The notes beneath the pieces are model-generated. The model was not told the DNA's origin. It ran no database searches and saw only the letters and a list, made by a program, of their open reading frames with translations. Shown piece after piece: positions 1 through 64,000 of a stretch of 64,000 bases of DNA; the first letter of the stretch is position 1; every line of letters begins with the position of its first letter. The translations under genes were made by a program, and so were the position numbers. Origin of the DNA: Solwaraspora sp. WMMA2056 (GTDB taxonomy: Bacteria; Actinomycetota; Actinomycetes; Mycobacteriales; Micromonosporaceae); assembly GCF_030345095.1 (NCBI RefSeq), contig NZ_CP128360.1, forward strand, positions 1,984,001-2,048,000, written 5' to 3'.

Positions 1-42
1 GCCGGCTCGGCGACGATGCTGCTGCCCCGCATTCAGCGCTGA
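1..42 (+). CDS. C-terminal tail of an upstream gene (partial)
   Basis: The first 42 bases read in frame as a short tail ending in the residues LLPRIQR and a TGA at 40-42. In mycobacteria and relatives the gene before manB is usually a DUF3499-type protein, so that is a guess from synteny only. The fragment is too short to recognise a family, and the reading could be chance. From 43 to about 207 I see no gene, only the duplicated stop region and the leader of manB. Confidence 0.3.
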   Translation, partial: AGSATMLLPRIQR

Positions 43-69
43 CCTGCCCCGACTTCAGCGCTGACCTGC
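32..69. repeat. 16-bp direct repeat, 22-bp period
   Basis: The sequence TTCAGCGCTGACCTGC occurs at 32-47 and again at 54-69. The first copy contains the putative stop codon of the upstream reading frame. It resembles other short tandem duplications beside stop codons in this window (lpqB, hpf, pruA). Confidence 0.8.
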
Positions 70-220
70 GACGATCCGGTCACTCAGCGGCGTGGCCGGC
101 CGGATGGAGGATGAACATCGCGCGGCCGGAGGGTGGCCCGACCGCCTTGACCACAGCGGCCGGACGCTGCTCCGTTACCCTCACCTGTGTTGGCAACCGG
201 CGCGGCTGAGGAGCGAGACC

Positions 221-1597
221 TTGTCTGACTTGTCCAAAATCGTCAAGGCCTACGACGTCCGTGGCACCACTCCCGACCAGTTGAACGAAACGGTGGCCCG
301 AGCCCTCGGCACCGCGTTCGTGCAGGTGCTCAAGGAGTTGGGCGACAAGGCCGACCGGATCGTCATCGCCCACGACATGCGCGAGTCGTCCCCGCCGCTG
401 GCCGCCGCTTTCGCCGCCGGGGCCAACGCCGCCGGGGCCGATGTGCTGCACGCCGGCCTGGCCTCCACCGACCTGCTCTACTACGCCTCCGGCGCGTTGG
501 AGCTGCCCGGTGCGATGTTCACCGCCAGTCACAACCCGGCCCAGTACAACGGGATCAAGATGTGCCGCTCCGGGGCGGCACCTATCGGCCAGGACTCCGG
601 GCTGACCGACATCCGCGACCGCGCCCAGGCGTTGCTCGACAGTGGTGAGACACCGTCCGGTGCGGAGCAGGTGGAGCGGCGTGAGCTGCTCGCCGACTAC
701 GCCGCGCATCTGCGTACCCTGGTCGACCTGTCCGGGATCCGGCCGCTGAAGGTGGTCGTCGACGCCGGCAACGGGATGGGCGGCTACACGGTGCCCGCCG
801 TCCTGGGTGACACGGTGCTGCCGGCGCTGCCGCTGGACATCGTGCCGATGTACTTCGAGCTGGACGGCTCGTTCCCCAACCACGAGGCGAACCCGCTCGA
901 CCCGAAGAACATCGTCGACCTGCAGGCGGCGGTCCGGGAGCACGGCGCCGACCTGGGTCTGGCGTTCGACGGCGACGCCGACCGCTGCTTCGTCGTCGAC
1001 GAGCGCGGCGAGCCGGTCTCGCCGTCGGCGATCACCGCCCTGGTCGCCACCCGGGAGCTGGCCAAGCACCCCGGCGAGACGGTCATCCACAACCTGATCA
1101 CCTCCAGCGCGGTGGCCGAGATCGTCCGGGAGAACGGCGGGGAGCCGGTCCGGGCCCGGGTCGGGCACTCGTTCATCAAGGCGGAGATGGCCCGGACCAA
1201 CGCGGTCTTCGGCGGCGAGCACTCGGCGCACTACTACTTCCGGGACTTCTGGTTCGCCGACACCGGGATGCTGGCCGCGATGCACATGCTGGCCGCGCTC
1301 GGCGAGCAGGACAAGCCGCTGTCCGAGCTGGCCCACTCCTACGAGCGGTACGTCGCCTCCGGCGAGATCAACTCGACGGTCACCGACCAGCAGGCGAAGC
1401 TCGCCGAGGTCAAGGCCGCGTACGCCGACGCCGACCTCGACGAGCTGGACGGACTGACCGTCAGCTTCGACGACGGTTCCTGGATCAACCTGCGGGCCTC
1501 GAACACCGAGCCGTTGCTGCGGCTCAACGTCGAGGCGCCGACCACCGAGCGGATGGTGCAACTGCGCGACGGCGTACTGGCGCTGGTCCGCGGCTAG
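221..1597 (+). CDS. manB: Phosphomannomutase / phosphoglucomutase
   Basis: This enzyme of the alpha-D-phosphohexomutase family (458 aa) interconverts mannose-6-phosphate and mannose-1-phosphate, feeding GDP-mannose and cell-envelope glycan synthesis in the cytoplasm. The family motifs are all visible: the phosphoserine loop TASHNP (Ser at about residue 103), the metal-binding loop DGDADR, the sugar-binding GEHSAHYY, and the C-terminal phosphate-binding RASNTEP. The frame is open from an ATG at 92, but I place the start at TTG 221. A purine-rich site (GAGGAGCGAG) lies just before it, and the protein then begins LSDLSKIVKAYDVRG, as is usual for the family. It heads the operon that continues with the Trm112-like, SIS and manA genes, in the same order as the mycobacterial manB-manA region. 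Confidence 0.95.
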   Translation: MSDLSKIVKAYDVRGTTPDQLNETVARALGTAFVQVLKELGDKADRIVIAHDMRESSPPLAAAFAAGANAAGADVLHAGLASTDLLYYASGALELPGAMFTASHNPAQYNGIKMCRSGAAPIGQDSGLTDIRDRAQALLDSGETPSGAEQVERRELLADYAAHLRTLVDLSGIRPLKVVVDAGNGMGGYTVPAVLGDTVLPALPLDIVPMYFELDGSFPNHEANPLDPKNIVDLQAAVREHGADLGLAFDGDADRCFVVDERGEPVSPSAITALVATRELAKHPGETVIHNLITSSAVAEIVRENGGEPVRARVGHSFIKAEMARTNAVFGGEHSAHYYFRDFWFADTGMLAAMHMLAALGEQDKPLSELAHSYERYVASGEINSTVTDQQAKLAEVKAAYADADLDELDGLTVSFDDGSWINLRASNTEPLLRLNVEAPTTERMVQLRDGVLALVRG

Positions 1598-1640
1598 GAT
1601 CATCTTCGGGTTCACCCCGCGACGTGGAAGGAGCCACCCG

Positions 1641-1823
1641 ATGGCCCTGGATTCGCAGCTACTGGAGATCCTGGCCTGCCCGGACACGCATCACACACCG
1701 TTGACCTACGATGCCGACGCGCAGACCCTCACCTGCCCGGAGTGCACCCGGATCTTCGAGGTGCGTGACGGCATTCCGGTGCTGATGCTGGACGAGGCCC
1801 GGATGCCGGGCGAGGCGTCCTGA
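1641..1823 (+). CDS. Trm112-like small zinc protein
   Basis: A 60-residue protein of the Trm112p/UPF0434 family. It shows the typical start LEILACP followed by a second cysteine pair CPEC and the ending RDGIPVLM. These are four-cysteine zinc-ribbon features, although the first cysteine site here is CPDTHH rather than CxxC. Bacterial members are small cytoplasmic proteins of poorly defined role; eukaryotic Trm112 activates methyltransferases. The ATG is preceded by AAGGAGCC. Its TGA overlaps the ATG of the next gene by one base (TGATG), indicating translational coupling inside the manB operon. Confidence 0.88.
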   Translation: MALDSQLLEILACPDTHHTPLTYDADAQTLTCPECTRIFEVRDGIPVLMLDEARMPGEAS

Positions 1824-3028
1824 TGGCGCTGCCGATCGACGGGACGTCCGGGGTGGTGGGCCAGCGGGTCGCCGACGAGGCGCTGCTCGACGACGTCGAC
1901 GCGCTGGGCCTCGCCGACCCGGGCGGGATGCTGCGGTTCACCGCCTCGGCCGGCGCGCAGGTACGCGAGTCGGCGGCGTTGGCCGCCGAGGCCAACCTCG
2001 GGGTACTCAGCGACGAGGGGCGGCCCCGGGCGGTGGTGATCGCCGGGATCGGCACCGCCGGTCGTACTGGTGACGTGCTGGCCACGGTGGCCGGCCCGCG
2101 CTGCCCCGTACCGGTGATCCCGCACCGCAGCGCCGGCGTGCCCGGCTGGGTCGGTGCGGCCGACGTGGTGATCGCGGTCAGCGCCTCCGGGCGCAGCCCG
2201 GAAGCGCTCGGCGCGGCGCAGGCCGCCGCCCGGCGCGGAGCCCGGCTGGTCGCCGTCGGTGCCCCCGACTCACAGTTGCAGTCGGTCGCCGAAGGGGTCC
2301 GCGCGCCGTTCATCCCGGTGCCGCGTCGGGCTCCGGCCCGGGCCAGCCTCTGGGCGTTGACCGTGCCGGTGCTGCTGGCGGCGCGGGCGCTCGGCCTGGT
2401 GAAGGTGAACGAGGCGGACCTGGCGGAGACCGCCTCCCGGCTCGACGCCGACGCCGAGCGGTGCCGGCCGGCGGCGGAGTCGTTCGTCAACCCGGCGAAG
2501 GCGCTCGCGCTCGGGCTGGCCGGTTCGGTGCCGATCGTCTGGGGCTCGTCGCCGGTGGCGTCGGTCGCCGCCCGCCGGTTCGGTGACTCGCTGTCGACGA
2601 ACGCCCGCTATCCGGTGGTCACCGGCGCGCTCGGCGAGGCCGGCCGGGGCCGGGTCGGCCTGCTCGACGGGGTCTTCGGGGGTCTCGGCGAGTCCAGCCG
2701 TGACATCTTCGCCGACCCGGACGAGGCCGAGGAGCCGCCGACCCGGTTGCGGCTGGTGCTGCTGCGCGACGGCGGGCTGAACCCGGAGGACGACGCCGAC
2801 GAGCCGCTGGCCGTGGAGGAGCGGCGGGCCGAGGCGGTGCAGACCCTCGCCGACCGCCGTGGGGTGCGCTGCGACGTGTTGACCGCCGAGGGCGGGTCGG
2901 CGTTGGAGCGGCTCGCCTCGCTGATCGCGGTGCCGGACTTCGCCTCGGTGTACCTGGCGCTGGCCCACCACCTGGATCCGATGGCGGTTCCGGCGGTGAC
3001 CGAGATGAAGGAACTCTCCACCACCTGA
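1823..3028 (+). CDS. SIS-domain phosphosugar isomerase-like protein
   Basis: A 401-residue protein with an N-terminal SIS (sugar isomerase) fold: a GIGTAGRTGDVL nucleotide-like loop near residue 74, and the VIAVSASGRSPE phosphosugar-binding loop near residue 115. The C-terminal half resembles bifunctional phosphoglucose/phosphomannose isomerases (FGDSLSTNARYP, and the ending AVPAVTEMKELS). Members of this family occupy the slot between manB and manA in actinobacteria (Rv3256c-like). The context suggests a role in supplying or regulating fructose/mannose-6-phosphate, but isomerase activity is inferred, not shown. It is coupled to the Trm112-like gene by a one-base overlap and followed by manA 12 bases later. 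Confidence 0.85.
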   Translation: MALPIDGTSGVVGQRVADEALLDDVDALGLADPGGMLRFTASAGAQVRESAALAAEANLGVLSDEGRPRAVVIAGIGTAGRTGDVLATVAGPRCPVPVIPHRSAGVPGWVGAADVVIAVSASGRSPEALGAAQAAARRGARLVAVGAPDSQLQSVAEGVRAPFIPVPRRAPARASLWALTVPVLLAARALGLVKVNEADLAETASRLDADAERCRPAAESFVNPAKALALGLAGSVPIVWGSSPVASVAARRFGDSLSTNARYPVVTGALGEAGRGRVGLLDGVFGGLGESSRDIFADPDEAEEPPTRLRLVLLRDGGLNPEDDADEPLAVEERRAEAVQTLADRRGVRCDVLTAEGGSALERLASLIAVPDFASVYLALAHHLDPMAVPAVTEMKELSTT

Positions 3029-3040
3029 GGCAGGGCCGTC

Positions 3041-4252
3041 GTGGAACTGTTGACCAGCCAGATCCGGGACTACGCCTGGGGGTCGCGGGAGGTCATCGCC
3101 CAGTTGCAGGGCCGGCCGTCCCCGTCGCCGGGGCCGGAGGCGGAGCTGTGGCTGGGCGCCCACCCGGCAGCACCGTCCACTGTCGAGCGGGGCGGGGTGC
3201 CGGTCAGCCTGGCGGAGCTGATCGACCAGGATCCGCAGGGCTGGCTGGGCGGGTCGACCGCCGCCCGGTTCGACGGCCGGTTGCCGTACCTGATGAAGGT
3301 CCTCGCCGCGCGGACGCCGCTGTCGCTGCAGGCCCACCCGGACGCGGCGCGGGCCCGGCAGCGGTACGCCGCCGAGCGGTCCGGTGGCGCCGAGGGCGGG
3401 GTGCGCAACTACGTCGATCCGTACCACAAGCCGGAGCTGCTGGTCGCGATCAGCGCGTTCGACGCACTCTGTGGCTTCCGGGACCCGGCGCGGTCCGCGC
3501 AGGCGCTGGCGGCGCTGCGCCTCGACGCCCTGGAACCGGTGGTCAAGTCGCTGCGGACCGGCACCGTCGGGCTGCCGGAAGCGATCGAGACGCTGCTCGG
3601 CTGGCCGGCGGACGACCGGGCGGCGCTGGTGTCGGCGGCGGTGGCGGCGGTCGACGGCCTGCCGGCCCGGTACGCCGCCGACGGTGCGCTGCTGACCGAC
3701 CTGGCCACGCACTACCCCGCCGACCCGGGAGTGCTGGTCGCGTTGCTGCTCAACCAGGTGCGGCTGGCCCCTGGCGAGGCGGTCTGGATGCCGGCCGGCA
3801 ACCTGCACGCCTACCTGCGCGGCGCCGGGATCGAGATCATGGCCGCCAGTGACAACGTGCTGCGCGGCGGGCTGACCCCCAAGCGGGTCGACGTCGCCGA
3901 GCTGCTGCGGGTGTTGCGCTTCGACGTGCTCGACGAGCCGGTGGTACGGCCCCGGTCGGTCGCCCCCGGGGTGATCACCTGGCCGGTGCCGGCGGCCGAG
4001 TTCAGCCTGCACCGGGTGGTGCTCGACGCCGACGTGTCACAGGCGACGGTAGCGGCGGGCGGCCCCCGGGTGGTGCTCTGCCTCACCGGCGCGGTCACCG
4101 TTGACGACGGGGTCGCGGCGGTCGCCGTACCGCCGGGGCGGGCTGCGGTCGGGCCGGCCCGACCGGGGTCGCTGACGATCTCGGGTGCGGGTGAGGCGTT
4201 CGTCGCATCGGTGAACCTGCCGGGACATGTACGCGGGGCGGCCGCCTGGTGA
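3041..4252 (+). CDS. manA: Mannose-6-phosphate isomerase, type I
   Basis: This protein (403 aa) interconverts fructose-6-phosphate and mannose-6-phosphate, the entry step to GDP-mannose. It is a cupin-fold zinc enzyme. Family landmarks are the start LLTSQIRDYAWGS, PYLMKVLAARTPLSLQAHP (the QxH zinc ligands), DPYHKPELL (the HKPE motif), and GNLHAYLRGAGIEIMA with SDNVLRGGLTPKRVD. Translation starts at GTG 3041, 12 bases after the SIS gene, so it is the last gene of the manB operon. A short inverted repeat covers its stop codon. Confidence 0.95.
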   Translation: MELLTSQIRDYAWGSREVIAQLQGRPSPSPGPEAELWLGAHPAAPSTVERGGVPVSLAELIDQDPQGWLGGSTAARFDGRLPYLMKVLAARTPLSLQAHPDAARARQRYAAERSGGAEGGVRNYVDPYHKPELLVAISAFDALCGFRDPARSAQALAALRLDALEPVVKSLRTGTVGLPEAIETLLGWPADDRAALVSAAVAAVDGLPARYAADGALLTDLATHYPADPGVLVALLLNQVRLAPGEAVWMPAGNLHAYLRGAGIEIMAASDNVLRGGLTPKRVDVAELLRVLRFDVLDEPVVRPRSVAPGVITWPVPAAEFSLHRVVLDADVSQATVAAGGPRVVLCLTGAVTVDDGVAAVAVPPGRAAVGPARPGSLTISGAGEAFVASVNLPGHVRGAAAW

Positions 4253-4270
4253 GCGTCCGCTCCGCTCACC
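4248..4270. terminator. Inverted repeat over the manA stop codon
   Basis: GGTGAGCG (4248-4255) pairs with CGCTCACC (4263-4270) across a 7-base loop. The manA TGA lies inside the left arm. There is no T-tract, so this is a possible factor-assisted terminator or mRNA 3' end structure rather than a classic intrinsic terminator. Confidence 0.35.
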
Positions 4271-4429
4271 TGCAGCCGCCCCGCGCATCCCCCCGGTTTG
4301 GTTCCCCCGCGCGTCAGCGTGACGTTGTCGTGACGCGACGTAGTCGTAGATTTGCAGTGCGTAGCCAGACTGTCAAGCTAATCCGGAAATTACCGACTCG
4401 CGGCGTGTCGCGGTCCGGCCCTGAATCGG

Positions 4430-4609
4430 CTACGACGGGCGGCGTCCCGGGCGTACCCAGGTCCAGATGCAGTAGACCAGCCAGCCCAATGCCAGCGCAG
4501 TGGCCAACGGGCGTTGCCCGACCGCGTTCAGGCCGATGACCAGGAGCAGCACGACCAGCCAGGGGATGAATGCCTTCACCGCACCGATGCTGCCACACCA
4601 CACCGGCAT
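4430..4609 (-). CDS. Small predicted membrane protein (59 aa)
   Basis: The minus strand encodes a 59-residue frame from ATG at 4609 to TAG at 4430. An alternative start is the GTG at 4579. It contains two hydrophobic stretches (about residues 14-27, FIPWLVVLLLVIGL, and 36-50, LATALALGWLVYCIW) separated by a short polar turn NAVGQRP, and ends in a basic tail RPGRRPS. This looks like a two-helix inner-membrane peptide. I do not recognise the family. It is downstream of and convergent with manA. The reading is supported by amino-acid composition only, as no clear ribosome binding site is visible. Confidence 0.5.
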   Translation of the reverse strand: MPVWCGSIGAVKAFIPWLVVLLLVIGLNAVGQRPLATALALGWLVYCIWTWVRPGRRPS

Positions 4610-4676
4610 TCCACCCTGGCCCGTTACGTCACCTTCCGTGACGGCACCCCACCGGGATACCTGTCCGAACGATATA

Positions 4677-4704
4677 CCTCAGAGGAATAATTATTCCTCT
4701 GAGG
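4677..4704. promoter_or_regulatory. Perfect 28-bp palindrome
   Basis: CCTCAGAGGAATAA (4677-4690) is followed directly by its exact reverse complement at 4691-4704, with no loop. It is unusually AT-rich for this genome. It lies in the gap downstream of manA, just 3' of the RDD gene (stop at 4760), and upstream of the small membrane ORF. It could be an operator for a dimeric repressor or a bidirectional termination cruciform. The absence of a loop favours a protein-binding site. Confidence 0.75.
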
Positions 4705-4759
4705 AATACTGCTCTACCGCAGTACCGTGCCCGCCAGGTGCCGCCCGGCCCCGGATCCG

Positions 4760-5884
4760 TCAGGTGCCGTCCGGCCCCGGACCCGTCGGCTCCCGCACCG
4801 GCGCGCGGCGCAGCGTGCTGGCGACCGGCGGCCGCCGTACCCCGGTCCAGTCCGGTTGTTCGCTGGTCGGTCCCATCCACGGCGGCCGGGGCCAGTTGCC
4901 CCGTGGCCACTGCGCCGCGTCACGCTGCGTCGGCACCACCGCACCGGCCGGCACCGCAGTACCCGCCGGATCCGGCGCGCGGACCGGATCGGCCCAGGAC
5001 GGTGGCGCCGCCGGCCGCAGCGCGCCGGTCCGCGCCGGGCTGAGCCCCGCCAACTCCGGCCAGAGCGCGGCGGTCGCCGCCCGGCCACGCACCAGCCGCT
5101 GCCCGGACCGGCGGTGCCGCTCGGCCAGGACCGCCGCCAGGTACGCCCACCCCGGCACCCCGGGCGGCGGCGGGGGAGTGGTCACCGCGGCGACGTCCGC
5201 CGCGACCAGCCGCACCAGCTCCGAGCGGGCCGGCTCGGCGAACCCGTGCCCCCTGGTCAGCAGGTGCCGCACCGACAGCGCGAGCTCGTCGTCGAGCCGG
5301 GTCAGGTCGAGGGTACGGGCCCAGCCGGCCAACGCCGACGGCATCCCCGGCACCCAGCCCCACGACGCCGGAGCCCGGTCGTGGACCACGATCGTCCCGG
5401 CGGCCAGATCCCCGAGCCGTTTGCCCTGACTGTTCGACATCAGCGTCACCAGGCTCGCCAGCCAGGTCAGCGGCGGCAGCAGCAACCCCGGCCACTCGGC
5501 GGCCACCCCGACCAGGTTGCGGGTCAGCGCGTGCCGGAACTGCGGCGGGCCACCGTCGTCGCGGACCACCCGGATCCCGACCGCCCGCTTGCCGACCGTA
5601 CGGCCGTTTCCGAGGGTTTCGCACAGCACCGGGTAGCCGACCAGAACCAGGACCGCGCCCACGGTCAGCACCGCCTGCCCGAGCGCGTCGTCCACCTCGA
5701 CCGACGACGGCAGCGACGCCAGCCCCACCCCGGCCACCACCGCCAGCAGCAGCGCGATCAGCACCTGGACCAGTAGATCCACCAGCAGCGCCAGGATCCG
5801 GGAACCGGCCCGGGCCAGCCGTACCTCGACCTCGACGGCCTCACCGCCGACCAGCCTGGTCCCCCCGGATGCGTGCGCACTCAC
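4760..5884 (-). CDS. RDD-family membrane protein
   Basis: A 374-residue protein with an RDD domain in its N-terminal half. The signature Arg-Asp-Asp pattern is partly visible in RLARAGSRILALLVDLLVQ, followed by membrane segments (VLIALLLAVVAGVG, AVLTVGAVLVLVGYPVL) and the motif GNGRTVGKRAVGIRVVRDDG. The remainder is Pro/Arg/Ala-rich and cytoplasmic. The function of RDD proteins is unclear; some act as ion antiporters. I chose GTG 5884 (VSAHASGGTRL), not the upstream in-frame ATG at 5998, because 5998 lies inside the divergent SpoIIM-like gene. The 34-bp divergent arrangement with that gene matches the mycobacterial Rv3694-Rv3695 pair. Confidence 0.85.
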   Translation of the reverse strand: MSAHASGGTRLVGGEAVEVEVRLARAGSRILALLVDLLVQVLIALLLAVVAGVGLASLPSSVEVDDALGQAVLTVGAVLVLVGYPVLCETLGNGRTVGKRAVGIRVVRDDGGPPQFRHALTRNLVGVAAEWPGLLLPPLTWLASLVTLMSNSQGKRLGDLAAGTIVVHDRAPASWGWVPGMPSALAGWARTLDLTRLDDELALSVRHLLTRGHGFAEPARSELVRLVAADVAAVTTPPPPPGVPGWAYLAAVLAERHRRSGQRLVRGRAATAALWPELAGLSPARTGALRPAAPPSWADPVRAPDPAGTAVPAGAVVPTQRDAAQWPRGNWPRPPWMGPTSEQPDWTGVRRPPVASTLRRAPVREPTGPGPDGT

Positions 5885-5918
5885 CCTGCCAGTGAACACT
5901 ATGGGACGGGAGGTGGCC

Positions 5919-6926
5919 GTGGACCTCGACGCGTACGTGGCCGAGCACGAGCCGCAGTGGCGGCGGCTCGAGCAGCTGACCCGTGGCCGGCAGCTCACCG
6001 TCGCCGAGGTCGACGAACTGGTGGCGCTGTATCAACGTACCGCCACCCACCTGTCGGTGGTCCGCAGCCGCTCGCCCGACCCGGCGCTGGTCGCCCGGCT
6101 CACCACCCTGGTGCTGGCCGCCCGGTCCCGGCTGACGACCGGCCCCCGGTCCAGCTGGCGCGCTCTCGGCCAGTTCGTCGCCACCGGGTTCCCACAGGCG
6201 GTGCTCCGGGCGGCCCCGTGGTGGGGTGCGGTCGCGGTGGCGTTCTGCGCACTCACCGGATTCCTGATGTGGTGGGTCGCCGGGAACCCCGACAGCGCCC
6301 GGGCGCTGATCGGCGACCGGGCCGCGGCGGAACTCGCCGAATCGAGCTTCGCCGGCTACTACACCCGGTACGCGGCCCCCAACTTCGCCGCCCAGCTGTC
6401 GACGCACAACGCCTGGCTGGCCGCACAGTGCCTGGCCGCCGGGATCCTGGTGGTCCCGGTGCTCTACCTGCTGTGGGTGAACGCCCTCAACATCGGCGTC
6501 ACCGGCGGCGTGATGATCTCCTACGACCGCGCGGACGTCTTCTTCGGCCTGATCACCCCGCACGGGCTGCTGGAGCTCACCGGCGTGTTCGTCGCCGCCG
6601 GGGTCGGGCTGCGCATCGGCGGTGCCTGGCTCGCCCCGCCGGCCGGGGCGAGCCGCAGCCGGGCCGTCGCCGACGCGGGGCTCTCCGGCGTCGGGGTGGC
6701 CCTCGGGCTGGTGCCGGTCTTCGCCGTCGCCGCGCTGATCGAGGCCTTCGTGACGCCGGCCCCGCTGCCGACCTGGCTGCGGGTCGCCGTCGGCGCGACC
6801 GCCTGGCTGGCCTTCCTCGGCTACGTGCTGGTACGCGGCACCCGCCGGGGCGCGGACCGCTCCGGCGGCGGGCCGGCCGACCGGTCGACCGACCGGGCTC
6901 AGAGCCGGCCGAGCAACTTCAGCTGA
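5919..6926 (+). CDS. SpoIIM / DUF95-like integral membrane protein
   Basis: A 335-residue protein of the stage II sporulation protein M family as found beside MoxR/DUF58 genes in actinobacteria. The N-terminal soluble helix region carries LDAYVAEHEPQWRRLEQL and LYQRTATHLSVVRS. Five or so membrane segments follow, with GLITPHGLLELTGVFVAAGVGLRIG typical of the family. The frame is open from GTG 5892, but GTG 5919 has a GGGAGGTG ribosome site just upstream and gives the standard N-terminus VDLDAYV. Its last 28 bases overlap the convergent DUF58 gene tail to tail. The role is probably linked to the adjacent MoxR system; no sporulation role is implied. Confidence 0.85.
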   Translation: MDLDAYVAEHEPQWRRLEQLTRGRQLTVAEVDELVALYQRTATHLSVVRSRSPDPALVARLTTLVLAARSRLTTGPRSSWRALGQFVATGFPQAVLRAAPWWGAVAVAFCALTGFLMWWVAGNPDSARALIGDRAAAELAESSFAGYYTRYAAPNFAAQLSTHNAWLAAQCLAAGILVVPVLYLLWVNALNIGVTGGVMISYDRADVFFGLITPHGLLELTGVFVAAGVGLRIGGAWLAPPAGASRSRAVADAGLSGVGVALGLVPVFAVAALIEAFVTPAPLPTWLRVAVGATAWLAFLGYVLVRGTRRGADRSGGGPADRSTDRAQSRPSNFS

Positions 6927-8293
6927 AGGTAGAGGTCGGCCAGACGGCCGGCGAAGGTCGGCGCCGAGGCGTCCAGCACCGCCACCCCGTACCGGCGCAG
7001 CACCGCACTCACCCGGGCCCGCTCGGTGACGGTCCGGGTCGCCGCGGCGGCCAGGTAGGCGTCGGCGACCCTGTGCACCGGTGCGTCCACCGTCGCCGGC
7101 AACGTCGGATCCCCGATGCCGGCGACCACGACCTGATGGCGGGCGGCCAGCCGGGGCAGCACCGGCAGCAGTCCGTCGCCGAGCGCGCCGGGCTCCAGCG
7201 CGGTGCAGAGCACCACCAGGCACCGTCGGGACTCCCGCCGCAGGATCTCCCCGACGACCAGTTCGTAGTCCGTCTCCACCAGCGCCGGTTGCAGCCCGGC
7301 CAGGGTCTGGACCAGTCGGGGCAGCAGCGCCTGCCGGCTCACGCCCCAGATCGCCGCCCGGACCTTCGCATCCGCCGCCATCAGGTCGAACCGGTCGCCG
7401 GCCCGGTTCGCCAGGGTCGCCAGCAGCAGCGCGGCGTCGATCGCGACGTCGAGTCGGGGCTGGTCACCGATCAGGGCCGCCGAGGTCCGCCCGGTGTCCA
7501 GCACGAACATCACCCGGCGGTCCCGCTCCGGGCGCCAGGTCCGGACCAGGACGTCGGACCGGCGGGCGCTGGCCCGCCAGTCGATCGACCGTACGTCGTC
7601 GCCGACGACGTACTCCCGAAGGTTGTCGAACTCGGTGCCCTGGCCACGGCCCCGGGTGGCCCGGATCCCGTCGATCACCCGCAGCCGGGCCAGCTTCTCG
7701 GCGAGCAGCCGGCGTGCGTCGAAGCGCGGCAGCACCCGTACGGTCCACTGCGGAGTGGGCGGGTGCCCGCGTCGTTGCCGGAAGGCCAGCCCGAGCGGGC
7801 CGGCCGACCGGACGGTCACCTCGACGGCGGACCGGTCGCCGTGCCGGGTCGGGGTGAGCCTGGCAGGTAGCGCCGCGACCGCACCCGGTGCCAGCCGTAC
7901 CCGCCAGACCGGTCCGCTGCCGTCGCCGCCGACGGCCGTCACGGCGTCGGCGTCGGCGTCGGCGCTGTCCGGGCCGGCCTTGACCGCGGCACCGACCGGG
8001 TCCGCGACGGCGCCGGCGGACGGGACCCAGGTGTCGCGGACCTGCGCCCGCACCCGCCGCCGGGAGCCGTTGCGCAACCGCACCGTCACCGTCGCCGACG
8101 TGCCGAACCAGACGGTCCGGTCGCCGTCGCGGCCAAGTTCGAGCCGGCTCAGCGGGGCGGCCAACGCCACGTCCAGCACGGTCAGGGCGGCCACCGACGT
8201 GGTGATCACCAGCAGGCCCCACCAGGGGGCGGGCCACCAGGGCAGGGTCGTCGCGCCGACGCCGAGCAGCGCCGCCGCCCGCCAGGTCACCAT
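6899..8293 (-). CDS. DUF58-domain protein (MoxR partner)
   Basis: A 464-residue protein with two N-terminal membrane segments ([32 protein letters not shown] region) and a von-Willebrand-like C-terminal DUF58 domain. The DUF58 signature [23 protein letters not shown] is split here into [12 protein letters not shown] and [10 protein letters not shown], followed by [23 protein letters not shown]58 proteins are regularly encoded next to MoxR AAA+ ATPases and are thought to be their VWA-type partners. It is the last gene of the minus-strand operon, 37 bases after moxR. Its end overlaps the SpoIIM-like gene. Confidence 0.88.
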
Positions 8294-8330
8294 CGCGACC
8301 AGCCGGACGCCGGCGGCGGTGCCGACCCGC

Positions 8331-9329
8331 TCACCGGGGCGTCGCGACGGTGCCGAGCACCGAGTCGAGTACGCCGTCGGCGGTGACGCCTTCCAGTTCC
8401 GCTTCCGGCCGCAGCCGGATCCGGTGCCGCAGGGTGGCCCGGGTCACCGCCTTCACGTCGTCGGGCGTCACGTAGTCGCGCCCGGCCAGCCACCCCCACG
8501 CCTTGGCGGTGTTGAGCAACGCGGTCGAGCCACGCGGCGAGGCCCCGAGCTCCAGCGCCGGCGCCGTGCGGGTCGCCCGGCACAGGTCCACGATGTATCC
8601 GAAGACCCCCTCGCTGACCTGCACCTGCCGGACGGCGTGCCGGGCCGCCGCCAGATCGGCGGCCCCGGCGACCGGGCGGATCCCGGCGGCGGCCAGGTCA
8701 CCCGGGTCGAAGCCGGCGTGGTGCGCGCGCAGCACCCCCAGCTCGTCGTCCCGGTTCGGCAGCGGTACGGCCAGCTTCAGCAGGAACCGGTCGAGCTGGG
8801 CCTCCGGCAACGGGTAGGTGCCCTCGTACTCGACGGGGTTCTGGGTGGCGGCCACGATGAACGGCGCCGGCAGCGGCCGGCGGACCCCTTCCACCGACAC
8901 CTGGTGCTCCTCCATCACCTCCAGCAGCGCCGACTGGGTCTTCGGCGGCGTGCGGTTGATCTCGTCGGCGAGCAGCAGATTCGTGAAGACCGGCCCCTCC
9001 CGGAAGGTGAAGGCCGCCGTACGCGGGTCGAAGATGAGTGATCCGGTGACGTCGCCGGGCATCAGGTCCGGGGTGAACTGCAGCCGCTTGGCGTCCAGGT
9101 CCAGGGCGGCGGCGACGGCCCGTACCAGCAGCGTCTTGGCGACCCCGGGCACCCCCTCGAGCAGGACGTGCCCCCGGCAGAGCAGCGCGATGACCAGGCC
9201 GGTGACCACCGCGTCCTGCCCGACGACGGCCTTGGCCACCTCGGCGCACAGCCGGCGCAGCGCGGCCCGCGCGGCGTCACTGTCGGTGGTCAGAACGTCG
9301 ACCGGACCGACCGCACTGGGTTGGCTCAC
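8331..9329 (-). CDS. moxR: MoxR-family AAA+ ATPase
   Basis: A 332-residue AAA_3 ATPase presumed to remodel or activate membrane or periplasmic proteins together with the adjacent DUF58 protein. Motifs in order: [11 protein letters not shown], Walker A GVPGVAKT, the family-typical [16 protein letters not shown], Walker B LLADEINR, sensor [24 protein letters not shown], and a C-terminal lid with [24 protein letters not shown] 9329 is the start: it has GGAGAG upstream and overlaps the stop of the DUF4350 gene by four bases (GTGA). Confidence 0.93.
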
Positions 9330-10693
9330 CGGGGCTCTCCTTCGATCGCGGATGGGGACCGGGGTGCCGGGGCAGTCGGCCCGGCTGTCGGGTGGACCGG
9401 CCCGGCGAGGTCGTCCGGTAGGGCCGCCAGCCGCCGGGTCAGCTCCAGCAGCTCGCCGTCGGTCGTCGGCGCCGGGCCGTACAGCAGGGCGTCGACCTGC
9501 GCGGCCGACGCCGGGGTCCGGGCAGCGACCGCCGCCACGATCTCCGCCGGCCGGGGTCGGTCCGGCAGGTCCAGCAACGCGACGACGCGGTCCAACGCGG
9601 CGGTACGCAGGATACCGGCCGTGGCGGCGCGGTCCCGGGACCGCCGGTAGAGCTGCCCCCGCCCCAGCAGGGTCTCCGCTGCCGGCACCGTCACCGGCAA
9701 CGGCTCGGCCACCACCGGGCCGAACCGGCGGGCCCGCCACAGCACCAGTACCAGCGCGGCAAGGACGAGCTGGGCGAGCAACGCCCAGAACCACGGCGGG
9801 AAGGCACCCCACAGGGGATTGTCCGACGGCGCGGTGGCGTCGGGGGCCGGAAACTGTCGCCCGGCTGCCGGCGTGGCGCTCGCGCTGGGGCTGGAACCCG
9901 GATCCTCCGGCGGCAGGTAGACCGGCGGCTGCGGCGCCGCGTCGCGGGTCGGCGGCGGCGCGTCCGGCCGGGCCAGATCCAGCCAGACCACCTGCGGCCT
10001 GGTGCCCAGCAGCCCGGCGGCGAACGTCGCGTTGCGGTGCTCGCCGAACCGGTCGTTGCGGAACGGGTCGTTCGCGCCGGCCACCACCAGCTCCACCTGA
10101 CCCCAGGCCAGCCGGGCCACGGCGGCGTCGAAGCACAGGTCGAACCGGGTCGGGTCGACCCCGGACGGGGCGGTGTAACGCTGCCGTACCGTCGCCGCCG
10201 GTCCCGCGTCGGCCACCTCGGGCACCACGCAGCGTCGCCCGTCGACGCCCGGTCCCGCCGCCCGCGCGGCCCACCGCCGGCCGGCGGTGTCGACCGGCAA
10301 CGGGCTGCCGCGCAGCAGCCGGGCCGGCGGGTCGACCAGCAGCACCCGGGTGCCGGCCGGCAGCCGGGTCAGGACCTGCAGATAGTCGGGGTGCACCAGG
10401 GTCGGCGCGGGGACGAACAGGGTGCTCGGGTTGGCCTGGGCGGCCCGCAGCGCGTCGACGGTCCCGCTGGCCGGGAGCACGGTGACACCGTCGTCGCGCA
10501 GTGCGGCGGCCAGCTCGCTGCCGCCGTGCGGGCCGACGTTGGTCGGGGACAGGAAACCTGGCCGGGTCGGGTCCGGGTGCGTCCGGTGGTACGCCACCGC
10601 CGTACCGGCGAACAGGCCGCCGACCAGCACGAACGGGACGACGAGCCGCAGCCAGCGCCACCGGGCGGCGGTGCCGCTGCCGGTACGGGTCAT
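9326..10693 (-). CDS. DUF4350-domain membrane protein
   Basis: A 455-residue protein with an N-terminal membrane anchor (WLRLVVPFVLVGGLFAGTAVA), an extracytoplasmic DUF4350 domain (TNVGPHGGSELAAALRDDGV at about residues 45-65, and later LVVAGANDPFRNDRFGEHRNA), and a second membrane span (FWALLAQLVLAALVLVLW) near residue 320. The cytoplasmic tail is about 110 residues. DUF4350 resembles a glutamine-amidotransferase-like fold without known catalysis. Position between DUF4129 and MoxR genes is conserved in actinobacteria (Rv3691-like). ATG 10693 overlaps the preceding stop by four bases. Confidence 0.85.
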   Translation of the reverse strand: MTRTGSGTAARWRWLRLVVPFVLVGGLFAGTAVAYHRTHPDPTRPGFLSPTNVGPHGGSELAAALRDDGVTVLPASGTVDALRAAQANPSTLFVPAPTLVHPDYLQVLTRLPAGTRVLLVDPPARLLRGSPLPVDTAGRRWAARAAGPGVDGRRCVVPEVADAGPAATVRQRYTAPSGVDPTRFDLCFDAAVARLAWGQVELVVAGANDPFRNDRFGEHRNATFAAGLLGTRPQVVWLDLARPDAPPPTRDAAPQPPVYLPPEDPGSSPSASATPAAGRQFPAPDATAPSDNPLWGAFPPWFWALLAQLVLAALVLVLWRARRFGPVVAEPLPVTVPAAETLLGRGQLYRRSRDRAATAGILRTAALDRVVALLDLPDRPRPAEIVAAVAARTPASAAQVDALLYGPAPTTDGELLELTRRLAALPDDLAGPVHPTAGPTAPAPRSPSAIEGEPR

Positions 10694-11409
10694 CGGTGCG
10701 CCCCCGGCGTGGTCGGGCCGAGGGCGGCACGCAGCTGGTCGGCGAGTTCCCGCATCCGTTGGTCGTGCCCGGCCCGCGCCGGGCGCCTGCCGTACCAGAC
10801 CTCGCTGAAGATTCCGCTGGCCTCGGCCAACGCCGGGTGGGCCGCCGGTGCCGCCTGCCCGGCCGCGTCGGCGAGTTCGGTGACCGTCCAGCCGGGTCGG
10901 TCGGCGACCACGCCGTGCTGGGCGACGTCGCGGATCATCGTCCGCAGCCGTTCCCGGACCGCCTCGGCGTACCGACCCTGGGCGGCGAACCGGTCGGCGA
11001 GCCCGTCCGGCGGGCCGTCCGGCGGGTGCGGCCGCGCCGGTGCGACCGGGCCGGCGGACACGGTCGCCGACCGGCGGCGCCGACGCGGGTCGAGCCTGGC
11101 CAGCCAGCGGCGGACGGCCCGGACGGTCAGCCGCCGGTACGCGGCGGCGACGGCACGGCCGGCGCGGACCCCGAACGCCGCCAACCGGCGTACCGGGGCC
11201 GACGCCGCCGACCAGCTGAACCGGCGCAGCCAGGCCCACGGATGCAGCCGGCCGGGCCGCCGCCGGGGCCGCCAGGCCGGCCAGCTGAACCAGCCGGCAC
11301 CGAGGATGGCGGCACCGGCCACCAGCAGCAGCGCGGCCAGCGGCAGTGGCAGTACGTCGCCGACGGCGGCCACCCGTTCGGTCCACCAGCGGCTCAGCGA
11401 CGCGCTCAC
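10690..11409 (-). CDS. DUF4129-domain membrane protein
   Basis: A 239-residue protein. One membrane segment (LPLPLAALLLVAGAAILGAGWFSW) lies near residues 20-43, followed by an Arg-rich cytoplasmic linker and a C-terminal DUF4129 domain with AAQGRYAEAVRERLRTMIRDVA, GWTVTELADAA and FSEVWYGRRPA. These match the family consensus. Biochemical function is unknown. The gene is translationally coupled on both sides by 4-base overlaps, and belongs to the MoxR operon. Confidence 0.85.
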   Translation of the reverse strand: MSASLSRWWTERVAAVGDVLPLPLAALLLVAGAAILGAGWFSWPAWRPRRRPGRLHPWAWLRRFSWSAASAPVRRLAAFGVRAGRAVAAAYRRLTVRAVRRWLARLDPRRRRRSATVSAGPVAPARPHPPDGPPDGLADRFAAQGRYAEAVRERLRTMIRDVAQHGVVADRPGWTVTELADAAGQAAPAAHPALAEASGIFSEVWYGRRPARAGHDQRMRELADQLRAALGPTTPGAHR

Positions 11410-12239
11410 GTACCGACCGCCAACGGTGGTGCGGGCCGGTCACGGACGGCGGCGGTGCGGCGCAGGGCGATGTCGAGCCCTTCGGTGCGCATCCTGGTCT
11501 CCACGTGCAGTACGGCGTCGAGGCAGGCCAGGGTCGGGTAGACCAGCGCGTTGATCATGGTCCAGCCGGCCACCGTCGCCGCCAGCAACCACGGCGATCC
11601 GGGGTCGACCAGGTTCAGCGCGGCCAGTCCGAGTCCGGCGCGGATCGCGAACCAGATCAGGTAGCCGAGGATCCGGATCAGTCCGGCGCGCAGCCCGGCC
11701 CGGCAGGCCAGTACCGACGAGCGGGCCAGCGTCTGCCACACCGGGAGCCGGTCCAGGACGAGCGCGGGTACGGCGAGACCGAGGATCGCGTACGCCACGA
11801 ACCAGACCGGCCCGGCCAGCGCGGCGGTGAACATGACCGTACCGGCGGCCCCGGCGACCAGGACGACCCCGGCGAACCGGCCGCCACGTGGATCGAGCAA
11901 CCGACGTACGGGTAGCCGCCGGCCGAGCAGTGCCGCCCCGGCGGCGCGGGAGGTGAGCCCACCGAGCAGCGCGATGATCGTCACCTCGACGGCGGCCCCG
12001 GCGGCCAGCAACAGCCAGTAGTGCCCGAACCGGTGCCACGTCGGCAGGTACGCCGGCGGCGTCGCGCCGGCGGCCTCCCGCAGCGGCAGCAGCAGTAGTT
12101 GCTCGGCCAGGGCCAGCAGCGCGCCGGCGGCCAGCAGCACCGGTGCGTGACCGCGCAGCAGACCGACCGCGGCGTCGAGCACCTCGCCCGTGGTGAGCGG
12201 GCGCAGCGGCAGCACGTCGGACGGGCCGGCCTGATTCAC
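11406..12239 (-). CDS. Multi-pass membrane protein, first gene of the MoxR operon
   Basis: A 277-residue hydrophobic protein with about six membrane segments. Its N-terminus, LRPLTTGEVLDAAVGLLRGHAPVLL, is typical of the glycerophosphoryl-diester-phosphodiesterase membrane-domain-like family that heads such operons. There is no catalytic phosphodiesterase domain, so enzymatic activity is not implied. The frame opens at 12278, but GTG 12239 (VNQAGPSDVLPL) has AGGAG upstream. The 188-bp gap to mtrA must hold the divergent promoters. Confidence 0.75.
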   Translation of the reverse strand: MNQAGPSDVLPLRPLTTGEVLDAAVGLLRGHAPVLLAAGALLALAEQLLLLPLREAAGATPPAYLPTWHRFGHYWLLLAAGAAVEVTIIALLGGLTSRAAGAALLGRRLPVRRLLDPRGGRFAGVVLVAGAAGTVMFTAALAGPVWFVAYAILGLAVPALVLDRLPVWQTLARSSVLACRAGLRAGLIRILGYLIWFAIRAGLGLAALNLVDPGSPWLLAATVAGWTMINALVYPTLACLDAVLHVETRMRTEGLDIALRRTAAVRDRPAPPLAVGT

Positions 12240-12427
12240 CCGGGACTCCTGGTGACGAGGTGGTTGACCGTGATGCACGGGGCGTCAGCGTCCCATCGTG
12301 GCACGTTGGCCGCGACCCGCCACGGCAGGGCGGGCGACCGCCGTAAATGTCGGGAGCGCGGCCGCCTGGGCGGTTCGTCGGCGGTGGCGGTCCCCCGCCG
12401 GTGGAGGCGGGATGGAATATTGGTCAC

Positions 12428-13117
12428 ATGAGAGCCCGCGTGCTGGTTGTCGACGACGATCCCGCCCTGGCGGAGATGATGGGTATCGTGCTGCGCAGCG
12501 AGGGCTTCCTGCCGTCGTTCGTTGCCGACGGGGAGCGGGCGCTCGCCGCGTTCCGGGAGAACCGGCCGGACATCGTGCTGCTCGACCTGATGCTGCCCGG
12601 GATGAGCGGGATCGACGTGTGCCGGGCGATCCGCTCCGAGTCCGGCATCCCGATCGTGATGCTGACCGCCAAGAGCGACACCGTGGACGTCGTACTCGGC
12701 CTGGAGTCCGGTGCCGACGACTACGTGGTGAAGCCGTTCAAGCCCAAGGAGTTGGTGGCCCGGATGCGGGCCCGGTTGCGGCGCGGCGAGGACGTCGCCC
12801 CTGAGCTGCTGACCATCGGACCACCGGGCAACCAGATCACCATCGACGTGCCGGCGCACACGGTCAGCCGCGACGGTGAGGAGGTCAAGCTGACCCCGCT
12901 GGAGTTCGACCTGCTGGTCGCGCTGGCCCGCAAGCCGCGCCAGGTCTTCACCCGGGAGGTGCTGCTGGAGCAGGTCTGGGGCTACCGGCACGCGGCGGAC
13001 ACCCGGCTGGTGAACGTGCACGTGCAGCGCCTGCGGGCCAAGATCGAGCCGGATCCGGAACGACCCGAAATCATCCTCACCGTTCGGGGCGTGGGCTACA
13101 AGGCGGGCACCGGCTAG
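12428..13117 (+). CDS. mtrA: Response regulator MtrA
   Basis: An OmpR/PhoB-type response regulator (229 aa). The receiver domain has the acidic pair DDD near residue 9, the phospho-acceptor Asp53 in LLDLMLPG, Thr in MLTAKS and Lys in VVKPFKPKELV. The winged-helix effector domain (residues 135-227) ends RLRAKIEPDPERPEIILTVRGVGYKAG. MtrA controls cell wall, division and osmotic genes in actinobacteria. It is coupled with the sensor MtrB 13 bases downstream. No ribosome site precedes ATG 12428. An AATATT box 6 bases upstream suggests a leaderless transcript. Confidence 0.97.
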   Translation: MRARVLVVDDDPALAEMMGIVLRSEGFLPSFVADGERALAAFRENRPDIVLLDLMLPGMSGIDVCRAIRSESGIPIVMLTAKSDTVDVVLGLESGADDYVVKPFKPKELVARMRARLRRGEDVAPELLTIGPPGNQITIDVPAHTVSRDGEEVKLTPLEFDLLVALARKPRQVFTREVLLEQVWGYRHAADTRLVNVHVQRLRAKIEPDPERPEIILTVRGVGYKAGTG

Positions 13118-13130
13118 CCTGGGTCGCACT

Positions 13131-14921
13131 GTGGCTGGCCGACTCCGTACCGCATCCGACCTGCTCTCCCGCGTCACCGGTGCCCTGCGCCCGGCGCGGG
13201 AGCTGGCGGCCGCCCGGATCCGGCTGGTCGTGGTGGCGGCCAACCGGATGTGGCGTCGGTCACTGCAGCTGCGGGTGGTCACCATCACCCTGGTCGCCTC
13301 CGGGCTGCTGGTCGGCGGCTTCGCCTACATGGTCGCCTCGCAGAGCACCAACATCCTGCTCGACCGGGCCCGCGAGGACGTCCAGCGCCGGCTGGAACAC
13401 GGCCGGGACTACGCCGCCGAGCAGATGAGCGTGCATCCGCAGTACTTCGATCCGCAGCTGCGGGTCACCTTCGAACAGATCGTCGGCACCCTCGCCGGCG
13501 GCGACCCCGACCAGCGGGGCGGGGTGGTGGTCGTGATGACCGCGAGCAGCTACCCGCTGATCTCCTCGGCGATCTCTCCGGCGGTGGACGCCAGCGGCAT
13601 GATCACCCCGGAGCTGGCCGAGCAGGTCGGCTCCGGTGCCCAGGCGCAGCAGATCCGCACGGGTGACCTGGGCGAAGGGCGGGCGAAGTACCTCGTCTAC
13701 GGGTCACCGGTGCCGACCAAGTTCGGCCAGGTGGAGCTCTACTATCTCGCGCCGTTGACCACCCAGGACCAGGCCGCCAACCAGATCCGGACCACCGTGC
13801 TGATCACCGGGCTCGCGCTGGTCATGCTCCTCGGGCTGCTCGCGGCCCTGGTCACCCGGCTGGTGGTGACCCCGGTACGGGTGGCCGCCCGCACCGCGCA
13901 GCGGCTCTCCGCCGGCCTGCTGGACCAGCGGATGGTGGTCGACGGCGAGGACGACCTCGCCCTGCTGGCGGCGTCGTTCAACCAGATGGCGACGAACCTG
14001 CAACGGCAGATCACCCGCCTGGAGGAGATGTCGCGGCTGCAACGTCGGTTCACCTCCGACGTGTCGCACGAGCTGCGGACCCCGCTGACCACCGTACGGA
14101 TGGCAGCCGACCTGATGTTCGCCGAGCGGGACGGGTTCGACCCGGCGGTGGCCCGCAGCGCCGAACTGCTGCAGACCGAGCTGGACCGGTTCGAGAACCT
14201 GCTCACCGACCTGCTGGAGATCAGCCGGTTCGACGCCGGATTCGCGGTGCTCGACGTCGAGCCGACCGATCTGGTCCCGGTGGTACGCCGGGTGGTCGAC
14301 CGCCTCGACGGGTTGGCCGAGCGGTTGGGGGTCCGCGTCGAGCTGCGACTGCCGGACACCCCGGTGATCGCCGAGGTCGATCCGCGGCGGGTGGAACGGG
14401 TGCTGCGCAACCTGCTCGGCAACGCGGTCGAGCACGGTGAGGGCCGCCCGGTGGTGGTGACGCTGGGCATGGACGACGCCGCCGTCGCGGTGACCGTCCG
14501 CGACCACGGGGTGGGGCTGCGCCCAGGGGAGGAGAAGTTGGTGTTCAACCGCTTCTGGCGGGCCGACCCGTCGCGTGCCCGGCAGACCGGTGGGACGGGT
14601 CTCGGTCTGTCGATCAGCGTGGAGGACGCCCGGTTGCACGGTGGTTGGCTGGAGGCCTGGGGCGCGCCGGGCCAGGGGGCGCAGTTCCGGCTCACCCTGC
14701 CGGCGCGGGCCGGGGACCGGCTCCGGTCCGCCCCGTTGCGGCTGGTGCCGACCGACCGGGGCGCGGTGCCGGAACAGGCCACGACGCCGGCCGACGACAC
14801 ATCAGACGCGGCCGACGGCGGGCGCGTCGCCGGCGACGGTTCAGGAGCGGTCGACGACGAGCCGGGCCGGGGCGTGGTGACGCCCACCGGCGGGGTGACC
14901 GGGGCGGGGGCACCGTCATGA
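13131..14921 (+). CDS. mtrB: Sensor histidine kinase MtrB
   Basis: A 596-residue membrane sensor kinase for MtrA. Two membrane segments (about residues 45-67 and 220-242) flank an extracellular sensing domain; a HAMP linker follows. The HisKA box DVSHELRTPLTTV carries the phosphorylated histidine at about residue 313. The ATPase domain shows N (LLGNAVEHGEG), G1 (DHGVGL) and G2 (GGTGLGLSI) boxes. The last 85 residues are a low-complexity acidic/glycine tail not needed for kinase function. Its TGA overlaps the lpqB ATG by four bases. Confidence 0.96.
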   Translation: MAGRLRTASDLLSRVTGALRPARELAAARIRLVVVAANRMWRRSLQLRVVTITLVASGLLVGGFAYMVASQSTNILLDRAREDVQRRLEHGRDYAAEQMSVHPQYFDPQLRVTFEQIVGTLAGGDPDQRGGVVVVMTASSYPLISSAISPAVDASGMITPELAEQVGSGAQAQQIRTGDLGEGRAKYLVYGSPVPTKFGQVELYYLAPLTTQDQAANQIRTTVLITGLALVMLLGLLAALVTRLVVTPVRVAARTAQRLSAGLLDQRMVVDGEDDLALLAASFNQMATNLQRQITRLEEMSRLQRRFTSDVSHELRTPLTTVRMAADLMFAERDGFDPAVARSAELLQTELDRFENLLTDLLEISRFDAGFAVLDVEPTDLVPVVRRVVDRLDGLAERLGVRVELRLPDTPVIAEVDPRRVERVLRNLLGNAVEHGEGRPVVVTLGMDDAAVAVTVRDHGVGLRPGEEKLVFNRFWRADPSRARQTGGTGLGLSISVEDARLHGGWLEAWGAPGQGAQFRLTLPARAGDRLRSAPLRLVPTDRGAVPEQATTPADDTSDAADGGRVAGDGSGAVDDEPGRGVVTPTGGVTGAGAPS

Positions 14922-16780
14922 GACATCGCTGGCGCAGCCGCCTGCTGGCGACCCCGCTACTGGCCGTCCCGGTGGTGGCGGCGGTGCTGCTCGCCGGGTG
15001 CGGCATCCCCGAGTACACCGAGGTCCGCGTCGACGGGCAGGGCCCGGCACCCGGGCTGCCGACCGGCAGCGGCGGGACCCAGACACCGGCCTCGCGGCTC
15101 GACGAACGCAACAACACCGAGTCGTTCGTGGAGAACTTCCTGCAGGCACCCGCCGTCGAGGCGGAACGGGCGGTCGAGCAGGTCCGGGAGTTCGTCGCTC
15201 CGGTGCACCGCGACGACATCCGTGTCCCGAACCCGGAGGTCGTGCTGACCGTGGTGCGGCTGCGGGAACGCCCGCAGATCACCCGGGCGGAGGCCGGTGT
15301 CGAGGAGGTGGCGCTCACCGTCCAGCAGGTGGGGCTGCTGCGTCCCAACGGTGCCCTGGAACCGCTGCCGGCCCAGGAGCCCGAGTTCACCGAGTACACC
15401 TTCCGGGTCGGCTCGGTCGTCGGGGAGCAGGGCAAGTTCATCTTCGACCCACCGTCGGTGCTGCTGCTCAGCGAGGACGCGCTGAAGTCCTTCTACCTGC
15501 AGCGCACCATCTACTTCTGGGACACCAGCCAACGGGCCCTGGTGCCGGACCTGCGGTACCTGCCGGCGGCGGTGCCGGCGGAGCGACGTCGCACCGTCCT
15601 GTTGGAGGCGCTGATCAGCGGCCCGTCGAACTGGCTCGCCTCGGCGGTGCAGGCGCTACCGAGCGGGCTGCGCGCCGGCGGCAACGTCCCGGACACCGGC
15701 GACCAGCTCAAGGTGACCCTGGTCGCCGACGCCGCCGCGTCGACCGACGAACGCCAGCTCGACCGGCTCGCCGCCCAGCTGATGTGGTCGCTGGGGCAGG
15801 GGAACTTCAGCAACGACCTGGAGCTGACGATCCAGGGTCAGAACCCGAAGGTCTTCCGGGGTGCGGATCTGCGCGCGATGAACGCCAGTGAGGCGTTGGC
15901 GGAGACGCCCGAACGGTTCGCCGTCTACCAGGGCGAGGTGCACCGGCTGAGCAGCTCGGCGCGCAGCGGCGAGCCGGTCCCGGTGCTCACCGAGGAGGTC
16001 AACCGTGACGTCGTCGCCGCTGGTTTCACCCGGGCCGGCGGCGGCACCTACGCGGCGCTGGTGGTCCGCAGCGGCGACGGGCAGCGTCTGGTGACCGGCG
16101 CGGCGACCGGCGCCGGCACCAGCTTCGACACCAGCACCCGGGCGTTCGGCGCCATCGGCCGGCCGGTGTGGCTGAAGACACCTGGCGACGTCGGGCTGAT
16201 CGTCGCCGACGGCGGCCTGTACTCGTTCCGGGTGGGCACCGGTGCGGTCGAACCGGTCACGATCCCCGGCGTCGACGGTGCGGTGCAGTCGGTGGGTGTG
16301 GCGCCGGACGGGCATCGGATCGCCCTGGTCGTCGGCGGGCAGCTCTACGTGGCCGCGCTCGGCCGCGACGACAAGGTCGAGGTGCTGCCACCGCGTGCGG
16401 TGCCCACCTCGTTGTCCGAGATCACCCAGGTCGACTGGGTGGCGGAGACGCTGGTGGTGGTGGCCGGCACCAACCCGGACGGTCGGGTGACCCTCTACGA
16501 CGTGACGGTCGACGGGGCGATCGAGACGCGGTCCCTGCGGGACCTCGGTGGGGCGAGCGTGACGCACCTGGCCGGCTATCCGGCCAACCCGGCCAATCAG
16601 GTCCCCGGTGCGCCGGCCAGTGTCGGTGCCCGGATGTACGTGGCCAACGGCATCCCGTACGACATTTTCGAACCGAGCGAACAGATCCGGCTGGAGGAGG
16701 TGGAGGGGGTGGATCTGGCGGCCGCCGCCGAATCCGGGACCGACGACGTGGCCCCCAGCGCACCGTTCTTCCTGTACTGA
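14918..16780 (+). CDS. lpqB: Lipoprotein LpqB
   Basis: A 620-residue lipoprotein with signal peptide and lipobox LLAGCGIP (Cys near residue 28). A GerMN-type domain (residues roughly 60-330) is followed by a C-terminal beta-propeller-like region with repeated IALVVGGQLYVAAL-type strands. LpqB interacts with MtrB outside the membrane and tunes MtrA phosphorylation in mycobacteria and Streptomyces. Same operon order here (mtrA-mtrB-lpqB). A 20-bp tandem duplication begins inside its final codons and places a second copy of the stop region immediately downstream. Confidence 0.95.
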   Translation: MRHRWRSRLLATPLLAVPVVAAVLLAGCGIPEYTEVRVDGQGPAPGLPTGSGGTQTPASRLDERNNTESFVENFLQAPAVEAERAVEQVREFVAPVHRDDIRVPNPEVVLTVVRLRERPQITRAEAGVEEVALTVQQVGLLRPNGALEPLPAQEPEFTEYTFRVGSVVGEQGKFIFDPPSVLLLSEDALKSFYLQRTIYFWDTSQRALVPDLRYLPAAVPAERRRTVLLEALISGPSNWLASAVQALPSGLRAGGNVPDTGDQLKVTLVADAAASTDERQLDRLAAQLMWSLGQGNFSNDLELTIQGQNPKVFRGADLRAMNASEALAETPERFAVYQGEVHRLSSSARSGEPVPVLTEEVNRDVVAAGFTRAGGGTYAALVVRSGDGQRLVTGAATGAGTSFDTSTRAFGAIGRPVWLKTPGDVGLIVADGGLYSFRVGTGAVEPVTIPGVDGAVQSVGVAPDGHRIALVVGGQLYVAALGRDDKVEVLPPRAVPTSLSEITQVDWVAETLVVVAGTNPDGRVTLYDVTVDGAIETRSLRDLGGASVTHLAGYPANPANQVPGAPASVGARMYVANGIPYDIFEPSEQIRLEEVEGVDLAAAAESGTDDVAPSAPFFLY

Positions 16781-16805
16781 TGCACCTCTTCCTGTACTGA
16801 TGCAC
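16768..16805. repeat. 20-bp tandem duplication at the lpqB stop
   Basis: CTTCCTGTACTGATGCAC begins at 16768 and again at 16788 (period 20). The first copy holds the lpqB TGA (16778-16780). The second sits in the 44-bp gap before comFC. It looks like a replication-slippage duplication. Confidence 0.9.
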
Positions 16806-16824
16806 ACTGCCAACCGATGGGACC

Positions 16825-17595
16825 GTGCGCGTGCCGGGCGATGTCTGGGCCTACCTGGTGGGCGACGTCTGGGCCTCTCTGGTGGATCTGGTGCTGCCGA
16901 CCCGGTGCGCCGGCTGCGGGTCGACAGCGGCGGCCCGGGCCGCCGCCGAGGTCCGGGTGCGGCTGCGGTACGGGGTGTGCGACGACTGCGTCGCCCAGGT
17001 CCTGCGGCTGCGCCCCCGGTCGGTGCGGCCGACCCCGGCCCCGCCCGGGCTGCCTGACTGCGTGGCCCTCGGCGAGTACGCCGGGGTGCTGCGGGAACTG
17101 CTGTTGGCGTACAAGGAACGGGGCCGGCACCGGCTCGCCCGGCCGTTGGGTCGGCTGCTGGCTGCGGCGGTGGCCGCCACCGCCGCCGACCGGACCCGCC
17201 CGGTGCTGCTCGTCGCGGTGCCGTCGACCGCTGCGGCCGTGCGGGCCCGGCACGGCGACCACCTGCGGCGGATCACCCGGTACGCGGTCGCCGCGCTGCG
17301 CGCCGACGGGTGGCGGGTGTCGGTGGCCCGGCCGTTGCGGGCGTTGCCCCGACCGGACTCGGCGGGGTTGGACAGCGCCGGCCGGCTGGCGTCGGCCCGC
17401 GCCGGTTTCCGGCACCGGCGGGTCGGACTTGACACGCGTCGACCGCCGGACCCGCGACGCTGTGTGATCGTGGTGGACGACATCGTCACGACGGGTTCGA
17501 CATTGGCCGCTGTCGACCGGCTGCTCACCGCGCAAGGGCTGGCTCCGTACGCCGCCGTGGTGCTCGCCGCGACACGGCGCCGTTACTCGCAGTAA
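16825..17595 (+). CDS. comFC: ComF-family phosphoribosyltransferase-like protein
   Basis: A 256-residue ComF/GntX-type protein. The N-terminal zinc-binding part carries CAGCG and CDDC around residues 30-55. The C-terminal phosphoribosyltransferase fold has the PRPP loop VIVVDDIVTTGST near residue 213 and a middle YKERGRHRLARPLGRLLA. The family is involved in DNA uptake or recombination-related functions in some bacteria; its role in actinomycetes is not established. It lies between lpqB and hpf as in mycobacteria (Rv3242c-like). GTG 16825 is followed by an in-frame GTG two codons later that could equally serve as the start. Confidence 0.88.
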   Translation: MRVPGDVWAYLVGDVWASLVDLVLPTRCAGCGSTAAARAAAEVRVRLRYGVCDDCVAQVLRLRPRSVRPTPAPPGLPDCVALGEYAGVLRELLLAYKERGRHRLARPLGRLLAAAVAATAADRTRPVLLVAVPSTAAAVRARHGDHLRRITRYAVAALRADGWRVSVARPLRALPRPDSAGLDSAGRLASARAGFRHRRVGLDTRRPPDPRRCVIVVDDIVTTGSTLAAVDRLLTAQGLAPYAAVVLAATRRRYSQ

Positions 17596-17862
17596 TCGCT
17601 TGTGGTCACGGGTCTTGGGCACTGTTCGCGATGTGGAAAACTTCGCGCTCCGGTCTTCCCGGAACTGATGACGTTGCGCCGTCGGCGCGTTAGCGTGTGC
17701 CTATCAGGGGTATGACAGGTGGTTGAACAGCCACCGCTGGTGTCCCGGAGGGAGGTGCGAAACCTGACCCGACCGGTTGATGCCCGGCCCGCTGTGGCAC
17801 CTGGACCGGTCGGCGATTCCCCACCAGTTACCGGTCGTCTGATCGTATTCAGGAGGTCACGC

Positions 17863-18552
17863 GTGGACATCGTGGTGAAAGGCCGAAACGTCGAGGTTCC
17901 CGAGCACTACCGGGTGCATGTCGCCGAGAAGTTGGCCAAGGTCGAACGGTACGACCACAAGTTGATGCGCGTCGACGTCGAGTTGTTCCACGAGCGCAAC
18001 CCCCGGCAGTCCGGCAACTGCCAACGGGTCGAGCTCACCTGCGTTTCGCGCGGCCCGGTCATTCGTGCCGAGGCCTGCGCCAAGGATTTCTACAGCGCGC
18101 TCGACGCCGCCATCAGCAAGTTGGACACCCGGCTGCGCCGGGCCGCCGACCGCCGCCGGGTGCACCGGGGTCGACACGCCCCGGTGTCGGTCGCCGAGGC
18201 GACCGCCGGGCTGCCCACCGCCGGGCTGAACGGCTTCGCCCCGCTGCCGCCGGCTCAGCCGACCGAGGAACCCGCCGCTTCGGTGGCCGTGCTAGACCGC
18301 CCCGGCCCCGACACCACCCACGATGAGCACGACGCCTACGACGCCTACGACGACCAGCCGTGGCACATCGTCCGGGAAAAGGAACACCCGGGCGACCCGA
18401 TGACGGTCGACGACGCGCTTTTCCAGATGGAACTGGTCGGTCACGACTTCTACCTGTTCCTGGACAAGGAATCGGGCCGGCCGAGCGTGGTCTACCGCCG
18501 TAAGGGCTACGACTACGGCGTCATGGCGTTGGCCGAGCCGACCACGACCTGA
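17863..18552 (+). CDS. hpf: Ribosome hibernation promoting factor, long form
   Basis: A long-type HPF/RaiA (229 aa) that dimerises ribosomes into inactive 100S particles in stationary phase. The N-terminal S30AE domain (residues 1-100) starts VDIVVKGRNVEVPEHYRVHV. A Pro/Asp-rich linker follows, then the conserved C-terminal dimerisation domain with IVREKEHPGDPMTVDDALFQMELVGHDFYLFLD, shown here in part. GTG 17863 is chosen because AGGAGGT lies 6 bases upstream. The frame remains open back to 17719, so a longer form cannot be excluded. The 267-bp leader after comFC implies its own promoter. Confidence 0.93.
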   Translation: MDIVVKGRNVEVPEHYRVHVAEKLAKVERYDHKLMRVDVELFHERNPRQSGNCQRVELTCVSRGPVIRAEACAKDFYSALDAAISKLDTRLRRAADRRRVHRGRHAPVSVAEATAGLPTAGLNGFAPLPPAQPTEEPAASVAVLDRPGPDTTHDEHDAYDAYDDQPWHIVREKEHPGDPMTVDDALFQMELVGHDFYLFLDKESGRPSVVYRRKGYDYGVMALAEPTTT

Positions 18553-18562
18553 CGCGCCCAGC

Positions 18563-18589
18563 CAACTGACCTGACGCAACTGACCTGAC
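18563..18589. repeat. 13-bp direct repeat after hpf
   Basis: CAACTGACCTGAC occurs at 18563-18575 and 18577-18589 (period 14), ten bases after the hpf stop codon. Confidence 0.75.
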
Positions 18590-18652
18590 ACACCCGACCA
18601 ACTGATCCGTGTCCCGCCCGGTGCCGGGGTACCGGCACCGGGCGGACCGTGC

Positions 18653-19780
18653 TCACGGCTGGCTCTCGGCCAGCCACTGCGGCAGCAGGGCGTACTGGAC
18701 GTCGTCGACCCGGGTGCCGTCCGGACCGGGAAGCCGGCCGCGCAGCACCGCCTCCCGGCGGAACCCGGCCCGTTCCAGGACCCGCTGCGAGGCGACGTTG
18801 CCCGGTGCCGCGCCGGCGATCAGCCGGGCGATCGTGGTGTGGTCGAACGCCCACCGGGCGACCAGCCGGACCGCCCGCGTGGTGTAGCCGCGACCGCGCC
18901 ACCGGGGCAGCAGCGAGTAGCCGATCATCGCCTGCCCGGTCTGCGGCTCCTGGTGGTAGAGGCCGAGCCGGCCGGCCGGCTCACCGGTCGCCGCGTCGCT
19001 GATCACCAGGTCGGCCCGGTGTCCGGCGAGCCATCTGCTGCCGGCCAGGGCGCACTGCGTCGCCACGTCGGCCCGGGTCGGCACCACCGACGGGACGCTG
19101 GTGGCGACCACGTCCGGCAAGGTCTGCAGGGCGTAGGTGAACTCGGTGTCGGCGGCCACCAGCGGCTGCAGCCGCACCACCTCGTCGGTCAGCGCGCCAC
19201 CGGGCAGGTCGGGCAGCAGGCGTGGGGTCGGGCCGGGCGGGTCGTCGGCCAGCCGGGCCCAGACCACGAGATCGTCCCGAGGTGCACCGCCGGTGGGCCC
19301 GAGCGCCGCGCCCCGGCGTATCCCCTCGCGGGTGAAGCCGGCGGCCAGCGCGATCCGCTGACTCGCGACGTTCTCGCCGTCGGTGAGCAGCTCCACCCGG
19401 TCGAATCCGTTGGTGAGAGCGTGTCGGGTGGCGGCGACGGTGGCGGCGGTGGCGAGCCCGCGTCCGCGCCAGCGGGGCACCATCCAGTAGCCGACCTCGA
19501 TCTGGCGGCGCTCCGGCACGGCCCGGCTCAGCCCGACGCAGCCGTACAGCTGATCTGTGGCCGGGTCGGCGATCGCCCAGGCGGCGCCGCCGGCGGCCCA
19601 CGCCCCGGTCGAGCCTTCGGTGATCCAGTGCATCGCCTCGGCGACGGTGTACGGCTGCGGCATGCCGGGGACGAACCGCTGGGTGAGCGGGTCGTCGCAG
19701 GCCTGTGCGACGGCGGGGGCGTCGTCGGGCAGGAACATCCGCAGCCGGACGCCGCCTTCGGTGATCTCGACGGGTTCCAC
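18653..19780 (-). CDS. Tandem GNAT acetyltransferase
   Basis: A 375-residue protein with two GNAT (RimJ-like) N-acetyltransferase domains. Each carries the acetyl-CoA loop in nearly the same words: PRWRGRGLATAA near residue 103 and PRWRGRGYTTRAV near residue 293. Each also has a following ENVASQRI or GNVASQRVLERAGF helix, so both acetyl-CoA sites look intact. The two halves probably arose by internal duplication. Substrate unknown; RimJ-like members acetylate protein N-termini or small molecules. It is convergent with hpf and divergent from secA. Confidence 0.88.
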   Translation of the reverse strand: MEPVEITEGGVRLRMFLPDDAPAVAQACDDPLTQRFVPGMPQPYTVAEAMHWITEGSTGAWAAGGAAWAIADPATDQLYGCVGLSRAVPERRQIEVGYWMVPRWRGRGLATAATVAATRHALTNGFDRVELLTDGENVASQRIALAAGFTREGIRRGAALGPTGGAPRDDLVVWARLADDPPGPTPRLLPDLPGGALTDEVVRLQPLVAADTEFTYALQTLPDVVATSVPSVVPTRADVATQCALAGSRWLAGHRADLVISDAATGEPAGRLGLYHQEPQTGQAMIGYSLLPRWRGRGYTTRAVRLVARWAFDHTTIARLIAGAAPGNVASQRVLERAGFRREAVLRGRLPGPDGTRVDDVQYALLPQWLAESQP

Positions 19781-19951
19781 CGGCCCATCCTGGCCCAGCT
19801 TTCGCGCAGGGCGAAACGGTTATGCCGGCCGGCCTGGCCGGCATGGTCCGGTTTGTCGCTCTTTCCGTGCAGAGAAGCCGGCTGCGACTGCCGTCAGCCC
19901 GACTGGTGCGCCTACGATAGTGACGCACACCGTCTAGGGGAGCGTTGATCC

Positions 19952-22873
<2,922 letters not shown>

Positions 22874-22978
22874 CCGCTCCCGGCGTCGCAGGTGCGTCGC
22901 CTGACCGATCCCGGCACCACAGCTGTGGCACCTGACGACCCCGGCGGCGCGGCTGCGTCGCCCGACGGACGCCCTGGC

Positions 22979-23626
22979 TCAGACGAGATACACGGCCGTG
23001 CTGAGCCAGGCGTCCGCCTGCCGTTCGAGCCGGAACGCCAGTGCCCAGCTGCGGCTGGTGGTGCCGAGCACGGCGGCGGTCTCCACCACGCCCGCCGTCG
23101 GTTCACAGATCCGTAGCTGGCGGACCCGGAGCAGTTCGCCGCGCCGGTCGCCCCGACCGGTCGGTGGGGCCGTCGGCCGAGGGCCCCGGTTGCGGACGGC
23201 ACCCGGTGGCCGGTCCGGCGTGCGGGCCCGCTGGGCCGCGACGGTCAGCTGGGCGCAGATCACCGCCGCCTGAGCGGGAGCGGCCAGCCGGCGGGCGTGG
23301 GGCACCGGTCGGAAACCGTTGATGATCTCGACGGCCGCCGACAGGAACCGCTGCGCCGCCCGCCGGGCTTCCGGCGACGCCCCGGCCAGGCCGGGAGCCG
23401 GCAGCACGGCTCCGGCCGGCAGCCCGACCTGCGGCGTGCCCGGTGGTTGCGGCGCCTCGGCCGGCCGGCGGGTCGCCGGCGCGTCGGTCGGTCCGGTCAG
23501 GTCCAGAGCCAGCTGTACGCCCGGGTGGACGACGAAGTCCGCAGACTCGTCGATGAAGGGTGGATCCAGCGGCGGCGCGGGCCGCAGCCGGATCGGTGGA
23601 CGCCGGATCCGAGTCGGGACAGCCAT
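22979..23626 (-). CDS. Rv3235-family protein
   Basis: A 215-residue Pro/Arg-rich protein downstream of and convergent with secA, as Rv3235 homologues commonly are. The C-terminal half is the conserved part: FLSAAVEIINGFRPVPHARRL, RVRQLRICEPTAGVVETAAVL and ALAFRLERQADAWLST. Function unknown. ATG 23626 is preceded by GGAGG at eight bases. Two CGTTTGC elements ten bases apart lie upstream on the plus strand (about 23645-23664). Confidence 0.75.
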   Translation of the reverse strand: MAVPTRIRRPPIRLRPAPPLDPPFIDESADFVVHPGVQLALDLTGPTDAPATRRPAEAPQPPGTPQVGLPAGAVLPAPGLAGASPEARRAAQRFLSAAVEIINGFRPVPHARRLAAPAQAAVICAQLTVAAQRARTPDRPPGAVRNRGPRPTAPPTGRGDRRGELLRVRQLRICEPTAGVVETAAVLGTTSRSWALAFRLERQADAWLSTAVYLV

Positions 23627-23792
23627 CCATCCTCCAGTTGATCTTGCGTTTGCCTTCGTTTGCTTTCGGCAGATCAATTGGAAGTCAGCATGACACCCTC
23701 CGTCAACGCCTCGCATTGACGGTGATCAGACAACTCGTGAAGCGGCACGGCGCGCTCGTGCCCGGTGGTGCCGGTGACCCGGGTCGCGCCGA

Positions 23793-24020
23793 CTACTCGG
23801 GATCGCGCTCGATCAACGGGTTGCCCTGCACCCACTCGGCGGTTTCCGCGTACTTGCGCTGGATGTACTCCTCCAGCCGGGCACGCTCCACCCGCCACTG
23901 TCCGCGTCCACCGATCTTGATCGCGGGCAACTCGCCACTGCGGACCATGTGGTAGACCTGCGAGTCGGATACGTTGAGTTCGGCGGCGACGTCGGACAAC
24001 TGCAGGAACCTCGGCTCCAC
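23793..24020 (-). CDS. Excisionase-type helix-turn-helix protein
   Basis: A 75-residue single-domain MerR/excisionase-like DNA-binding protein. It contains [20 protein letters not shown] (recognition helix region), [21 protein letters not shown] (wing) and a short C-terminal helix [14 protein letters not shown]. The family is widespread in actinobacteria and is related to, but distinct from, BldC. GTG 24020 gives the usual short form; the frame is open to 24137. It is divergent from the DUF6912 gene, so it may regulate that promoter. Confidence 0.85.
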
Positions 24021-24126
24021 GGTGACTCCCGGCTCGTCTACGTCGGTCGGTTCAGTGTGCCATCGCCGCCCGACGGAGCCGGCGGGCGGCGTACATTGCT
24101 CAGCGACGACTTCAGTGGGGGAGACC

Positions 24127-24627
24127 GTGCCCGACAACCAGCTCCGGGTCTACGTACCGGCCACCCTGCCGGCGCTCGGCGCGCTGCGCCGCGACGGCCA
24201 GCTCGCCGTCGACGCCGCGCACACCGTCACTCCGGCCCTGCGCGAGTGGTACGTCGAGGGCGACGAGGAGGAACTGGAGTACGTCGCCTTCACCCGGGCC
24301 GCCCAGGAGTCGCTGCGGTTGCTGCACGACGACCCGACCGCGCCCCGCCGACGGGTCGTCGTCTCCGTCGACCTGCCGGCGGACGCGGTCAAGCGCGCCG
24401 TGGCGGAACTCGGGTCGAGCAGCGTCGCGCTGGTCGGTCCGATCGCACTGGCCTCGGTCGCCGCGGTGCACGTCGACGGCGACGAGGCGACCGACGACGT
24501 GGCCGCGGCAGCCGACGCGGTGTCCCAGGCGGCGGCCGGGGACCCGGACGCCCAGTTCGTCGTGGACGGCGCCGAGGACCACGAGCTGGAGTGGTACGAC
24601 GTCTCCGAGCTGGACCTGCTCTCCTGA
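24127..24627 (+). CDS. DUF6912-family protein
   Basis: A 166-residue acidic cytoplasmic protein with the family opening [18 protein letters not shown], then [21 protein letters not shown] and the ending [14 protein letters not shown]. Function unknown. GTG 24127 follows GGGGGAGACC. It is divergent from the small HTH gene (107-bp gap) and convergent with pruA. Confidence 0.78.
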
Positions 24628-24677
24628 CCCGCACGGGCCGGCCAGCCGGCCAGCCCGCGAGCCAGCCAGCCGACCGG

Positions 24678-24707
24678 GCCGTCCGGCTCAGCGCCGTCCG
24701 GCTCAGC
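24678..24707. repeat. 15-bp perfect tandem duplication over the pruA stop
   Basis: GCCGTCCGGCTCAGC occupies 24678-24692 and again 24693-24707. The right copy contains the pruA stop (TGA on the minus strand at 24703-24705), the left copy supplies a duplicate of that region downstream. Confidence 0.92.
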
Positions 24708-26331
24708 CCATGTGCGGGTAGCGGTGCTCGACCGGCGGCACGAACGTCTCCTTGATGGTGCGCGGTGAGGTCCACCGCAGCAGGTTGTGCCAGGAACCGG
24801 CCTTGTCGTTGGTGCCACTGGCCCGGCCACCGCCGAACGGCTGCTGCCCGACCACCGCACCGGTCGGCTTGTCGTTGACGTAGAAGTTGCCGGCCGCGTA
24901 CCGCAGCGTCTCGCTGGCCCGGGCGATGACCCGGCGGTCGGTCGCGAACACCGACCCGGTCAGCGCGTACGCCGCGACCGACTCCGCCTGGGCCACCACG
25001 TCCCAGAACTGGTCGTCGTCGAAGACCGACACCGCCAGGATCGGGCCGAAGAACTCGGTGGTGAAGACCTCATGCCCGGGGTCGGTGCAGGTCAGCAGGG
25101 TGGGCCGGACGAACCAGCCCTCGCCGTCGTCGGCCGTACCGCCGGCCAGCACCTGACAGGACGGATCGTCGCGGACCTTGTCCAGCACGGCGGCGTGCCG
25201 GGCGAAGGCCCGCGCGTCGATCACCGCCCCGCCGAAGTTGCCGAAGTCGGCCACGTCGCCGTAGGTCAGCGACTCGACGGTGGCAGCGAGCCGGTCGCGC
25301 AGGCCGGCCGTCCAGAGCGACTTCGGCAGGTACGCGCGGGACGCCGCCGAGCACTTCTGCCCCTGGTACTCGTAGGCACCCCGGACCAGGGCGGTGTGCA
25401 GCGCGTCCGGGTCGGCGCTCGGGTGCGCCACGACGAAGTCCTTGCCGCCGGTCTCGCCGACCAGCCTCGGGTACGACCGGTACCGGCCGATGTTCTCCCC
25501 GACGGTGCGCCACAGCTGCTGGAAGACCCGGGTCGAGCCGGTGAAGTGGATGCCGGCGAGGTCCCGGTCGGCCAGCACCACGTCGGAGACGGCCAGCCCG
25601 TCCCCGGTGACCATGTTGATCACTCCCGGCGGCAGCCCGGCCGCCTCGAACAGCCGCATCGTGAAGTGCGCCGCGAGCTGCTGGGTCGGCGCCGGCTTCC
25701 AGACCACCGTGTTGCCCATCAGCGCCGGTGCCGACGGCAGGTTGCCGGCGATCGCGGTGAAGTTGAACGGGGTGACCGCGTACACGAAGCCTTCCAGCGG
25801 CCGGTGGTCGAACCGGTTCCAGACCCCGGGCGCCGACTGCGGCTGCTCGGCCAGCACCTGGTGGCCGAAGTGCACGTTGAACCGGAGGAAGTCGATCAGT
25901 TCGCAGGCCGAGTCGATCTCCGCCTGGTAGGCGGTCTTGGACTGGCCGAGCATCGTGGCCGCGTTCAGGGTGTCCCGCCAGGGGCCGGCGAGCAGGTCGG
26001 CGGCGCGGAGAAAGACCGCGGCCCGTTCGGCGTACGGCAGGGCCCGCCAGCCCGGGGCGGCCTGTCCGGCCGCTGCCACCGCCGCCTCGGCGTCGGCCGG
26101 CTCGGCGTTGCCGGTGACCCCGAGTATGTGCCGGTGCCGGTGCGGCATCACCACGTCGATCGGTGCTCCGGCCGCCATCCGTTGTCGGCCGCCGATGGTC
26201 ATCGGCAGGTCGATGCGGGCGTCGGACAGTTCGGCCAGCCGGCGGCTGAGGCCGACCTGGTCGGGGCTGCCCGGCGCGTAGTCGCGGATCGGCTCGTTAC
26301 GGGGGGCGGGGGTGGTGGGTACGGCGTCCAT
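24703..26331 (-). CDS. pruA: L-glutamate gamma-semialdehyde (P5C) dehydrogenase
   Basis: A 542-residue aldehyde dehydrogenase that oxidises delta-1-pyrroline-5-carboxylate/glutamate semialdehyde to glutamate in proline catabolism, using NAD. Family landmarks are VTPFNFTAIAGNLPSAPALMGN, IHFTGSTRVFQ, the catalytic-Glu loop LVGETGGKDF and the catalytic-Cys loop GQKCSAASRAY. C-terminal NDKPTGAVVGQQPFGGGRASGTNDKAG, in part, is P5C-dehydrogenase specific. ATG 26331 with AGGAG upstream is chosen over the frame-open 26475. No proline dehydrogenase gene is adjacent. Confidence 0.95.
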   Translation of the reverse strand: MDAVPTTPAPRNEPIRDYAPGSPDQVGLSRRLAELSDARIDLPMTIGGRQRMAAGAPIDVVMPHRHRHILGVTGNAEPADAEAAVAAAGQAAPGWRALPYAERAAVFLRAADLLAGPWRDTLNAATMLGQSKTAYQAEIDSACELIDFLRFNVHFGHQVLAEQPQSAPGVWNRFDHRPLEGFVYAVTPFNFTAIAGNLPSAPALMGNTVVWKPAPTQQLAAHFTMRLFEAAGLPPGVINMVTGDGLAVSDVVLADRDLAGIHFTGSTRVFQQLWRTVGENIGRYRSYPRLVGETGGKDFVVAHPSADPDALHTALVRGAYEYQGQKCSAASRAYLPKSLWTAGLRDRLAATVESLTYGDVADFGNFGGAVIDARAFARHAAVLDKVRDDPSCQVLAGGTADDGEGWFVRPTLLTCTDPGHEVFTTEFFGPILAVSVFDDDQFWDVVAQAESVAAYALTGSVFATDRRVIARASETLRYAAGNFYVNDKPTGAVVGQQPFGGGRASGTNDKAGSWHNLLRWTSPRTIKETFVPPVEHRYPHMG

Positions 26332-26506
26332 CACAGCTCCTGGCGTGATCTCGACAACGTCGGCGGAACCGGATCCGTCGGGGTACCCGGTGGGGCGGCC
26401 ACGGCGGCGGATCCGTCGTCTCATCGTCGCACGGGGCGTCGGGGCGGGGCGCTGGTCCGCGTACCCTGGTCGCAACCGGCGCTAGCGCCATGACCACCAG
26501 CAGGGG

Positions 26507-27547
26507 GTGACCGCGTTGACCAGCCAGTCCGTGCCGGCTGTCGCCGCCGATCCGGTTCCGGCCGACGCCGCCGCGGGTCCGGTTCCGGCCGATGTCGCGC
26601 CCGTGCCCCGGCCGGGGAACTCGGTGGTGACGGCGGTCACCCTTGCCGGGCTGACCCTGGCCTGGCTGGCGCTGCTGATCTGGTCCGTGCTCGCCACCCT
26701 GGCGGCCTCCACGGACGGTGTGCTGGCGGTCACCGAGACCGCGTACGGGCTGCCGGCGGTGATCTTCGCGGCGCTGCTCGCGGGGGCCGGCGTGGCCCAG
26801 GCGGTACGCCGTGCCACGGCGCGCCGGCTCGACGCGACCGTGCTGCCCCGGTTGCTGGTGGCGGTCGCCGCCGGTGCGCTCACCGGCGCCGTCGCTGCGG
26901 CCGCGCTGGTGTTCGGCGACGGGCGCGGCGGCTCCGCCGTCACCATCCTCGGCTGGGCGTTGTTCGCCGGCGCCACCGTCGGCGGTACGTTGGCCGGCCT
27001 GCACCGGTGGGCGGGGCTGCTGACCGCGGCCGGTGCCGCCGCCGGGTTGGCCGTCGCGGTCGCGATCACCGCGCGTGAGCTGTTCAAGGGCCCGCTGCTG
27101 GAGCTGTTCGGCGCCGGGCAGACAGCGGCGTCGGTGCTGGCGGCGCAGTCGCGGATCGTGTGGGTGAGTGCGCTGCTGGCCGGTGCGATCGCCGGGGCGG
27201 TGGCCTTCGGCTGGTTGGCGGGGGCGTCGCGGCGGTCGACGACGAGGCTGCCGTGGCCGACGTACCTGGTCGCCGGGGCCGCGCCGGGCGTGCTGCTGCT
27301 GGTGGCCGAGCTGATCACCCGGGTCGGTGGTGCCGAGTTGCTCGGCCTGGCCCGGTCGTTCAGCGAGACCGACGAGGCGTTCCAGGCCATGGCCGACGCC
27401 GGCCGGATCAACTCCGCGTTGGTGGTGCTCTTCGCCGGGTCGTTCACCGCGTTGATCTGCCTGGGGCGGACCCTGCCGAGCCGTCCGGACCAGGCCGACG
27501 ATCCGGCCGATCCGGCCGTTCCCGCCGGTCCGGTCCGGGCTGGCTGA
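26507..27547 (+). CDS. Multi-pass membrane protein of unknown function
   Basis: A 346-residue protein with a Pro/Ala-rich N-terminal 35 residues and seven to eight hydrophobic segments, starting with VTAVTLAGLTLAWLALLIWS and ending with LVVLFAGSFTALICLG. No family motif is recognised. It is divergent from pruA (176-bp gap) and 74 bases upstream of the Ser/Thr kinase gene in the same direction, so co-transcription with that gene is likely. Confidence 0.7.
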   Translation: MTALTSQSVPAVAADPVPADAAAGPVPADVAPVPRPGNSVVTAVTLAGLTLAWLALLIWSVLATLAASTDGVLAVTETAYGLPAVIFAALLAGAGVAQAVRRATARRLDATVLPRLLVAVAAGALTGAVAAAALVFGDGRGGSAVTILGWALFAGATVGGTLAGLHRWAGLLTAAGAAAGLAVAVAITARELFKGPLLELFGAGQTAASVLAAQSRIVWVSALLAGAIAGAVAFGWLAGASRRSTTRLPWPTYLVAGAAPGVLLLVAELITRVGGAELLGLARSFSETDEAFQAMADAGRINSALVVLFAGSFTALICLGRTLPSRPDQADDPADPAVPAGPVRAG

Positions 27548-27621
27548 TCCCGATCCCCGGTTCGTGCCAAGCGTCGGTTCGGTGACGGCGCGGCGGCGTC
27601 CGCCGCCCTACCGTCAGCGAC

Positions 27622-29019
27622 GTGGATGGTGAGCAGACGGGTGGGCAGCCGCCGGCACAGCGGTACCGGCTCGGCGCCCAGATTGCCAGGGGTGCGATCG
27701 GTGCGGTCCACCGCGCGCACGACCTGCGCGAGGACGTACCGGTAGCGGTGAAGCTGTTGCGGCCGGAGTCGGCCGGGCAGGCCGATCTGGTCGAGGGCTT
27801 CCGTACCGAGGCGACGCTGCTGTCGCGGCTGGACCATCCGAACGTCATCCGGCTGCGTGCCCGTACGACGGTCGCGGACCAGCCGGCGTTGGTGCTCGAC
27901 CTGATCGACGGCGACGACCTGCGGACCCGGCTGCGTCGGGGCGGACCGCTGCCGCCGGCGGCAGCGGTCGACGTCGCCGCGCAGGTCGCCACCGCGCTGG
28001 CCTATCTGCACCAGCAGGGCATCGTGCACGGTGACGTCAAACCGGCGAACCTGCTGGTGCCGGCCGACGGCGGCCGGGTCCGGCTGATCGACTTCGGCGC
28101 GGCGCGGGCGACGTCGGTCCCGGTGGTCGGACGGTCGACCTTGGCGACCCCGGAGTACGCGGCACCGGAGATCGCCGCTGGCGGGGCCTCGGGTCCGGCG
28201 TCGGACGTGTACGCCCTCGGGATCGTCCTGTTCGAGCTGCTGTGTGGACGTACCCCGTACCGTGGCGGGTCGGCCGACGAGGTGTTGGCGCGGCACGGCC
28301 GCTGTGTGCCGGTGCCGCCGCCGGGGTGGCCGTCGGCGGCGTGGCCGCTGCTGGAGCAGTGCCTGGATCCGCAGCCGGACCGCCGGCCCGACGCCGCGTC
28401 GCTGGCCGCCCGGTTGCGCGGGTTGGAGCCGGCTCTCGACGGTCGTCCGGCGCTGCCGGTGCTGCCGGTGGACGCGGTGACCTGGTGGCCGCGGACAGCG
28501 TCGGCGTCCGGTTCGGCCGGTAGCCACGGTCCGTCCGGTGTGACCGCCGCCTCGGTGGGCGGTACCGGGTCGGCGGAGGTGACCGGGTCGGCGGCTGTGT
28601 CGCGGCCGGTGGCGCGGCCGGTTCGGCAGCGAGGACTGCTGCGGCTCGGCGCGGCGGCCGGCAGCGGGGCGCTGCTGCTGTCCACGGTGATCGGGCTCAC
28701 GGTGGTGGCTGGACAGGACGCCAGGCCGACGGGCCGGACGAGTGGCACCGGGGTGCCGGCTGCCACCGCACCGGCGGGGTCGGCGTCGGGCCAGCCGGGC
28801 AGGTCGACCGGACCGGACCGCCAGGACGGTGCGAGTGGCCAGGTAGGTTCAGCCGGGTCGGGCGGGTCAGGTGTGCCGGTCGGGCCGACGCCACCGGCCG
28901 AACCGGGGGGCTGGCCGACCTTTCCGGGTGGAAGACCTGGTCAGCCGGGTGTCGGGATCGGAGATCCGGTCCCACAGTGGCCGTTGGTCGGAACGGTCGG
29001 ATCGGACACTCCGAACTAG
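27622..29019 (+). CDS. Transmembrane serine/threonine protein kinase (PknB type)
   Basis: A 465-residue Hanks-type kinase. The kinase domain (residues about 15-270) has a glycine loop IARGAIGAV, invariant Lys in VAVKLL, catalytic loop [10 protein letters not shown] (HGD in place of HRD), DFG as IDFGAAR, and APE as YAAPEIA. A linker, one membrane span ([15 protein letters not shown], about residues 352-366) and a Ser/Gly/Pro-rich extracellular tail of about 100 residues without PASTA repeats follow. It is probably co-transcribed with the membrane protein upstream. GTG 27622. Confidence 0.9.
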
Positions 29020-29239
29020 TCAGAAGAACTGGACTTCATGTATCAAAAATCAATAATACGCTCTAGTTGACCGGATTCTGCGGCAGGTATGCTCCTTTTT
29101 GTCGGCTTTAGCGCCAGATGGTAAATATTGATCTTCCTTACCGGACCGTCGTCCACAGACAGTGCACAATAGAACACGATTGGTCGCGGATCGCGGCAAA
29201 TCCTGGACGTAGAGGCGACAAAGTGGCAGCGTAGAGGGC

Positions 29240-29755
29240 ATGGCGGAAGTTCGTATCAATCCAACGGCAGCGGCCCTTCTCGGCCTGCTCCATGAAGGAC
29301 CCATGACAGGTGGGCAACTGATGGCCACCGCCGAGCGTCAGCTCGGCGCGTACTGGTCCATGACTCGCAGCCAGGTCTACCGGGAGTTGCCGGTGCTGGC
29401 CGAGCAGGGTCTGGTCCGGCTCGGTAAGCCGGGGCCACGGTCCAGCCAGCCGTACGCGATCACCGCGGCCGGCAAACGGGCGTTCCTCAAGTGGCTGGCC
29501 GACGCGCCCGGCCGTGACTCGGTGCGTAACCCGATCGCCCTGCGGGTGGCGTTCGGCAACCACCACACGGCCGAGCAGCTGAAGACGGTCTACGCGGACG
29601 CGAGCGAGCATCACACCGAGGCGCTGGCGGCAGCCCGCGAGCAGGCGCGTGAGGCGAAGAAGAACGGGGACACCTTCGGTGCCGCCGCCCTCGAGTTCGC
29701 GGTCGCGTACCACAAGGCGGTGCTCTCCTGGCTCAAGTCCGCGCCGGTGAGCTGA
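29240..29755 (+). CDS. PadR-family transcriptional regulator
   Basis: A 171-residue winged-helix protein: AALLGLLHEGPMTGGQLM, SMTRSQVYRELPVLAEQGLVRLG and the wing RSSQPYAITAAGKRAFLKWL are the PadR signature (residues 8-90). A C-terminal dimerisation helix region follows. PadR proteins repress genes for stress or drug responses. Target unknown; the 220-bp AT-rich region upstream (29020-29239), unusual here, probably contains its promoter and operator. Confidence 0.88.
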   Translation: MAEVRINPTAAALLGLLHEGPMTGGQLMATAERQLGAYWSMTRSQVYRELPVLAEQGLVRLGKPGPRSSQPYAITAAGKRAFLKWLADAPGRDSVRNPIALRVAFGNHHTAEQLKTVYADASEHHTEALAAAREQAREAKKNGDTFGAAALEFAVAYHKAVLSWLKSAPVS

Positions 29756-29786
29756 CCGCCGGCGCCGGTCGGCGGCGGTCACGACG

Positions 29787-29792
29787 TATTCT
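29787..29792 (+). promoter_or_regulatory. Candidate -10 box, leaderless prfB
   Basis: TATTCT lies 8 bases before the GTG start at 29801, and no ribosome binding site is present between them. That spacing would place transcription start at or next to the GTG. The -35 at 17-bp spacing (29764-29769) is weak. Confidence 0.45.
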
Positions 29793-29800
29793 TGTCGGTC

Positions 29801-30922
29801 GTGACCAGTGCCGACTATTCCGACCAGCTAAAAGATCTTGACGCCACGCTTCGCCGGATCGAGGCGGTCATCGACATCGATCGACTGCGCCGCGACCAGG
29901 CGGAGCTGGAGGAGGCCGCCTCCGCCCCCGACCTCTGGAACGACCAGGCGCGGGCACAGGAGGTCACCTCCCGGCTGTCGTACGCCAACGCGGAGATCGC
30001 CAAGCTGGAGTCGTTGCGTGCCCGGCTGGACGACGCGGCCTTGCTGCTGGAGATGGCACAGGCGGAGGAGGACGCCGGCACGGTCGCCGAAGTCGGCACC
30101 GAGCTGGCCGGGCTGCACAAGTCGATCGAGGAGCTGGAGGTCCGTACGCTGCTCTCCGGGGAGTACGACTCCCGGGAGGCATTGGTGGCGATCCGGGCGG
30201 GGGCCGGCGGCGTGGACGCCGCCGACTTCGCCGAGATGCTGCTGCGGATGTACCTGCGGTGGGCGGAGCGGCACGGTTACCCCACCGAGGTCTACGAGAC
30301 GTCGTACGCGGAGGAGGCCGGTCTCAAGTCGGCCACCTTCACCGTGAAGACCCCGTACGCGTTCGGCACTCTCAGCGTCGAGTCCGGTACGCACCGCCTG
30401 GTGCGGATCAGTCCCTTCGACAACCAGGGCCGGCGGCAGACCAGCTTCGCCGGCGTCGAGGTGCTGCCGGTGGTGGAGCAGACCGACCACATCGACATCC
30501 CGGAGAACGAGATCCGGACCGACGTCTACCGGTCGTCAGGGCCGGGTGGGCAGAGCGTCAACACGACCGACTCGGCGGTGCGGCTCACCCACATCCCCAC
30601 CGGGATCGTGGTCACCTGCCAGAACGAGAAGTCGCAGCTGCAGAACAAGGCGGCCGCGCTGCGGGTGCTGCAGGCCCGGTTGCTGGAACGCAAGCGGCAG
30701 GAGGAGCAGGCCAAGATGGCCGGGCTCAAGACGGACGCGGCCGGTTCCTGGGGCGACCAGATGCGCTCCTACGTGCTGCACCCGTACCAGATGGTCAAGG
30801 ACCTGCGGACCGAGCAGGAGACCGGCAACCCGACGGCGGTCTTCGACGGTGACCTGGATGCCTTCATCGAGGCGGGTATCCGATGGCGCAAGCAGCAGGA
30901 GATGGCCCAGGACCAGCACTGA
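29801..30922 (+). CDS. prfB: Peptide chain release factor 2
   Basis: A 373-residue class I release factor for UGA/UAA codons. The catalytic GGQ is in [10 protein letters not shown] near residue 249. The codon-recognition SPF tripeptide in [12 protein letters not shown] marks it as RF2, not RF1. The coding frame is continuous, with no programmed +1 frameshift of the kind found in many other bacteria. TTG 29792 is an alternative in-frame start. It precedes ftsE, ftsX, smpB and ssrA, a conserved actinobacterial order. Confidence 0.97.
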
Positions 30923-31098
30923 TCGCTGCAGGTCAACTACTCTTCGTGTTTTCTGGTCGACACTTGCTGTGACTGAGGCCATCATTTCGGGTGGTGTCGG
31001 TTCGGTCCGGACGGTTGATTTCTCGGCATTCGTGGGGAACGCCTGACACGAAACCTTGCACATAGCCGACATACAAGACACCAGCCTTCAGGCTGGAC

Positions 31099-31126
31099 TT
31101 GGCGTAGCGGTTACACCGCGTAGACT
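31099..31126 (+). promoter_or_regulatory. Candidate ftsE promoter, leaderless
   Basis: TTGGCG (31099-31104), 16-bp spacer, TAGACT (31121-31126). The ftsE GTG is at 31135, eight bases after the -10, and the intervening bases (CACCACCC) contain no ribosome site, so transcription probably begins at the start codon. A small hairpin CCAGCC-TTCA-GGCTGG (31081-31096) sits just upstream. Confidence 0.6.
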
Positions 31127-31134
31127 CACCACCC

Positions 31135-31815
31135 GTGATTGCGCTCGAGCAAGTGACGAAGACGTACCCGAAGGCGTCCCGGCCCTCGCTGGACAACGTG
31201 TCGGTGTCGATCGAGAAGGGCGAGTTCGTCTTCTTCATCGGTCCCTCCGGCTCCGGCAAGTCCACGATCATCAAGCTGCTGCTGCACGAGGTGACCCCCA
31301 ACACGGGCAAGGTCGTCGTGAACAGCAAGGACGTCACGACCATGCGCTCCTGGAAGATCCCGCACTTCCGGCGCTCCATCGGCTGTGTCTTCCAGGACTT
31401 CCGGCTGTTGCCCAACCGCACCGCGTACGAGAACGTCGCCTTCGCCCTCGAGGTGATCGGCAAGACCAAGGCGGTGGCCCGCCGGGTCGTTCCCGAGGTG
31501 CTGGAGCTGGTCGGCCTCGGCGGCAAGGAGCACCGCTACCCGCACGAGCTCTCCGGCGGCGAGCAGCAGCGGGTCGCAGTCGCGCGGGCGTTCGTGAACC
31601 GCCCGCTGATCCTGCTCGCCGACGAGCCGACGGGAAACCTGGACCCGGACACGTCGATCGAGATCATGCGTCTGCTGGACCGGATCAACCGGACCGGCAC
31701 GACGGTCGTGATGGTGACCCACGACTCCAACATCGTGAACCAGATGCGCCGCCGCGTCATCGAGATCGAGGCCGGCCGGATCGTCCGCGACCAGGCACGC
31801 GGCGTCTACGGGTGA
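31135..31815 (+). CDS. ftsE: Cell-division ABC ATPase FtsE
   Basis: The ATPase (226 aa) of the FtsEX complex that couples divisome position to peptidoglycan hydrolase activation. ABC motifs: Walker [10 protein letters not shown] near residue 37, Q-loop [10 protein letters not shown], signature [14 protein letters not shown], Walker [14 protein letters not shown] and H-loop VTHD. A strong leaderless promoter precedes it. It is separated by 110 bp from ftsX, a longer gap than usual for this pair. That gap has two GTGGTGACC elements 22 bases apart. Confidence 0.97.
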
Positions 31816-31925
31816 CAGCACCACGCCGTCGGTAGTCACCGGCGGCCGGCACGTGGTGACCCGAGCAGACCAGCATGTGGTGACCAAGAACGACCATTCT
31901 GCGTCAGATCCGGAAGAGGAACCCG

Positions 31926-32801
31926 ATGCGCGCGAAATACGTCCTGTCCGAGGTGATGGTCGGGCTGTGGCGCAACGTGACCATGACCGTCGCCATGATC
32001 ATCACCATGGCGGTGTCGCTCACCATGCTGGGCGCGAGTGGCCTGATGTACCTGCAGGTCAACTCGATGAAGGACTTCTACTACGACCAGATCGAGGTCT
32101 CGATCTTCCTGGTCTCCGACGTCTCCGAGGAGCAGCGCACCAGCCTGCAGAGCTCGCTGGACGCCGACCCGCTGATCTCCACGGTGACCTACGAGTCGCG
32201 GGAGGAGGCGTACGAGCGCTTCCGCACCCTCTACGCGGACGCCCAGGACCTGGTGAACGCGGTCAAACCGGAACAGCTGCCGGAGTCCTTCCGGATCAAG
32301 CTGGTCGACCCGGAGGAGTACCAGGCGATCTTCGACAAGTACAACGGCACCGAGGGCATCGACGAGATCGTCGACCAGCGAAGACTGCTCGACAAGATCT
32401 TCAACATCCTCAGCTCGGTGCAGAGCATGGCGCTGATCGCCGCCTCGATCATGGCGGTCGCGGCGTTGATGCTGGTCGGTAACACCATCCAGGTCGCCGC
32501 GTACAGCAAACGGCGTGAGGTCGCCGTCATGAAGCTGGTCGGCGCCTCCAACTGGTTCATCCAGGCACCGTTCGTCCTGGAAGCGGTCGTCGCCGGCCTG
32601 TTCGGCGCGATCCTCGGCTTCGGTGCCCTGGTGCTCGGCAAGATGTTCCTGCTCGACGGCTCGCTACGGGACCTCACCGAGCTGCTGACCCCGATCGAGT
32701 GGAGCAGCGTCCTGCTGATGTTCCCGCTGATGGCCGGTGTCGGCAGCCTGGTCAGCGCGGTGACCGCCTGGGTGACGCTGCGGTTCTACCTGCGGGTCTG
32801 A
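31926..32801 (+). CDS. ftsX: Cell-division membrane protein FtsX
   Basis: The membrane partner of FtsE (291 aa). Topology is the FtsX standard: short cytoplasmic N-terminus (MRAKYVLSEVMVGLWRN), first membrane helix (MTVAMIITMAVSLTMLGASG), extracellular domain of about 120 residues that contacts cell-wall hydrolase activators, and three C-terminal helices (MALIAASIMAVAALMLVG, APFVLEAVVAGLFGAILG, VLLMFPLMAGVGSLVSAV). A cytoplasmic KRREVAVMKLVGAS loop is characteristic. Confidence 0.96.
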   Translation: MRAKYVLSEVMVGLWRNVTMTVAMIITMAVSLTMLGASGLMYLQVNSMKDFYYDQIEVSIFLVSDVSEEQRTSLQSSLDADPLISTVTYESREEAYERFRTLYADAQDLVNAVKPEQLPESFRIKLVDPEEYQAIFDKYNGTEGIDEIVDQRRLLDKIFNILSSVQSMALIAASIMAVAALMLVGNTIQVAAYSKRREVAVMKLVGASNWFIQAPFVLEAVVAGLFGAILGFGALVLGKMFLLDGSLRDLTELLTPIEWSSVLLMFPLMAGVGSLVSAVTAWVTLRFYLRV

Positions 32802-32869
32802 GTCGACCGCCAACCGGCGACCCGCATCCGCCGGACACCACCGTGGCACCTGCCTACGACGCCACTGTC

Positions 32870-32918
32870 GACGCGGCCGGTGCCGGCACGGAAAACCCGT
32901 GCCGGCACCGGCCGCGTC
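32870..32918. terminator. 22-bp perfect hairpin after ftsX
   Basis: The arm at 32870-32891 (begins GACGCGGCCGGTG) is matched exactly in reverse complement by 32897-32918, with a 5-base loop AAAAC. It is the strongest hairpin of the core region, placed between ftsX and smpB. There is no T-tract; actinobacterial terminators often lack one. Confidence 0.8.
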
Positions 32919-33012
32919 GCGCGGTACCATTGCGCGGTCGCCGGGCGGACCGGCGACACCGACCGACCGCAGGTGAGCGGGTGCGGTCCGGCCAGTCGGG
33001 AGGGGCAGCGCG

Positions 33013-33489
33013 ATGCCGCGGGAGAAGGGGCGCAAGGTCGTCGCCTCCAATCGCAAGGCCCGGCACGACTACGCCATCACCGACGTCTACGAGGCCGGCA
33101 TGGCCCTGACCGGCACCGAGGTCAAGTCGCTGCGGGCCGGGCGGGCGTCGCTGGTGGACGCCTTCGCCCAGGAACGGCAGGGCGAGATCTACCTGTACGG
33201 CATGCACATCCCCGAGTACGTCCAGGGCACCTGGACCAACCACGAACCACGGCGGACCCGCAAGCTGCTGCTGCACCGCACCGAGATCGACCGGCTGCTC
33301 GGCAAGCTTCGCGAAGGCGGCCTGACCCTGGTCCCGCTGCAGGTCTACTTTTCCGACGGCTGGGCCAAGGTGGAGCTGGCGCTGGCCCGGGGCAAGAAGT
33401 CGTACGACAAGCGGCAGGACCTGGCCAAGCGGGACGCCGACCGGGAGATCCAGCGGGCCGTGGGCCGGCGGGGCAAGGGTATGGACTGA
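33013..33489 (+). CDS. smpB: SsrA-binding protein SmpB
   Basis: The tmRNA-binding partner in trans-translation (158 aa), with [37 protein letters not shown] and the RNA-binding [27 protein letters not shown], cited in part. The basic C-terminal tail [18 protein letters not shown] enters the decoding centre. GGGAGGGGC precedes the ATG. The ssrA RNA gene follows 0.8 kb downstream. Confidence 0.97.
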
Positions 33490-33524
33490 CATGCCGGCAG
33501 GTGCCCTGACCACTGGAGGCACCC

Positions 33525-34202
33525 ATGCCTAGGCGCGCCCCCGACGCCGTGTCGCTGTCACCGATCCGTTCCGGCTGGGCGGTCGGGCTCGGAGTCGTCC
33601 TCGCCCTCGTCTTCGGCGGCACCGTCTGGGCGGCGATCGCCCGGGACGATCCGGCACCCGCCCAGCTGATCATCGTCCACCCGTCCGCTTCGCTGCCCGG
33701 CCCACCGCCGGTGGCCGAGCGCGGTCTCGGTGCCGGTCCGTCAGCCACCGCGTCGCCGTCGCCGTCGCCCACCGGGTCGTCGCCGTCGGCCACGCCGAGT
33801 CTGACCCCGTCGGCGCCGTCCGCCCCACCGACCTCACCGGCCCCCTCCGCCCCGGCGGCCCGTCCGTCGCCGACACCGCCGTCGGCGGTCGAGGTCACCG
33901 CGCGGTACGTGTTGAGCAGCACCTGGGACCAGGGGTTCGTCGCCAACGTCGACGTGGTCAACTCCTCGGCCCGCAGCCAGACCTTCGACGTACGGCTGAC
34001 CTTCCCGGACACGGTGGCGATCACCGTGACCGGCTTCTGGAACGCCACGCCGTCCACCGCCGGCAACACCCTTGTCTTCACCGGCGGCCCGCTGGCGCCC
34101 GGTGGGAAGGTGCGGTTCGGCTTCCAGGCGGAGAAAAACCGGTCATCACAGGTCAATCCGACCGGCTGCACCGTGAACGGGCGGCCGTGCGTCGGCGTCT
34201 GA
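33525..34202 (+). CDS. Membrane-anchored or secreted CBM2-like protein
   Basis: A 225-residue protein with an N-terminal membrane or signal segment (GWAVGLGVVLALVFGGTVWAA), a Ser/Pro/Thr linker (residues about 70-120), and a C-terminal domain of about 100 residues. That domain resembles cellulose-binding family 2 modules (ARYVLSSTWDQGFVANVDVVN, TVTGFWNA, FTGGPLAPGGKVRFGFQAEK, NPTGCTVNGRPC). No catalytic domain is attached. It sits between smpB and ssrA with its own ribosome site. It may bind cell-surface or plant polysaccharide. Confidence 0.78.
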   Translation: MPRRAPDAVSLSPIRSGWAVGLGVVLALVFGGTVWAAIARDDPAPAQLIIVHPSASLPGPPPVAERGLGAGPSATASPSPSPTGSSPSATPSLTPSAPSAPPTSPAPSAPAARPSPTPPSAVEVTARYVLSSTWDQGFVANVDVVNSSARSQTFDVRLTFPDTVAITVTGFWNATPSTAGNTLVFTGGPLAPGGKVRFGFQAEKNRSSQVNPTGCTVNGRPCVGV

Positions 34203-34321
34203 CCGCCGGCGCACGGAACCGGAATGAAGTTGTCGCCGGGAGGCGTTACGATTGACGAAGCTGCGGACCGCATCGGGCCGCAGGGCGCATCAGCTCGTCT
34301 GGTGCGCCGCACGGCACACCA

Positions 34322-34692
34322 GGGGGTGACTGGTTTCGACTTCGTACGTTGCGGCAGGGGAAGCGAGCCGAGGAAGCCGACGTCGTCTCGAGAATCGATC
34401 GTCGGAAACCAATAAGCGCCAAGTCTAATCGCGCTGACTTCGCTCTCGCCGCCTGAGGCGAGTAGCGAGTCTGTCGGTCTGGGAGTGCCTTCGGCCCAGT
34501 AACCGGCATCAGTAAGAGGGCTGGCCAATCGAACCCGGTCGCGGGGTTCGTGCGGCGAGATCAACTGCGGCTGGGCCCGTCACATCGACTCGCTCGCGTG
34601 ATCGATGGGGCCGAGTAGAGGCACAGCGAGCTGCGCTCGGAGAAGCCCTGGCAAGACGCCGAAGGACCCGGGTTCGATTCCCGGCACCTCCA
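34322..34692 (+). ncRNA. ssrA: Transfer-messenger RNA (tmRNA)
   Basis: The tRNA-like 5' end GGGGGTGACTGGTTTCGACT pairs through GGGGGTG with CACCTCC at 34685-34691; the T-arm GGGTTCGATTCCC is complete. The discriminator A is at 34692 and CCA is not encoded. The tag-coding segment reads from GCC at 34418 to TGA at 34454-34456 as AKSNRADFALAA, a 12-residue degradation tag with the usual LAA end. It works with SmpB, encoded just upstream, to rescue stalled ribosomes. Confidence 0.95.
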
Positions 34693-34699
34693 CGGACGA

Positions 34700-34735
34700 C
34701 GACTGGCCCTCCGCCACCAGGCGGGGGGCCAGTCG
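34700..34735. terminator. tmRNA terminator hairpin
   Basis: A 16-bp stem (34700-34715 with 34720-34735; one G-U pair) with loop ACCA starts eight bases after the mature tmRNA end. Confidence 0.85.
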
Positions 34736-34864
34736 CATGAGCGGGCCGGGCTCGACGCCCTGACCGCTGATAGGCGGGAGCAGCGAAGCAAGGGAGCCCC
34801 CTAGTGTCGGGGTGCCGGCCCTGGTGCCGGGAACCGGTGCCCGTCGGGGTGCGTCTGACCCGAC

Positions 34865-35836
34865 ATGCGCCGTTTCATCGCCCTGCTGGGCGTACCGCTG
34901 CTGTTGATCGCCGCTTGTGCCCGCCCTGACGCCACCGGACCTGGCGGACCCGGCGGCCCGGCGGACCAGCGCTGGGAGGCATTCCAGCGCCGCGCCGACG
35001 TGGTCGCCGAGGCCTGGCGCACGGCCGCCGGCCGGCCGCAGTGGCAGGCCGGCTACGCGCCACTGCAGAGCCTGACCGTGCTTCCCGCCGACCCCGGCTT
35101 CACTCCCGAGACCGAGCAGGCGTTCCTCGCCGGCTGGTTCCGCAGTGAGGTGCCGGTGCCGGGCGAGCGGCCCGCCGACGGCACGGTCACCTTTCCCGAC
35201 GGGACGCTGTCCGTACCCGTGGTCAGCGCCGCCGAGGCGTACGCCGCCATCGACCAGGGCGACCCTCCGCCGTGCCCGACTGACGACCCCGTGCGACCCG
35301 GCCCCGACCCGACCGGGTCGACCAGCGGTGGCCCGGACACCAGCGTCACGCACTCCCTGCCGATGACGGGTTGCGCAGGGCTCACCGTTACCGGGGTCAC
35401 CCTCGGCACCGTCGAGTTGCTGACCAGCCGGGGCACCGCGCAGGTGCCGGCCTGGCTGTTCGAGGTCGCCGAGCTCGACACGGCGGTGGCCCGGGTCGCC
35501 GTCGACGACAGTGTCAGCATTCCGACACCCAGCCCGCAGGTCGCGGCGCCGGACGGGCTGACCGATTTCGTCGTCACCCAGGATCTCACCGGAGTCGACG
35601 GCAGCGATCTCGGGTTCCGACTCGGCGTCGGTGCCTGCGACAGCGAGATCACCCCGTTCGTTCAGGAGTACACCGACGCGGTCGTGGTCTCCGGCGGTGT
35701 GGTGCGCAGCGGTGACGCCTGCACCGACCAGCTGTTGCTGCATCCCGTCACGGTGACTCTCGACGAGCCGCTCGGTGCCCGTACGGTGCTCGACGCGCTC
35801 ACCGGAACGCCACTGCACGTCGTCACGGCCGGCTGA
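34865..35836 (+). CDS. Putative lipoprotein
   Basis: A 323-residue exported protein with a lipoprotein signal: MRRFIALLGVPLLLIAACA, lipobox IAAC, Cys at about residue 18. The mature part has no repeat and no enzyme motif that I recognise. Several Cys residues (near 137, 170, 258 and 288) could form disulfides. The next small gene follows three bases after its stop, suggesting co-transcription. Function unknown. Confidence 0.72.
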   Translation: MRRFIALLGVPLLLIAACARPDATGPGGPGGPADQRWEAFQRRADVVAEAWRTAAGRPQWQAGYAPLQSLTVLPADPGFTPETEQAFLAGWFRSEVPVPGERPADGTVTFPDGTLSVPVVSAAEAYAAIDQGDPPPCPTDDPVRPGPDPTGSTSGGPDTSVTHSLPMTGCAGLTVTGVTLGTVELLTSRGTAQVPAWLFEVAELDTAVARVAVDDSVSIPTPSPQVAAPDGLTDFVVTQDLTGVDGSDLGFRLGVGACDSEITPFVQEYTDAVVVSGGVVRSGDACTDQLLLHPVTVTLDEPLGARTVLDALTGTPLHVVTAG

Positions 35837-35839
35837 GCC

Positions 35840-36151
35840 ATGCCTCAGCCGTACGGTCCGGGTCAGGAGCCGGGCGACGACTCCGTGGCGGTGCTGCACC
35901 GGTCGACCGTCGACGGCGACCCGGCCGCTGCCAGTTGGCAGCTCGCCGTCGGCGAGGCCGTCGTCGTCGCCGGGGACGCCGCGACCGCGAACCGGATCAG
36001 GATGTGCCTCGACGCGGCCGGAATCACCGCCGCGACCGTACTGGTGACCCCCGCAGCCACCGCGACGCTGTCGTCCGGGCCGCTGTCCGGGCCGCTGTCC
36101 GGGCCGCTGTCGTCAGGGCAGCTCGAACGGCAGGGTGATCCCGTCGAGTGA
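35840..36151 (+). CDS. Small hypothetical protein with GPLS repeats
   Basis: A 103-residue frame starting three bases after the lipoprotein stop. The central part (SWQLAVGEAVVVAGDAATA, RMCLDAAGITAATVLV) looks like a compact alpha/beta domain. The end contains three 12-bp repeats encoding GPLSGPLSGPLS. Its last 39 bases overlap the convergent phosphorylase gene, so the C-terminus, or the whole frame, is uncertain. No family recognised. Confidence 0.5.
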   Translation: MPQPYGPGQEPGDDSVAVLHRSTVDGDPAAASWQLAVGEAVVVAGDAATANRIRMCLDAAGITAATVLVTPAATATLSSGPLSGPLSGPLSSGQLERQGDPVE

Positions 36152-36916
36152 CCGCGGGCAGTCGCAGTCGCGATCGGTCGGCCACTGCGCCAGCGCGGCC
36201 AGCAACAGACCGCGCAGCCGGTCGGTGTTCTCACCGAAGACCCGGAACACCTCGTCCTGGGTGACCGCGTGCCCGCTGTCGACTCCCGCGTCCAGATCGG
36301 TCACCAGCGCGATCGAGGTGTAACAGAGGGCCAGCTCCCGGGCCAGAACCGCCTCGGGGTGGCCGGTCATGTTCACCAGGGTGCCGCCGATCGCGGTGAA
36401 CCAGCGCGACTCCGCCCGGGTGGAGAAGCGCGGCCCTTCCACGACCACGACCGTACCGCCGTCGCGCGGTGCCAGGCCCTGTTCGGTGCCGACCCGCAAC
36501 AGCATCGACCGGCCGGTCGGGCAGTACGGGTCGGCGAAGCTGACGTGCACCGCCCCCCGGTCGTAGTAGGTCTGCGTCCGCCCGGTGGTGCGGTCGATCA
36601 GCTGGTCGGGCACCACGAACGTGCCCGGGCCGTGATCGGGCCGCAGTCCGCCGACCGCGCACGGGGCCAGCACCTGGCGCACGCCGAGCGAGCGCAACGC
36701 CCACATGTTCGCCCGGTAAGGGATCAGGTGCGGTGGGTACTGGTGCGCCCGGCCGTGTCGGGGCAGGAACGCGACCCGGCGTCCGCCGACGTCGGCGATG
36801 GTGATCACGTCGGACGGTTCGCCGTACGGGGTGTCCACCCGGTGCTCCGTCGCGTTGTCCAGCAACGCGTACAGCCCCGAACCGCCGACGACCGCCAGTT
36901 CCGCCTGTGCCTGCAC
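36113..36916 (-). CDS. mtnP: S-methyl-5'-thioadenosine phosphorylase-like enzyme
   Basis: A 267-residue PNP/MTAP-family enzyme that phosphorolytically cleaves methylthioadenosine (or a related purine nucleoside) for methionine and adenine salvage. Seen: VVGGSGLYAL near the start, PRHGRAHQYPPHLIPYRANM (phosphate binding), VEGPRFSTRAESRWF and VNMTGHPEAVLARELALCY (base/ribose site). GTG 36916 follows GGGAGGGA; the open frame extends upstream to 37141 without similarity. Substrate choice between MTA and another nucleoside cannot be settled by eye. A CGGTTA/TAACCG dyad at 36972-36988 lies in the divergent gap to algH. Confidence 0.88.
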   Translation of the reverse strand: MQAQAELAVVGGSGLYALLDNATEHRVDTPYGEPSDVITIADVGGRRVAFLPRHGRAHQYPPHLIPYRANMWALRSLGVRQVLAPCAVGGLRPDHGPGTFVVPDQLIDRTTGRTQTYYDRGAVHVSFADPYCPTGRSMLLRVGTEQGLAPRDGGTVVVVEGPRFSTRAESRWFTAIGGTLVNMTGHPEAVLARELALCYTSIALVTDLDAGVDSGHAVTQDEVFRVFGENTDRLRGLLLAALAQWPTDRDCDCPRSLDGITLPFELP

Positions 36917-37211
36917 CTGGTCCCTCCCCGGGTCGGGCGGGGTGACCGGAAACACCGATGGCACGCCCGCGCGGTTAGACCTTAACCGGGTGCTGCCGAG
37001 CAAGCTATGGTGCCAGGCATGGCGTTCACGGCACCGACGACGGCCTCGGGCTGCGCGGGTCCATGGGCTGTCCGGCCGGCGCGACCCGCACGCGCTCTGG
37101 CGGGTCACGCCGGCGCGGTACGTGCGCCTGCGGTAGGTCACGGCGGCGCGGTAGGCGCGCCTACAGGAGGTCGAGGTGCAGGGTGAGGGTCAGCGGATCG
37201 GAGGACGGTCG

Positions 37212-37766
37212 ATGGCGTCGATGACCGGCCAACTGCTGGTCGCGACTCCCACGCTCAAAGACCCCAACTTCGACCGTACGGTGGTCCTGCTGGTCGCCCA
37301 CGAGGTGGCCGGCGCGCTCGGCGTGGTGCTGAACCGGGCCACCGAGGTGCCGGTCGCGGAGGTGCTGGGCGGTTGGGCCGGCCTGGCCCGGGAGCCCTCG
37401 GTGTTGTTCGAAGGCGGTCCGGTGCAGCCGGAGTCGGCGATCTGCCTGGCCCGGACCCGCACCCAGACCGGCCGGGTGAAGGGCTTCCACCGGATCGCCG
37501 GGCCGTTGGGCACCGTGGATCTGTCCACCGACCCCGGTCCGCTGGCCGAGTCAGTCTCCGGCATCCGGGTCTTCGCCGGCTACTCGGGCTGGTCGGCGGG
37601 CCAGCTCGAGGAGGAGATCAACGCCGGCTCGTGGTTCGTACTGGACGGCCTGCCGGATGATCCGTTCATGACCCGCCCGGAGGACCTGTGGCCGATGGTG
37701 CTGCGCCGGCAGGGCGGCATGATGTCGGCGGTGGCGCACTTCCCGGCGGACGTCTCGTCGAACTGA
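37212..37766 (+). CDS. AlgH / UPF0301 family protein
   Basis: A 184-residue protein of the YqgE/AlgH family: TGQLLVATPTLKDPNFDRTVV, LGVVLNRAT, FEGGPVQPESAICL and RVFAGYSGWSAGQLEEEI. The biochemical role is unknown. ATG 37212 is preceded by GGAGGACGG. It is the last core gene before tRNA-Ala and the accessory half of the window. Confidence 0.9.
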   Translation: MASMTGQLLVATPTLKDPNFDRTVVLLVAHEVAGALGVVLNRATEVPVAEVLGGWAGLAREPSVLFEGGPVQPESAICLARTRTQTGRVKGFHRIAGPLGTVDLSTDPGPLAESVSGIRVFAGYSGWSAGQLEEEINAGSWFVLDGLPDDPFMTRPEDLWPMVLRRQGGMMSAVAHFPADVSSN

Positions 37767-37776
37767 CCCCCGCGAG

Positions 37777-37805
37777 ATGACCCTGCGCAGGGGCATGTGT
37801 AATAT
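37777..37805 (+). promoter_or_regulatory. tRNA-Ala promoter
   Basis: ATGACC (37777-37782), 17-bp spacer, TAATAT (37800-37805), about 32 bases before the mature tRNA. A small leader hairpin GCCCGG/CCGGGC (37814-37830) follows the predicted start. Confidence 0.6.
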
Positions 37806-37837
37806 TGCCGAGTGCCCGGGAGATCCGGGCCGACCAG

Positions 37838-37910
37838 GGGGCCGTGGCGCAGCTGGTAGCGCACCACACTGGCAGTGTGGGGGTCAGGGGTTCGAGTCCC
37901 CTCGGCTCCA
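37838..37910 (+). tRNA. tRNA-Ala (anticodon GGC)
   Basis: A 73-nt cloverleaf. The acceptor GGGGCCG pairs with CGGCTCC (one G-U), the D-stem is GCGC/GCGC, the anticodon stem CCACA/TGTGG carries loop CTGGCAG with GGC at 37871-37873, and the T-stem is AGGGG/CCCCT with loop TTCGAGT. The discriminator is A and CCA is not encoded. A 14-bp copy of its 3' end plus flank recurs at 62489. Confidence 0.97.
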
Positions 37911-37913
37911 CCC
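37900..37913 (+). repeat. Possible attachment-site core, left copy
   Basis: CCTCGGCTCCACCC covers the end of the T-stem, the 3' acceptor strand and three flanking bases of tRNA-Ala. The identical 14-mer is at 62489-62502 in the same orientation. tRNA 3' ends are common integration targets. Confidence 0.5.
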
Positions 37914-37922
37914 CTAAGTGGG

Positions 37923-37963
37923 TCAAGGGCTTGTTTGTCGAATCGGGACGGGCAAGCCCTTGA
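37923..37963. terminator. Inverted repeat downstream of tRNA-Ala
   Basis: TCAAGGGCTTG (37923-37933) pairs with CAAGCCCTTGA (37953-37963) across 19 bases; an outer GGGTCAA/TTGACCC pair could compete. It probably ends tRNA transcription. Confidence 0.55.
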
Positions 37964-38277
37964 TCATTTGACCCCCATTCGACCTCTGACGGGGCCCATG
38001 ACCCGGCAGATGCAATTATGTGACGGCGGTCACTTTGCCGGCCCTGTTGGATCACAGGGTGGACAGGATGGCACGGCGCCAGCCCGCTGCAGCGTGTTGG
38101 CCTCCGGTTCTCGGCGGTCCGACGCGGTAACCGCCCCCCTCGCCCCGGCCGAAAGGGCTTATTCAGTCGGGCTGGGTGCGAGTATGGCGCGCGCTCGTGC
38201 GGCGGGAGCTACTTTCTGATGCCAGATGGTGATTAGTCGATAGAGGGCCCGGCAGTCCGGGTAGCGGGGGGGATATT
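37964..38277. other. Intergenic, no gene seen
   Basis: Between the tRNA terminator and the HNH pseudogene I see no convincing reading frame or RNA. A G-run at 38266-38272 serves as ribosome site for the pseudogene. Composition is less GC-biased than the core region, consistent with recently acquired or decaying DNA. Confidence 0.5.
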
Positions 38278-38717
38278 GTGTCGAGCGGACCGCGCGGCCG
38301 GGAACGCCAGGGTCGGGCGTGTGGGTTCTGTGGCCTAACCGGATCTCTCAGCAAGAGCACATCTGGCCTCGATGGATGCACCGGTACCTGAAGTCCTCGA
38401 ACGCCACCCGCTACGTACGCCATGCCGGCTTTCGGCGAGCTTCTGTCGATGTCTTCACCGAGGATCCGACTGTAGTGACTGAGCGCCAAGGTTCTGTCCC
38501 GACGTTGGTTGCGCGAGAGGTCTGTCAGGGTTGCAACAACGGGTGGGTGAGTCAGCTTGAGCAGCGGGTGAAACCCACGGCGTCAGACCTGATCGATTCG
38601 GCCAGCAGCCGACAGCCACTTGTGATTCAGTCGGATCGGGCAGCCGATCTTGCTACCTGGGCAATTAGGACGGCGTGGATGAGGGAAGTTTCCACACCAA
38701 CGCCGGCGACAACAACG
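38278..38717 (+). pseudogene. HNH-endonuclease-like gene, frameshifted and cut by IS66
   Basis: Translation from GTG 38278, preceded by a G-rich ribosome site, gives a zinc-knuckle CGFCG. One base is missing near 38355. The shifted frame then continues EHIWPRWMHRYL, VCQGCNNGW and LEQRVKP, the HNH/zinc pattern of small endonuclease-like proteins in mobile DNA. The frame is broken again at 38718 by the IS66 insertion and resumes in phase for 15 codons at 40247-40291. Two separate lesions make it non-functional. Such genes often belong to phage or defence cargo; the original role is unknown. Confidence 0.7.
38710..38717. repeat. 8-bp target-site duplication, left copy (IS66)
   Basis: CAACAACG at 38710-38717 is repeated exactly at 40239-40246, immediately outside the two inverted repeats of the element. 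Eight bases is the usual duplication length for IS66. Confidence 0.9.
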
Positions 38718-40238
38718 GTGACTGGATAGGTGCGTGGGACCTTGGAATACCGCAAGCGCGCGAGGTGGGTTAGGCGGTTGTGGGGATCCAGGGGCTGCCG
38801 GCGGCGGCTCGGGTGAGTGCGTCGAGCATGTTGATGCCGTGTCGGGTGGCGGTGGCGGCGTAGCTGCGGATCGCGGCGAAGTGTTCGGCTCCGGTCATGG
38901 TGCGCATGCTGCCGGAGACCTTGATCCGGAGTTTCGGCATGCGGATGGTCCGCTCGGCCGGGTTGTTGTCGAACGGCACGGCCGGGTCGGTGAGGAACCG
39001 CAGGTAGTCGGCGCGTCGGTCCCGTAGTCGCACGAACAGGGCGTGGTACTTGCGGTGCAGCTTGTCGGTGCGGGTGGCGGTGGCTGCGGCGCCGAGCACG
39101 ACGGCCGAGCGCAGCAGGTGGGTCTGTTCGGCGAGGTCGGCCGGGTCGGGTTCGCAGCCGTCGGCGCGGGCCGTGACCGTCAGGCGGTTCAGGTGCCGCA
39201 GGGCGTCGATGGCCTGGCCGGCGAGGTCGGCGACCTGCCCGGTGGCGGTGTCGACCACGTAGACCAGTTCCCGCAGCACGTGGGCGTTGCACAGGGCGTG
39301 CCGGGCGGTGGTGTAGGTGTCGTACGGGGCCCACGCGTCGTGCACGGCGGTGCCGGTGTATCCGGGTAGCACGCCGGCGTCGTCCATTGCGGCGGTGCCG
39401 CGCCGGCGGTGCACGGTGAGGAACACGTCGGTGGGTGTGGAGGCGGAGTGCAGCCAGGCGAGGCGGCCGTCGACGCGTATGCCGGTCTCGTCGAAGTGCG
39501 CGACCGGCGCGTTCTTGATGCGGTCGCGGATGACGGGGAGCACCGTGTCGATGACGCCGAGGGCGGTGCGGGTGACCCAGGCGGTGATGGTGGCTGGCGC
39601 GACGGGCAGGCCGAACAGGTCACGGATCGCGTCGGCGGTGCGGCCGATGGACAGGAACTGTCCGTGGAGCAGGTAGACGCCGATCGCGGCGATCCGTGGT
39701 CCGTAGGCGGCGGGCGCGGTGGCCCCGGCGGGTGTCGCGGCGGTGGTGTGGTGCCCGCACGGGCAGGCGACGGTGACGATCTGGTGCTCGGTCACCACGA
39801 CCCGGGGCTGGGGGATGTCGAACACCTGCCGGCGGGTGACCGTCACCTCGGCGGGGTCGGTCAGGCCGTCACCGCAGCCGCCACAGATGTCCGGCACGTG
39901 CCGGACGATCACGTCCGGATCGGCCACCTGGGACAGGGTGGTGCCCTCGCCCCCGGTGGGGCGGCCCGGCCGGCGACCCGAACGGCCCCGCAGCGACTTC
40001 GGCGCCGGTTTGGCCAGCCCGTCGCTCGACGGCGGTTTCGACGAGTTGCTCGACGACTGCTTCAACCGGGCCTCAAGCTCAGCGATCCGCGTCAGCGCCT
40101 GCTCCAGCCGTGCGGCCAGCCCGGCGTTCAACGCCAACAACTCGTCATACGACGGCGGCGGATCGGCGGGCATGGCTGGTCAACCTACCAGCCTCCACAG
40201 CAGACAGCATCACCGGGATCAGGAACCTATCCAGTCAC
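38718..40238 (-). mobile_element. IS66-family insertion sequence
   Basis: A 1521-bp element bounded by 14-bp inverted repeats, GTGACTGGATAGGT at 38718-38731 and its reverse complement at 40225-40238, with an exact 8-bp target duplication. It carries only the transposase gene; the accessory tnpA/tnpB genes of classical IS66 are absent. Insertion split the HNH-like gene. Confidence 0.93.
38770..40173 (-). CDS. IS66-family transposase
   Basis: A 467-residue DDE transposase that appears intact. An N-terminal coiled-coil/leucine-rich part (ARLEQALTRIAELEARLKQ) leads to the family motif SSNSSKPPSSD, then a zinc-finger-like CGGCGDGL...CPCGHH. The catalytic core shows HFDETGIRV, AVHDAWAPY and the C-terminal FDNNPAERTIRMPKLRIKVSG, cited in part. 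Its ATG lies 52 bases inside the right inverted repeat. Confidence 0.95.
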   Translation of the reverse strand: MPADPPPSYDELLALNAGLAARLEQALTRIAELEARLKQSSSNSSKPPSSDGLAKPAPKSLRGRSGRRPGRPTGGEGTTLSQVADPDVIVRHVPDICGGCGDGLTDPAEVTVTRRQVFDIPQPRVVVTEHQIVTVACPCGHHTTAATPAGATAPAAYGPRIAAIGVYLLHGQFLSIGRTADAIRDLFGLPVAPATITAWVTRTALGVIDTVLPVIRDRIKNAPVAHFDETGIRVDGRLAWLHSASTPTDVFLTVHRRRGTAAMDDAGVLPGYTGTAVHDAWAPYDTYTTARHALCNAHVLRELVYVVDTATGQVADLAGQAIDALRHLNRLTVTARADGCEPDPADLAEQTHLLRSAVVLGAAATATRTDKLHRKYHALFVRLRDRRADYLRFLTDPAVPFDNNPAERTIRMPKLRIKVSGSMRTMTGAEHFAAIRSYAATATRHGINMLDALTRAAAGSPWIPTTA

Positions 40239-40246
40239 CAACAACG
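40239..40246. repeat. 8-bp target-site duplication, right copy (IS66)
   Basis: CAACAACG, identical to 38710-38717. The HNH-like reading frame resumes at the next base. Confidence 0.9.
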
Positions 40247-40558
40247 TTCGCATTGCGTCGCCGGCTCCAACAGAGGGTCTGTCAAGTTTCCGGCCCTGGC
40301 TCACACGCGGTGGTGACGGAGGGTCGTCCGGCTCGTTGACACCCGCGTGATCGACGCCAACACGCTTGCGCAGACGATGTTCTCGGGTCTTTCCCCGCTG
40401 GTCATCGAGGATGTGGTCGACGAGGGCGAGCGGATCGTGGTGCGGGCACGGACTCCACACGGCACCGCTGTCTGTCTGATGTGCGGCGTGCAGTCAACGA
40501 CGCACACACCGGCTGTGAGGGGCCTCGCGTTTTCCGGACAGTGGTTCGGCCGGTTCTT

Positions 40559-41443
40559 TCACGCCGCGATTTGAAGGTTCTCGAACTCTGCGTGGACTTC
40601 CCGGGGAGGTCGGTAGCCCACCGCTGAATGCAGACGCTGACGATTGTACCAGAATTCGATGTAGGCAGTAACGTCCCGGCGTGCCGCCTCACGAGTGGGA
40701 TACTTCACACGCGACACGCGTTCGTTCTTCAGCGCACCGAAGAACGATTCCGCCATCGCATTGTCGAAACAAGTTCCGGTCCGGCCAGCAGATCGCCGCA
40801 ACCTCAGATCCCGCAGCGTTCTGCCGTAGTCGTCCGACATGTAGTTGCTGCCCCGGTCCGAATGAAAGATGGCGTTCTTCCTGAGTTCGCGATTCCGGGC
40901 GGCGTTACGGATGGCGCGGGATATCAACGGCGTCTGGTAGTGGTCGTCCATCGCGTATCCGATGACTTCCTTCGTGCAGCAGTCGATGACGGTCGCCAGA
41001 TACAGCCACCCCTCGCCGGTCGGGATGTACGTGATGTCGCCGACGAGCTTCTCGCCAGGCGCGTCGGCGGTGAACTCCCGGCCGACGAGGTCAGGCACCG
41101 TGCCGGACGACGACTGGGTGAGACCCCACCGCCTCGGGCGGGGCTGGCACGGCACGAGCCCGAGCTCGCGCATCAGCTGGCGGACGAGTTCCGGCCCGGC
41201 GGACACGCCCTGGCGCCGCAGTTGCGCGTGGACACGTCGATGCCCGTAGGTGCCGTCGGACGCGGCGAACACCTCCTCGATGGCCGATCGAAGGTGGGCG
41301 CGGCGGGTGGCGGTCGCGGAGTCGGGGCGGGTTCGCCATTCGTAGTATCCGGACCTGGACACGCCGAGTTGTTCGCACATGAAGTCGACGGGGTAGGCGT
41401 ACTTCGCGGTGTCGAGTCGCATCGTCTCGATGAACTCGTACAA
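40559..41443 (-). CDS. IS3 transposase OrfB (integrase catalytic part)
   Basis: A 294-residue catalytic subunit: HTH_21-type YGHRRVHAQLRRQGV, then the DDE residues in GDITYIPT, FHSDRGSNY and NAMAESFFGALKNE. It is probably made mainly as an OrfAB fusion. The -1 frame is open without stop from the A6G slippery site (41481-41487) into this gene (KSRGVLREGPSVTSLYEF joins the two). Confidence 0.93.
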   Translation of the reverse strand: MYEFIETMRLDTAKYAYPVDFMCEQLGVSRSGYYEWRTRPDSATATRRAHLRSAIEEVFAASDGTYGHRRVHAQLRRQGVSAGPELVRQLMRELGLVPCQPRPRRWGLTQSSSGTVPDLVGREFTADAPGEKLVGDITYIPTGEGWLYLATVIDCCTKEVIGYAMDDHYQTPLISRAIRNAARNRELRKNAIFHSDRGSNYMSDDYGRTLRDLRLRRSAGRTGTCFDNAMAESFFGALKNERVSRVKYPTREAARRDVTAYIEFWYNRQRLHSAVGYRPPREVHAEFENLQIAA

Positions 41444-41448
41444 GCTCG

Positions 41449-41742
41449 TTACCGAGGGTCCTTCGCGAAGTACGCCGCGGCTTTTTTCAGGAAGCTGTTC
41501 TCCATTTCGAGTTCCCGGTTGCGACGTTCGAGTTCCTTCAGTCGAGCGCGCTCGTCGACGCCGATCGGTGGGCTGTCCTGGGCGCCGCTGTTTTCCCGCC
41601 GGTACTGGCGGACCCAGGAACGGAGCGTCTCCGGGTGAACGTCGATCTCCCGGGCAACCTGCGACACTGGCTTGTTCGACTGTAGAACGAGTTGCACTGC
41701 TTCTTCACGGAACTCTGGGGTGTATGAGCTTATGCGTGCCAT
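41449..41742 (-). CDS. IS3 OrfA (HTH regulator part)
   Basis: A 97-residue DNA-binding subunit: YTPEFREEAVQLVLQSNKPV, a helix-turn-helix VSQVAREIDVHPETLRSWV and a leucine-zipper-like LKELERRNRELEMENSFLKK. The slippery heptamer A AAA AAG near its 3' end (minus strand, 41487-41481) fits programmed -1 frameshifting to OrfB. Confidence 0.93.
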   Translation of the reverse strand: MARISSYTPEFREEAVQLVLQSNKPVSQVAREIDVHPETLRSWVRQYRRENSGAQDSPPIGVDERARLKELERRNRELEMENSFLKKAAAYFAKDPR

Positions 41743-42679
41743 CGCGCTTCTTCCCTCGACTTTCCTTACAGGGTAACCTTATTGGCTCCCTGTCCGGAAT
41801 CCTCGGGGCACCTCAGTGGCACAACCTGTGCGAAGCCGCCCTCAGCGAAGCGAAGGCGCACAGCACCTGCTGGGCCACCATCCTGGACGCACCGGTGTAC
41901 GACGGACCCCGCGCGCAGACGACCCTGCACCGCTGGCACCAGGTCCACGACCTGCTCGACCAGGGCGTGGGCCTGCTGGAATGCGCCCGCCGCCTACAGT
42001 TGGCGCTCAACACCGTCAAACGCTACGCCCGAGCCGACCGACCCGAACGGATCCTCCGCGTCCCCAAGTACCGGCCCAGCCTCGTCGACCCCTACCGCGA
42101 GCACCTGCGCACCCGCCGGGCCGAGGACCCCGCCGTCCCCGTCGCGCACCTCTACGACCAGATCAAGGCCCTCGGCTTCACCGGCTGCCTCAACCTGCTG
42201 CACAAGTACATCAACCAGGGGCGCGCGGACGCCGACCACAGTCACATCTCCCCACGCCGGCTCGCCCGCATGATCCTCACCCGACCCGCCAACCTCACAC
42301 CCGACCACCGCGACCTGATGACACGGCTGACCGCGGCCTGCCCAGAGATGACCGAGCTCGCCGCCACGGTCGGGCGCTTCGCCGCGCTCCTGACCCCTCA
42401 CGCAGGAAACACCGACCGGCTCTCCCGCTGGATCGACCAGGTCCGCACCGTCGACCTTCCGTATCTGCACGCCTTCACCCGGGGCCTGGACCGCGACCGC
42501 GACGCCATGAACGCCGCGCTGACACCGCCCTACAGCAACGGCCCCACCGAAGGCGTCAACACCAAGACCAAACGCATCGCACGCCAGATGCACGGACGAG
42601 CAGGCTTCACCCTGCTCCGCCACCGCATCCTCCTCGGATAACGGACACGATCCGTCACCACCGGATGTGAGCCAGGGCC

Positions 42680-42840
42680 GTTGTTCCTACAGACCCGTGG
42701 CGATTCCCATGCTCGGCCACCATGCCGGGCGAAGTCTTCTCTTCCCGTGCCGTCAGCGCCAGCGAGCAAGCTGCGAGGTGGCGAGGCTGCGAACGCGCAC
42801 GGTAGAAGGCGGAATCGGCCCGGACGACCACCCACAATCA
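42680..42840 (-). pseudogene. Possible IS1380-type transposase relic
   Basis: The minus-strand frame contains VVVRADSAFYRA, close to the conserved catalytic-Asp block of IS1380-family transposases. The remainder (HLAACSLALTA) then drifts out of similarity, as expected of a frameshifted remnant. The fragment directly abuts the ISL3 right end. Identification rests on this one motif. Confidence 0.35.
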
Positions 42841-42885
42841 ATGCCATGGCGCTTGATTCGTGAAGCCCTTGAGGAGTTCTGTGCC

Positions 42886-43304
42886 ATGAAGGCATTGGTG
42901 CTTTCCGGAGGGTCGGGAACCCGGTTGCGGCCGTCCAGCCACTCCGTTCCCAAACAGTTGATGCCGGTTGCCGGCCGCCCGTTGCTGGAGCATGTTCTGC
43001 ATCAGGTGCGCACGCTCGGCATCACCGATACCGGCATCGTCATGGGGGCGCAGGGCGATCAGATCCGGGCGGCGGTGGGCGACGGCGCACGGCTGGGCCT
43101 GCGGATCACCCACGTCGAGCAGGGTCACCCGGCCGGGCTCGCGCATGCCGTGCGTACCGCTGAGGGGTTCCTCGGCGACGACGACTTCGTCGGCCACCTG
43201 GGGGACAACCTGTTCGCGGACGGCATCACCGAGATCGCGGACGCCTTCCGCGCCGGCCGCCCGGCCGCCCAGGTGGCGGTCTGTAAGGCGGCCGACCCCC
43301 GCCG
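42886..43304 (+). pseudogene. Truncated glucose-1-phosphate thymidylyltransferase
   Basis: About 140 residues of a StrD/RfbA-like sugar nucleotidyltransferase: MKALVLSGGSGTRLRPSSHS (nucleotide loop), PKQLMPVAGRPLLEHVL, GIVMGAQGDQIRAAVGDG and FVGHLGDNLFADGI. Full-length enzymes have about 290-355 residues; here similarity stops at KAADPRR, and the following sequence is out of frame and unrelated. It would have activated glucose-1-phosphate to dTDP-glucose for deoxysugar formation. Its loss suggests that sugar supply for the nearby glycosyltransferase comes from elsewhere or is lost. Confidence 0.78.
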
Positions 43305-43565
43305 GTGCCGTTCCTGCTGCTCGACGACCAGGTCGGCGAGGTGCGCTGGACGGCGTTGCGCTGCCGCCCGGTCTCCGCGCCGGTGGGCTCCCAGATCCCC
43401 GACGGGCTGCTGCTCGGCCTTGAGCTGGACTCGTCCGACGGCATCGTCGGCAGCGTCGGTTACACCCGCAACTCTTCACCTCCCGCCGGGGTGGCCGATA
43501 TGACCGGCGCCTTCGCCCCGGCACTGCACGACACGATCAGCCGTCACACGGCGGCGATCGCCTGA
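43305..43565 (+). pseudogene. 3' fragment of an unidentified gene
   Basis: An 86-codon frame starting VPFLLLDDQVGEVRW and ending FAPALHDTISRHTAAIA. It is in a different frame from the nucleotidyltransferase remnant and joined to it without a ribosome site. I read it as the C-terminal remnant of another protein fused by a deletion. Family not recognised. A small intact gene is less likely. Confidence 0.4.
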
Positions 43566-43614
43566 TGTTCAGCCGGCCCAGTGCGGGTACCGCCCGCGGA
43601 GGAGGAACGACCGA

Positions 43615-44985
43615 GTGATGAAGAACTATGTCGGCGACCGTGCGATCGTGCTCGGCGGTAGCGTGACGGGCCTGTTCGCCGTCAGCCCACTGGCCGAGGC
43701 CTACCGTGAAGTGATCGTCGTTGACCGCGACGAACTGATCGGGGTGCGTGAGGTCCGTCGCGGTTCGCCGCAGGCCCGCCACATCAACGGCTTGCTGGCG
43801 CGCGGTGCGCGTGCGATGGAGGACCTGTTCCCGGAGATCACAGCGGAGATGATCAGCGCCGGCTGTCCGCAGACCGACCTGGCCGGCACGGTGCGGTGGT
43901 ACTTCAACGGCAAGCGGCTGGCGCAGCAGCGTGCCGGCCTGAGCAACGTGGCCGCCCGGCGGCCCATCATGGAGGTGCACCTGCGCGAGCGCATCCAGGC
44001 CATGCCCAACGTACGGATCATGGAACGGCACGACATCAACGGCCTGGTGTTCACCGCTGACAACTCCCGGGTGACCGGGGTCCGGGTGCAGCCCACCGGC
44101 GACGTCGACGCTCCCGAGCAGGTGATCGAGGCCGATCTGGTGGTGGACGCCACCGGCCGTGGCTCGCGGTCACCGCTGTGGCTGGAGGCGACCGGCTACG
44201 GGAGGGCGCCGGAGGAAGGCACCAAGATGGGCCTCGGTTACGCCACCCGGCACTACCGGCTGGGTGCGACCAACCGGTTCGGCACCGACCACTCGATCGT
44301 CTGCGTCGCCTCGGCCGAGTCGCCGCGCGGGGCGATCTGTACCCGTACCGACGACGGCCTGGTCGAGCTGACCACCTACGGCATCCTCGGCGATCACCCG
44401 CCGCTGGACGACGAGGGCTTCAACTCCTTCATCAAGTCGCTGGCCGCGACGGAGATCTACGACATGATCATCGACGCGGAGCCGGTCAACGACCCGGTGC
44501 TGTTCCGGTTCCCGACCACCCTGCGCCGGCGGTTCGAGAGCCTGGAGCGGTTCCCCGCCGGTCTGGTCGTGGTGGGCGACGCGGTCTGCACGCCGAATCC
44601 GGTGTTCGCGCAGGCGCAGACGCTGGCGGCCCTGCAGGCGCTGGCCATGCGTGATCGCCTGCGCGCCGGCGGGCCGATCGACTCGGTCGAGTTCATGGCG
44701 GAGGTCGGCCGGATCGTCGATCCGGCATGGCAGATGACCGAGACCATCAACCTGAGCTACCCGGGGGTCGAGGGCGAGCGGCCCCCGCAGGTGCTGATCA
44801 TGCTGGCCTACATGAAGCAGTTGCACGACGTGGCCACCCGCGACAGCAGCGTCACCGAAGCGTTCCTGCGCACGGCCAGCCTGGTGGACCCGCCGGAGTC
44901 GCTGATGCACCCCGAGCTGGTCTGGAAGGTCACGCAGAATCTGCTGGCGGCGGCCCTGCCCGCCAGGGAGGGCGCCGCGGCCTGA
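43615..44985 (+). CDS. FAD-dependent monooxygenase / epoxidase-like
   Basis: A 456-residue flavoprotein of the phenol-hydroxylase/squalene-epoxidase-like group. Rossmann motif AIVLGGSVTGLFAVSPLAEAY lies near the N-terminus, followed by VIVVDRDE, SPQARHINGLLARG and LVVDATGRGSRSP. The FAD ribityl-binding VVVGDAVCTPNPVFAQAQTLA is near residue 320 (GD motif). Such enzymes hydroxylate or epoxidise polyketide and terpenoid scaffolds. GGAGGAGG precedes GTG 43615; ATG 43618 is an alternative. First intact gene of the presumed biosynthetic cluster, convergent with the aminotransferase. Confidence 0.85.
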   Translation: MMKNYVGDRAIVLGGSVTGLFAVSPLAEAYREVIVVDRDELIGVREVRRGSPQARHINGLLARGARAMEDLFPEITAEMISAGCPQTDLAGTVRWYFNGKRLAQQRAGLSNVAARRPIMEVHLRERIQAMPNVRIMERHDINGLVFTADNSRVTGVRVQPTGDVDAPEQVIEADLVVDATGRGSRSPLWLEATGYGRAPEEGTKMGLGYATRHYRLGATNRFGTDHSIVCVASAESPRGAICTRTDDGLVELTTYGILGDHPPLDDEGFNSFIKSLAATEIYDMIIDAEPVNDPVLFRFPTTLRRRFESLERFPAGLVVVGDAVCTPNPVFAQAQTLAALQALAMRDRLRAGGPIDSVEFMAEVGRIVDPAWQMTETINLSYPGVEGERPPQVLIMLAYMKQLHDVATRDSSVTEAFLRTASLVDPPESLMHPELVWKVTQNLLAAALPAREGAAA

Positions 44986-44998
44986 CGCACGACATGCG

Positions 44999-45026
44999 CG
45001 CCGGCCGGGCCCGAGCCCGGCCGGCG
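44999..45026. terminator. 12-bp perfect hairpin after the FAD monooxygenase
   Basis: CGCCGGCCGGGC (44999-45010), loop CCGA, GCCCGGCCGGCG (45015-45026). Lies between convergent genes. Confidence 0.8.
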
Positions 45027-45032
45027 TCGCGC

Positions 45033-45066
45033 TGTGCACCGGGTCCGCATGTGCACCGGGTCCGCA
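45033..45066. repeat. 17-bp perfect tandem repeat
   Basis: TGTGCACCGGGTCCGCA occurs twice back to back (45033-45049, 45050-45066) in the convergent intergenic region. Confidence 0.92.
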
Positions 45067-45075
45067 CACGCGACA

Positions 45076-45102
45076 GCGCCGCCTCCTGTACGGAGACGGC
45101 GC
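45076..45102. terminator. Hairpin 3' of the aminotransferase
   Basis: GCGCCG-C-CTCC / GGAG-A-CGGCGC with loop TGTAC, located 15 bases past the minus-strand stop codon. It would end the aminotransferase operon. Confidence 0.7.
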
Positions 45103-45116
45103 CGTTCACCGGCGGA

Positions 45117-46238
45117 TCACCAGCCGGCGCGCACCGTCCGGACGATGTGGTCGCGGTCGGTGTCCGACAGCCACCAGCCGACCGGCAGGTACGCCACCGC
45201 CGGCATCACCGCGTCCAGGCCGGGCAGCGGCTCGCGCATCGACGCCACACAACTGTGCTCGTCGTTGCGCCGCGAGATGACGCTGGTGGCGATCCCCGCC
45301 TCGTGCATCCGGCGGGCGAACGCCGGCCGGTCCGCCACCAGCACCGGGTACACCCAGCACGACGGCGTGTGGTCGGCGAAACGCGCGGTCAGCCGCAGGC
45401 CCGGTATCCCGGCCAGCTCCCGGTCGAAGTACGCGGCGTTGCGGCGGTTGCGTTCCACCAACTCGTCGACGCGCTCGAGGTTGGCGAGCCCGATCGCGGC
45501 CGCGACATCGTTCATGTAGAACCGGTAGCCCCAGTCCGCCACGTCGTACTCGCCGGTGGCCCGATCCTCGCCGCGGTTGATGCCGAACCACCGCCGCCGC
45601 CGCCCCCGCTCGTGCAGGTCGTCGTCGGGCAGCACGAGCAGGCCGCCGCTGCCGCAGGTCAGCGGCTTGAGCGCGCCGAAGCTGAAGACGCTGAGGTGAC
45701 CGTGGTTGCCCAGCGGCCGGCCGCGGTAGCGGGCCGCCCAGGCCTGTGCGCAGTCCTCCACCACGCGGGGCCGAAAGCCCAGCCGGGCCTGCGCGTCGTC
45801 CAGTACCCGGTCGAGCCGGTCCAGGTCCATCAGGTACCCGGCCCAGTGCACCGTCATGATCGCCCGGGTCCGCGGGGTGATCTTGCGCGCCAGGTCGTCC
45901 AGGTCCATGGTCAGGGTGTCCGGGTCCACGTCCACCCACCGGATGCGCAGTCCGTTGGCCAGGATCGGCCAGTTCGTGCCCTCGAACGTCAGCGGCGTGC
46001 TGAGCACCTCACCGTCGGCGCTCCGGCCGCCGTGCTGGCGGGTCAGCAGGTCCAGCGCGAGGTGCAGAGCCGACGTCCCGCTGTTGGTGGCGAGCACCCG
46101 CGGGTTGCCGATCCGGGCCGCGAGCGTGTCCTCGAACGCGCTCACCGCCGGCCCGTGCTCCACCCGGCCGCTGCGCAGCACCTCGGCGACCCGGTCGCCC
46201 GCCTCGTCCGACATGGCGACCTTGAACAGTGGGATCAT
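45117..46238 (-). CDS. DegT/DnrJ/EryC1-type PLP aminotransferase
   Basis: A 373-residue aminotransferase of the sugar-aminotransferase family: RSGRVEHGPAVSAFED, TNSGTSALHLAL (PLP phosphate), VVEDCAQAWAARYRGRPLG (PLP-ring Asp) and SFGALKPLTCGSGG with the PLP lysine at about residue 191. The active-site lysine is present, so it should be an aminotransferase and not a dehydratase. It would aminate a keto-sugar or a similar ketone. ATG 46238 overlaps the preceding methyltransferase stop (ATGA), so the two are coupled. Confidence 0.88.
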   Translation of the reverse strand: MIPLFKVAMSDEAGDRVAEVLRSGRVEHGPAVSAFEDTLAARIGNPRVLATNSGTSALHLALDLLTRQHGGRSADGEVLSTPLTFEGTNWPILANGLRIRWVDVDPDTLTMDLDDLARKITPRTRAIMTVHWAGYLMDLDRLDRVLDDAQARLGFRPRVVEDCAQAWAARYRGRPLGNHGHLSVFSFGALKPLTCGSGGLLVLPDDDLHERGRRRRWFGINRGEDRATGEYDVADWGYRFYMNDVAAAIGLANLERVDELVERNRRNAAYFDRELAGIPGLRLTARFADHTPSCWVYPVLVADRPAFARRMHEAGIATSVISRRNDEHSCVASMREPLPGLDAVMPAVAYLPVGWWLSDTDRDHIVRTVRAGW

Positions 46239-47137
46239 GCCGCCCGGTCCGCCCGGTACAGCGCCTGCCAGAAGAAGCTCCACGGTGGCGCCCAGGCGTC
46301 GGCGGCGCAGGTCCAGCCGGGCCCGGGCCGGTACGCGGCGACGAATTTGCGGGAGTGTTCGCGCACCGCCTCGCTGTCGTGGATATCGAGCACATCCTGT
46401 AACACGCCGTTACGCAGGGCCATTCGCGCGGCCTGGTCGTCCGGTGTGCGCCCGTCGAGGCCGGGATCCGCGTACTTGCCGACTGCGTCGCGGACGTAGA
46501 ACCAGCCGCTGTGCGAGTCGGCCAGCCGCAGGTAGTCGCGTACCGTGTCGATCGGCATCTCGGCGAACGCGTTGACCCCGAGACACAGGTCGAGCCCGTC
46601 CGCGGCCAGCGCGTCGACCTCGTCCGGCGTGACGAACCGGATGCGCGCGAACCGCTGGTCGTCCAGGACCGCCCGCAGGTATTCGCGCGACAGCTCCAGC
46701 GACCGGGGAAGGTCCACGATGGCGTACGACGCCAGCTCGTGATTCGACATCATCGCGTGGCAGGTGCGCCCGTAGCCACCGCCCACCTCCAGCACCCGTA
46801 AGCCGTCCAGTGGCATCCCGGCGGCGAGGAACTCCAGCTCGAGCACCGACAGCAGTGAGTCCATGCACACCTGCTCGCCGTCGTAGATCACCGAGATCGG
46901 GTCGCCGACATCACGGTTGCGGATTCGGCGCAGGCGCTCCCGGTTCTCCGGGGAGAGCCCGGCGGCCAGGTGGTAGATCAGCGCCTTGAGATAACGGACC
47001 CCGTTGGGCCGCGGATCCCAGTAGCCCAGCTTGTAGTTGACCGTCCGAGACTTGAACCCGGGCAGGTTCGTGGCCGCGTCCGCGGTGATCGTCTCGTCGT
47101 AGTGTTCGCGCAATGAACTGGGGACATACTTGGCCAT
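46235..47137 (-). CDS. SAM-dependent methyltransferase (putative sugar O-methyltransferase type)
   Basis: A 300-residue protein with a SAM-binding motif LRVLEVGGGYGRTCHAMM near residue 120, SYAIVDLPRSLELSREYL (acidic loop) and LGVNAFAEMPIDTVRDYL. Overall pattern resembles the family annotated as putative sugar O-methyltransferases in antibiotic clusters. ATG 47137 follows GAGGAGC. Translationally coupled to the aminotransferase, so both probably act on one amino-sugar or related intermediate. Confidence 0.75.
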   Translation of the reverse strand: MAKYVPSSLREHYDETITADAATNLPGFKSRTVNYKLGYWDPRPNGVRYLKALIYHLAAGLSPENRERLRRIRNRDVGDPISVIYDGEQVCMDSLLSVLELEFLAAGMPLDGLRVLEVGGGYGRTCHAMMSNHELASYAIVDLPRSLELSREYLRAVLDDQRFARIRFVTPDEVDALAADGLDLCLGVNAFAEMPIDTVRDYLRLADSHSGWFYVRDAVGKYADPGLDGRTPDDQAARMALRNGVLQDVLDIHDSEAVREHSRKFVAAYRPGPGWTCAADAWAPPWSFFWQALYRADRAA

Positions 47138-47402
47138 CACGATGCTCCTCGCGCCGGTGGTGGTCACATTGCGAGACCACGGTCCCATCGGGCGATGACG
47201 GCGGGCATCTTCCGTCATGCGAGGTCCACCCGTAGAGGTGTCATCCGGTGCGGAAGCGGGCAAGTCCGCTACCATCGGTGCGCCTGACCGCCGCACGGCG
47301 TAACCGAGGCGCTCGCGTGCAGACTCATACGCGCGGCGCCGCCCCGAACACGTGCCGCATCCGCGGTACGGCGAGCAACGAACGCATGGAGGTCTACGAT
47401 TC

Positions 47403-47816
47403 ATGAACTGGACGCTTGAGGTGGTGTGTGTTCCGGTCTCCGACGTGGAGCGGGCCCGCGAGTTCTACATCGACAAGCTCGGTTTCACCATGGACTACGA
47501 CACCGAGGCGGGGGAGGCCCGGGTGATCCAGGCGACCCCGCCGGGCTCCGGGTGCTCCATCTGCTTCGGCAAGAACGTCGTTGACATGAAGCCGGGCTCA
47601 CTCAAGGGCCTGCAGCTCGTCGTGCGTGACCTGAAGGCGGCCCGCGAGGAACTCGCCGGCCGTGGCCTGGACGTCGGCGAGATCCAGGTCTTCGACCGGT
47701 CCGGCAACCAACGCCCCTACAAGGACGGCGACGTGCTGGACAAGATGGGTTTCGTCTACTTCACCGACCCGGACGGCAACGCCTGGGCGATCCAGCAGAT
47801 CGACGACCGGTCCTGA
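47403..47816 (+). CDS. VOC-superfamily (glyoxalase/bleomycin-resistance-like) protein
   Basis: A 137-residue single VOC domain: VVCVPVSDVERAREFYIDKLGF at the start, LQLVVRDLKAAREELAGRG in the middle and FVYFTDPDGNAWAIQQI with the terminal Glu/Gln metal-ligand position at the end. In antibiotic clusters such proteins act in self-resistance by binding the product, or as dioxygenase- or isomerase-like tailoring enzymes. GGAGGT precedes the ATG. Divergent from the methyltransferase and convergent with the radical SAM gene. Confidence 0.85.
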   Translation: MNWTLEVVCVPVSDVERAREFYIDKLGFTMDYDTEAGEARVIQATPPGSGCSICFGKNVVDMKPGSLKGLQLVVRDLKAAREELAGRGLDVGEIQVFDRSGNQRPYKDGDVLDKMGFVYFTDPDGNAWAIQQIDDRS

Positions 47817-47819
47817 TCC

Positions 47820-47854
47820 GACCGGGTGGCCGTGCAGCAGGCGGCCACCCGGTC
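47820..47854. terminator. 13-bp perfect bidirectional hairpin
   Basis: GACCGGGTGGCCG (47820-47832), 9-base loop, CGGCCACCCGGTC (47842-47854), exactly filling the gap between the convergent VOC and radical SAM genes. Confidence 0.85.
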
Positions 47855-47856
47855 GT

Positions 47857-49821
47857 TCAGCCCTGACCGTGCCCGGAGAACGTGCGACCCGTGGGGCCCT
47901 GCGCCAGCTCGTGGCGCGGCAACCCCATGTAGTGCACCACGATCTCGTGGTTCGTCGAGGTCACGGCGGATTCCGAGCCGACCCGGTAGTAGAGGTCCAC
48001 CGCGCAGTCCCGCGCCGACAGGTCCGGGTCCTGGCCGGCTCGCAGGCCCGCCACGATGGCCGGGATGTCGTGCCTCATCGCCACTGCACGGCGGACGTAG
48101 TAGTCGTCGCCGTGCACCGACTCGATCTCCAGTTCCGCACCGTCGGCGGCGCCGTCGCCGCGGTACACCGGGCGGGTCAGCAGGTCGTACCAGAAGACCT
48201 CGTCGAGCAGGGCGACCCGGTCGGCGCTCAGCAGCGGGCGCACGGACTCCGCCCACCACCGGTTCAGCATCCGCTCGGCGTCCGGGTCGGTGAACATGAA
48301 CTTGATCGCCTCGCCCAGCCCGTCCGTGCCCAGCTTGGCCTGCGCGCCGCGCAGGAAATCCGCAGCCGGGTCGTCGGCGGCGGCGATCCATCCCTCCAGG
48401 TTGAGCAGGACCTTCGACTGTGGCAGGCCGGCCAGCCGGCGCAGCGGTGCCCAGATGTGCCGCAGCACCGCATTCTCCGCGATCACCCGGGCCCAGAACA
48501 GGAACTTCTGCATGTGCTGGTTCTCGGCGAAGGTCATCGTCTCGTGCGCCAGGATGTACTCGAAGTCGTCGTGGTCGCCTCGGACGGACTTGATGCCGAA
48601 CTGCTCTTTCTTCTCGAAGTAGTCGGTGTTCGGCAGCAGCAGCATCGGGTAGACGGCGATGCGGGACATGTGTTCGGCCAGCCGGTCGTAGCCATCCATG
48701 AAGGACTCGATGGTCTCGCCCGGCGCACCCCAGATCAGCTCGGCGTAGCAGTCGAGGCCCTCGCCGGCCAGCCAGGTCGTCAGGTCCTCCCAGTCGTTGA
48801 CCTTCATGTTGCGGCGGCGCATCTTGACCAGCGCGCTGTCGTTGAGGGTCTGCAGGGCCAGGGTGAATGAGCTCTTCATCCCGGCCTCCTTCATCAGCCG
48901 TACGATGCGGTAGAAGGTCTTGGACTTGTTCTTCGCCCACGAGGTCTCCAGCGCTCGCGGGAACCCGTACTTCTCCCGGGTCTGGATCAGCGCTTCGACG
49001 AAGTCGTAGTCGGCGGGCAGCATCCCGAAGTTGGCGTCGCAGGCCACGACCGTGTGCACGCCGAGCTTGCCGAACACCTCCAGCTCCGCGCGGAGCCGGT
49101 CCATCGGGAACGCCCGCACCTTCTGCCCAGTGGCGCCGCCCCAATAGCAGAACGAGCACTTGTACGGACAGCCCCGGTTGGTCTCCATCAGCGCCACGTC
49201 GTAGCGGAATCGGCCGTCCGCATCGGTCAGGTCCAGGGCGCCGGTCAGGAACGGTGACGGGATCACCTCCAGGTCGTCGATGCGGTCGCGCTCCTCGGTC
49301 GTGACGACGGTGCGGTCGGCGGACTGGTACGAGAGCCCGGGGATCGCGCCCAGGTCGTGCTTGCTGGTGCCGGCCAGATAGGCGCTCAGCAGCTCCCGGA
49401 AGGTGAGCTCACCCTCCCCGTTGATCACCACGTCGACCTCGGGGAACATCCGGAACACCCGGTTGCCCTGCGAGGTCACGTGGTTGCCGCCGAACACCAC
49501 CCATCCGTCCGGGTTGAGCTGCTTGAAGGTGGCTGCCAGCGCGCCGAACGCGTTGACGTTCCAGCCTAGGACGGAGAAGGCGATGATGTCCGGCACGCCT
49601 TCGGTGAACAGGGCGTTCGCCATGTGAGCATTGGTCACGCCGCCCCGGAAGTTGCGGATCTCGATGTCCATGCCGTTGCGGATCTCGTCGTCCGCGTTGG
49701 CGGACGCCTTCAGATATCCGGCGGCGAGTGGCATCGATTCCAACGGCATTTCCCAGACGCCCTGTTGCACCAGATGGACTGATGTCTTGGCAGGTGAGTC
49801 CGGTCCTCGATCGCTTTGCAC
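47857..49821 (-). CDS. Cobalamin-dependent radical SAM enzyme (class B type)
   Basis: A 654-residue protein. The N-terminal B12-binding fold covers residues about 15-170 (HLVQQGVWEMPLESMPLAAGYL, IIAFSVLGWNV, FGGNHVTSQG). The radical SAM core follows with the 4Fe-4S ligands CPYKCSFC (Cys218, 222, 225), and a long C-terminal region ends at residue 654. Class B enzymes methylate unactivated carbon or phosphorus or perform other radical chemistry on natural products. GTG 49821 has AAGGAGCG upstream. It is divergent from the FMN reductase gene across two operator-like dyads. Substrate unknown; the shorter C-terminal domain of known methyltransferases does not resemble this tail by eye. Confidence 0.88.
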   Translation of the reverse strand: MQSDRGPDSPAKTSVHLVQQGVWEMPLESMPLAAGYLKASANADDEIRNGMDIEIRNFRGGVTNAHMANALFTEGVPDIIAFSVLGWNVNAFGALAATFKQLNPDGWVVFGGNHVTSQGNRVFRMFPEVDVVINGEGELTFRELLSAYLAGTSKHDLGAIPGLSYQSADRTVVTTEERDRIDDLEVIPSPFLTGALDLTDADGRFRYDVALMETNRGCPYKCSFCYWGGATGQKVRAFPMDRLRAELEVFGKLGVHTVVACDANFGMLPADYDFVEALIQTREKYGFPRALETSWAKNKSKTFYRIVRLMKEAGMKSSFTLALQTLNDSALVKMRRRNMKVNDWEDLTTWLAGEGLDCYAELIWGAPGETIESFMDGYDRLAEHMSRIAVYPMLLLPNTDYFEKKEQFGIKSVRGDHDDFEYILAHETMTFAENQHMQKFLFWARVIAENAVLRHIWAPLRRLAGLPQSKVLLNLEGWIAAADDPAADFLRGAQAKLGTDGLGEAIKFMFTDPDAERMLNRWWAESVRPLLSADRVALLDEVFWYDLLTRPVYRGDGAADGAELEIESVHGDDYYVRRAVAMRHDIPAIVAGLRAGQDPDLSARDCAVDLYYRVGSESAVTSTNHEIVVHYMGLPRHELAQGPTGRTFSGHGQG

Positions 49822-49947
49822 AGGTCGCTCCTTGATCCCGCGGTGGGGGGCTCGGTGCGTCTCATGGTGGGCGGCGTGCGACGGCTGCTTCATCTTCCGC
49901 CCTGCGCTGTTCGGGCGTTGGCACACAGCGAGAGCGGCGGAACCGGC

Positions 49948-49989
49948 GATGTCAGATCGGATCTGGCGGATGTCAGACCGGGTCTGGCG
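49948..49989. promoter_or_regulatory. Two tandem 21-bp operator-like dyads
   Basis: Two direct repeats of 21 bp (49948-49968 and 49969-49989) each enclose a dyad: CAGATC-G-GATCTG in the first, CAGAC-CGG-GTCTG in the second. Twenty-one bases is two helical turns, so two dimers would bind the same face. They lie in the 205-bp divergent gap between the radical SAM and FMN reductase genes. Confidence 0.7.
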
Positions 49990-50026
49990 CCTTAACTGCG
50001 TGACCACTGAAGCGGACGGAGGGCCG

Positions 50027-50611
50027 GTGACCGACGCGTCATCACACGCGCCCCTGCGCGTCGCGGTCATCATCGGCACCACCCGCGAAAATCGGATGGG
50101 CGAGGCGATCGGCCGGTGGTTCGTCACCGAGGCGGAGAAGCGTGACGACATCGGCGTCGACCTGATCGACCTGGTGGACTTCGAGCTCCCGAACCGCTAT
50201 CCGGAACTGCCGACCGATGCCATGACGGCGTTCGCGTCCCGGGTCGGCAACGCGGACGCCTTCGTGATCGTCACCCCGGAGTACAACTACAGCTTCACCG
50301 GCTCGCTGAAGCAGGCCATCGACTGCGCCTATGACGAGTGGCACGCCAAACCGGTGGGCTTCGTGTCGTACGGCTGCCGCTCCACCGGCCGGCACGCCGT
50401 CGAGCAGTTGCGCACGGTGTTCACCTACCTGCACGCGACGACGATGCGCGACGTCGTGAGCTTCGACCTGCTGACGACCACCTTCACCGGCGACGGCGGG
50501 CTCCGCGGCGACGACGGCCAGGCCGGAACGGCGGAGGTCATGCTGAACCAACTCGCCTGGTGGGGGCTGGCGCTCCGCAAGGCGCGGGCCGCACGACCGT
50601 ACGTTTCCTAG
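50027..50611 (+). CDS. NADPH-dependent FMN reductase family protein
   Basis: A 194-residue flavodoxin-fold protein with FMN-phosphate loop VAVIIGTTRENRMGEAIGRW near residue 12, VTPEYNYSFTGSLKQAIDCA near residue 85 and FVSYGCRSTGRHAVEQLR. Such reductases supply reduced flavin to monooxygenases or act as quinone reductases. Candidate partners here are the FAD monooxygenase and the flavin monooxygenase at the right edge. GTG 50027 follows GGAGGG; GTG 50000 is an alternative. First gene of the unit with the exporter genes. Confidence 0.87.
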   Translation: MTDASSHAPLRVAVIIGTTRENRMGEAIGRWFVTEAEKRDDIGVDLIDLVDFELPNRYPELPTDAMTAFASRVGNADAFVIVTPEYNYSFTGSLKQAIDCAYDEWHAKPVGFVSYGCRSTGRHAVEQLRTVFTYLHATTMRDVVSFDLLTTTFTGDGGLRGDDGQAGTAEVMLNQLAWWGLALRKARAARPYVS

Positions 50612-50632
50612 TCCGACGAAACGAGGCAAGCA

Positions 50633-51640
50633 ATGAGTGATCGCAGGATGGGCCTGGCGATTGAGGCCACCGGCCTGGTCAAGTCATTCGGCAAGGAACG
50701 GGCGCTGGACGGCATCGACCTGCAGGTGCCGGCCGGGACCGTGTACGGCCTGCTGGGCCCGAACGGCGCCGGCAAGACAACGACGCTGCGGGTCCTGGCC
50801 ACGCTGCTGCGGCCCGACGCCGGCAAGGCCGAGGTGTTCGGCCACGACGTCGTCCAGGACCCCAACGCGGTGCGCAGCAGGATGAGCCTCAGCGGCCAGT
50901 TCTCGTCGGTGGACGACGACCTGACCGGCACTGAAAACCTCGTCCTGCTGGCCCGGCTGGTGGGCTACCGCAAGCGGGCCGCAGCTGACCGGGCCAGGGA
51001 GATGCTTTCCGCCTTCGGCCTGGAGGACGCGGCGGACCGGCAGGTCAAGAAGTACTCCGGCGGCATGCGGCGGCGGCTCGACTTCGCCGCCAGCATTCTG
51101 AACACGCCGGACCTGCTCTTCCTCGACGAGCCCACGACCGGGCTCGATCCCCGCAGCCGCGCGCAGGTGTGGGACATCGTGCGAGCGGTGGTCGACCTGG
51201 GCACCACGGTGCTGCTGACCACGCAGTACCTGGACGAGGCCGACAACCTGGCCAGCCGGATCGCGGTCATCGACCATGGCAAGGTCATCGCCGAGGGGAC
51301 GAAGGGCGAGTTGAAGGCTTCGGTCGGCGCGGGCTCCGTGCACGTGCGGCTGCGCGACGAGAACCAGCGCGACCGGGCCGAGCAGTCCCTCGCGGAGTCG
51401 CTGCGGGCCACTGTCCAGCGAGACAGCGACCCGTTGGTCCTGACCGCCCGGCTGCCCGCCGGGGACGACAGTGGCGCCGCCACCGAGCAGGCGTCGCGGG
51501 CGCTGGCCAAGCTCGCCGATGCCGATGTGATCGTCGACAACTTCTCCCTCGGCCAGCCCAGCCTGGACGAGGTCTTTCTCGCTCTAACCGGTCGCCCGGC
51601 CGTGGACACCACCAACAAGGAGAAGGAGGCTGTGGCATGA
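50633..51640 (+). CDS. DrrA-like ABC exporter ATPase
   Basis: A 335-residue ABC ATPase of the DrrA/drug-resistance type: Walker [14 protein letters not shown] near residue 39, Q-loop [14 protein letters not shown], signature [10 protein letters not shown], Walker [14 protein letters not shown], and H-loop residue replaced by Gln in TTQYLDEA, a DrrA-type feature. The C-terminal extension after residue 240 is typical of this subfamily. It should energise self-resistance export of the cluster product. Coupled to the permease by ATGA. Confidence 0.93.
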
Positions 51641-52491
51641 CGAACACCATGACCGAGAGGTCCGTGCAGGCCACCGCAGAGGTGCCCACCGGGCAGCGGC
51701 TCGGAGCCGTGCTGAAGCTCGGCGAGCGGCCGCCGAAGCCCAGCGCGTTGTCCGCGTCGCTCACCTTCGGCTGGCGTGCGCTGCTGAAGATCAAGCACGT
51801 GCCGGAGCAGCTCGTCGACATCACGGTCTTCCCGGCCATCCTGACCCTGATGTTCACGCACCTGTTCGGTGGTGCGCTGGCGGGTTCCACGCGGGAGTAC
51901 ATCCAGTATTTCCTGCCCGGCATCATGGTGCTGAGCATCCTGATGATCACCATGTACACGGGTGTCGCGATCAACCTGGACATGGAAAAGGGCATCTTCG
52001 ATCGTTTCCGGACGCTGCCGATCTGGCGGCCGGCGCCGATGGTCGGTTACCTGCTGGGTGACGCGTTCCGCTACCTGGCGGCCGCTCTGGTGATCCTGGG
52101 CCTCGGCCTCCTGCTCGGGTTCCGCCCGGAAGGCGGCGTGAGTGGCGTGATCGGTGGCGTCGCCCTGCTGGTGGCGTTCTGCTTCGCGGTGTCCTGGGTC
52201 TGGACCGTGCTGGGTCTGGTCATGCGCGGGGAGAAGGCGGTGATGAGCTTCAGCATGATGGTGATCTTCCCGCTCACCTTCCTCAGCAACGTCTTCGTCG
52301 ACCCCAAGACGATGCCGGGCTGGCTGGAGGCGGCGGTCAACGTCAACCCGGTCACCATCCTCACCACCGGTGTCCGCGGGCTGATGAACGGCACTGCCAC
52401 CACCGGCGACGTGACGCTCGTGCTGATCGTGTCGGCCGCGATCATGGTTGTCTTCGGCGCCCTGACGGTGCGCCTCTACAACCGCAAGTAA
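51637..52491 (+). CDS. DrrB-like ABC exporter permease
   Basis: A 284-residue ABC-2 type membrane protein with six hydrophobic segments, including [38 protein letters not shown], the cytoplasmic amphipathic [21 protein letters not shown] loop characteristic of ABC-2 permeases, and [17 protein letters not shown]. Together with the ATPase it forms a DrrAB-like exporter. Confidence 0.93.
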
Positions 52492-52509
52492 GCCCTACCG
52501 GTAAGGACT

Positions 52510-52541
52510 CGGGCGCTGGTCGTGCCCCCAACCGGCGCCCG
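52510..52541. terminator. Hairpin between exporter and regulator genes
   Basis: CGGGCGCTGGT (52510-52520) pairs with ACCGGCGCCCG (52531-52541), 11 bp with one G-U, loop of ten. Between convergent genes. Confidence 0.72.
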
Positions 52542-52563
52542 GGGTCCGCGGTTCATCCGCGGC

Positions 52564-55500
52564 TCACAACTTCCACATGGTCCGCACGGGAGGCCGGTAG
52601 GCACAGGTGAGGCCGGTGGTGACCGTGGCATCGAGGTGCACGGCCAGCGCCGGATGAAGCTGGTGCAGCTTTCGCAGGGTGCTCCGGATCCGGCCGGTCA
52701 CCGCTTTACGGGCCCGTTCCGCCTCGTCACCCAGGCGCCGGCTGCGGCCGCCCAGACCGACGGCCGTCCGCAGCTCCGACAGCAGGGCGGCCCGTTCCGC
52801 GTCGTAAGCGGCCGCGCGTTCGTCCTCGCCGCGGTCGGTGGCACGTTCGATCTCCGCGTCGAGCAGGGTGAGCCGGTCGCGGTACCGCGCCACCGCCTCG
52901 TCGTCCAGGACCGCGTCGCCGCCCATCGTCCGGGCCGCTACGACCTCCTCACCGCCCTCCGGCCGTAACAGCCGGGCGGCCGGCACCTCCTGGCCGGGGC
53001 GGCTGACCAGGTGGTAAAGGTCGCGCAGGCCCTTGGCGTCGGGCACGTGCACGGTGCGCCCCTCGTAGCCCAGCTCCCAGACCTGGCCGTCGAACCGGAA
53101 GACCCCTGGCTCCGCGTCGTCCGGCACGTCCGTGACCGGCACCGCCATCCGGTCGTCGCGGGCCTGTCGCACCAGGTGCGACATGCCGATGGCCTCGGCC
53201 TCCCGGGCCACCTCGGCGAGGAGCTCGGCCGCGCGCCGGGCGTCGCCGGGCCCGCCTCGCCCGATCAGCGCCTCCGCGAGGCCGGCACGGGCCTGCAACG
53301 ACCAGGGTCGTGAGCGGAGCCTGTCGGCGGCGTCGCGGGCCGCGGTGAACCGGGTGACCGCGTCCTCCCAGCGCCGGTCGGCGGCGTCGAGCACCGCGCA
53401 CCACAGGTCGTACGGGCCACTGATGTCACACCCGTAGAGCGAGACCGCCCATTGGCCCAGGTAGGGCAGCAACGTCGCCCGGACCTCCGCGCGCTGCTCC
53501 GAGTCGCCGACCGCCGCAGCCGCTTGCGCCCGGAAACGCAGCCACAGCGGGGCGTAGGCGCGCGGACAGTCGGCGAGGTCTCCGTGCGTGTCCAGGTACT
53601 GCCGGGCCGGGGCCGGGTCCGCGCGGTACAGAGCCGTGATGGCCGCCAGCAGTTCGGCGTCCGGGTGCCCGTCGTCGGCCAGCGTGGAGTGCAGGGCGTC
53701 CAGCTCGGCGTAGCGGCCCTGTAGCAGCCAGAGCGCCCAGCGCAGGTGGTTGGTGACGAAGGCCCAGTCGCGGTCGAGCCCCTCCTGCGACGAGGCATGA
53801 TCCAGCAGAGTCGCGGCCTCGGCGAAGCGGCCCTCGAAGATGGCGACGATGATCTGGTCGAGCAGTGTGCCGGCCACATAGCGAGGCAGGTTGCGACGCC
53901 GCGCCACGGTGAGGAACTCCCGGTGCGCGGCGAGGTAGCCGGGATCACCGTGCTCGAGCAGCGCCGTCCAGAGCAGCGATTGCGCGAAGTGCTCCATCTC
54001 CTCGTTGCCGGTGCGCCGCCCCAGCTCGGTCAACTCCAGGATCAGCGCGGCACGGTCGGCCGCCGTGCCCGGCCCCCACGTCACGTCGTGCAACGCCCAC
54101 AGGGCGAAGGCCAGCGCGTCATCGTCGTGATCGGCCCGGGCCCGGGCGACGGTCTCGCGGGCCAGCTTGTCGACCAGCAGGTCCGCGCTCCAGGGTTGGT
54201 CCGGCCGGTCGGCGTCTCGTCCGTCGGTGAGCGCCCGGTAAGCCTCGGTCAGCAGTTCCGTGCCGTCCCACTCATCCATCCGCAGGCCCCGGCTGCGGTA
54301 CAGGGTCAACGCCACCCGGGCCAGCAGCGCCGGGTCGACCAGCCGGCGGGCGATCGGCACGGCCTGCTCGAACGTCTCCCAAGCGCCGTCGTGGTCACCC
54401 GCGCGGCGCAGCCGGCTGCCCAGGCGCAGGGCGAGCGTGACGCGCCGCGTGTCGTCGTCCTCCGGCAGGCGTTCCAGCGCGCGGCGGTGGTGCCCGATCG
54501 ACTCCTCGGTGGCCATCCGCCGCTCGGCGTCCGCGGCGGCTGCCAGCAGGTGGTCCACCGCCTGTTCGGGCGCGAGGTTTGCGCCGGCCAGATAGGCGTG
54601 CCGGGCGATCTCGGCGGGCAGCACGTGGACGCTGAGCCGGCTGTCGCCGCCCACCGCGCGCACGATGCCGGCGTGCCGGCGCCGCGCATCGTCGATGTCG
54701 AGGGAATCGTAGAGCGTCTCGCGCACCAGATCCTGTGCGAACGCGAATCGGCCGCCGCCGAGCCGGCTCAGGAGCCGCGCCGCCACCGCGTGCTCCAGAA
54801 GCCGGTCCACGTGGGACACCGGCGACGGCATCGCGGTGGCCAGCACCTGCCGGTGGAACTCGTGCCCGGCGACCGCGGCGGTGCGCAGCAGCCCGGTGAC
54901 GGGCTCCGGCATGCGGGACAGCCGGTGCTGCACAGCCTCCCGTACGCCCGGTGGGATCGTCGTGATCTCGTCGCCGCCATGCAGCAGCTGCACCGTCTGC
55001 TCCACAAAGAACGGGTTTCCGCCGGTGCGCCGGTGCACCTCGGCGACCAGGTCGGGCCGGGGCGCCCGGCCGGTGTGCGCGGTCATCAGGGTCGCCACCT
55101 GCTCCAGCCCCAGGCCGGTCAGCGTGATGGTGGTCGCCTTGCTGCGCAGCACGGCCATCAGCCGGCGCAACGGATGACCGTCGGCGTCCACCTCGGTGTC
55201 GCGCAGCGTGCCGATCAGCAGGATGCGCTCCATCCAGCAGTGCCGGGTGACGAAGTCCAGCAGTTCCATCGAGGCGGGATCGGCCCAGTGCAGGTCCTCC
55301 AGCACGATCACCACCGGACGGTGCTGACAGACCGCCACCAGCGCCGACGCCACCGCGTCGTACAGCCGGAAGTCGGCCGCCACCGGCGGCGCCTCGCCGA
55401 GCAGCACCGACAGCGCGTCGCTCTCGGCTCGCGCCGACTCCCACTCGGCCGTGGTCCCGGAACGCCGCAGCCCGCGGACCACCTGGATCCAGGGCCAGAA

Positions 55501-55773
55501 GCCGGGGGCGCTGCCGGAGTCCCAGCAGGCGCCGCTGAGCACCAGCGCACCGTCCCGGCGGGCCTGCTTGACCACGCTGGACACCAGCGACGTCTTGCCG
55601 ATGCCGGCGTCCCCGGCGACCAGCGCCAGCCCACCGTGGCTGTCCAGCGTCCGCACCACCTGGGCGCGCAGCATCGCCGCGGGGTGATCGCGTCCGATCA
55701 GCTCGCCTGCCATGTCCGCCGTCACCCTCGCTCCCGGATAGTCGACTGGCCCGTCCGGCTCATAGTCCACCAC
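52564..55773 (-). CDS. Very large STAND-type ATPase regulator with novel-type C-terminal DNA-binding-like domain
   Basis: A 1069-residue protein. Its N-terminal AAA_16 module has Walker A AGDAGIGKTSLV near residue 55, Walker B VVIVLEDLHWADP near residue 150 and LLIGTLRDTEVD. The long middle is helical and TPR-like (LLAAAADAERRMATEES, many Ala-rich helices). The C-terminal 180 residues differ from LuxR or BTAD types: VFRFDGQVWELGYEGRTVHV, DAKGLRDLYHLVSRPGQEV, a charged helix, and RKAVTGRIRSTLRKLHQLHPALAVHL. It is similar to the C-terminal domain seen in other actinobacterial ATPase regulators. Probably the pathway activator. GTG 55773 with a downstream ATG at 55713 as alternative. Confidence 0.85.
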   Translation of the reverse strand: MVDYEPDGPVDYPGARVTADMAGELIGRDHPAAMLRAQVVRTLDSHGGLALVAGDAGIGKTSLVSSVVKQARRDGALVLSGACWDSGSAPGFWPWIQVVRGLRRSGTTAEWESARAESDALSVLLGEAPPVAADFRLYDAVASALVAVCQHRPVVIVLEDLHWADPASMELLDFVTRHCWMERILLIGTLRDTEVDADGHPLRRLMAVLRSKATTITLTGLGLEQVATLMTAHTGRAPRPDLVAEVHRRTGGNPFFVEQTVQLLHGGDEITTIPPGVREAVQHRLSRMPEPVTGLLRTAAVAGHEFHRQVLATAMPSPVSHVDRLLEHAVAARLLSRLGGGRFAFAQDLVRETLYDSLDIDDARRRHAGIVRAVGGDSRLSVHVLPAEIARHAYLAGANLAPEQAVDHLLAAAADAERRMATEESIGHHRRALERLPEDDDTRRVTLALRLGSRLRRAGDHDGAWETFEQAVPIARRLVDPALLARVALTLYRSRGLRMDEWDGTELLTEAYRALTDGRDADRPDQPWSADLLVDKLARETVARARADHDDDALAFALWALHDVTWGPGTAADRAALILELTELGRRTGNEEMEHFAQSLLWTALLEHGDPGYLAAHREFLTVARRRNLPRYVAGTLLDQIIVAIFEGRFAEAATLLDHASSQEGLDRDWAFVTNHLRWALWLLQGRYAELDALHSTLADDGHPDAELLAAITALYRADPAPARQYLDTHGDLADCPRAYAPLWLRFRAQAAAAVGDSEQRAEVRATLLPYLGQWAVSLYGCDISGPYDLWCAVLDAADRRWEDAVTRFTAARDAADRLRSRPWSLQARAGLAEALIGRGGPGDARRAAELLAEVAREAEAIGMSHLVRQARDDRMAVPVTDVPDDAEPGVFRFDGQVWELGYEGRTVHVPDAKGLRDLYHLVSRPGQEVPAARLLRPEGGEEVVAARTMGGDAVLDDEAVARYRDRLTLLDAEIERATDRGEDERAAAYDAERAALLSELRTAVGLGGRSRRLGDEAERARKAVTGRIRSTLRKLHQLHPALAVHLDATVTTGLTCAYRPPVRTMWKL

Positions 55774-55978
55774 TTCCGGCCCGCTGGGTCAGCCGTCAGC
55801 GCCATCCCATGCAGATGCTGCGTGGATCACCGAATGATCACCCTATGCGGTCGACTCCGCTCAGCCGGGTACCCGGCGGGACGTAGGTCACAAGGCCGCA
55901 CGGTTGGAGATGCGTCCCCGGAACGCCGAAGGCGAGGATCTTCCCTGTTGCTCCACCCGTCGACAGAGGGAGAATTGC

Positions 55979-57958
55979 ATGGACGTCCTGGTGCGGACCG
56001 GCCACCGCCGACTCCGACGAACAGCTCGTTCCTTGCTCGTGACGCTCCTGGTGCTGAGCAGCGTGCCGGTCGCCAGCGAAGCCAGCGCCGGTGGATCTGC
56101 CAGCACCACCCGTGGGGAGCGCATCCTGGGTGGCCTGTTCGAGGTCCGGAGCCTGGATGGCCGGGGCAACAACCGCAAGCACCCCGAGTGGGGCTCCACC
56201 ATGTCGCTCTACCCGCGGGTCGGGCCGGCGAACTACGTTGACGGCATCGGCGTCCCGGTCGAGGGCCCGCCGGCCCGGTACCTCAGCAACCGGGTGTTCA
56301 ACGACAACGACCAGCCGTTGTACTCCCCGCGCGACGTGTCCCAGTGGGGGTTCGTCTGGGGGCAGTTCCTGGATCACACGTACGCCCTGCGCCTGGGGCG
56401 TCGCGGCACCGGCGAGACCGCCGAGCAGATGAACATCCCGTACGACAATGCCGATCCGCTCGAGGAGTTCCCCAACGACCTTGGGGTCATCGACTTCACC
56501 CGGTCGACGCCCGAGGAGGGCACCGGGGTGACGAGCCCGCGCGAACAGATCAACCAGCACAGTTCGTTCATCGACGCGCTGGCCGTCTACGGCGCCGACC
56601 CGGCCCGGCTGGAGTGGATGCGGGAGGGCCCGGTCAACGGCAACCCCGACGACAACAGCGCCAAGCTGATGCTTCCGGGTGGCTACCTGCCCCGCCGTGA
56701 TGCGCGCGGCGACGCGGACACCGCCCCCAACATGGTCGCCGGCGGTGTGGACCCGGCGACCGTGGCGGTGGCCGGGGACCCGCGGGCCAACGAGAACCCG
56801 CCGCTGCTCGCCGTGCAGACCCTCTTCGCGCGTGAGCACAACCGGATCGTCGACCGCCTGCCGAAGCGACTGCCGGAACGCGACAAGTTCGAGATCGCCC
56901 GCGCGGTGGTCGGCGCGCAGCAGCAGTACATCACCTACAACGAGTTCCTGCCGACGCTCGGTGTCCGGCTGCCGCGCTACACCGGCTACAAGCCCGGCGT
57001 GGACGCGACGCTGACCAATGAGTTCGCCACGGTCGGCTACCGGGCGCACAGCTTCATCCGCGGCGAGTTCCAGATCGATGTGCCGAAGGGCCAGTACACC
57101 CCCGAAGAGCTCGAGCAACTGCGGGAACTCGGCGTGCAGATCACCGACCTCGGGGACCGGCTGGAACTGGTCATCCCGCTCACCGAGGAGGCGTTCTTCA
57201 ACCCGAGCATGCTGACCCAGATCCAGCTCGGGCCCATGCTGCAGAGCCTCAGCCAGCGGGCGCAGAACGCCAACGACGAGCAGATCACGAACCTGCTGCG
57301 CAGCTTCACCTTCGTGTTCCCGGTCGAGGGCAACGAAACCTGCGCCCCCGACCCGTCGCTGCCGGCGTGCATCCGGGGCGTGAACGACCTCGGCGCCGCC
57401 GACATCGCCCGCGGGCGGGACCACGGCATGCCCAGCTACAACGAACTGCGCAAGGCGTACGGGCTGGCGCCGAAGACGTCGTTCAAGGCGATCACTGGCG
57501 AACGGACCGAGCATTTCCCGCGGGACCCTGAGCTCACCAGGGGCGCGGAGATCGACGACCCGGACAGTATGGACATCATTGCGCTGTACGACAAGCACGG
57601 CCGAGAGACCACCGCAGAGGCCGACAACGCCGTCCGTGCGGAACGGCGCACCACGCTGGCCGCCCGGCTGAAGGCGATCTACGGCAGCGTCGACAACGTG
57701 GACCCGTTCATCGGGATGATCGCCGAGAAGCACCTGTCCGGCGCCGAGTTCGGCGAGACGCAGATGGCGATCTGGAAGCACCAGTTCGTCGCGCTTCGCG
57801 ACGGTGACCGCTTCTACTACCAGAACCACCGCCTGCTCGAAAAGGTCAAGCGTTGGTACGGCATCGACTACCGCGTCTCGCTCGGTGACGTAATCGCCCG
57901 CAACACCGGCACCCCGCGCCGGGAACTGCCACGCAACGTGTTCCTGACCCGTCCGTGA
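55979..57958 (+). CDS. Exported animal-type haem peroxidase
   Basis: A 659-residue protein of the An_peroxidase (myeloperoxidase/Dual-oxidase-like) superfamily. A signal peptide (RSLLVTLLVLSSVPVASEASA, about residues 18-38) directs it outside. The distal-His block WGFVWGQFLDHTYAL has His at about residue 133; REHNRI supplies the catalytic Arg. The proximal His is in TVGYRAHSFIRG at about residue 357. AADIARGRDHGMPSYNELR is the family hallmark. The family oxidises halides, tyrosines or phenols with peroxide. Preceded by GAGGGAGAA. Presence in a biosynthetic cluster is unusual; a role in extracellular coupling or halogenation of the product, or in detoxification, are options. Confidence 0.9.
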   Translation: MDVLVRTGHRRLRRTARSLLVTLLVLSSVPVASEASAGGSASTTRGERILGGLFEVRSLDGRGNNRKHPEWGSTMSLYPRVGPANYVDGIGVPVEGPPARYLSNRVFNDNDQPLYSPRDVSQWGFVWGQFLDHTYALRLGRRGTGETAEQMNIPYDNADPLEEFPNDLGVIDFTRSTPEEGTGVTSPREQINQHSSFIDALAVYGADPARLEWMREGPVNGNPDDNSAKLMLPGGYLPRRDARGDADTAPNMVAGGVDPATVAVAGDPRANENPPLLAVQTLFAREHNRIVDRLPKRLPERDKFEIARAVVGAQQQYITYNEFLPTLGVRLPRYTGYKPGVDATLTNEFATVGYRAHSFIRGEFQIDVPKGQYTPEELEQLRELGVQITDLGDRLELVIPLTEEAFFNPSMLTQIQLGPMLQSLSQRAQNANDEQITNLLRSFTFVFPVEGNETCAPDPSLPACIRGVNDLGAADIARGRDHGMPSYNELRKAYGLAPKTSFKAITGERTEHFPRDPELTRGAEIDDPDSMDIIALYDKHGRETTAEADNAVRAERRTTLAARLKAIYGSVDNVDPFIGMIAEKHLSGAEFGETQMAIWKHQFVALRDGDRFYYQNHRLLEKVKRWYGIDYRVSLGDVIARNTGTPRRELPRNVFLTRP

Positions 57959-57966
57959 CACCGTGC

Positions 57967-57993
57967 GGCCGGCGCCCTTCGCGGGCGCCGGCC
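57967..57993. terminator. 11-bp hairpin between peroxidase and methyltransferase
   Basis: GGCCGGCGCCC (57967-57977), loop TTCGC, GGGCGCCGGCC (57983-57993), starting nine bases after the peroxidase stop and 20 bases before the next start. It may attenuate or stabilise the peroxidase transcript. Confidence 0.65.
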
Positions 57994-58013
57994 CGATCCT
58001 CAAAGGAGGGCAC

Positions 58014-58751
58014 ATGCTCGCCAAGGCCATGGTCCACGTGGGCCGCCGTCTGGTGAAGGACTACCCGCCGATGGGACGGGAGTACTTCGCCGCCCGCGTC
58101 TGGAATCCGACCCGGTACGACAAGTCCAGCCTCGGCGGTCCGGAAATCCTCGACAACGAACGCCGGATCATCGACCTGATCAAGAAGTACGGCGCGGGCG
58201 CCAAGCGGACCATCGAGTTCGGCTCCGGTCCCGGCATCTACCTGGAAGCCGCGGCCCGCAACACCGACGCGGAGGAGATCGTCGGCGTCGACGTGTCGGC
58301 CGCCGCGTTGGAGTCCTCCCGCCGCCGGGTCAACGATCCCCGGCTGCGCCTGGTGAACGGGGACTTCTGGAAGGACCTGGAGCTGGGCACCGCCGACGTG
58401 GTCGTCTGCGCCAACGCCATCCACCACCTGGGGCGGGTGCGGCCGGTGATCGAGCGGCTGAAGTCGTTCGTCAACCCGGGCGGCGTGCTCATCGGCAATG
58501 TCTGGACGATGGACCACTACCACGAGTACCAGCGCAACGTGCACGGCACGTGGCGGCACCTGGGCCGTAGCGCGCTGTTCATGGCCAACGCCATCGCCCT
58601 GCGCTCGACCAGCGGGCGGTTCCACTGGGGCTCCTACCGCTCCGAGATCCTCTACGCCTCCGAGGTCGACGAGATCCTGAGTGAGTACTCCGACGAGATC
58701 CTCTACCGCTCGAACACCCGCTACATCACCGGGTTCGCCATCCGGTGCTGA
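58014..58751 (+). CDS. Class I SAM-dependent methyltransferase
   Basis: A 245-residue methyltransferase: motif I TIEFGSGPGIYLEAAAR near residue 65, acidic loop IVGVDVSAAALESSRRR, motif IV VVCANAIHHLGRVRPVIERL, and VNPGGVLIGNVWT, the typical HHL/HHxxR pattern of small-molecule O-/N-/C-methyltransferases. AAAGGAGGG precedes the ATG. Same direction as the peroxidase and glycosyltransferase genes. Confidence 0.88.
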   Translation: MLAKAMVHVGRRLVKDYPPMGREYFAARVWNPTRYDKSSLGGPEILDNERRIIDLIKKYGAGAKRTIEFGSGPGIYLEAAARNTDAEEIVGVDVSAAALESSRRRVNDPRLRLVNGDFWKDLELGTADVVVCANAIHHLGRVRPVIERLKSFVNPGGVLIGNVWTMDHYHEYQRNVHGTWRHLGRSALFMANAIALRSTSGRFHWGSYRSEILYASEVDEILSEYSDEILYRSNTRYITGFAIRC

Positions 58752-58796
58752 CTCGGCGCGTTCCGCACCGTCTGCCGACCATCCGAGGAGCAACAG

Positions 58797-60212
58797 ATGC
58801 GCGTGCTGTTCACCATGTTCCCCTCATACGTCCATCTCTACCCCCTGGCACCGGTCGCCTGGGCGTTGCAGAGCGCCGGCCACGAGGTCCGGATCGCCAC
58901 CCACGCGGGGTTCGCCGGCGCCGTAGCCTCGGTCGGCCTCACCGCCGTGGCGCTCGGGGATGCCGACGCCCCCGAGGCTCGGTTGCGCGATGACGCCAAG
59001 CAGCCTCCGGGGCCGGAGGAGGTCCTGGCGTACGCCGACGTCATGGGCTTGAACGAGCAGGAACGAGAGAACTGGATCATCTTCTACCAGTGGCTGCTCA
59101 ATCCGCTGTCCGACTACGTGCGGGTGGACCTGCCGGAGGCCGGCGAGCTGATCGAGATGGCGCGGCTGTGGAAACCGGACGTGGTGCTCTGGGATCCGCT
59201 GTTCCCGGCTGGAGCGGTGGCGGCGCGGGTCAGCGGCGCGGCGCACGGACGCTTCCTGGGTGCCGCCCTGGACTACTTCGGCTACAGCCTGGAGCGTCTG
59301 GCCGCGGCCCGGGACCGGGTCGTCGCCGCCGGGCTGCCGGAGAACCCGCTCGCCGACGTGATGCGGCCGCTGGCCGACAAGTACGGCGTCGAGGTCGACG
59401 ACGAGCTGCTTCTCGGTCAGTGGACGGTCGACCCGCTGCCCGAGGGTGTCAGCCTGGTCACCGGCACTTCGAAGGTCCCGGTCCGCTGGGTGCCCTTCGC
59501 CGGCGGCGAGACCTTCCGTGACTGGTTGTACGACGAGCCGGAACGTCCGCGCATCGCCCTGTCGCTCGGTGAGTCTGCACGGCGGTACGTGTCCGGCGAC
59601 TGGGGACGCACGCCCAAGCTCTTCGAGGCGCTGTCCGATCTCGACGTCGAGGTCGTCGCCACCTTGAACAAGTTCCAGCTCGAGGGCGTTCAGCGTGTGC
59701 CGGACAACGTCCGTGTGGTGGAGTGGGTGCCGCTGACCCAGCTCATGCCCACCTGTTCCGCGCTCATTCATCACGGCGGCAGCGGCACCACCATGAACGC
59801 CATCGTGAACCGGATTCCGCAGTTGGTGTGCGACACCGACGAGTCCTTCCTGATGCGCGCCGCCGAGGCCAGCCCCGACCCGCGGGACACCGGGACCTAC
59901 CGGGTGGGGCGCGAGTTCGGCCTCACCGACGAGACCGAGCCCGAGCAGCCCAAGGCGGGCTGGGTGATCCCGTGCCGGCATCTGATGGCGCCGCCGTGGT
60001 CGGGAATCATGAAGAAGTTCGGCGCCGGGGTCCGCCTCAATCACCAGGGGATGCCGGTCGACGAGTTGCGGAGTCACATCCAGCAGGTGATCACAAATCC
60101 GTCGTACCGCGAGGGTGCGGCGAAGCTGCGCGACGCCTGGGCGAACAGGCCCGCTCCGGCCGCCGTCGTGCCCGTGCTGGAGCGGCTCACGGCGGAGCAC
60201 CGCGCCCGCTGA
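58797..60212 (+). CDS. GT1-type (EryCIII/DesVII-like) glycosyltransferase
   Basis: A 471-residue GT-B glycosyltransferase. The N-terminal acceptor domain begins MRVLFTMFPSYVHLYPLAPVAWALQSAGHEV; the donor domain has HHGGSGTTMNAIVNRIPQLV near residue 325. These match macrolide/aromatic antibiotic glycosyltransferases. After QLVCDTDESF comes an extra segment of about 45 residues (ending GWVIPCRHLMAPPW) before the terminal GAGVRLN, absent from the usual layout. This region would border the sugar pocket. No P450-like auxiliary partner (DesVIII type) is adjacent. Confidence 0.88.
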   Translation: MRVLFTMFPSYVHLYPLAPVAWALQSAGHEVRIATHAGFAGAVASVGLTAVALGDADAPEARLRDDAKQPPGPEEVLAYADVMGLNEQERENWIIFYQWLLNPLSDYVRVDLPEAGELIEMARLWKPDVVLWDPLFPAGAVAARVSGAAHGRFLGAALDYFGYSLERLAAARDRVVAAGLPENPLADVMRPLADKYGVEVDDELLLGQWTVDPLPEGVSLVTGTSKVPVRWVPFAGGETFRDWLYDEPERPRIALSLGESARRYVSGDWGRTPKLFEALSDLDVEVVATLNKFQLEGVQRVPDNVRVVEWVPLTQLMPTCSALIHHGGSGTTMNAIVNRIPQLVCDTDESFLMRAAEASPDPRDTGTYRVGREFGLTDETEPEQPKAGWVIPCRHLMAPPWSGIMKKFGAGVRLNHQGMPVDELRSHIQQVITNPSYREGAAKLRDAWANRPAPAAVVPVLERLTAEHRAR

Positions 60213-60324
60213 TCCGGCACACAGCACTGAGGAAGGCGCACACAGCATCTAGGAAGTTGAAGGCTCACACGTGACCACGGAATGTGAGTACGTCGGGACC
60301 GGTGTCGAAGGAAGGTGTGCATTG

Positions 60325-61140
60325 ATGCGGAGAAGAATGCCGCGAACCGCTAGGGCGGTCGCGGTGACGGCGCTCGGGGCCCTGTTGATGACGAGTGCGG
60401 CGTGTGGCGGAGACGACGCCGGTGAGCCGGCCAGCAATGCCGCCGGAGCCGCTCCGGCGGCGAGTGCGGCACCCAGCGCGGCCGCGTACGAACTGCGTGA
60501 CCTGGTCACCCCGGCGGGTGCGGGTCATCCCGCCAAGGGCAAGCTGATCGAGGCCGATTTCCACGAGGCAGGGGAGAAGGGCCTGCTCGTACCGCCGGAG
60601 GGCATGACGTATTCGCCGGACTCGTGTGTCAACTTCATCGACCTGGGCGATCCGGCCCAGCTCGACGGCTGGTTGCAGTTCAACGAGGCGGCGCCGGTGG
60701 GCAAGAGCCACAACCTTGCGCACAAGGACTTCTTCGTGGGCACCGTGTTTCGGCTACCCGGCGGTGTGGATGTCGCCAAGCTGAAGGCCAAGGCCCTGAC
60801 CTGTGATGATGGCAGTGTGTCGCTGCTGGGCGACAACGGCGTCAAGATCACCGGCACGTTGACCAACACCGAGGTCGAACCGGTGAACCTGCCCGGCGCC
60901 ACCACGTTCGAGATGACCCAGCGCCTGCAGTTCGCCAAGCCGAAGGATGCCAAGGCCAAGGCTGTGCTGGAGCAGTACTACGGCGAGCTGGACGCGGACG
61001 GCGGTGTGCTTCGGGTCAAGCAGATCATCATCGTCGCCATCAGCAATGTGCTGTACGTGGTCAACATGCAGGACCGCGACGCGGCCCGGCAACTGGCGAC
61101 CGACTTCGACCGGCGGGCGATCACCGCCGGCCTCAAGTAG
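60325..61140 (+). CDS. Putative secreted lipoprotein
   Basis: A 271-residue protein starting at ATG 60325 (TTG 60322 also possible) after GAAGGAAGG. N-terminal signal MRRRMPRTARAVAVTALGALL, cited in part, ends in lipobox SAAC near residue 28, followed by an Ala/Pro-rich spacer. The mature domain (residues about 55-271) contains LEADFHEAGEKGLLVPPEGM-like and ALTCDDGSVSLLGDNG segments. No family is recognised. It is last in the peroxidase-methyltransferase-glycosyltransferase direction and could be a surface binding or immunity protein. Confidence 0.7.
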   Translation: MRRRMPRTARAVAVTALGALLMTSAACGGDDAGEPASNAAGAAPAASAAPSAAAYELRDLVTPAGAGHPAKGKLIEADFHEAGEKGLLVPPEGMTYSPDSCVNFIDLGDPAQLDGWLQFNEAAPVGKSHNLAHKDFFVGTVFRLPGGVDVAKLKAKALTCDDGSVSLLGDNGVKITGTLTNTEVEPVNLPGATTFEMTQRLQFAKPKDAKAKAVLEQYYGELDADGGVLRVKQIIIVAISNVLYVVNMQDRDAARQLATDFDRRAITAGLK

Positions 61141-61151
61141 TCCACCGCTGC

Positions 61152-61180
61152 GACGGGCGGCGCCCTGAGCGCCGCCCGTC
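61152..61180. terminator. 12-bp perfect hairpin ending the cluster
   Basis: GACGGGCGGCGC (61152-61163), loop CCTGA, GCGCCGCCCGTC (61169-61180), eleven bases after the lipoprotein stop. Confidence 0.85.
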
Positions 61181-61233
61181 ACAGCCGTGTGTCCGTCCTG
61201 GCGCGAGTGCGGTACTGGCGCAGTGCGCCTTGT

Positions 61234-61592
61234 TCACGAGCTTCCGGCGTCGACGCGTCCTGCGAAAACGAGGATGGACTCGGCCAGCCTCTCCGGGGCC
61301 TCCATCGCGGCGTAGTGGCCTACGCCGTCGAGTGACACGGAGCGGACTTCCCCCGAAGTGGCCCGGGACACGGTGCCGGCCGTGAACGGCCCTCCGCCCG
61401 CGCCGACCGCGAGTACGGGCGCGTTCAGCCCGGGCGACTCCGCGAGGGCCCGGATCTCGGCGCCTTCAGCCAGCGTCGACCGGTAGAGGCCGGTCGCGCC
61501 GCGCCAGCCGTCTCGGCGTGCGTAGGTGCGGGCGAACTCGTCGATGTCGTCGTGGGTGATGGCTGCCGGGGTGGCGGTCATGGCGGGGAGCG
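61234..61592 (-). pseudogene. Alpha/beta hydrolase, C-terminal part only
   Basis: The remaining about 115 codons read [27 protein letters not shown], cited here in part, and [23 protein letters not shown] with the catalytic-His region [10 protein letters not shown] near the end. This is the usual C-terminal part of epoxide-hydrolase-like alpha/beta hydrolases. The nucleophile elbow and the whole N-terminal domain are missing. The break coincides with the left end of the IS3 derivative at 61593. Confidence 0.82.
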
Positions 61593-61644
61593 TGTCCCGC
61601 ACCGGGTTTGATGGAGACATCGAAATCTGGGAGGAACACCAGCG

Positions 61645-61962
61645 ATGCCCGCACCGAAGGAGTACTCCGACGAGCTGCGTGAGCGCGCGACCCGGTTGGC
61701 CCTCGACGCGCGCCGGGACCCGGCGTCCGCTGTCGGCGCGATCCGGCGGATCGCCGACCAGTTCGGCGTGCACCCCGAGGCGCTGCGGGTCTGGGTGAGG
61801 CAGGCCGAGACCGACGCCGGAGGGCGGCCGGGCACCACCAGCGGCGACGCCGACCGCATCGCCGCGCTGGAACGGGAGATCCGTGAGCTGCGGCGGGCGA
61901 ACCAGATCCTGAGATCCGCCGCGAGTTTCCTCGCGGCGGAGCTGGACCGTCCGTCGCGATGA
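61645..61962 (+). CDS. IS3 OrfA
   Basis: A 105-residue HTH protein: [41 protein letters not shown] and the zipper [19 protein letters not shown]. It is unrelated at sequence level to the OrfA of the first IS3 element, so this is a different IS3 lineage. TGA overlaps the ATG of orfB. Confidence 0.9.
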
Positions 61963-62459
61963 GAGTGCAGTTCGTCGACTCCCGGAAGGCCGAACACGGT
62001 GTCCAGCCGGTCCTGCGGGCGCGTGCAGACACGCCAGCCGGGATCGCACCGTCGACCTACTACGCCGCCAAGGCCCGCCCCGCCTCGGCCCGATCACGGC
62101 GTGACGAGGGCGCCGACCTGGGCGGACTCGTGCACCATTCGGACCGGGGAGTCCAGTATCGGGCGAATCGCTACAGCCAACGGCTCGCCGAAGCGGGCGC
62201 CGTCGCCTCGGTCGGCTCCCGGGGCGACTCGTACGACAACGCCATGGCCGAGGCGTTCAACTCCCTGTACAAGGCCGAACTCGTCCGCAACAGGAGTCCG
62301 TGGCGCGGCCTCGACGACCTGGAGATGGCCACCGTCGAGTACATCGACTGGTACAACAACCGACGGCTCCACGGCGAACTCGGACACGTCCCGCCCGCCG
62401 AGTACGAAGCGCTACACGCGATGACCCAACCGGTCACCACACCCCTGAAAACCAGATAA
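61959..62459 (+). pseudogene. IS3 OrfB with central deletion
   Basis: A 166-residue frame: N-terminal [39 protein letters not shown], cited in part, jumps directly from [12 protein letters not shown] to the second catalytic Asp block [11 protein letters not shown] and on to [18 protein letters not shown] with the Glu. The HTH_21 domain and first catalytic Asp (about 120 residues) are missing, so the transposase should be inactive although the frame is open. Confidence 0.85.
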
Positions 62460-62488
62460 CCAACTCTCCATCAACCCGGGGTTTGACA

Positions 62489-62502
62489 CCTCGGCTCCAC
62501 CC
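62489..62502 (+). repeat. Possible attachment-site core, right copy
   Basis: CCTCGGCTCCACCC, identical to 37900-37913 at the 3' end of tRNA-Ala and in the same orientation. It starts directly after the IS3 right end and is followed eight bases later by a strong hairpin. A displaced tRNA 3' fragment with its terminator would look like this. Confidence 0.5.
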
Positions 62503-62510
62503 GACACGAC

Positions 62511-62553
62511 AGGCCAGCGGCAGACAGGCAGTTCCTGTCGATGCCGCTGGCCT
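62511..62553. terminator. Long compound hairpin
   Basis: AGGCCAGCGGCA (62511-62522) pairs with TGCCGCTGGCCT (62542-62553); inside it GACAGG pairs with CCTGTC. CCTTTT follows on the plus strand, giving a near-classic intrinsic terminator in the plus direction. On the minus strand it also ends the SgcJ-like gene unit. Confidence 0.85.
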
Positions 62554-62604
62554 GACCTTTTCCATTCCGTACCGTGCTGTTCGTCGTCCCGTCGCCCAGT
62601 TGAG

Positions 62605-63024
62605 TCAGGCGGTGTCGCGCGGGGTGTTCTGGTAGGCGGCCAGGTGCCACTGGCCGTTCACCTTGGTCGCCAGCCAGGATGCCCGGATCGCCCGGCCGTC
62701 GGCGACGTCCGTTTCACCTGGCAGCAGCACCCCACCCTCGGTGAGCATGAGGGCGACGTCCGTGCTGAGGAACTTGACGTCGAACGGCTGGCCGGTGACT
62801 CTCGTGCCCTTGTACGGGCCGGCGAAGGCCTGGTCCATGTAGGCGCCGATCTTGTCGCGGCCCTTCAGGAACAGGCCGGGCAGGATCAGGGTGCCGTCGC
62901 TGGCGAAGACCCCGGCGAAGGCGGTGGCGTCGTGTGCGGCCCAGGCGGCGACGACCCGCTGCGGCAGGGCCGCGACTGCGGCGCGGTCGGCGTCGGTGAC
63001 CGTGGTGGCGCTGTCGATACTCAT
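62605..63024 (-). CDS. SgcJ/EcaC-family protein
   Basis: A 139-residue SnoaL/NTF2-like cone fold: RVVAAWAAHDATAFAGVFASDG, FLKGRDKIGAYMDQAFAGPYKG, STDVALMLTEGG and the closing WHLAAYQNTP typical of the SgcJ/EcaC family found in enediyne and other polyketide clusters. The exact reaction is unknown; homologues are small pathway accessory or oxidoreductase-annotated proteins. It lies 25 bases downstream of the flavin monooxygenase gene, probably one transcript. Confidence 0.85.
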   Translation of the reverse strand: MSIDSATTVTDADRAAVAALPQRVVAAWAAHDATAFAGVFASDGTLILPGLFLKGRDKIGAYMDQAFAGPYKGTRVTGQPFDVKFLSTDVALMLTEGGVLLPGETDVADGRAIRASWLATKVNGQWHLAAYQNTPRDTA

Positions 63025-63049
63025 CCGTGTGCTCCTTCAGGGGTGACTC

Positions 63050-64000
63050 TCACAGGTAGCTGGTGTTGGGCTCCAGGCCGCACAGGAACCGGCCGAAGAG
63101 TTCGGCGTTGGTGTTCGGGTGCATCAGGGCGTGCAGATTGATGGCGTCGATGTCGTGGTGGATCCGCTGGATCGGTACGTCGGCGTACACCGACGATCCA
63201 CCGCTGGCACCGGCCAGGATGTCGACTGACTCCTTGGCCAGGCGGCAGGCCGCCCCCAGATCCGCTCGGGCGCGTACCCGCTCGTCGAGGGTCCAGGACT
63301 GCCGGTCGGCGGCCTTCTGGTCGAGAGTCGTCGCGAGGCGCTGGGCGTGGAACTCCGCCTGGTCGACCTTTGTGACCGCCTCTGCCACCTGCAGGTGGGT
63401 CAGGGGGGCGGCACCCTGGCTGTCGTAGGTCGTATAGGTGATCTTGCGGCCGGGCAGCCGCTCGAGGAAGACGTCCCGGGCCGCCTTCGCCAGTCCGACG
63501 GCGGTGCCCACCGACGACGCCGAGGCGACGGGGAGCAGCGGCGCCTGGTAGATCGCCGAGGCCACGTTCGCGCGCGACGCGCCCTGTCCGTCGAGGATCG
63601 CTGGCAGCGGCAGTACGCGTGCCTGCGGCACGAACAGGTCCTGCGCGACGGTGCTCACGCTTCCGGTGCCGTGCAGCGCGTGGGTGTGCCAGTCGTCGAT
63701 GACCTGCAGATCGGCCATCGGGACCAGGGCGACCACGGGCAGCGGCGGCCCCTGCGGCATGAGCTGTACGGCGATGATGGCCTGCCACTGGCTGTGCAGC
63801 GCGCCGGAGATGAAGCCCCATCGGCCGTTGACGACGACGCCACCGTCGACCGGGGTGGCGGTCGCGCTGGGACTCAGGGTTCCGCAGATCCGCGTACTGG
63901 GCGACGTGAACACCTCGTCCTGGACCTCGTCGGGGAACTGGGCCGCCATCCAGGTCGGAATCCAGTAGACCGAGGCCGTCCAGGCGGCCGAACCGTCGCC
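63050..64000 (-). CDS. Acyl-CoA-dehydrogenase-fold flavin monooxygenase (partial, 5' end beyond window)
   Basis: At least 316 residues; the frame is open to the window edge (GDGSAAWTASVYWIPTWMA at the visible start). Features are TPVDGGVVVNGRWGFISGALHSQW (flavin/substrate lid), DWHTHALHGTGSVSTVAQDLFVP and the C-terminal ADVPIQRIHHDIDAINLHALMHPNTN. This is the group D two-component flavin monooxygenase type (HsaA, ActVA-5, KijD3-like), which takes reduced flavin from a separate reductase. The FMN reductase at 50027 is a candidate partner. A biosynthetic cluster may continue to the right. Confidence 0.8.
   Translation of the reverse strand, partial: GDGSAAWTASVYWIPTWMAAQFPDEVQDEVFTSPSTRICGTLSPSATATPVDGGVVVNGRWGFISGALHSQWQAIIAVQLMPQGPPLPVVALVPMADLQVIDDWHTHALHGTGSVSTVAQDLFVPQARVLPLPAILDGQGASRANVASAIYQAPLLPVASASSVGTAVGLAKAARDVFLERLPGRKITYTTYDSQGAAPLTHLQVAEAVTKVDQAEFHAQRLATTLDQKAADRQSWTLDERVRARADLGAACRLAKESVDILAGASGGSSVYADVPIQRIHHDIDAINLHALMHPNTNAELFGRFLCGLEPNTSYL

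Follow-up and report, generated by a model that had tools for sequence, protein, structure and literature searches.

Enediynes are a very potent class of DNA-cutting antibiotics, and PMC5181780 defines the polyketide synthase (PKS) cassette of these compounds as E3/E4/E5/E/E10 and reports that seven producers predicted to make nine-membered enediynes have an apoprotein gene. The accessible parts of PMC7692728 describe enediyne PKSs (PKSE) as lacking a recognised ACP and place the enediyne PKS locus t1pks-1 in all four Phytohabitans type strains studied, which is like the genus-wide core described here, with no separate tailoring locus described in those parts. Cluster mining relies on a scaffold enzyme and its neighbours, and a pathway encoded in two loci appears as an ‘orphan PKS’ and a scaffold-less tailoring set, as was the case here. 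Here, we analysed a window of 64,000 nucleotides from Solwaraspora sp. WMMA2056, in which the genes resemble the finishing half of an enediyne pathway.

Judged by the gene roles in sgc, the likeness to the nine-membered enediyne cluster of C-1027 extends to a tyrosine aminomutase, a 4-HPA-hydroxylase-type enzyme, a free-standing condensation protein, a halogenase, NDP-amino-sugar genes and the PKSE cassette. In contrast to C-1027, the cassette here lies 0.8 Mb from the tailoring genes, and these include a KedN5-family enzyme as well as two Lsd18-like epoxidases. The kedarcidin (ked) cluster has beta-amino-acid and sugar genes, as here, and shares the KedN5-family radical SAM enzyme, which here scores over the curated cut-off, but the tailoring locus has no naphthoate PKS (no strong ketosynthase match). 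Actinospica durhamensis (L104-L108) and Saccharothrix sp. ALI-22-I (L099-L103) carry the DegT aminotransferase, sugar O-methyltransferase, glycosyltransferase, methyltransferase, radical SAM enzyme, NDP-sugar dehydrogenase, C-methyltransferase and hydroxylase at 55-78% identity. Unlike here, their PKSE and tailoring genes lie within 100 kb, and the nearest aminomutase match in each is not a close one (44% and 41%, respectively). The cyanosporaside (cya) cluster of Salinispora pacifica, also an enediyne pathway, may have been reported as divided in two in one producer (Lane 2013); this would set a precedent for the split, though not for the exchange of tailoring islands around a conserved core. 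Literature searches, with subscription journals mostly outside their coverage, returned no paper on split enediyne clusters.

Gene content of the tailoring locus

The original prediction of a tailoring, export and regulation gene set is borne out: the named genes are present as open frames, most show strong coding bias, and most give a clear profile match (Table 1); genes were called by a simple GC3 rule devised for this analysis. The FAD monooxygenase FMO1 could be placed as Lsd18/MonCI-like through its PDB matches to the epoxidases Lsd18/LasC and MonCI (E 1e-44 to 1e-36), although it has no Pfam match above the cut-off. The radical SAM protein is a KedN5-family member (model NF033712, 1017 bits against a cut-off of 700), with the model starting near 49779 and the CxxxCxxC motif present. 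Both the FMN reductase and the permease domains begin downstream of their ORF starts, and the true start of the sugar O-methyltransferase is probably inside its ORF. Two contiguous enediyne clusters contain the DegT aminotransferase at 67-68% identity, the sugar O-methyltransferase at 55-58%, the class I methyltransferase (a candidate amino-sugar N-methyltransferase) at 77-78% and the glycosyltransferase at 57%; the last reaches 369 bits with the activator-dependent glycosyltransferase model, under the cut-off of 440. As predicted, no scaffold enzyme was seen: the window has no ketosynthase or condensation-domain match, and no terpene synthase is among the Pfam matches of the 20 window proteins scanned. 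The set extends past 61140, because the SnoaL and acyl-CoA dehydrogenase genes (62605-64228) recur in relatives and also belong to it.

Table 1 Features of the window around the tailoring gene set
Feature	Position	Strand	Evidence
tRNA-Ala, left boundary of variable region	37838..37912	+	flank conserved in same-genus genomes
IS66 element	38718..40239	-	profile match
IS3-type transposase	40559..41443	-	profile match
Truncated glucose-1-phosphate thymidylyltransferase	42886..43302	+	residues 1-139 of 354
Tail of free-standing condensation protein	43308..43544	+	residues 363-441 of 456
FMO1, Lsd18/MonCI-like FAD epoxidase	43615..44985	+	PDB matches; 74% (aa) to paralogue FMO2 at 67661
DegT-family sugar aminotransferase	45117..46283	-	profile match, 249 bits
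Putative sugar O-methyltransferase	46235..47404	-	TIGR04371, 125 bits, cut-off 44
VOC/glyoxalase-fold protein	47352..47816	+	profile match
KedN5-family methylcobalamin radical SAM C-methyltransferase	47857..50151	-	B12-binding and radical SAM profiles
NADPH-dependent FMN reductase	49631..50611	+	FMN_red; domain from about 50057
DrrA-type ABC exporter ATPase	50633..51640	+	358 bits, cut-off 312
DrrB-type ABC-2 permease	51169..52491	+	profile match; domain from about 51766
1069-aa AAA_16/TPR regulator-like ATPase	52564..55773	-	AAA_16 profile match
Animal-type haem peroxidase	55904..57958	+	329 bits; signal-peptide-like N-terminus (by eye)
Class I methyltransferase	57963..58751	+	profile match
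EryCIII-like glycosyltransferase	58797..60212	+	profile match
Lipoprotein-like secreted protein (by eye)	60271..61140	+	no family match
IS3-type transposase genes, second one short	61645..62459	+	profile match
SnoaL-like protein	62605..63024	-	homologue (46-60%) in 7/7 relative loci
Acyl-CoA dehydrogenase-like gene	63050..64000, runs to 64228	-	64-67% identical in 7/7 relative loci

The window holds the left third of a cluster of ~56 kb that reaches ~99 kb in window numbering. The rightward DNA adds a tyrosine 2,3-aminomutase, an NRPS (C-A-T) and a free-standing condensation (C) protein, all ~15 kb or less past the window end, together with a 4-HPA-type hydroxylase, a halogenase, sugar genes and P450s. 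The earlier suggestion of a larger cluster’s edge therefore stands. Of the scaffold synthase with synteny to a known cluster that would have made this an ordinary edge right beyond 64000, only the NRPS unit is present; there is no polyketide scaffold synthase. An ordinary edge with an adjacent polyketide scaffold was rejected: as far as 2.176 Mb the only ketosynthase match is weak (26 bits, in a thiolase-like gene at 2.088 Mb), and a strong one comes no nearer than 2.227 Mb. A TnpB-like gene, named by eye, is located at 71033 in continued numbering.

The aminomutase scores 961 bits against a cut-off of 501, and among solved structures it is closest to tyrosine aminomutase 2OHY (E 1e-249). The best structural matches of the hydroxylase (4OO2, 910 bits) and the free C protein (4ZNM, 382 bits) are entries that we take to be SgcC and SgcC5, both C-1027 proteins. 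The beta-tyrosine branch of nine-membered enediynes is complete as a gene set, with tyrosine 2,3-aminomutase, A-T NRPS, SgcC-like hydroxylase, SgcC5-like free C protein and halogenase, and the locus has only one NRPS module. No stop codon interrupts the frames checked (eight tailoring proteins and the hydroxylase), and the aminomutase ASG triad, the free C protein HHxxxDG, the NRPS carrier GGHS and the halogenase motif are kept. HHxxxDG, the usual form, is tied to C-domain function; the NRPS’s own C domain departs from it with HAVAADG and the free protein reads HHTAADG, which fits coupling by the free protein.

A distant enediyne core locus

The genome holds one full-length PKSE, uninterrupted and 68% identical to that of a relative (next best match, 36%). 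It is part of a core locus at 2.8468-2.8695 Mb, and the tailoring locus spans about 2.0276-2.083 Mb; the cassette and the tailoring genes are not in one cluster, given that PKSE and aminomutase are 808 kb apart on the same chromosome. By Pfam, the five-gene enediyne PKS cassette is present in this one locus: PKSE (KS-AT-KR-DH), a 4HBT thioesterase, two DUF1702 proteins and an UnbV/FG-GAP protein, among which we presume the assignment of E3, E4 and E5. An acyl carrier motif in the PKSE was found neither by pattern nor by Pfam. When 12 core proteins were compared with the 156 genes called in 1.984-2.176 Mb, only AraC matched above E 1e-10 (52%), making this regulator family the sole gene family common to both regions, and a crude search revealed no regulatory motif common to the two loci.

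We consider the region to be probably the left part of a tailoring island, in a nine-membered enediyne pathway encoded by two unlinked loci. The idea that the scaffold is made elsewhere is probably correct, with the sole enediyne PKS 0.8 Mb away, although the cooperation of the two loci is something that we infer. Locus 1 (window 43615 onward) would make and attach the side groups: the aminomutase would convert tyrosine to beta-tyrosine, which would then be loaded on the NRPS, and the ring would be hydroxylated by the SgcC-like enzyme and chlorinated by the halogenase. The side group may also undergo O-methylation and KedN5-type C-methylation, and would be coupled by the SgcC5-like condensation protein. 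An NDP-amino-sugar is predicted to arise via thymidylyltransferase, NDP-sugar dehydrogenase, C-methyltransferase, DegT aminotransferase and methyltransferases and to be attached by the glycosyltransferase, with DrrAB exporting the product. Locus 2 would make the warhead through its five cassette proteins together with a P450, a flavin reductase and a GMC oxidoreductase.

Comparison across genomes

PKSE was present in 24 of 25 aminomutase-positive genomes versus 105 of 399 overall (Fisher p 3e-14; best two or three candidates per genome scored). The aminomutase served as marker because the radical SAM enzyme had been rejected as one: the KedN5-type family occurs without PKSE in five genomes (G088, G071, G045, G091 and G265) and far from PKSE in G084, G134 and G078. 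These last three could be split cases too. Aminomutase and PKSE are ≤69 kb apart in 15 of the 25 genomes, 808 kb apart in Solwaraspora sp. WMMA2056 and 806 kb apart in G015. They are on different contigs in G142, G400 and G161, and G098 has no PKSE. Another family supplies two further genomes with the split layout, G314 (4.8 Mb between the loci) and G378 (separate contigs). In G320, of the same genus as G314, a core with similar flanks is accompanied by an aminomutase but not by the remaining tailoring genes; its NRPS matches are weak and partial, and an aminotransferase match of 48% is also partial. G320 and G383 were dropped as split cases; their aminomutase is apart from most other tailoring genes. 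The two-locus arrangement is absent from most related bacteria examined.

Seven relative loci (100 kb fetched per locus) share many of the tailoring genes, and six also carry PKSE. Homologues of SnoaL, acyl-CoA dehydrogenase, FMO, hydroxylase and the free C protein occur in all seven; the peroxidase, the VOC protein and the 1069-aa ATPase have none in these loci, and the pairing of radical SAM enzyme and peroxidase that had been singled out earlier is not a shared feature. As to recurrence of the set without a scaffold gene, the DegT/O-methyltransferase/glycosyltransferase/methyltransferase/radical SAM block is intact in 2 of 60 radical SAM loci (compared with flanks of at most 10 kb), and both species have PKSE in the same stretch.

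The core locus is syntenic in the same-genus genomes G014, G015 and G016 (medians of 77, 95 and 81% over 12 genes). Of 17 tailoring genes (70% coverage), none is in the 100-kb stretch surrounding the core in G014 or in G016. G015 has nine, with a SnoaL homologue beside the core and the rest around a separate locus; this is its own, different tailoring locus, with a median of 52% to ours though the cores are 95% identical. Five same-genus genomes (G013, G014, G016, G017 and G018) have PKSE and no such aminomutase, so a PKSE of the genus has some function without the island and need not depend on it. This speaks against the two-locus reading, as do the radical SAM family in genomes lacking PKSE, the aminomutase away from other tailoring genes in G383 and G320, the acyl carrier motif missing from the PKSE and the null result for a common regulatory motif. 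The core was nevertheless probably passed down vertically within the genus and the island gained separately. More tentatively, and with the balance slightly against it, enediynes of this genus could be modular at the chromosome level, combining a vertical stand-alone warhead locus with unlinked tailoring islands exchanged species by species, the same layout having re-arisen in another family. If core and tailoring do evolve separately, enediyne structure would be unreadable from the PKS neighbourhood, partners of some ‘bare’ PKSE loci may lie at unlinked sites, and nature would be exchanging side groups on a fixed warhead.

Alternative explanations

The island could instead be an orphan, left over from a once complete enediyne cluster that lost its core half, with the PKSE at 2.86 Mb serving an unrelated enediyne-type product of the genus. 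The core without island in G014 and G016 fits this, as does the erosion seen in the remnants at 42886-43544, the transposase genes (38718-41443 and 61645-62459) and the TnpB-like gene at 71033. Salinispora oceanensis likewise has a homologous tailoring locus with only a 3%-coverage PKSE fragment (100 kb fetched, no N runs). We nevertheless regard a relic as unlikely: the frames checked are free of stops, motifs are intact in the aminomutase, radical SAM enzyme, free C protein and halogenase (though not in the NRPS C domain), the core itself has no tailoring genes, and in G015 the same core goes with another tailoring locus.

It is more improbable still that the locus works on its own, its C-A-T NRPS and free C protein condensing beta-tyrosine with another small acid and the product being methylated, chlorinated and glycosylated with no enediyne involved. 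The NRPS and condensation protein do sit together with sugar genes, and G383 and G320, with an aminomutase but not most tailoring genes, indicate use of that enzyme outside this gene set; however, the five gene families common to all seven relative loci, six with PKSE, and the single NRPS module argue against it. An assembly artefact from the identical IS66 copies near both loci (100% over 1522 bp, same orientation) is hardly credible, given that the core is syntenic on both sides with G014-G016 and the tRNA-Ala site with G015 and G016, the assembly is one contig and 99.05% complete, and G015, also one contig, likewise has two loci.

Left boundary of the island

The tRNA-Ala flank is present in all six other same-genus genomes, and the DNA downstream differs in all five fetched. 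An island at the same tRNA-Ala in G015 was considered and rejected: within ~6 kb that site has AraC (90%), ArsR-like (91%) and GT2-like (90%) genes, the latter two named by eye, and shared flanking genes follow the GT2-like gene. Of 21 tailoring genes looked for, only distant FMO paralogues (41-44%) turned up, 60 kb further on, and the G015 aminomutase locus has no synteny with the island site of Solwaraspora sp. WMMA2056.

The twin of the IS66 element is at 2895824-2897345, 26 kb past the PKSE core locus. Recombination between the copies was not supported as the cause of the split, the core already being alone in G014-G016. Some loss of the kind once proposed as IS-driven deletion is visible, as a truncated thymidylyltransferase joined to a condensation-protein tail adjoins the IS elements. 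These remnants are 61% and 56% identical to the intact genes at 76614 and 77753 (continued numbering), respectively, and, as part of the two-locus reading that we favour, the island is probably a mosaic holding remnants of a second, related tailoring cluster. The remnants are just left of the gene set and did not figure in the original prediction.

A probable two-locus enediyne pathway

The tailoring genes of the window probably belong to a pathway of an already known kind, that of the enediynes, in a variant where two unlinked loci with separate histories would cooperate. The original prediction described a tailoring, export and regulation gene set; the genes that it named are present, most of them with coding-type base composition and family matches. 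The FAD protein is Lsd18/MonCI-like, and the second methyltransferase is a putative sugar O-methyltransferase. The window covers positions 1984001-2048000 of the 7.01-Mb genome, a single contig, and DNA was examined up to 2.176 Mb with genes called by a simple GC3 rule, so that their starts are uncertain. The cluster extends rightward past the window end, and its genes form what we take to be the set of parts for the beta-tyrosine branch and the amino-sugar branch of a nine-membered enediyne like C-1027. In the C-A-T NRPS the condensation motif reads HAVAADG where HHxxxDG is expected, and this domain may therefore be inactive; the free-standing condensation protein has HHTAADG.

Features of the tailoring island (window numbering, carried on past 64000) and of the enediyne polyketide synthase (PKSE) core (chromosome numbering)
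Feature	Position	Remarks
IS66	38718-40239	
Remnant	42886-43544	thymidylyltransferase residues 1-139 joined to condensation protein tail
FMO1, FAD epoxidase-like	43615	
B12 radical SAM enzyme	47857-50151	KedN5 family, 1017 bits (cut-off 700)
Animal-type haem peroxidase	55904-57958	
SnoaL	62605	
Acyl-CoA dehydrogenase	63050	
AraC	64348	named by eye
Antiporter	66069	named by eye
FMO2, FAD epoxidase-like	67661	
Tyrosine 2,3-aminomutase	69045	961 bits (cut-off 501); best solved relative 2OHY, tyrosine aminomutase
C-A-T NRPS	72039-75713	L222:4042-7713
O-methyltransferase	75852	
Thymidylyltransferase	76614	367 bits (cut-off 320)
Free condensation protein	77753	best solved relative 4ZNM
Hydroxylase	79189	HpaB-2 model, 683 bits, under cut-off 885; best solved relative 4OO2
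Class III aminotransferase	81816	
Alcohol dehydrogenase	84033	
Three P450s	between 85113 and 90163	
NDP-sugar dehydrogenase	94289	355 bits (cut-off 190)
C-methyltransferase	95784	
Halogenase	97752	best solved relative 3E1T, halogenase
Core region	2846845-2869476	12 genes
Core PKSE	2857373-2863144	KS-AT-KR-DH
Core, cassette-type		4HBT thioesterase, two DUF1702 proteins, UnbV/FG-GAP protein
Core, redox		P450, flavin reductase, GMC oxidoreductase
Core, other		mycothiol-dependent-type protein; CMD-type protein; second protein matching the same relatives' genes as the CMD-type protein
Core AraC		52% to island AraC

The PKSE of KJ-029, one of the related loci, found a single full-length match in this genome (68% identical over residues 1-1935), the second best reaching only 36%. 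The 12 core genes have matches in 3 to 7 of seven relatives. Apart from AraC, core-region matches to island genes are 28-36% identical (56 genes called, 2.84-2.92 Mb), and a test for a regulatory motif common to core and island was null.

Related loci and genomes

With the radical SAM protein as query, 60 loci came up in the named genomes searched, and two of them, in Actinospica durhamensis and Saccharothrix sp. ALI-22-I, hold the complete DegT-SugOMT-GT-MT-radical SAM block (flanks of at most 10 kb). A KedN5-like radical SAM gene, 45% identical, also occurs outside Actinobacteria, in a Deltaproteobacteria MAG (L070). When 100 kb was taken around each of seven related loci, six (Actinomadura alba, KJ-029, ALI-22-I, Actinospica, Saccharothrix obliqua and Saccharomonospora piscinae) had a PKSE in the same stretch, 54-67% identical to ours over most of its length and 1932-2304 aa long for the five among the matches listed. 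Salinispora oceanensis (L084-L088) carries homologous tailoring genes and, at a coverage of 70%, matches to five core genes out of 12, with a PKSE match covering only 3% of the length in 100 kb free of N runs. Homologues of the peroxidase found within the island, the VOC protein and the 1069-aa ATPase are absent from the seven loci compared; as a guess, these three perhaps serve self-protection or regulation.

Across 399 sampled relatives, a PKSE is present in 105. The aminomutase, at 69% identity or more, is found in 25 genomes and co-occurs with a PKSE in 24 of them (Fisher p 3e-14, no strict probability given that the genomes are related), the exception being G098. The two genes lie 12-69 kb apart in 15 genomes, 0.8-4.8 Mb apart on one contig in five (the source genome, G015, G314, G383 and G320) and on separate contigs in four (G378, G142, G400 and G161), so aminomutase-bearing genomes are mostly, not all, contiguous in this respect. 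G015, G314 and G378 have the core at one place and the tailoring set at another, and the positions on the two contigs of G378 (977 and 1029 kb) imply a separation of its loci by no less than about 0.43 Mb. G383 and G320 carry the aminomutase and lack most of the other tailoring genes. G320 (L181-L184) and G314 (L189-L192), of one genus, have a common enediyne core with similar flanks, and the beta-tyrosine tailoring set occurs in G314 only.

History of the two loci

Among seven genomes of the genus, the source included, the PKSE is present in all, the aminomutase in two and the radical SAM gene in one (E 1e-50). Of the five other genomes of the genus whose DNA was compared (G014 to G018), core and flanks are syntenic in G014, G015 and G016 (medians 77, 95 and 81% over 12 genes), and in G015 alone of these three a SnoaL homologue (55%) adjoins the core. 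G018 and G017 have a more distant PKSE (57%) at a different site; in both (L151-L155; L215-L216) this different core lies between orthologues of genes 154752 and 156502 (continued numbering), the right flank of the island.

The closest genome, G015, has a 95% identical core, but the median of nine tailoring homologues is 52%, no closer than in the other genomes compared (47-62%, gene subsets differing). Its tRNA-Ala site holds AraC (90%), ArsR-like (91%) and GT2-like (90%) genes followed by common flanking genes, and no island genes were found there. Core synteny, taken with this island-free site, points to an old core within the genus and to an island that the sister genome does not have there. 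The island could instead have been lost in G015, its 90% AraC then perhaps being a relic; from the sequences compared, a gain of the island here seems the more parsimonious of the two.

The island has mosaic features. FMO1 and FMO2 share 74% identity, against 57% or less with any of the relatives compared. The remnant left of FMO1 keeps the gene order of the intact pair at 76614-79123, and looks like what is left of another, related tailoring cluster. Mobile genes in and beside the island are of IS66, IS3 and, by eye, TnpB-like type. A further IS66 copy, 26 kb from the PKSE core, matches the one at 38718-40239 with 100% identity.
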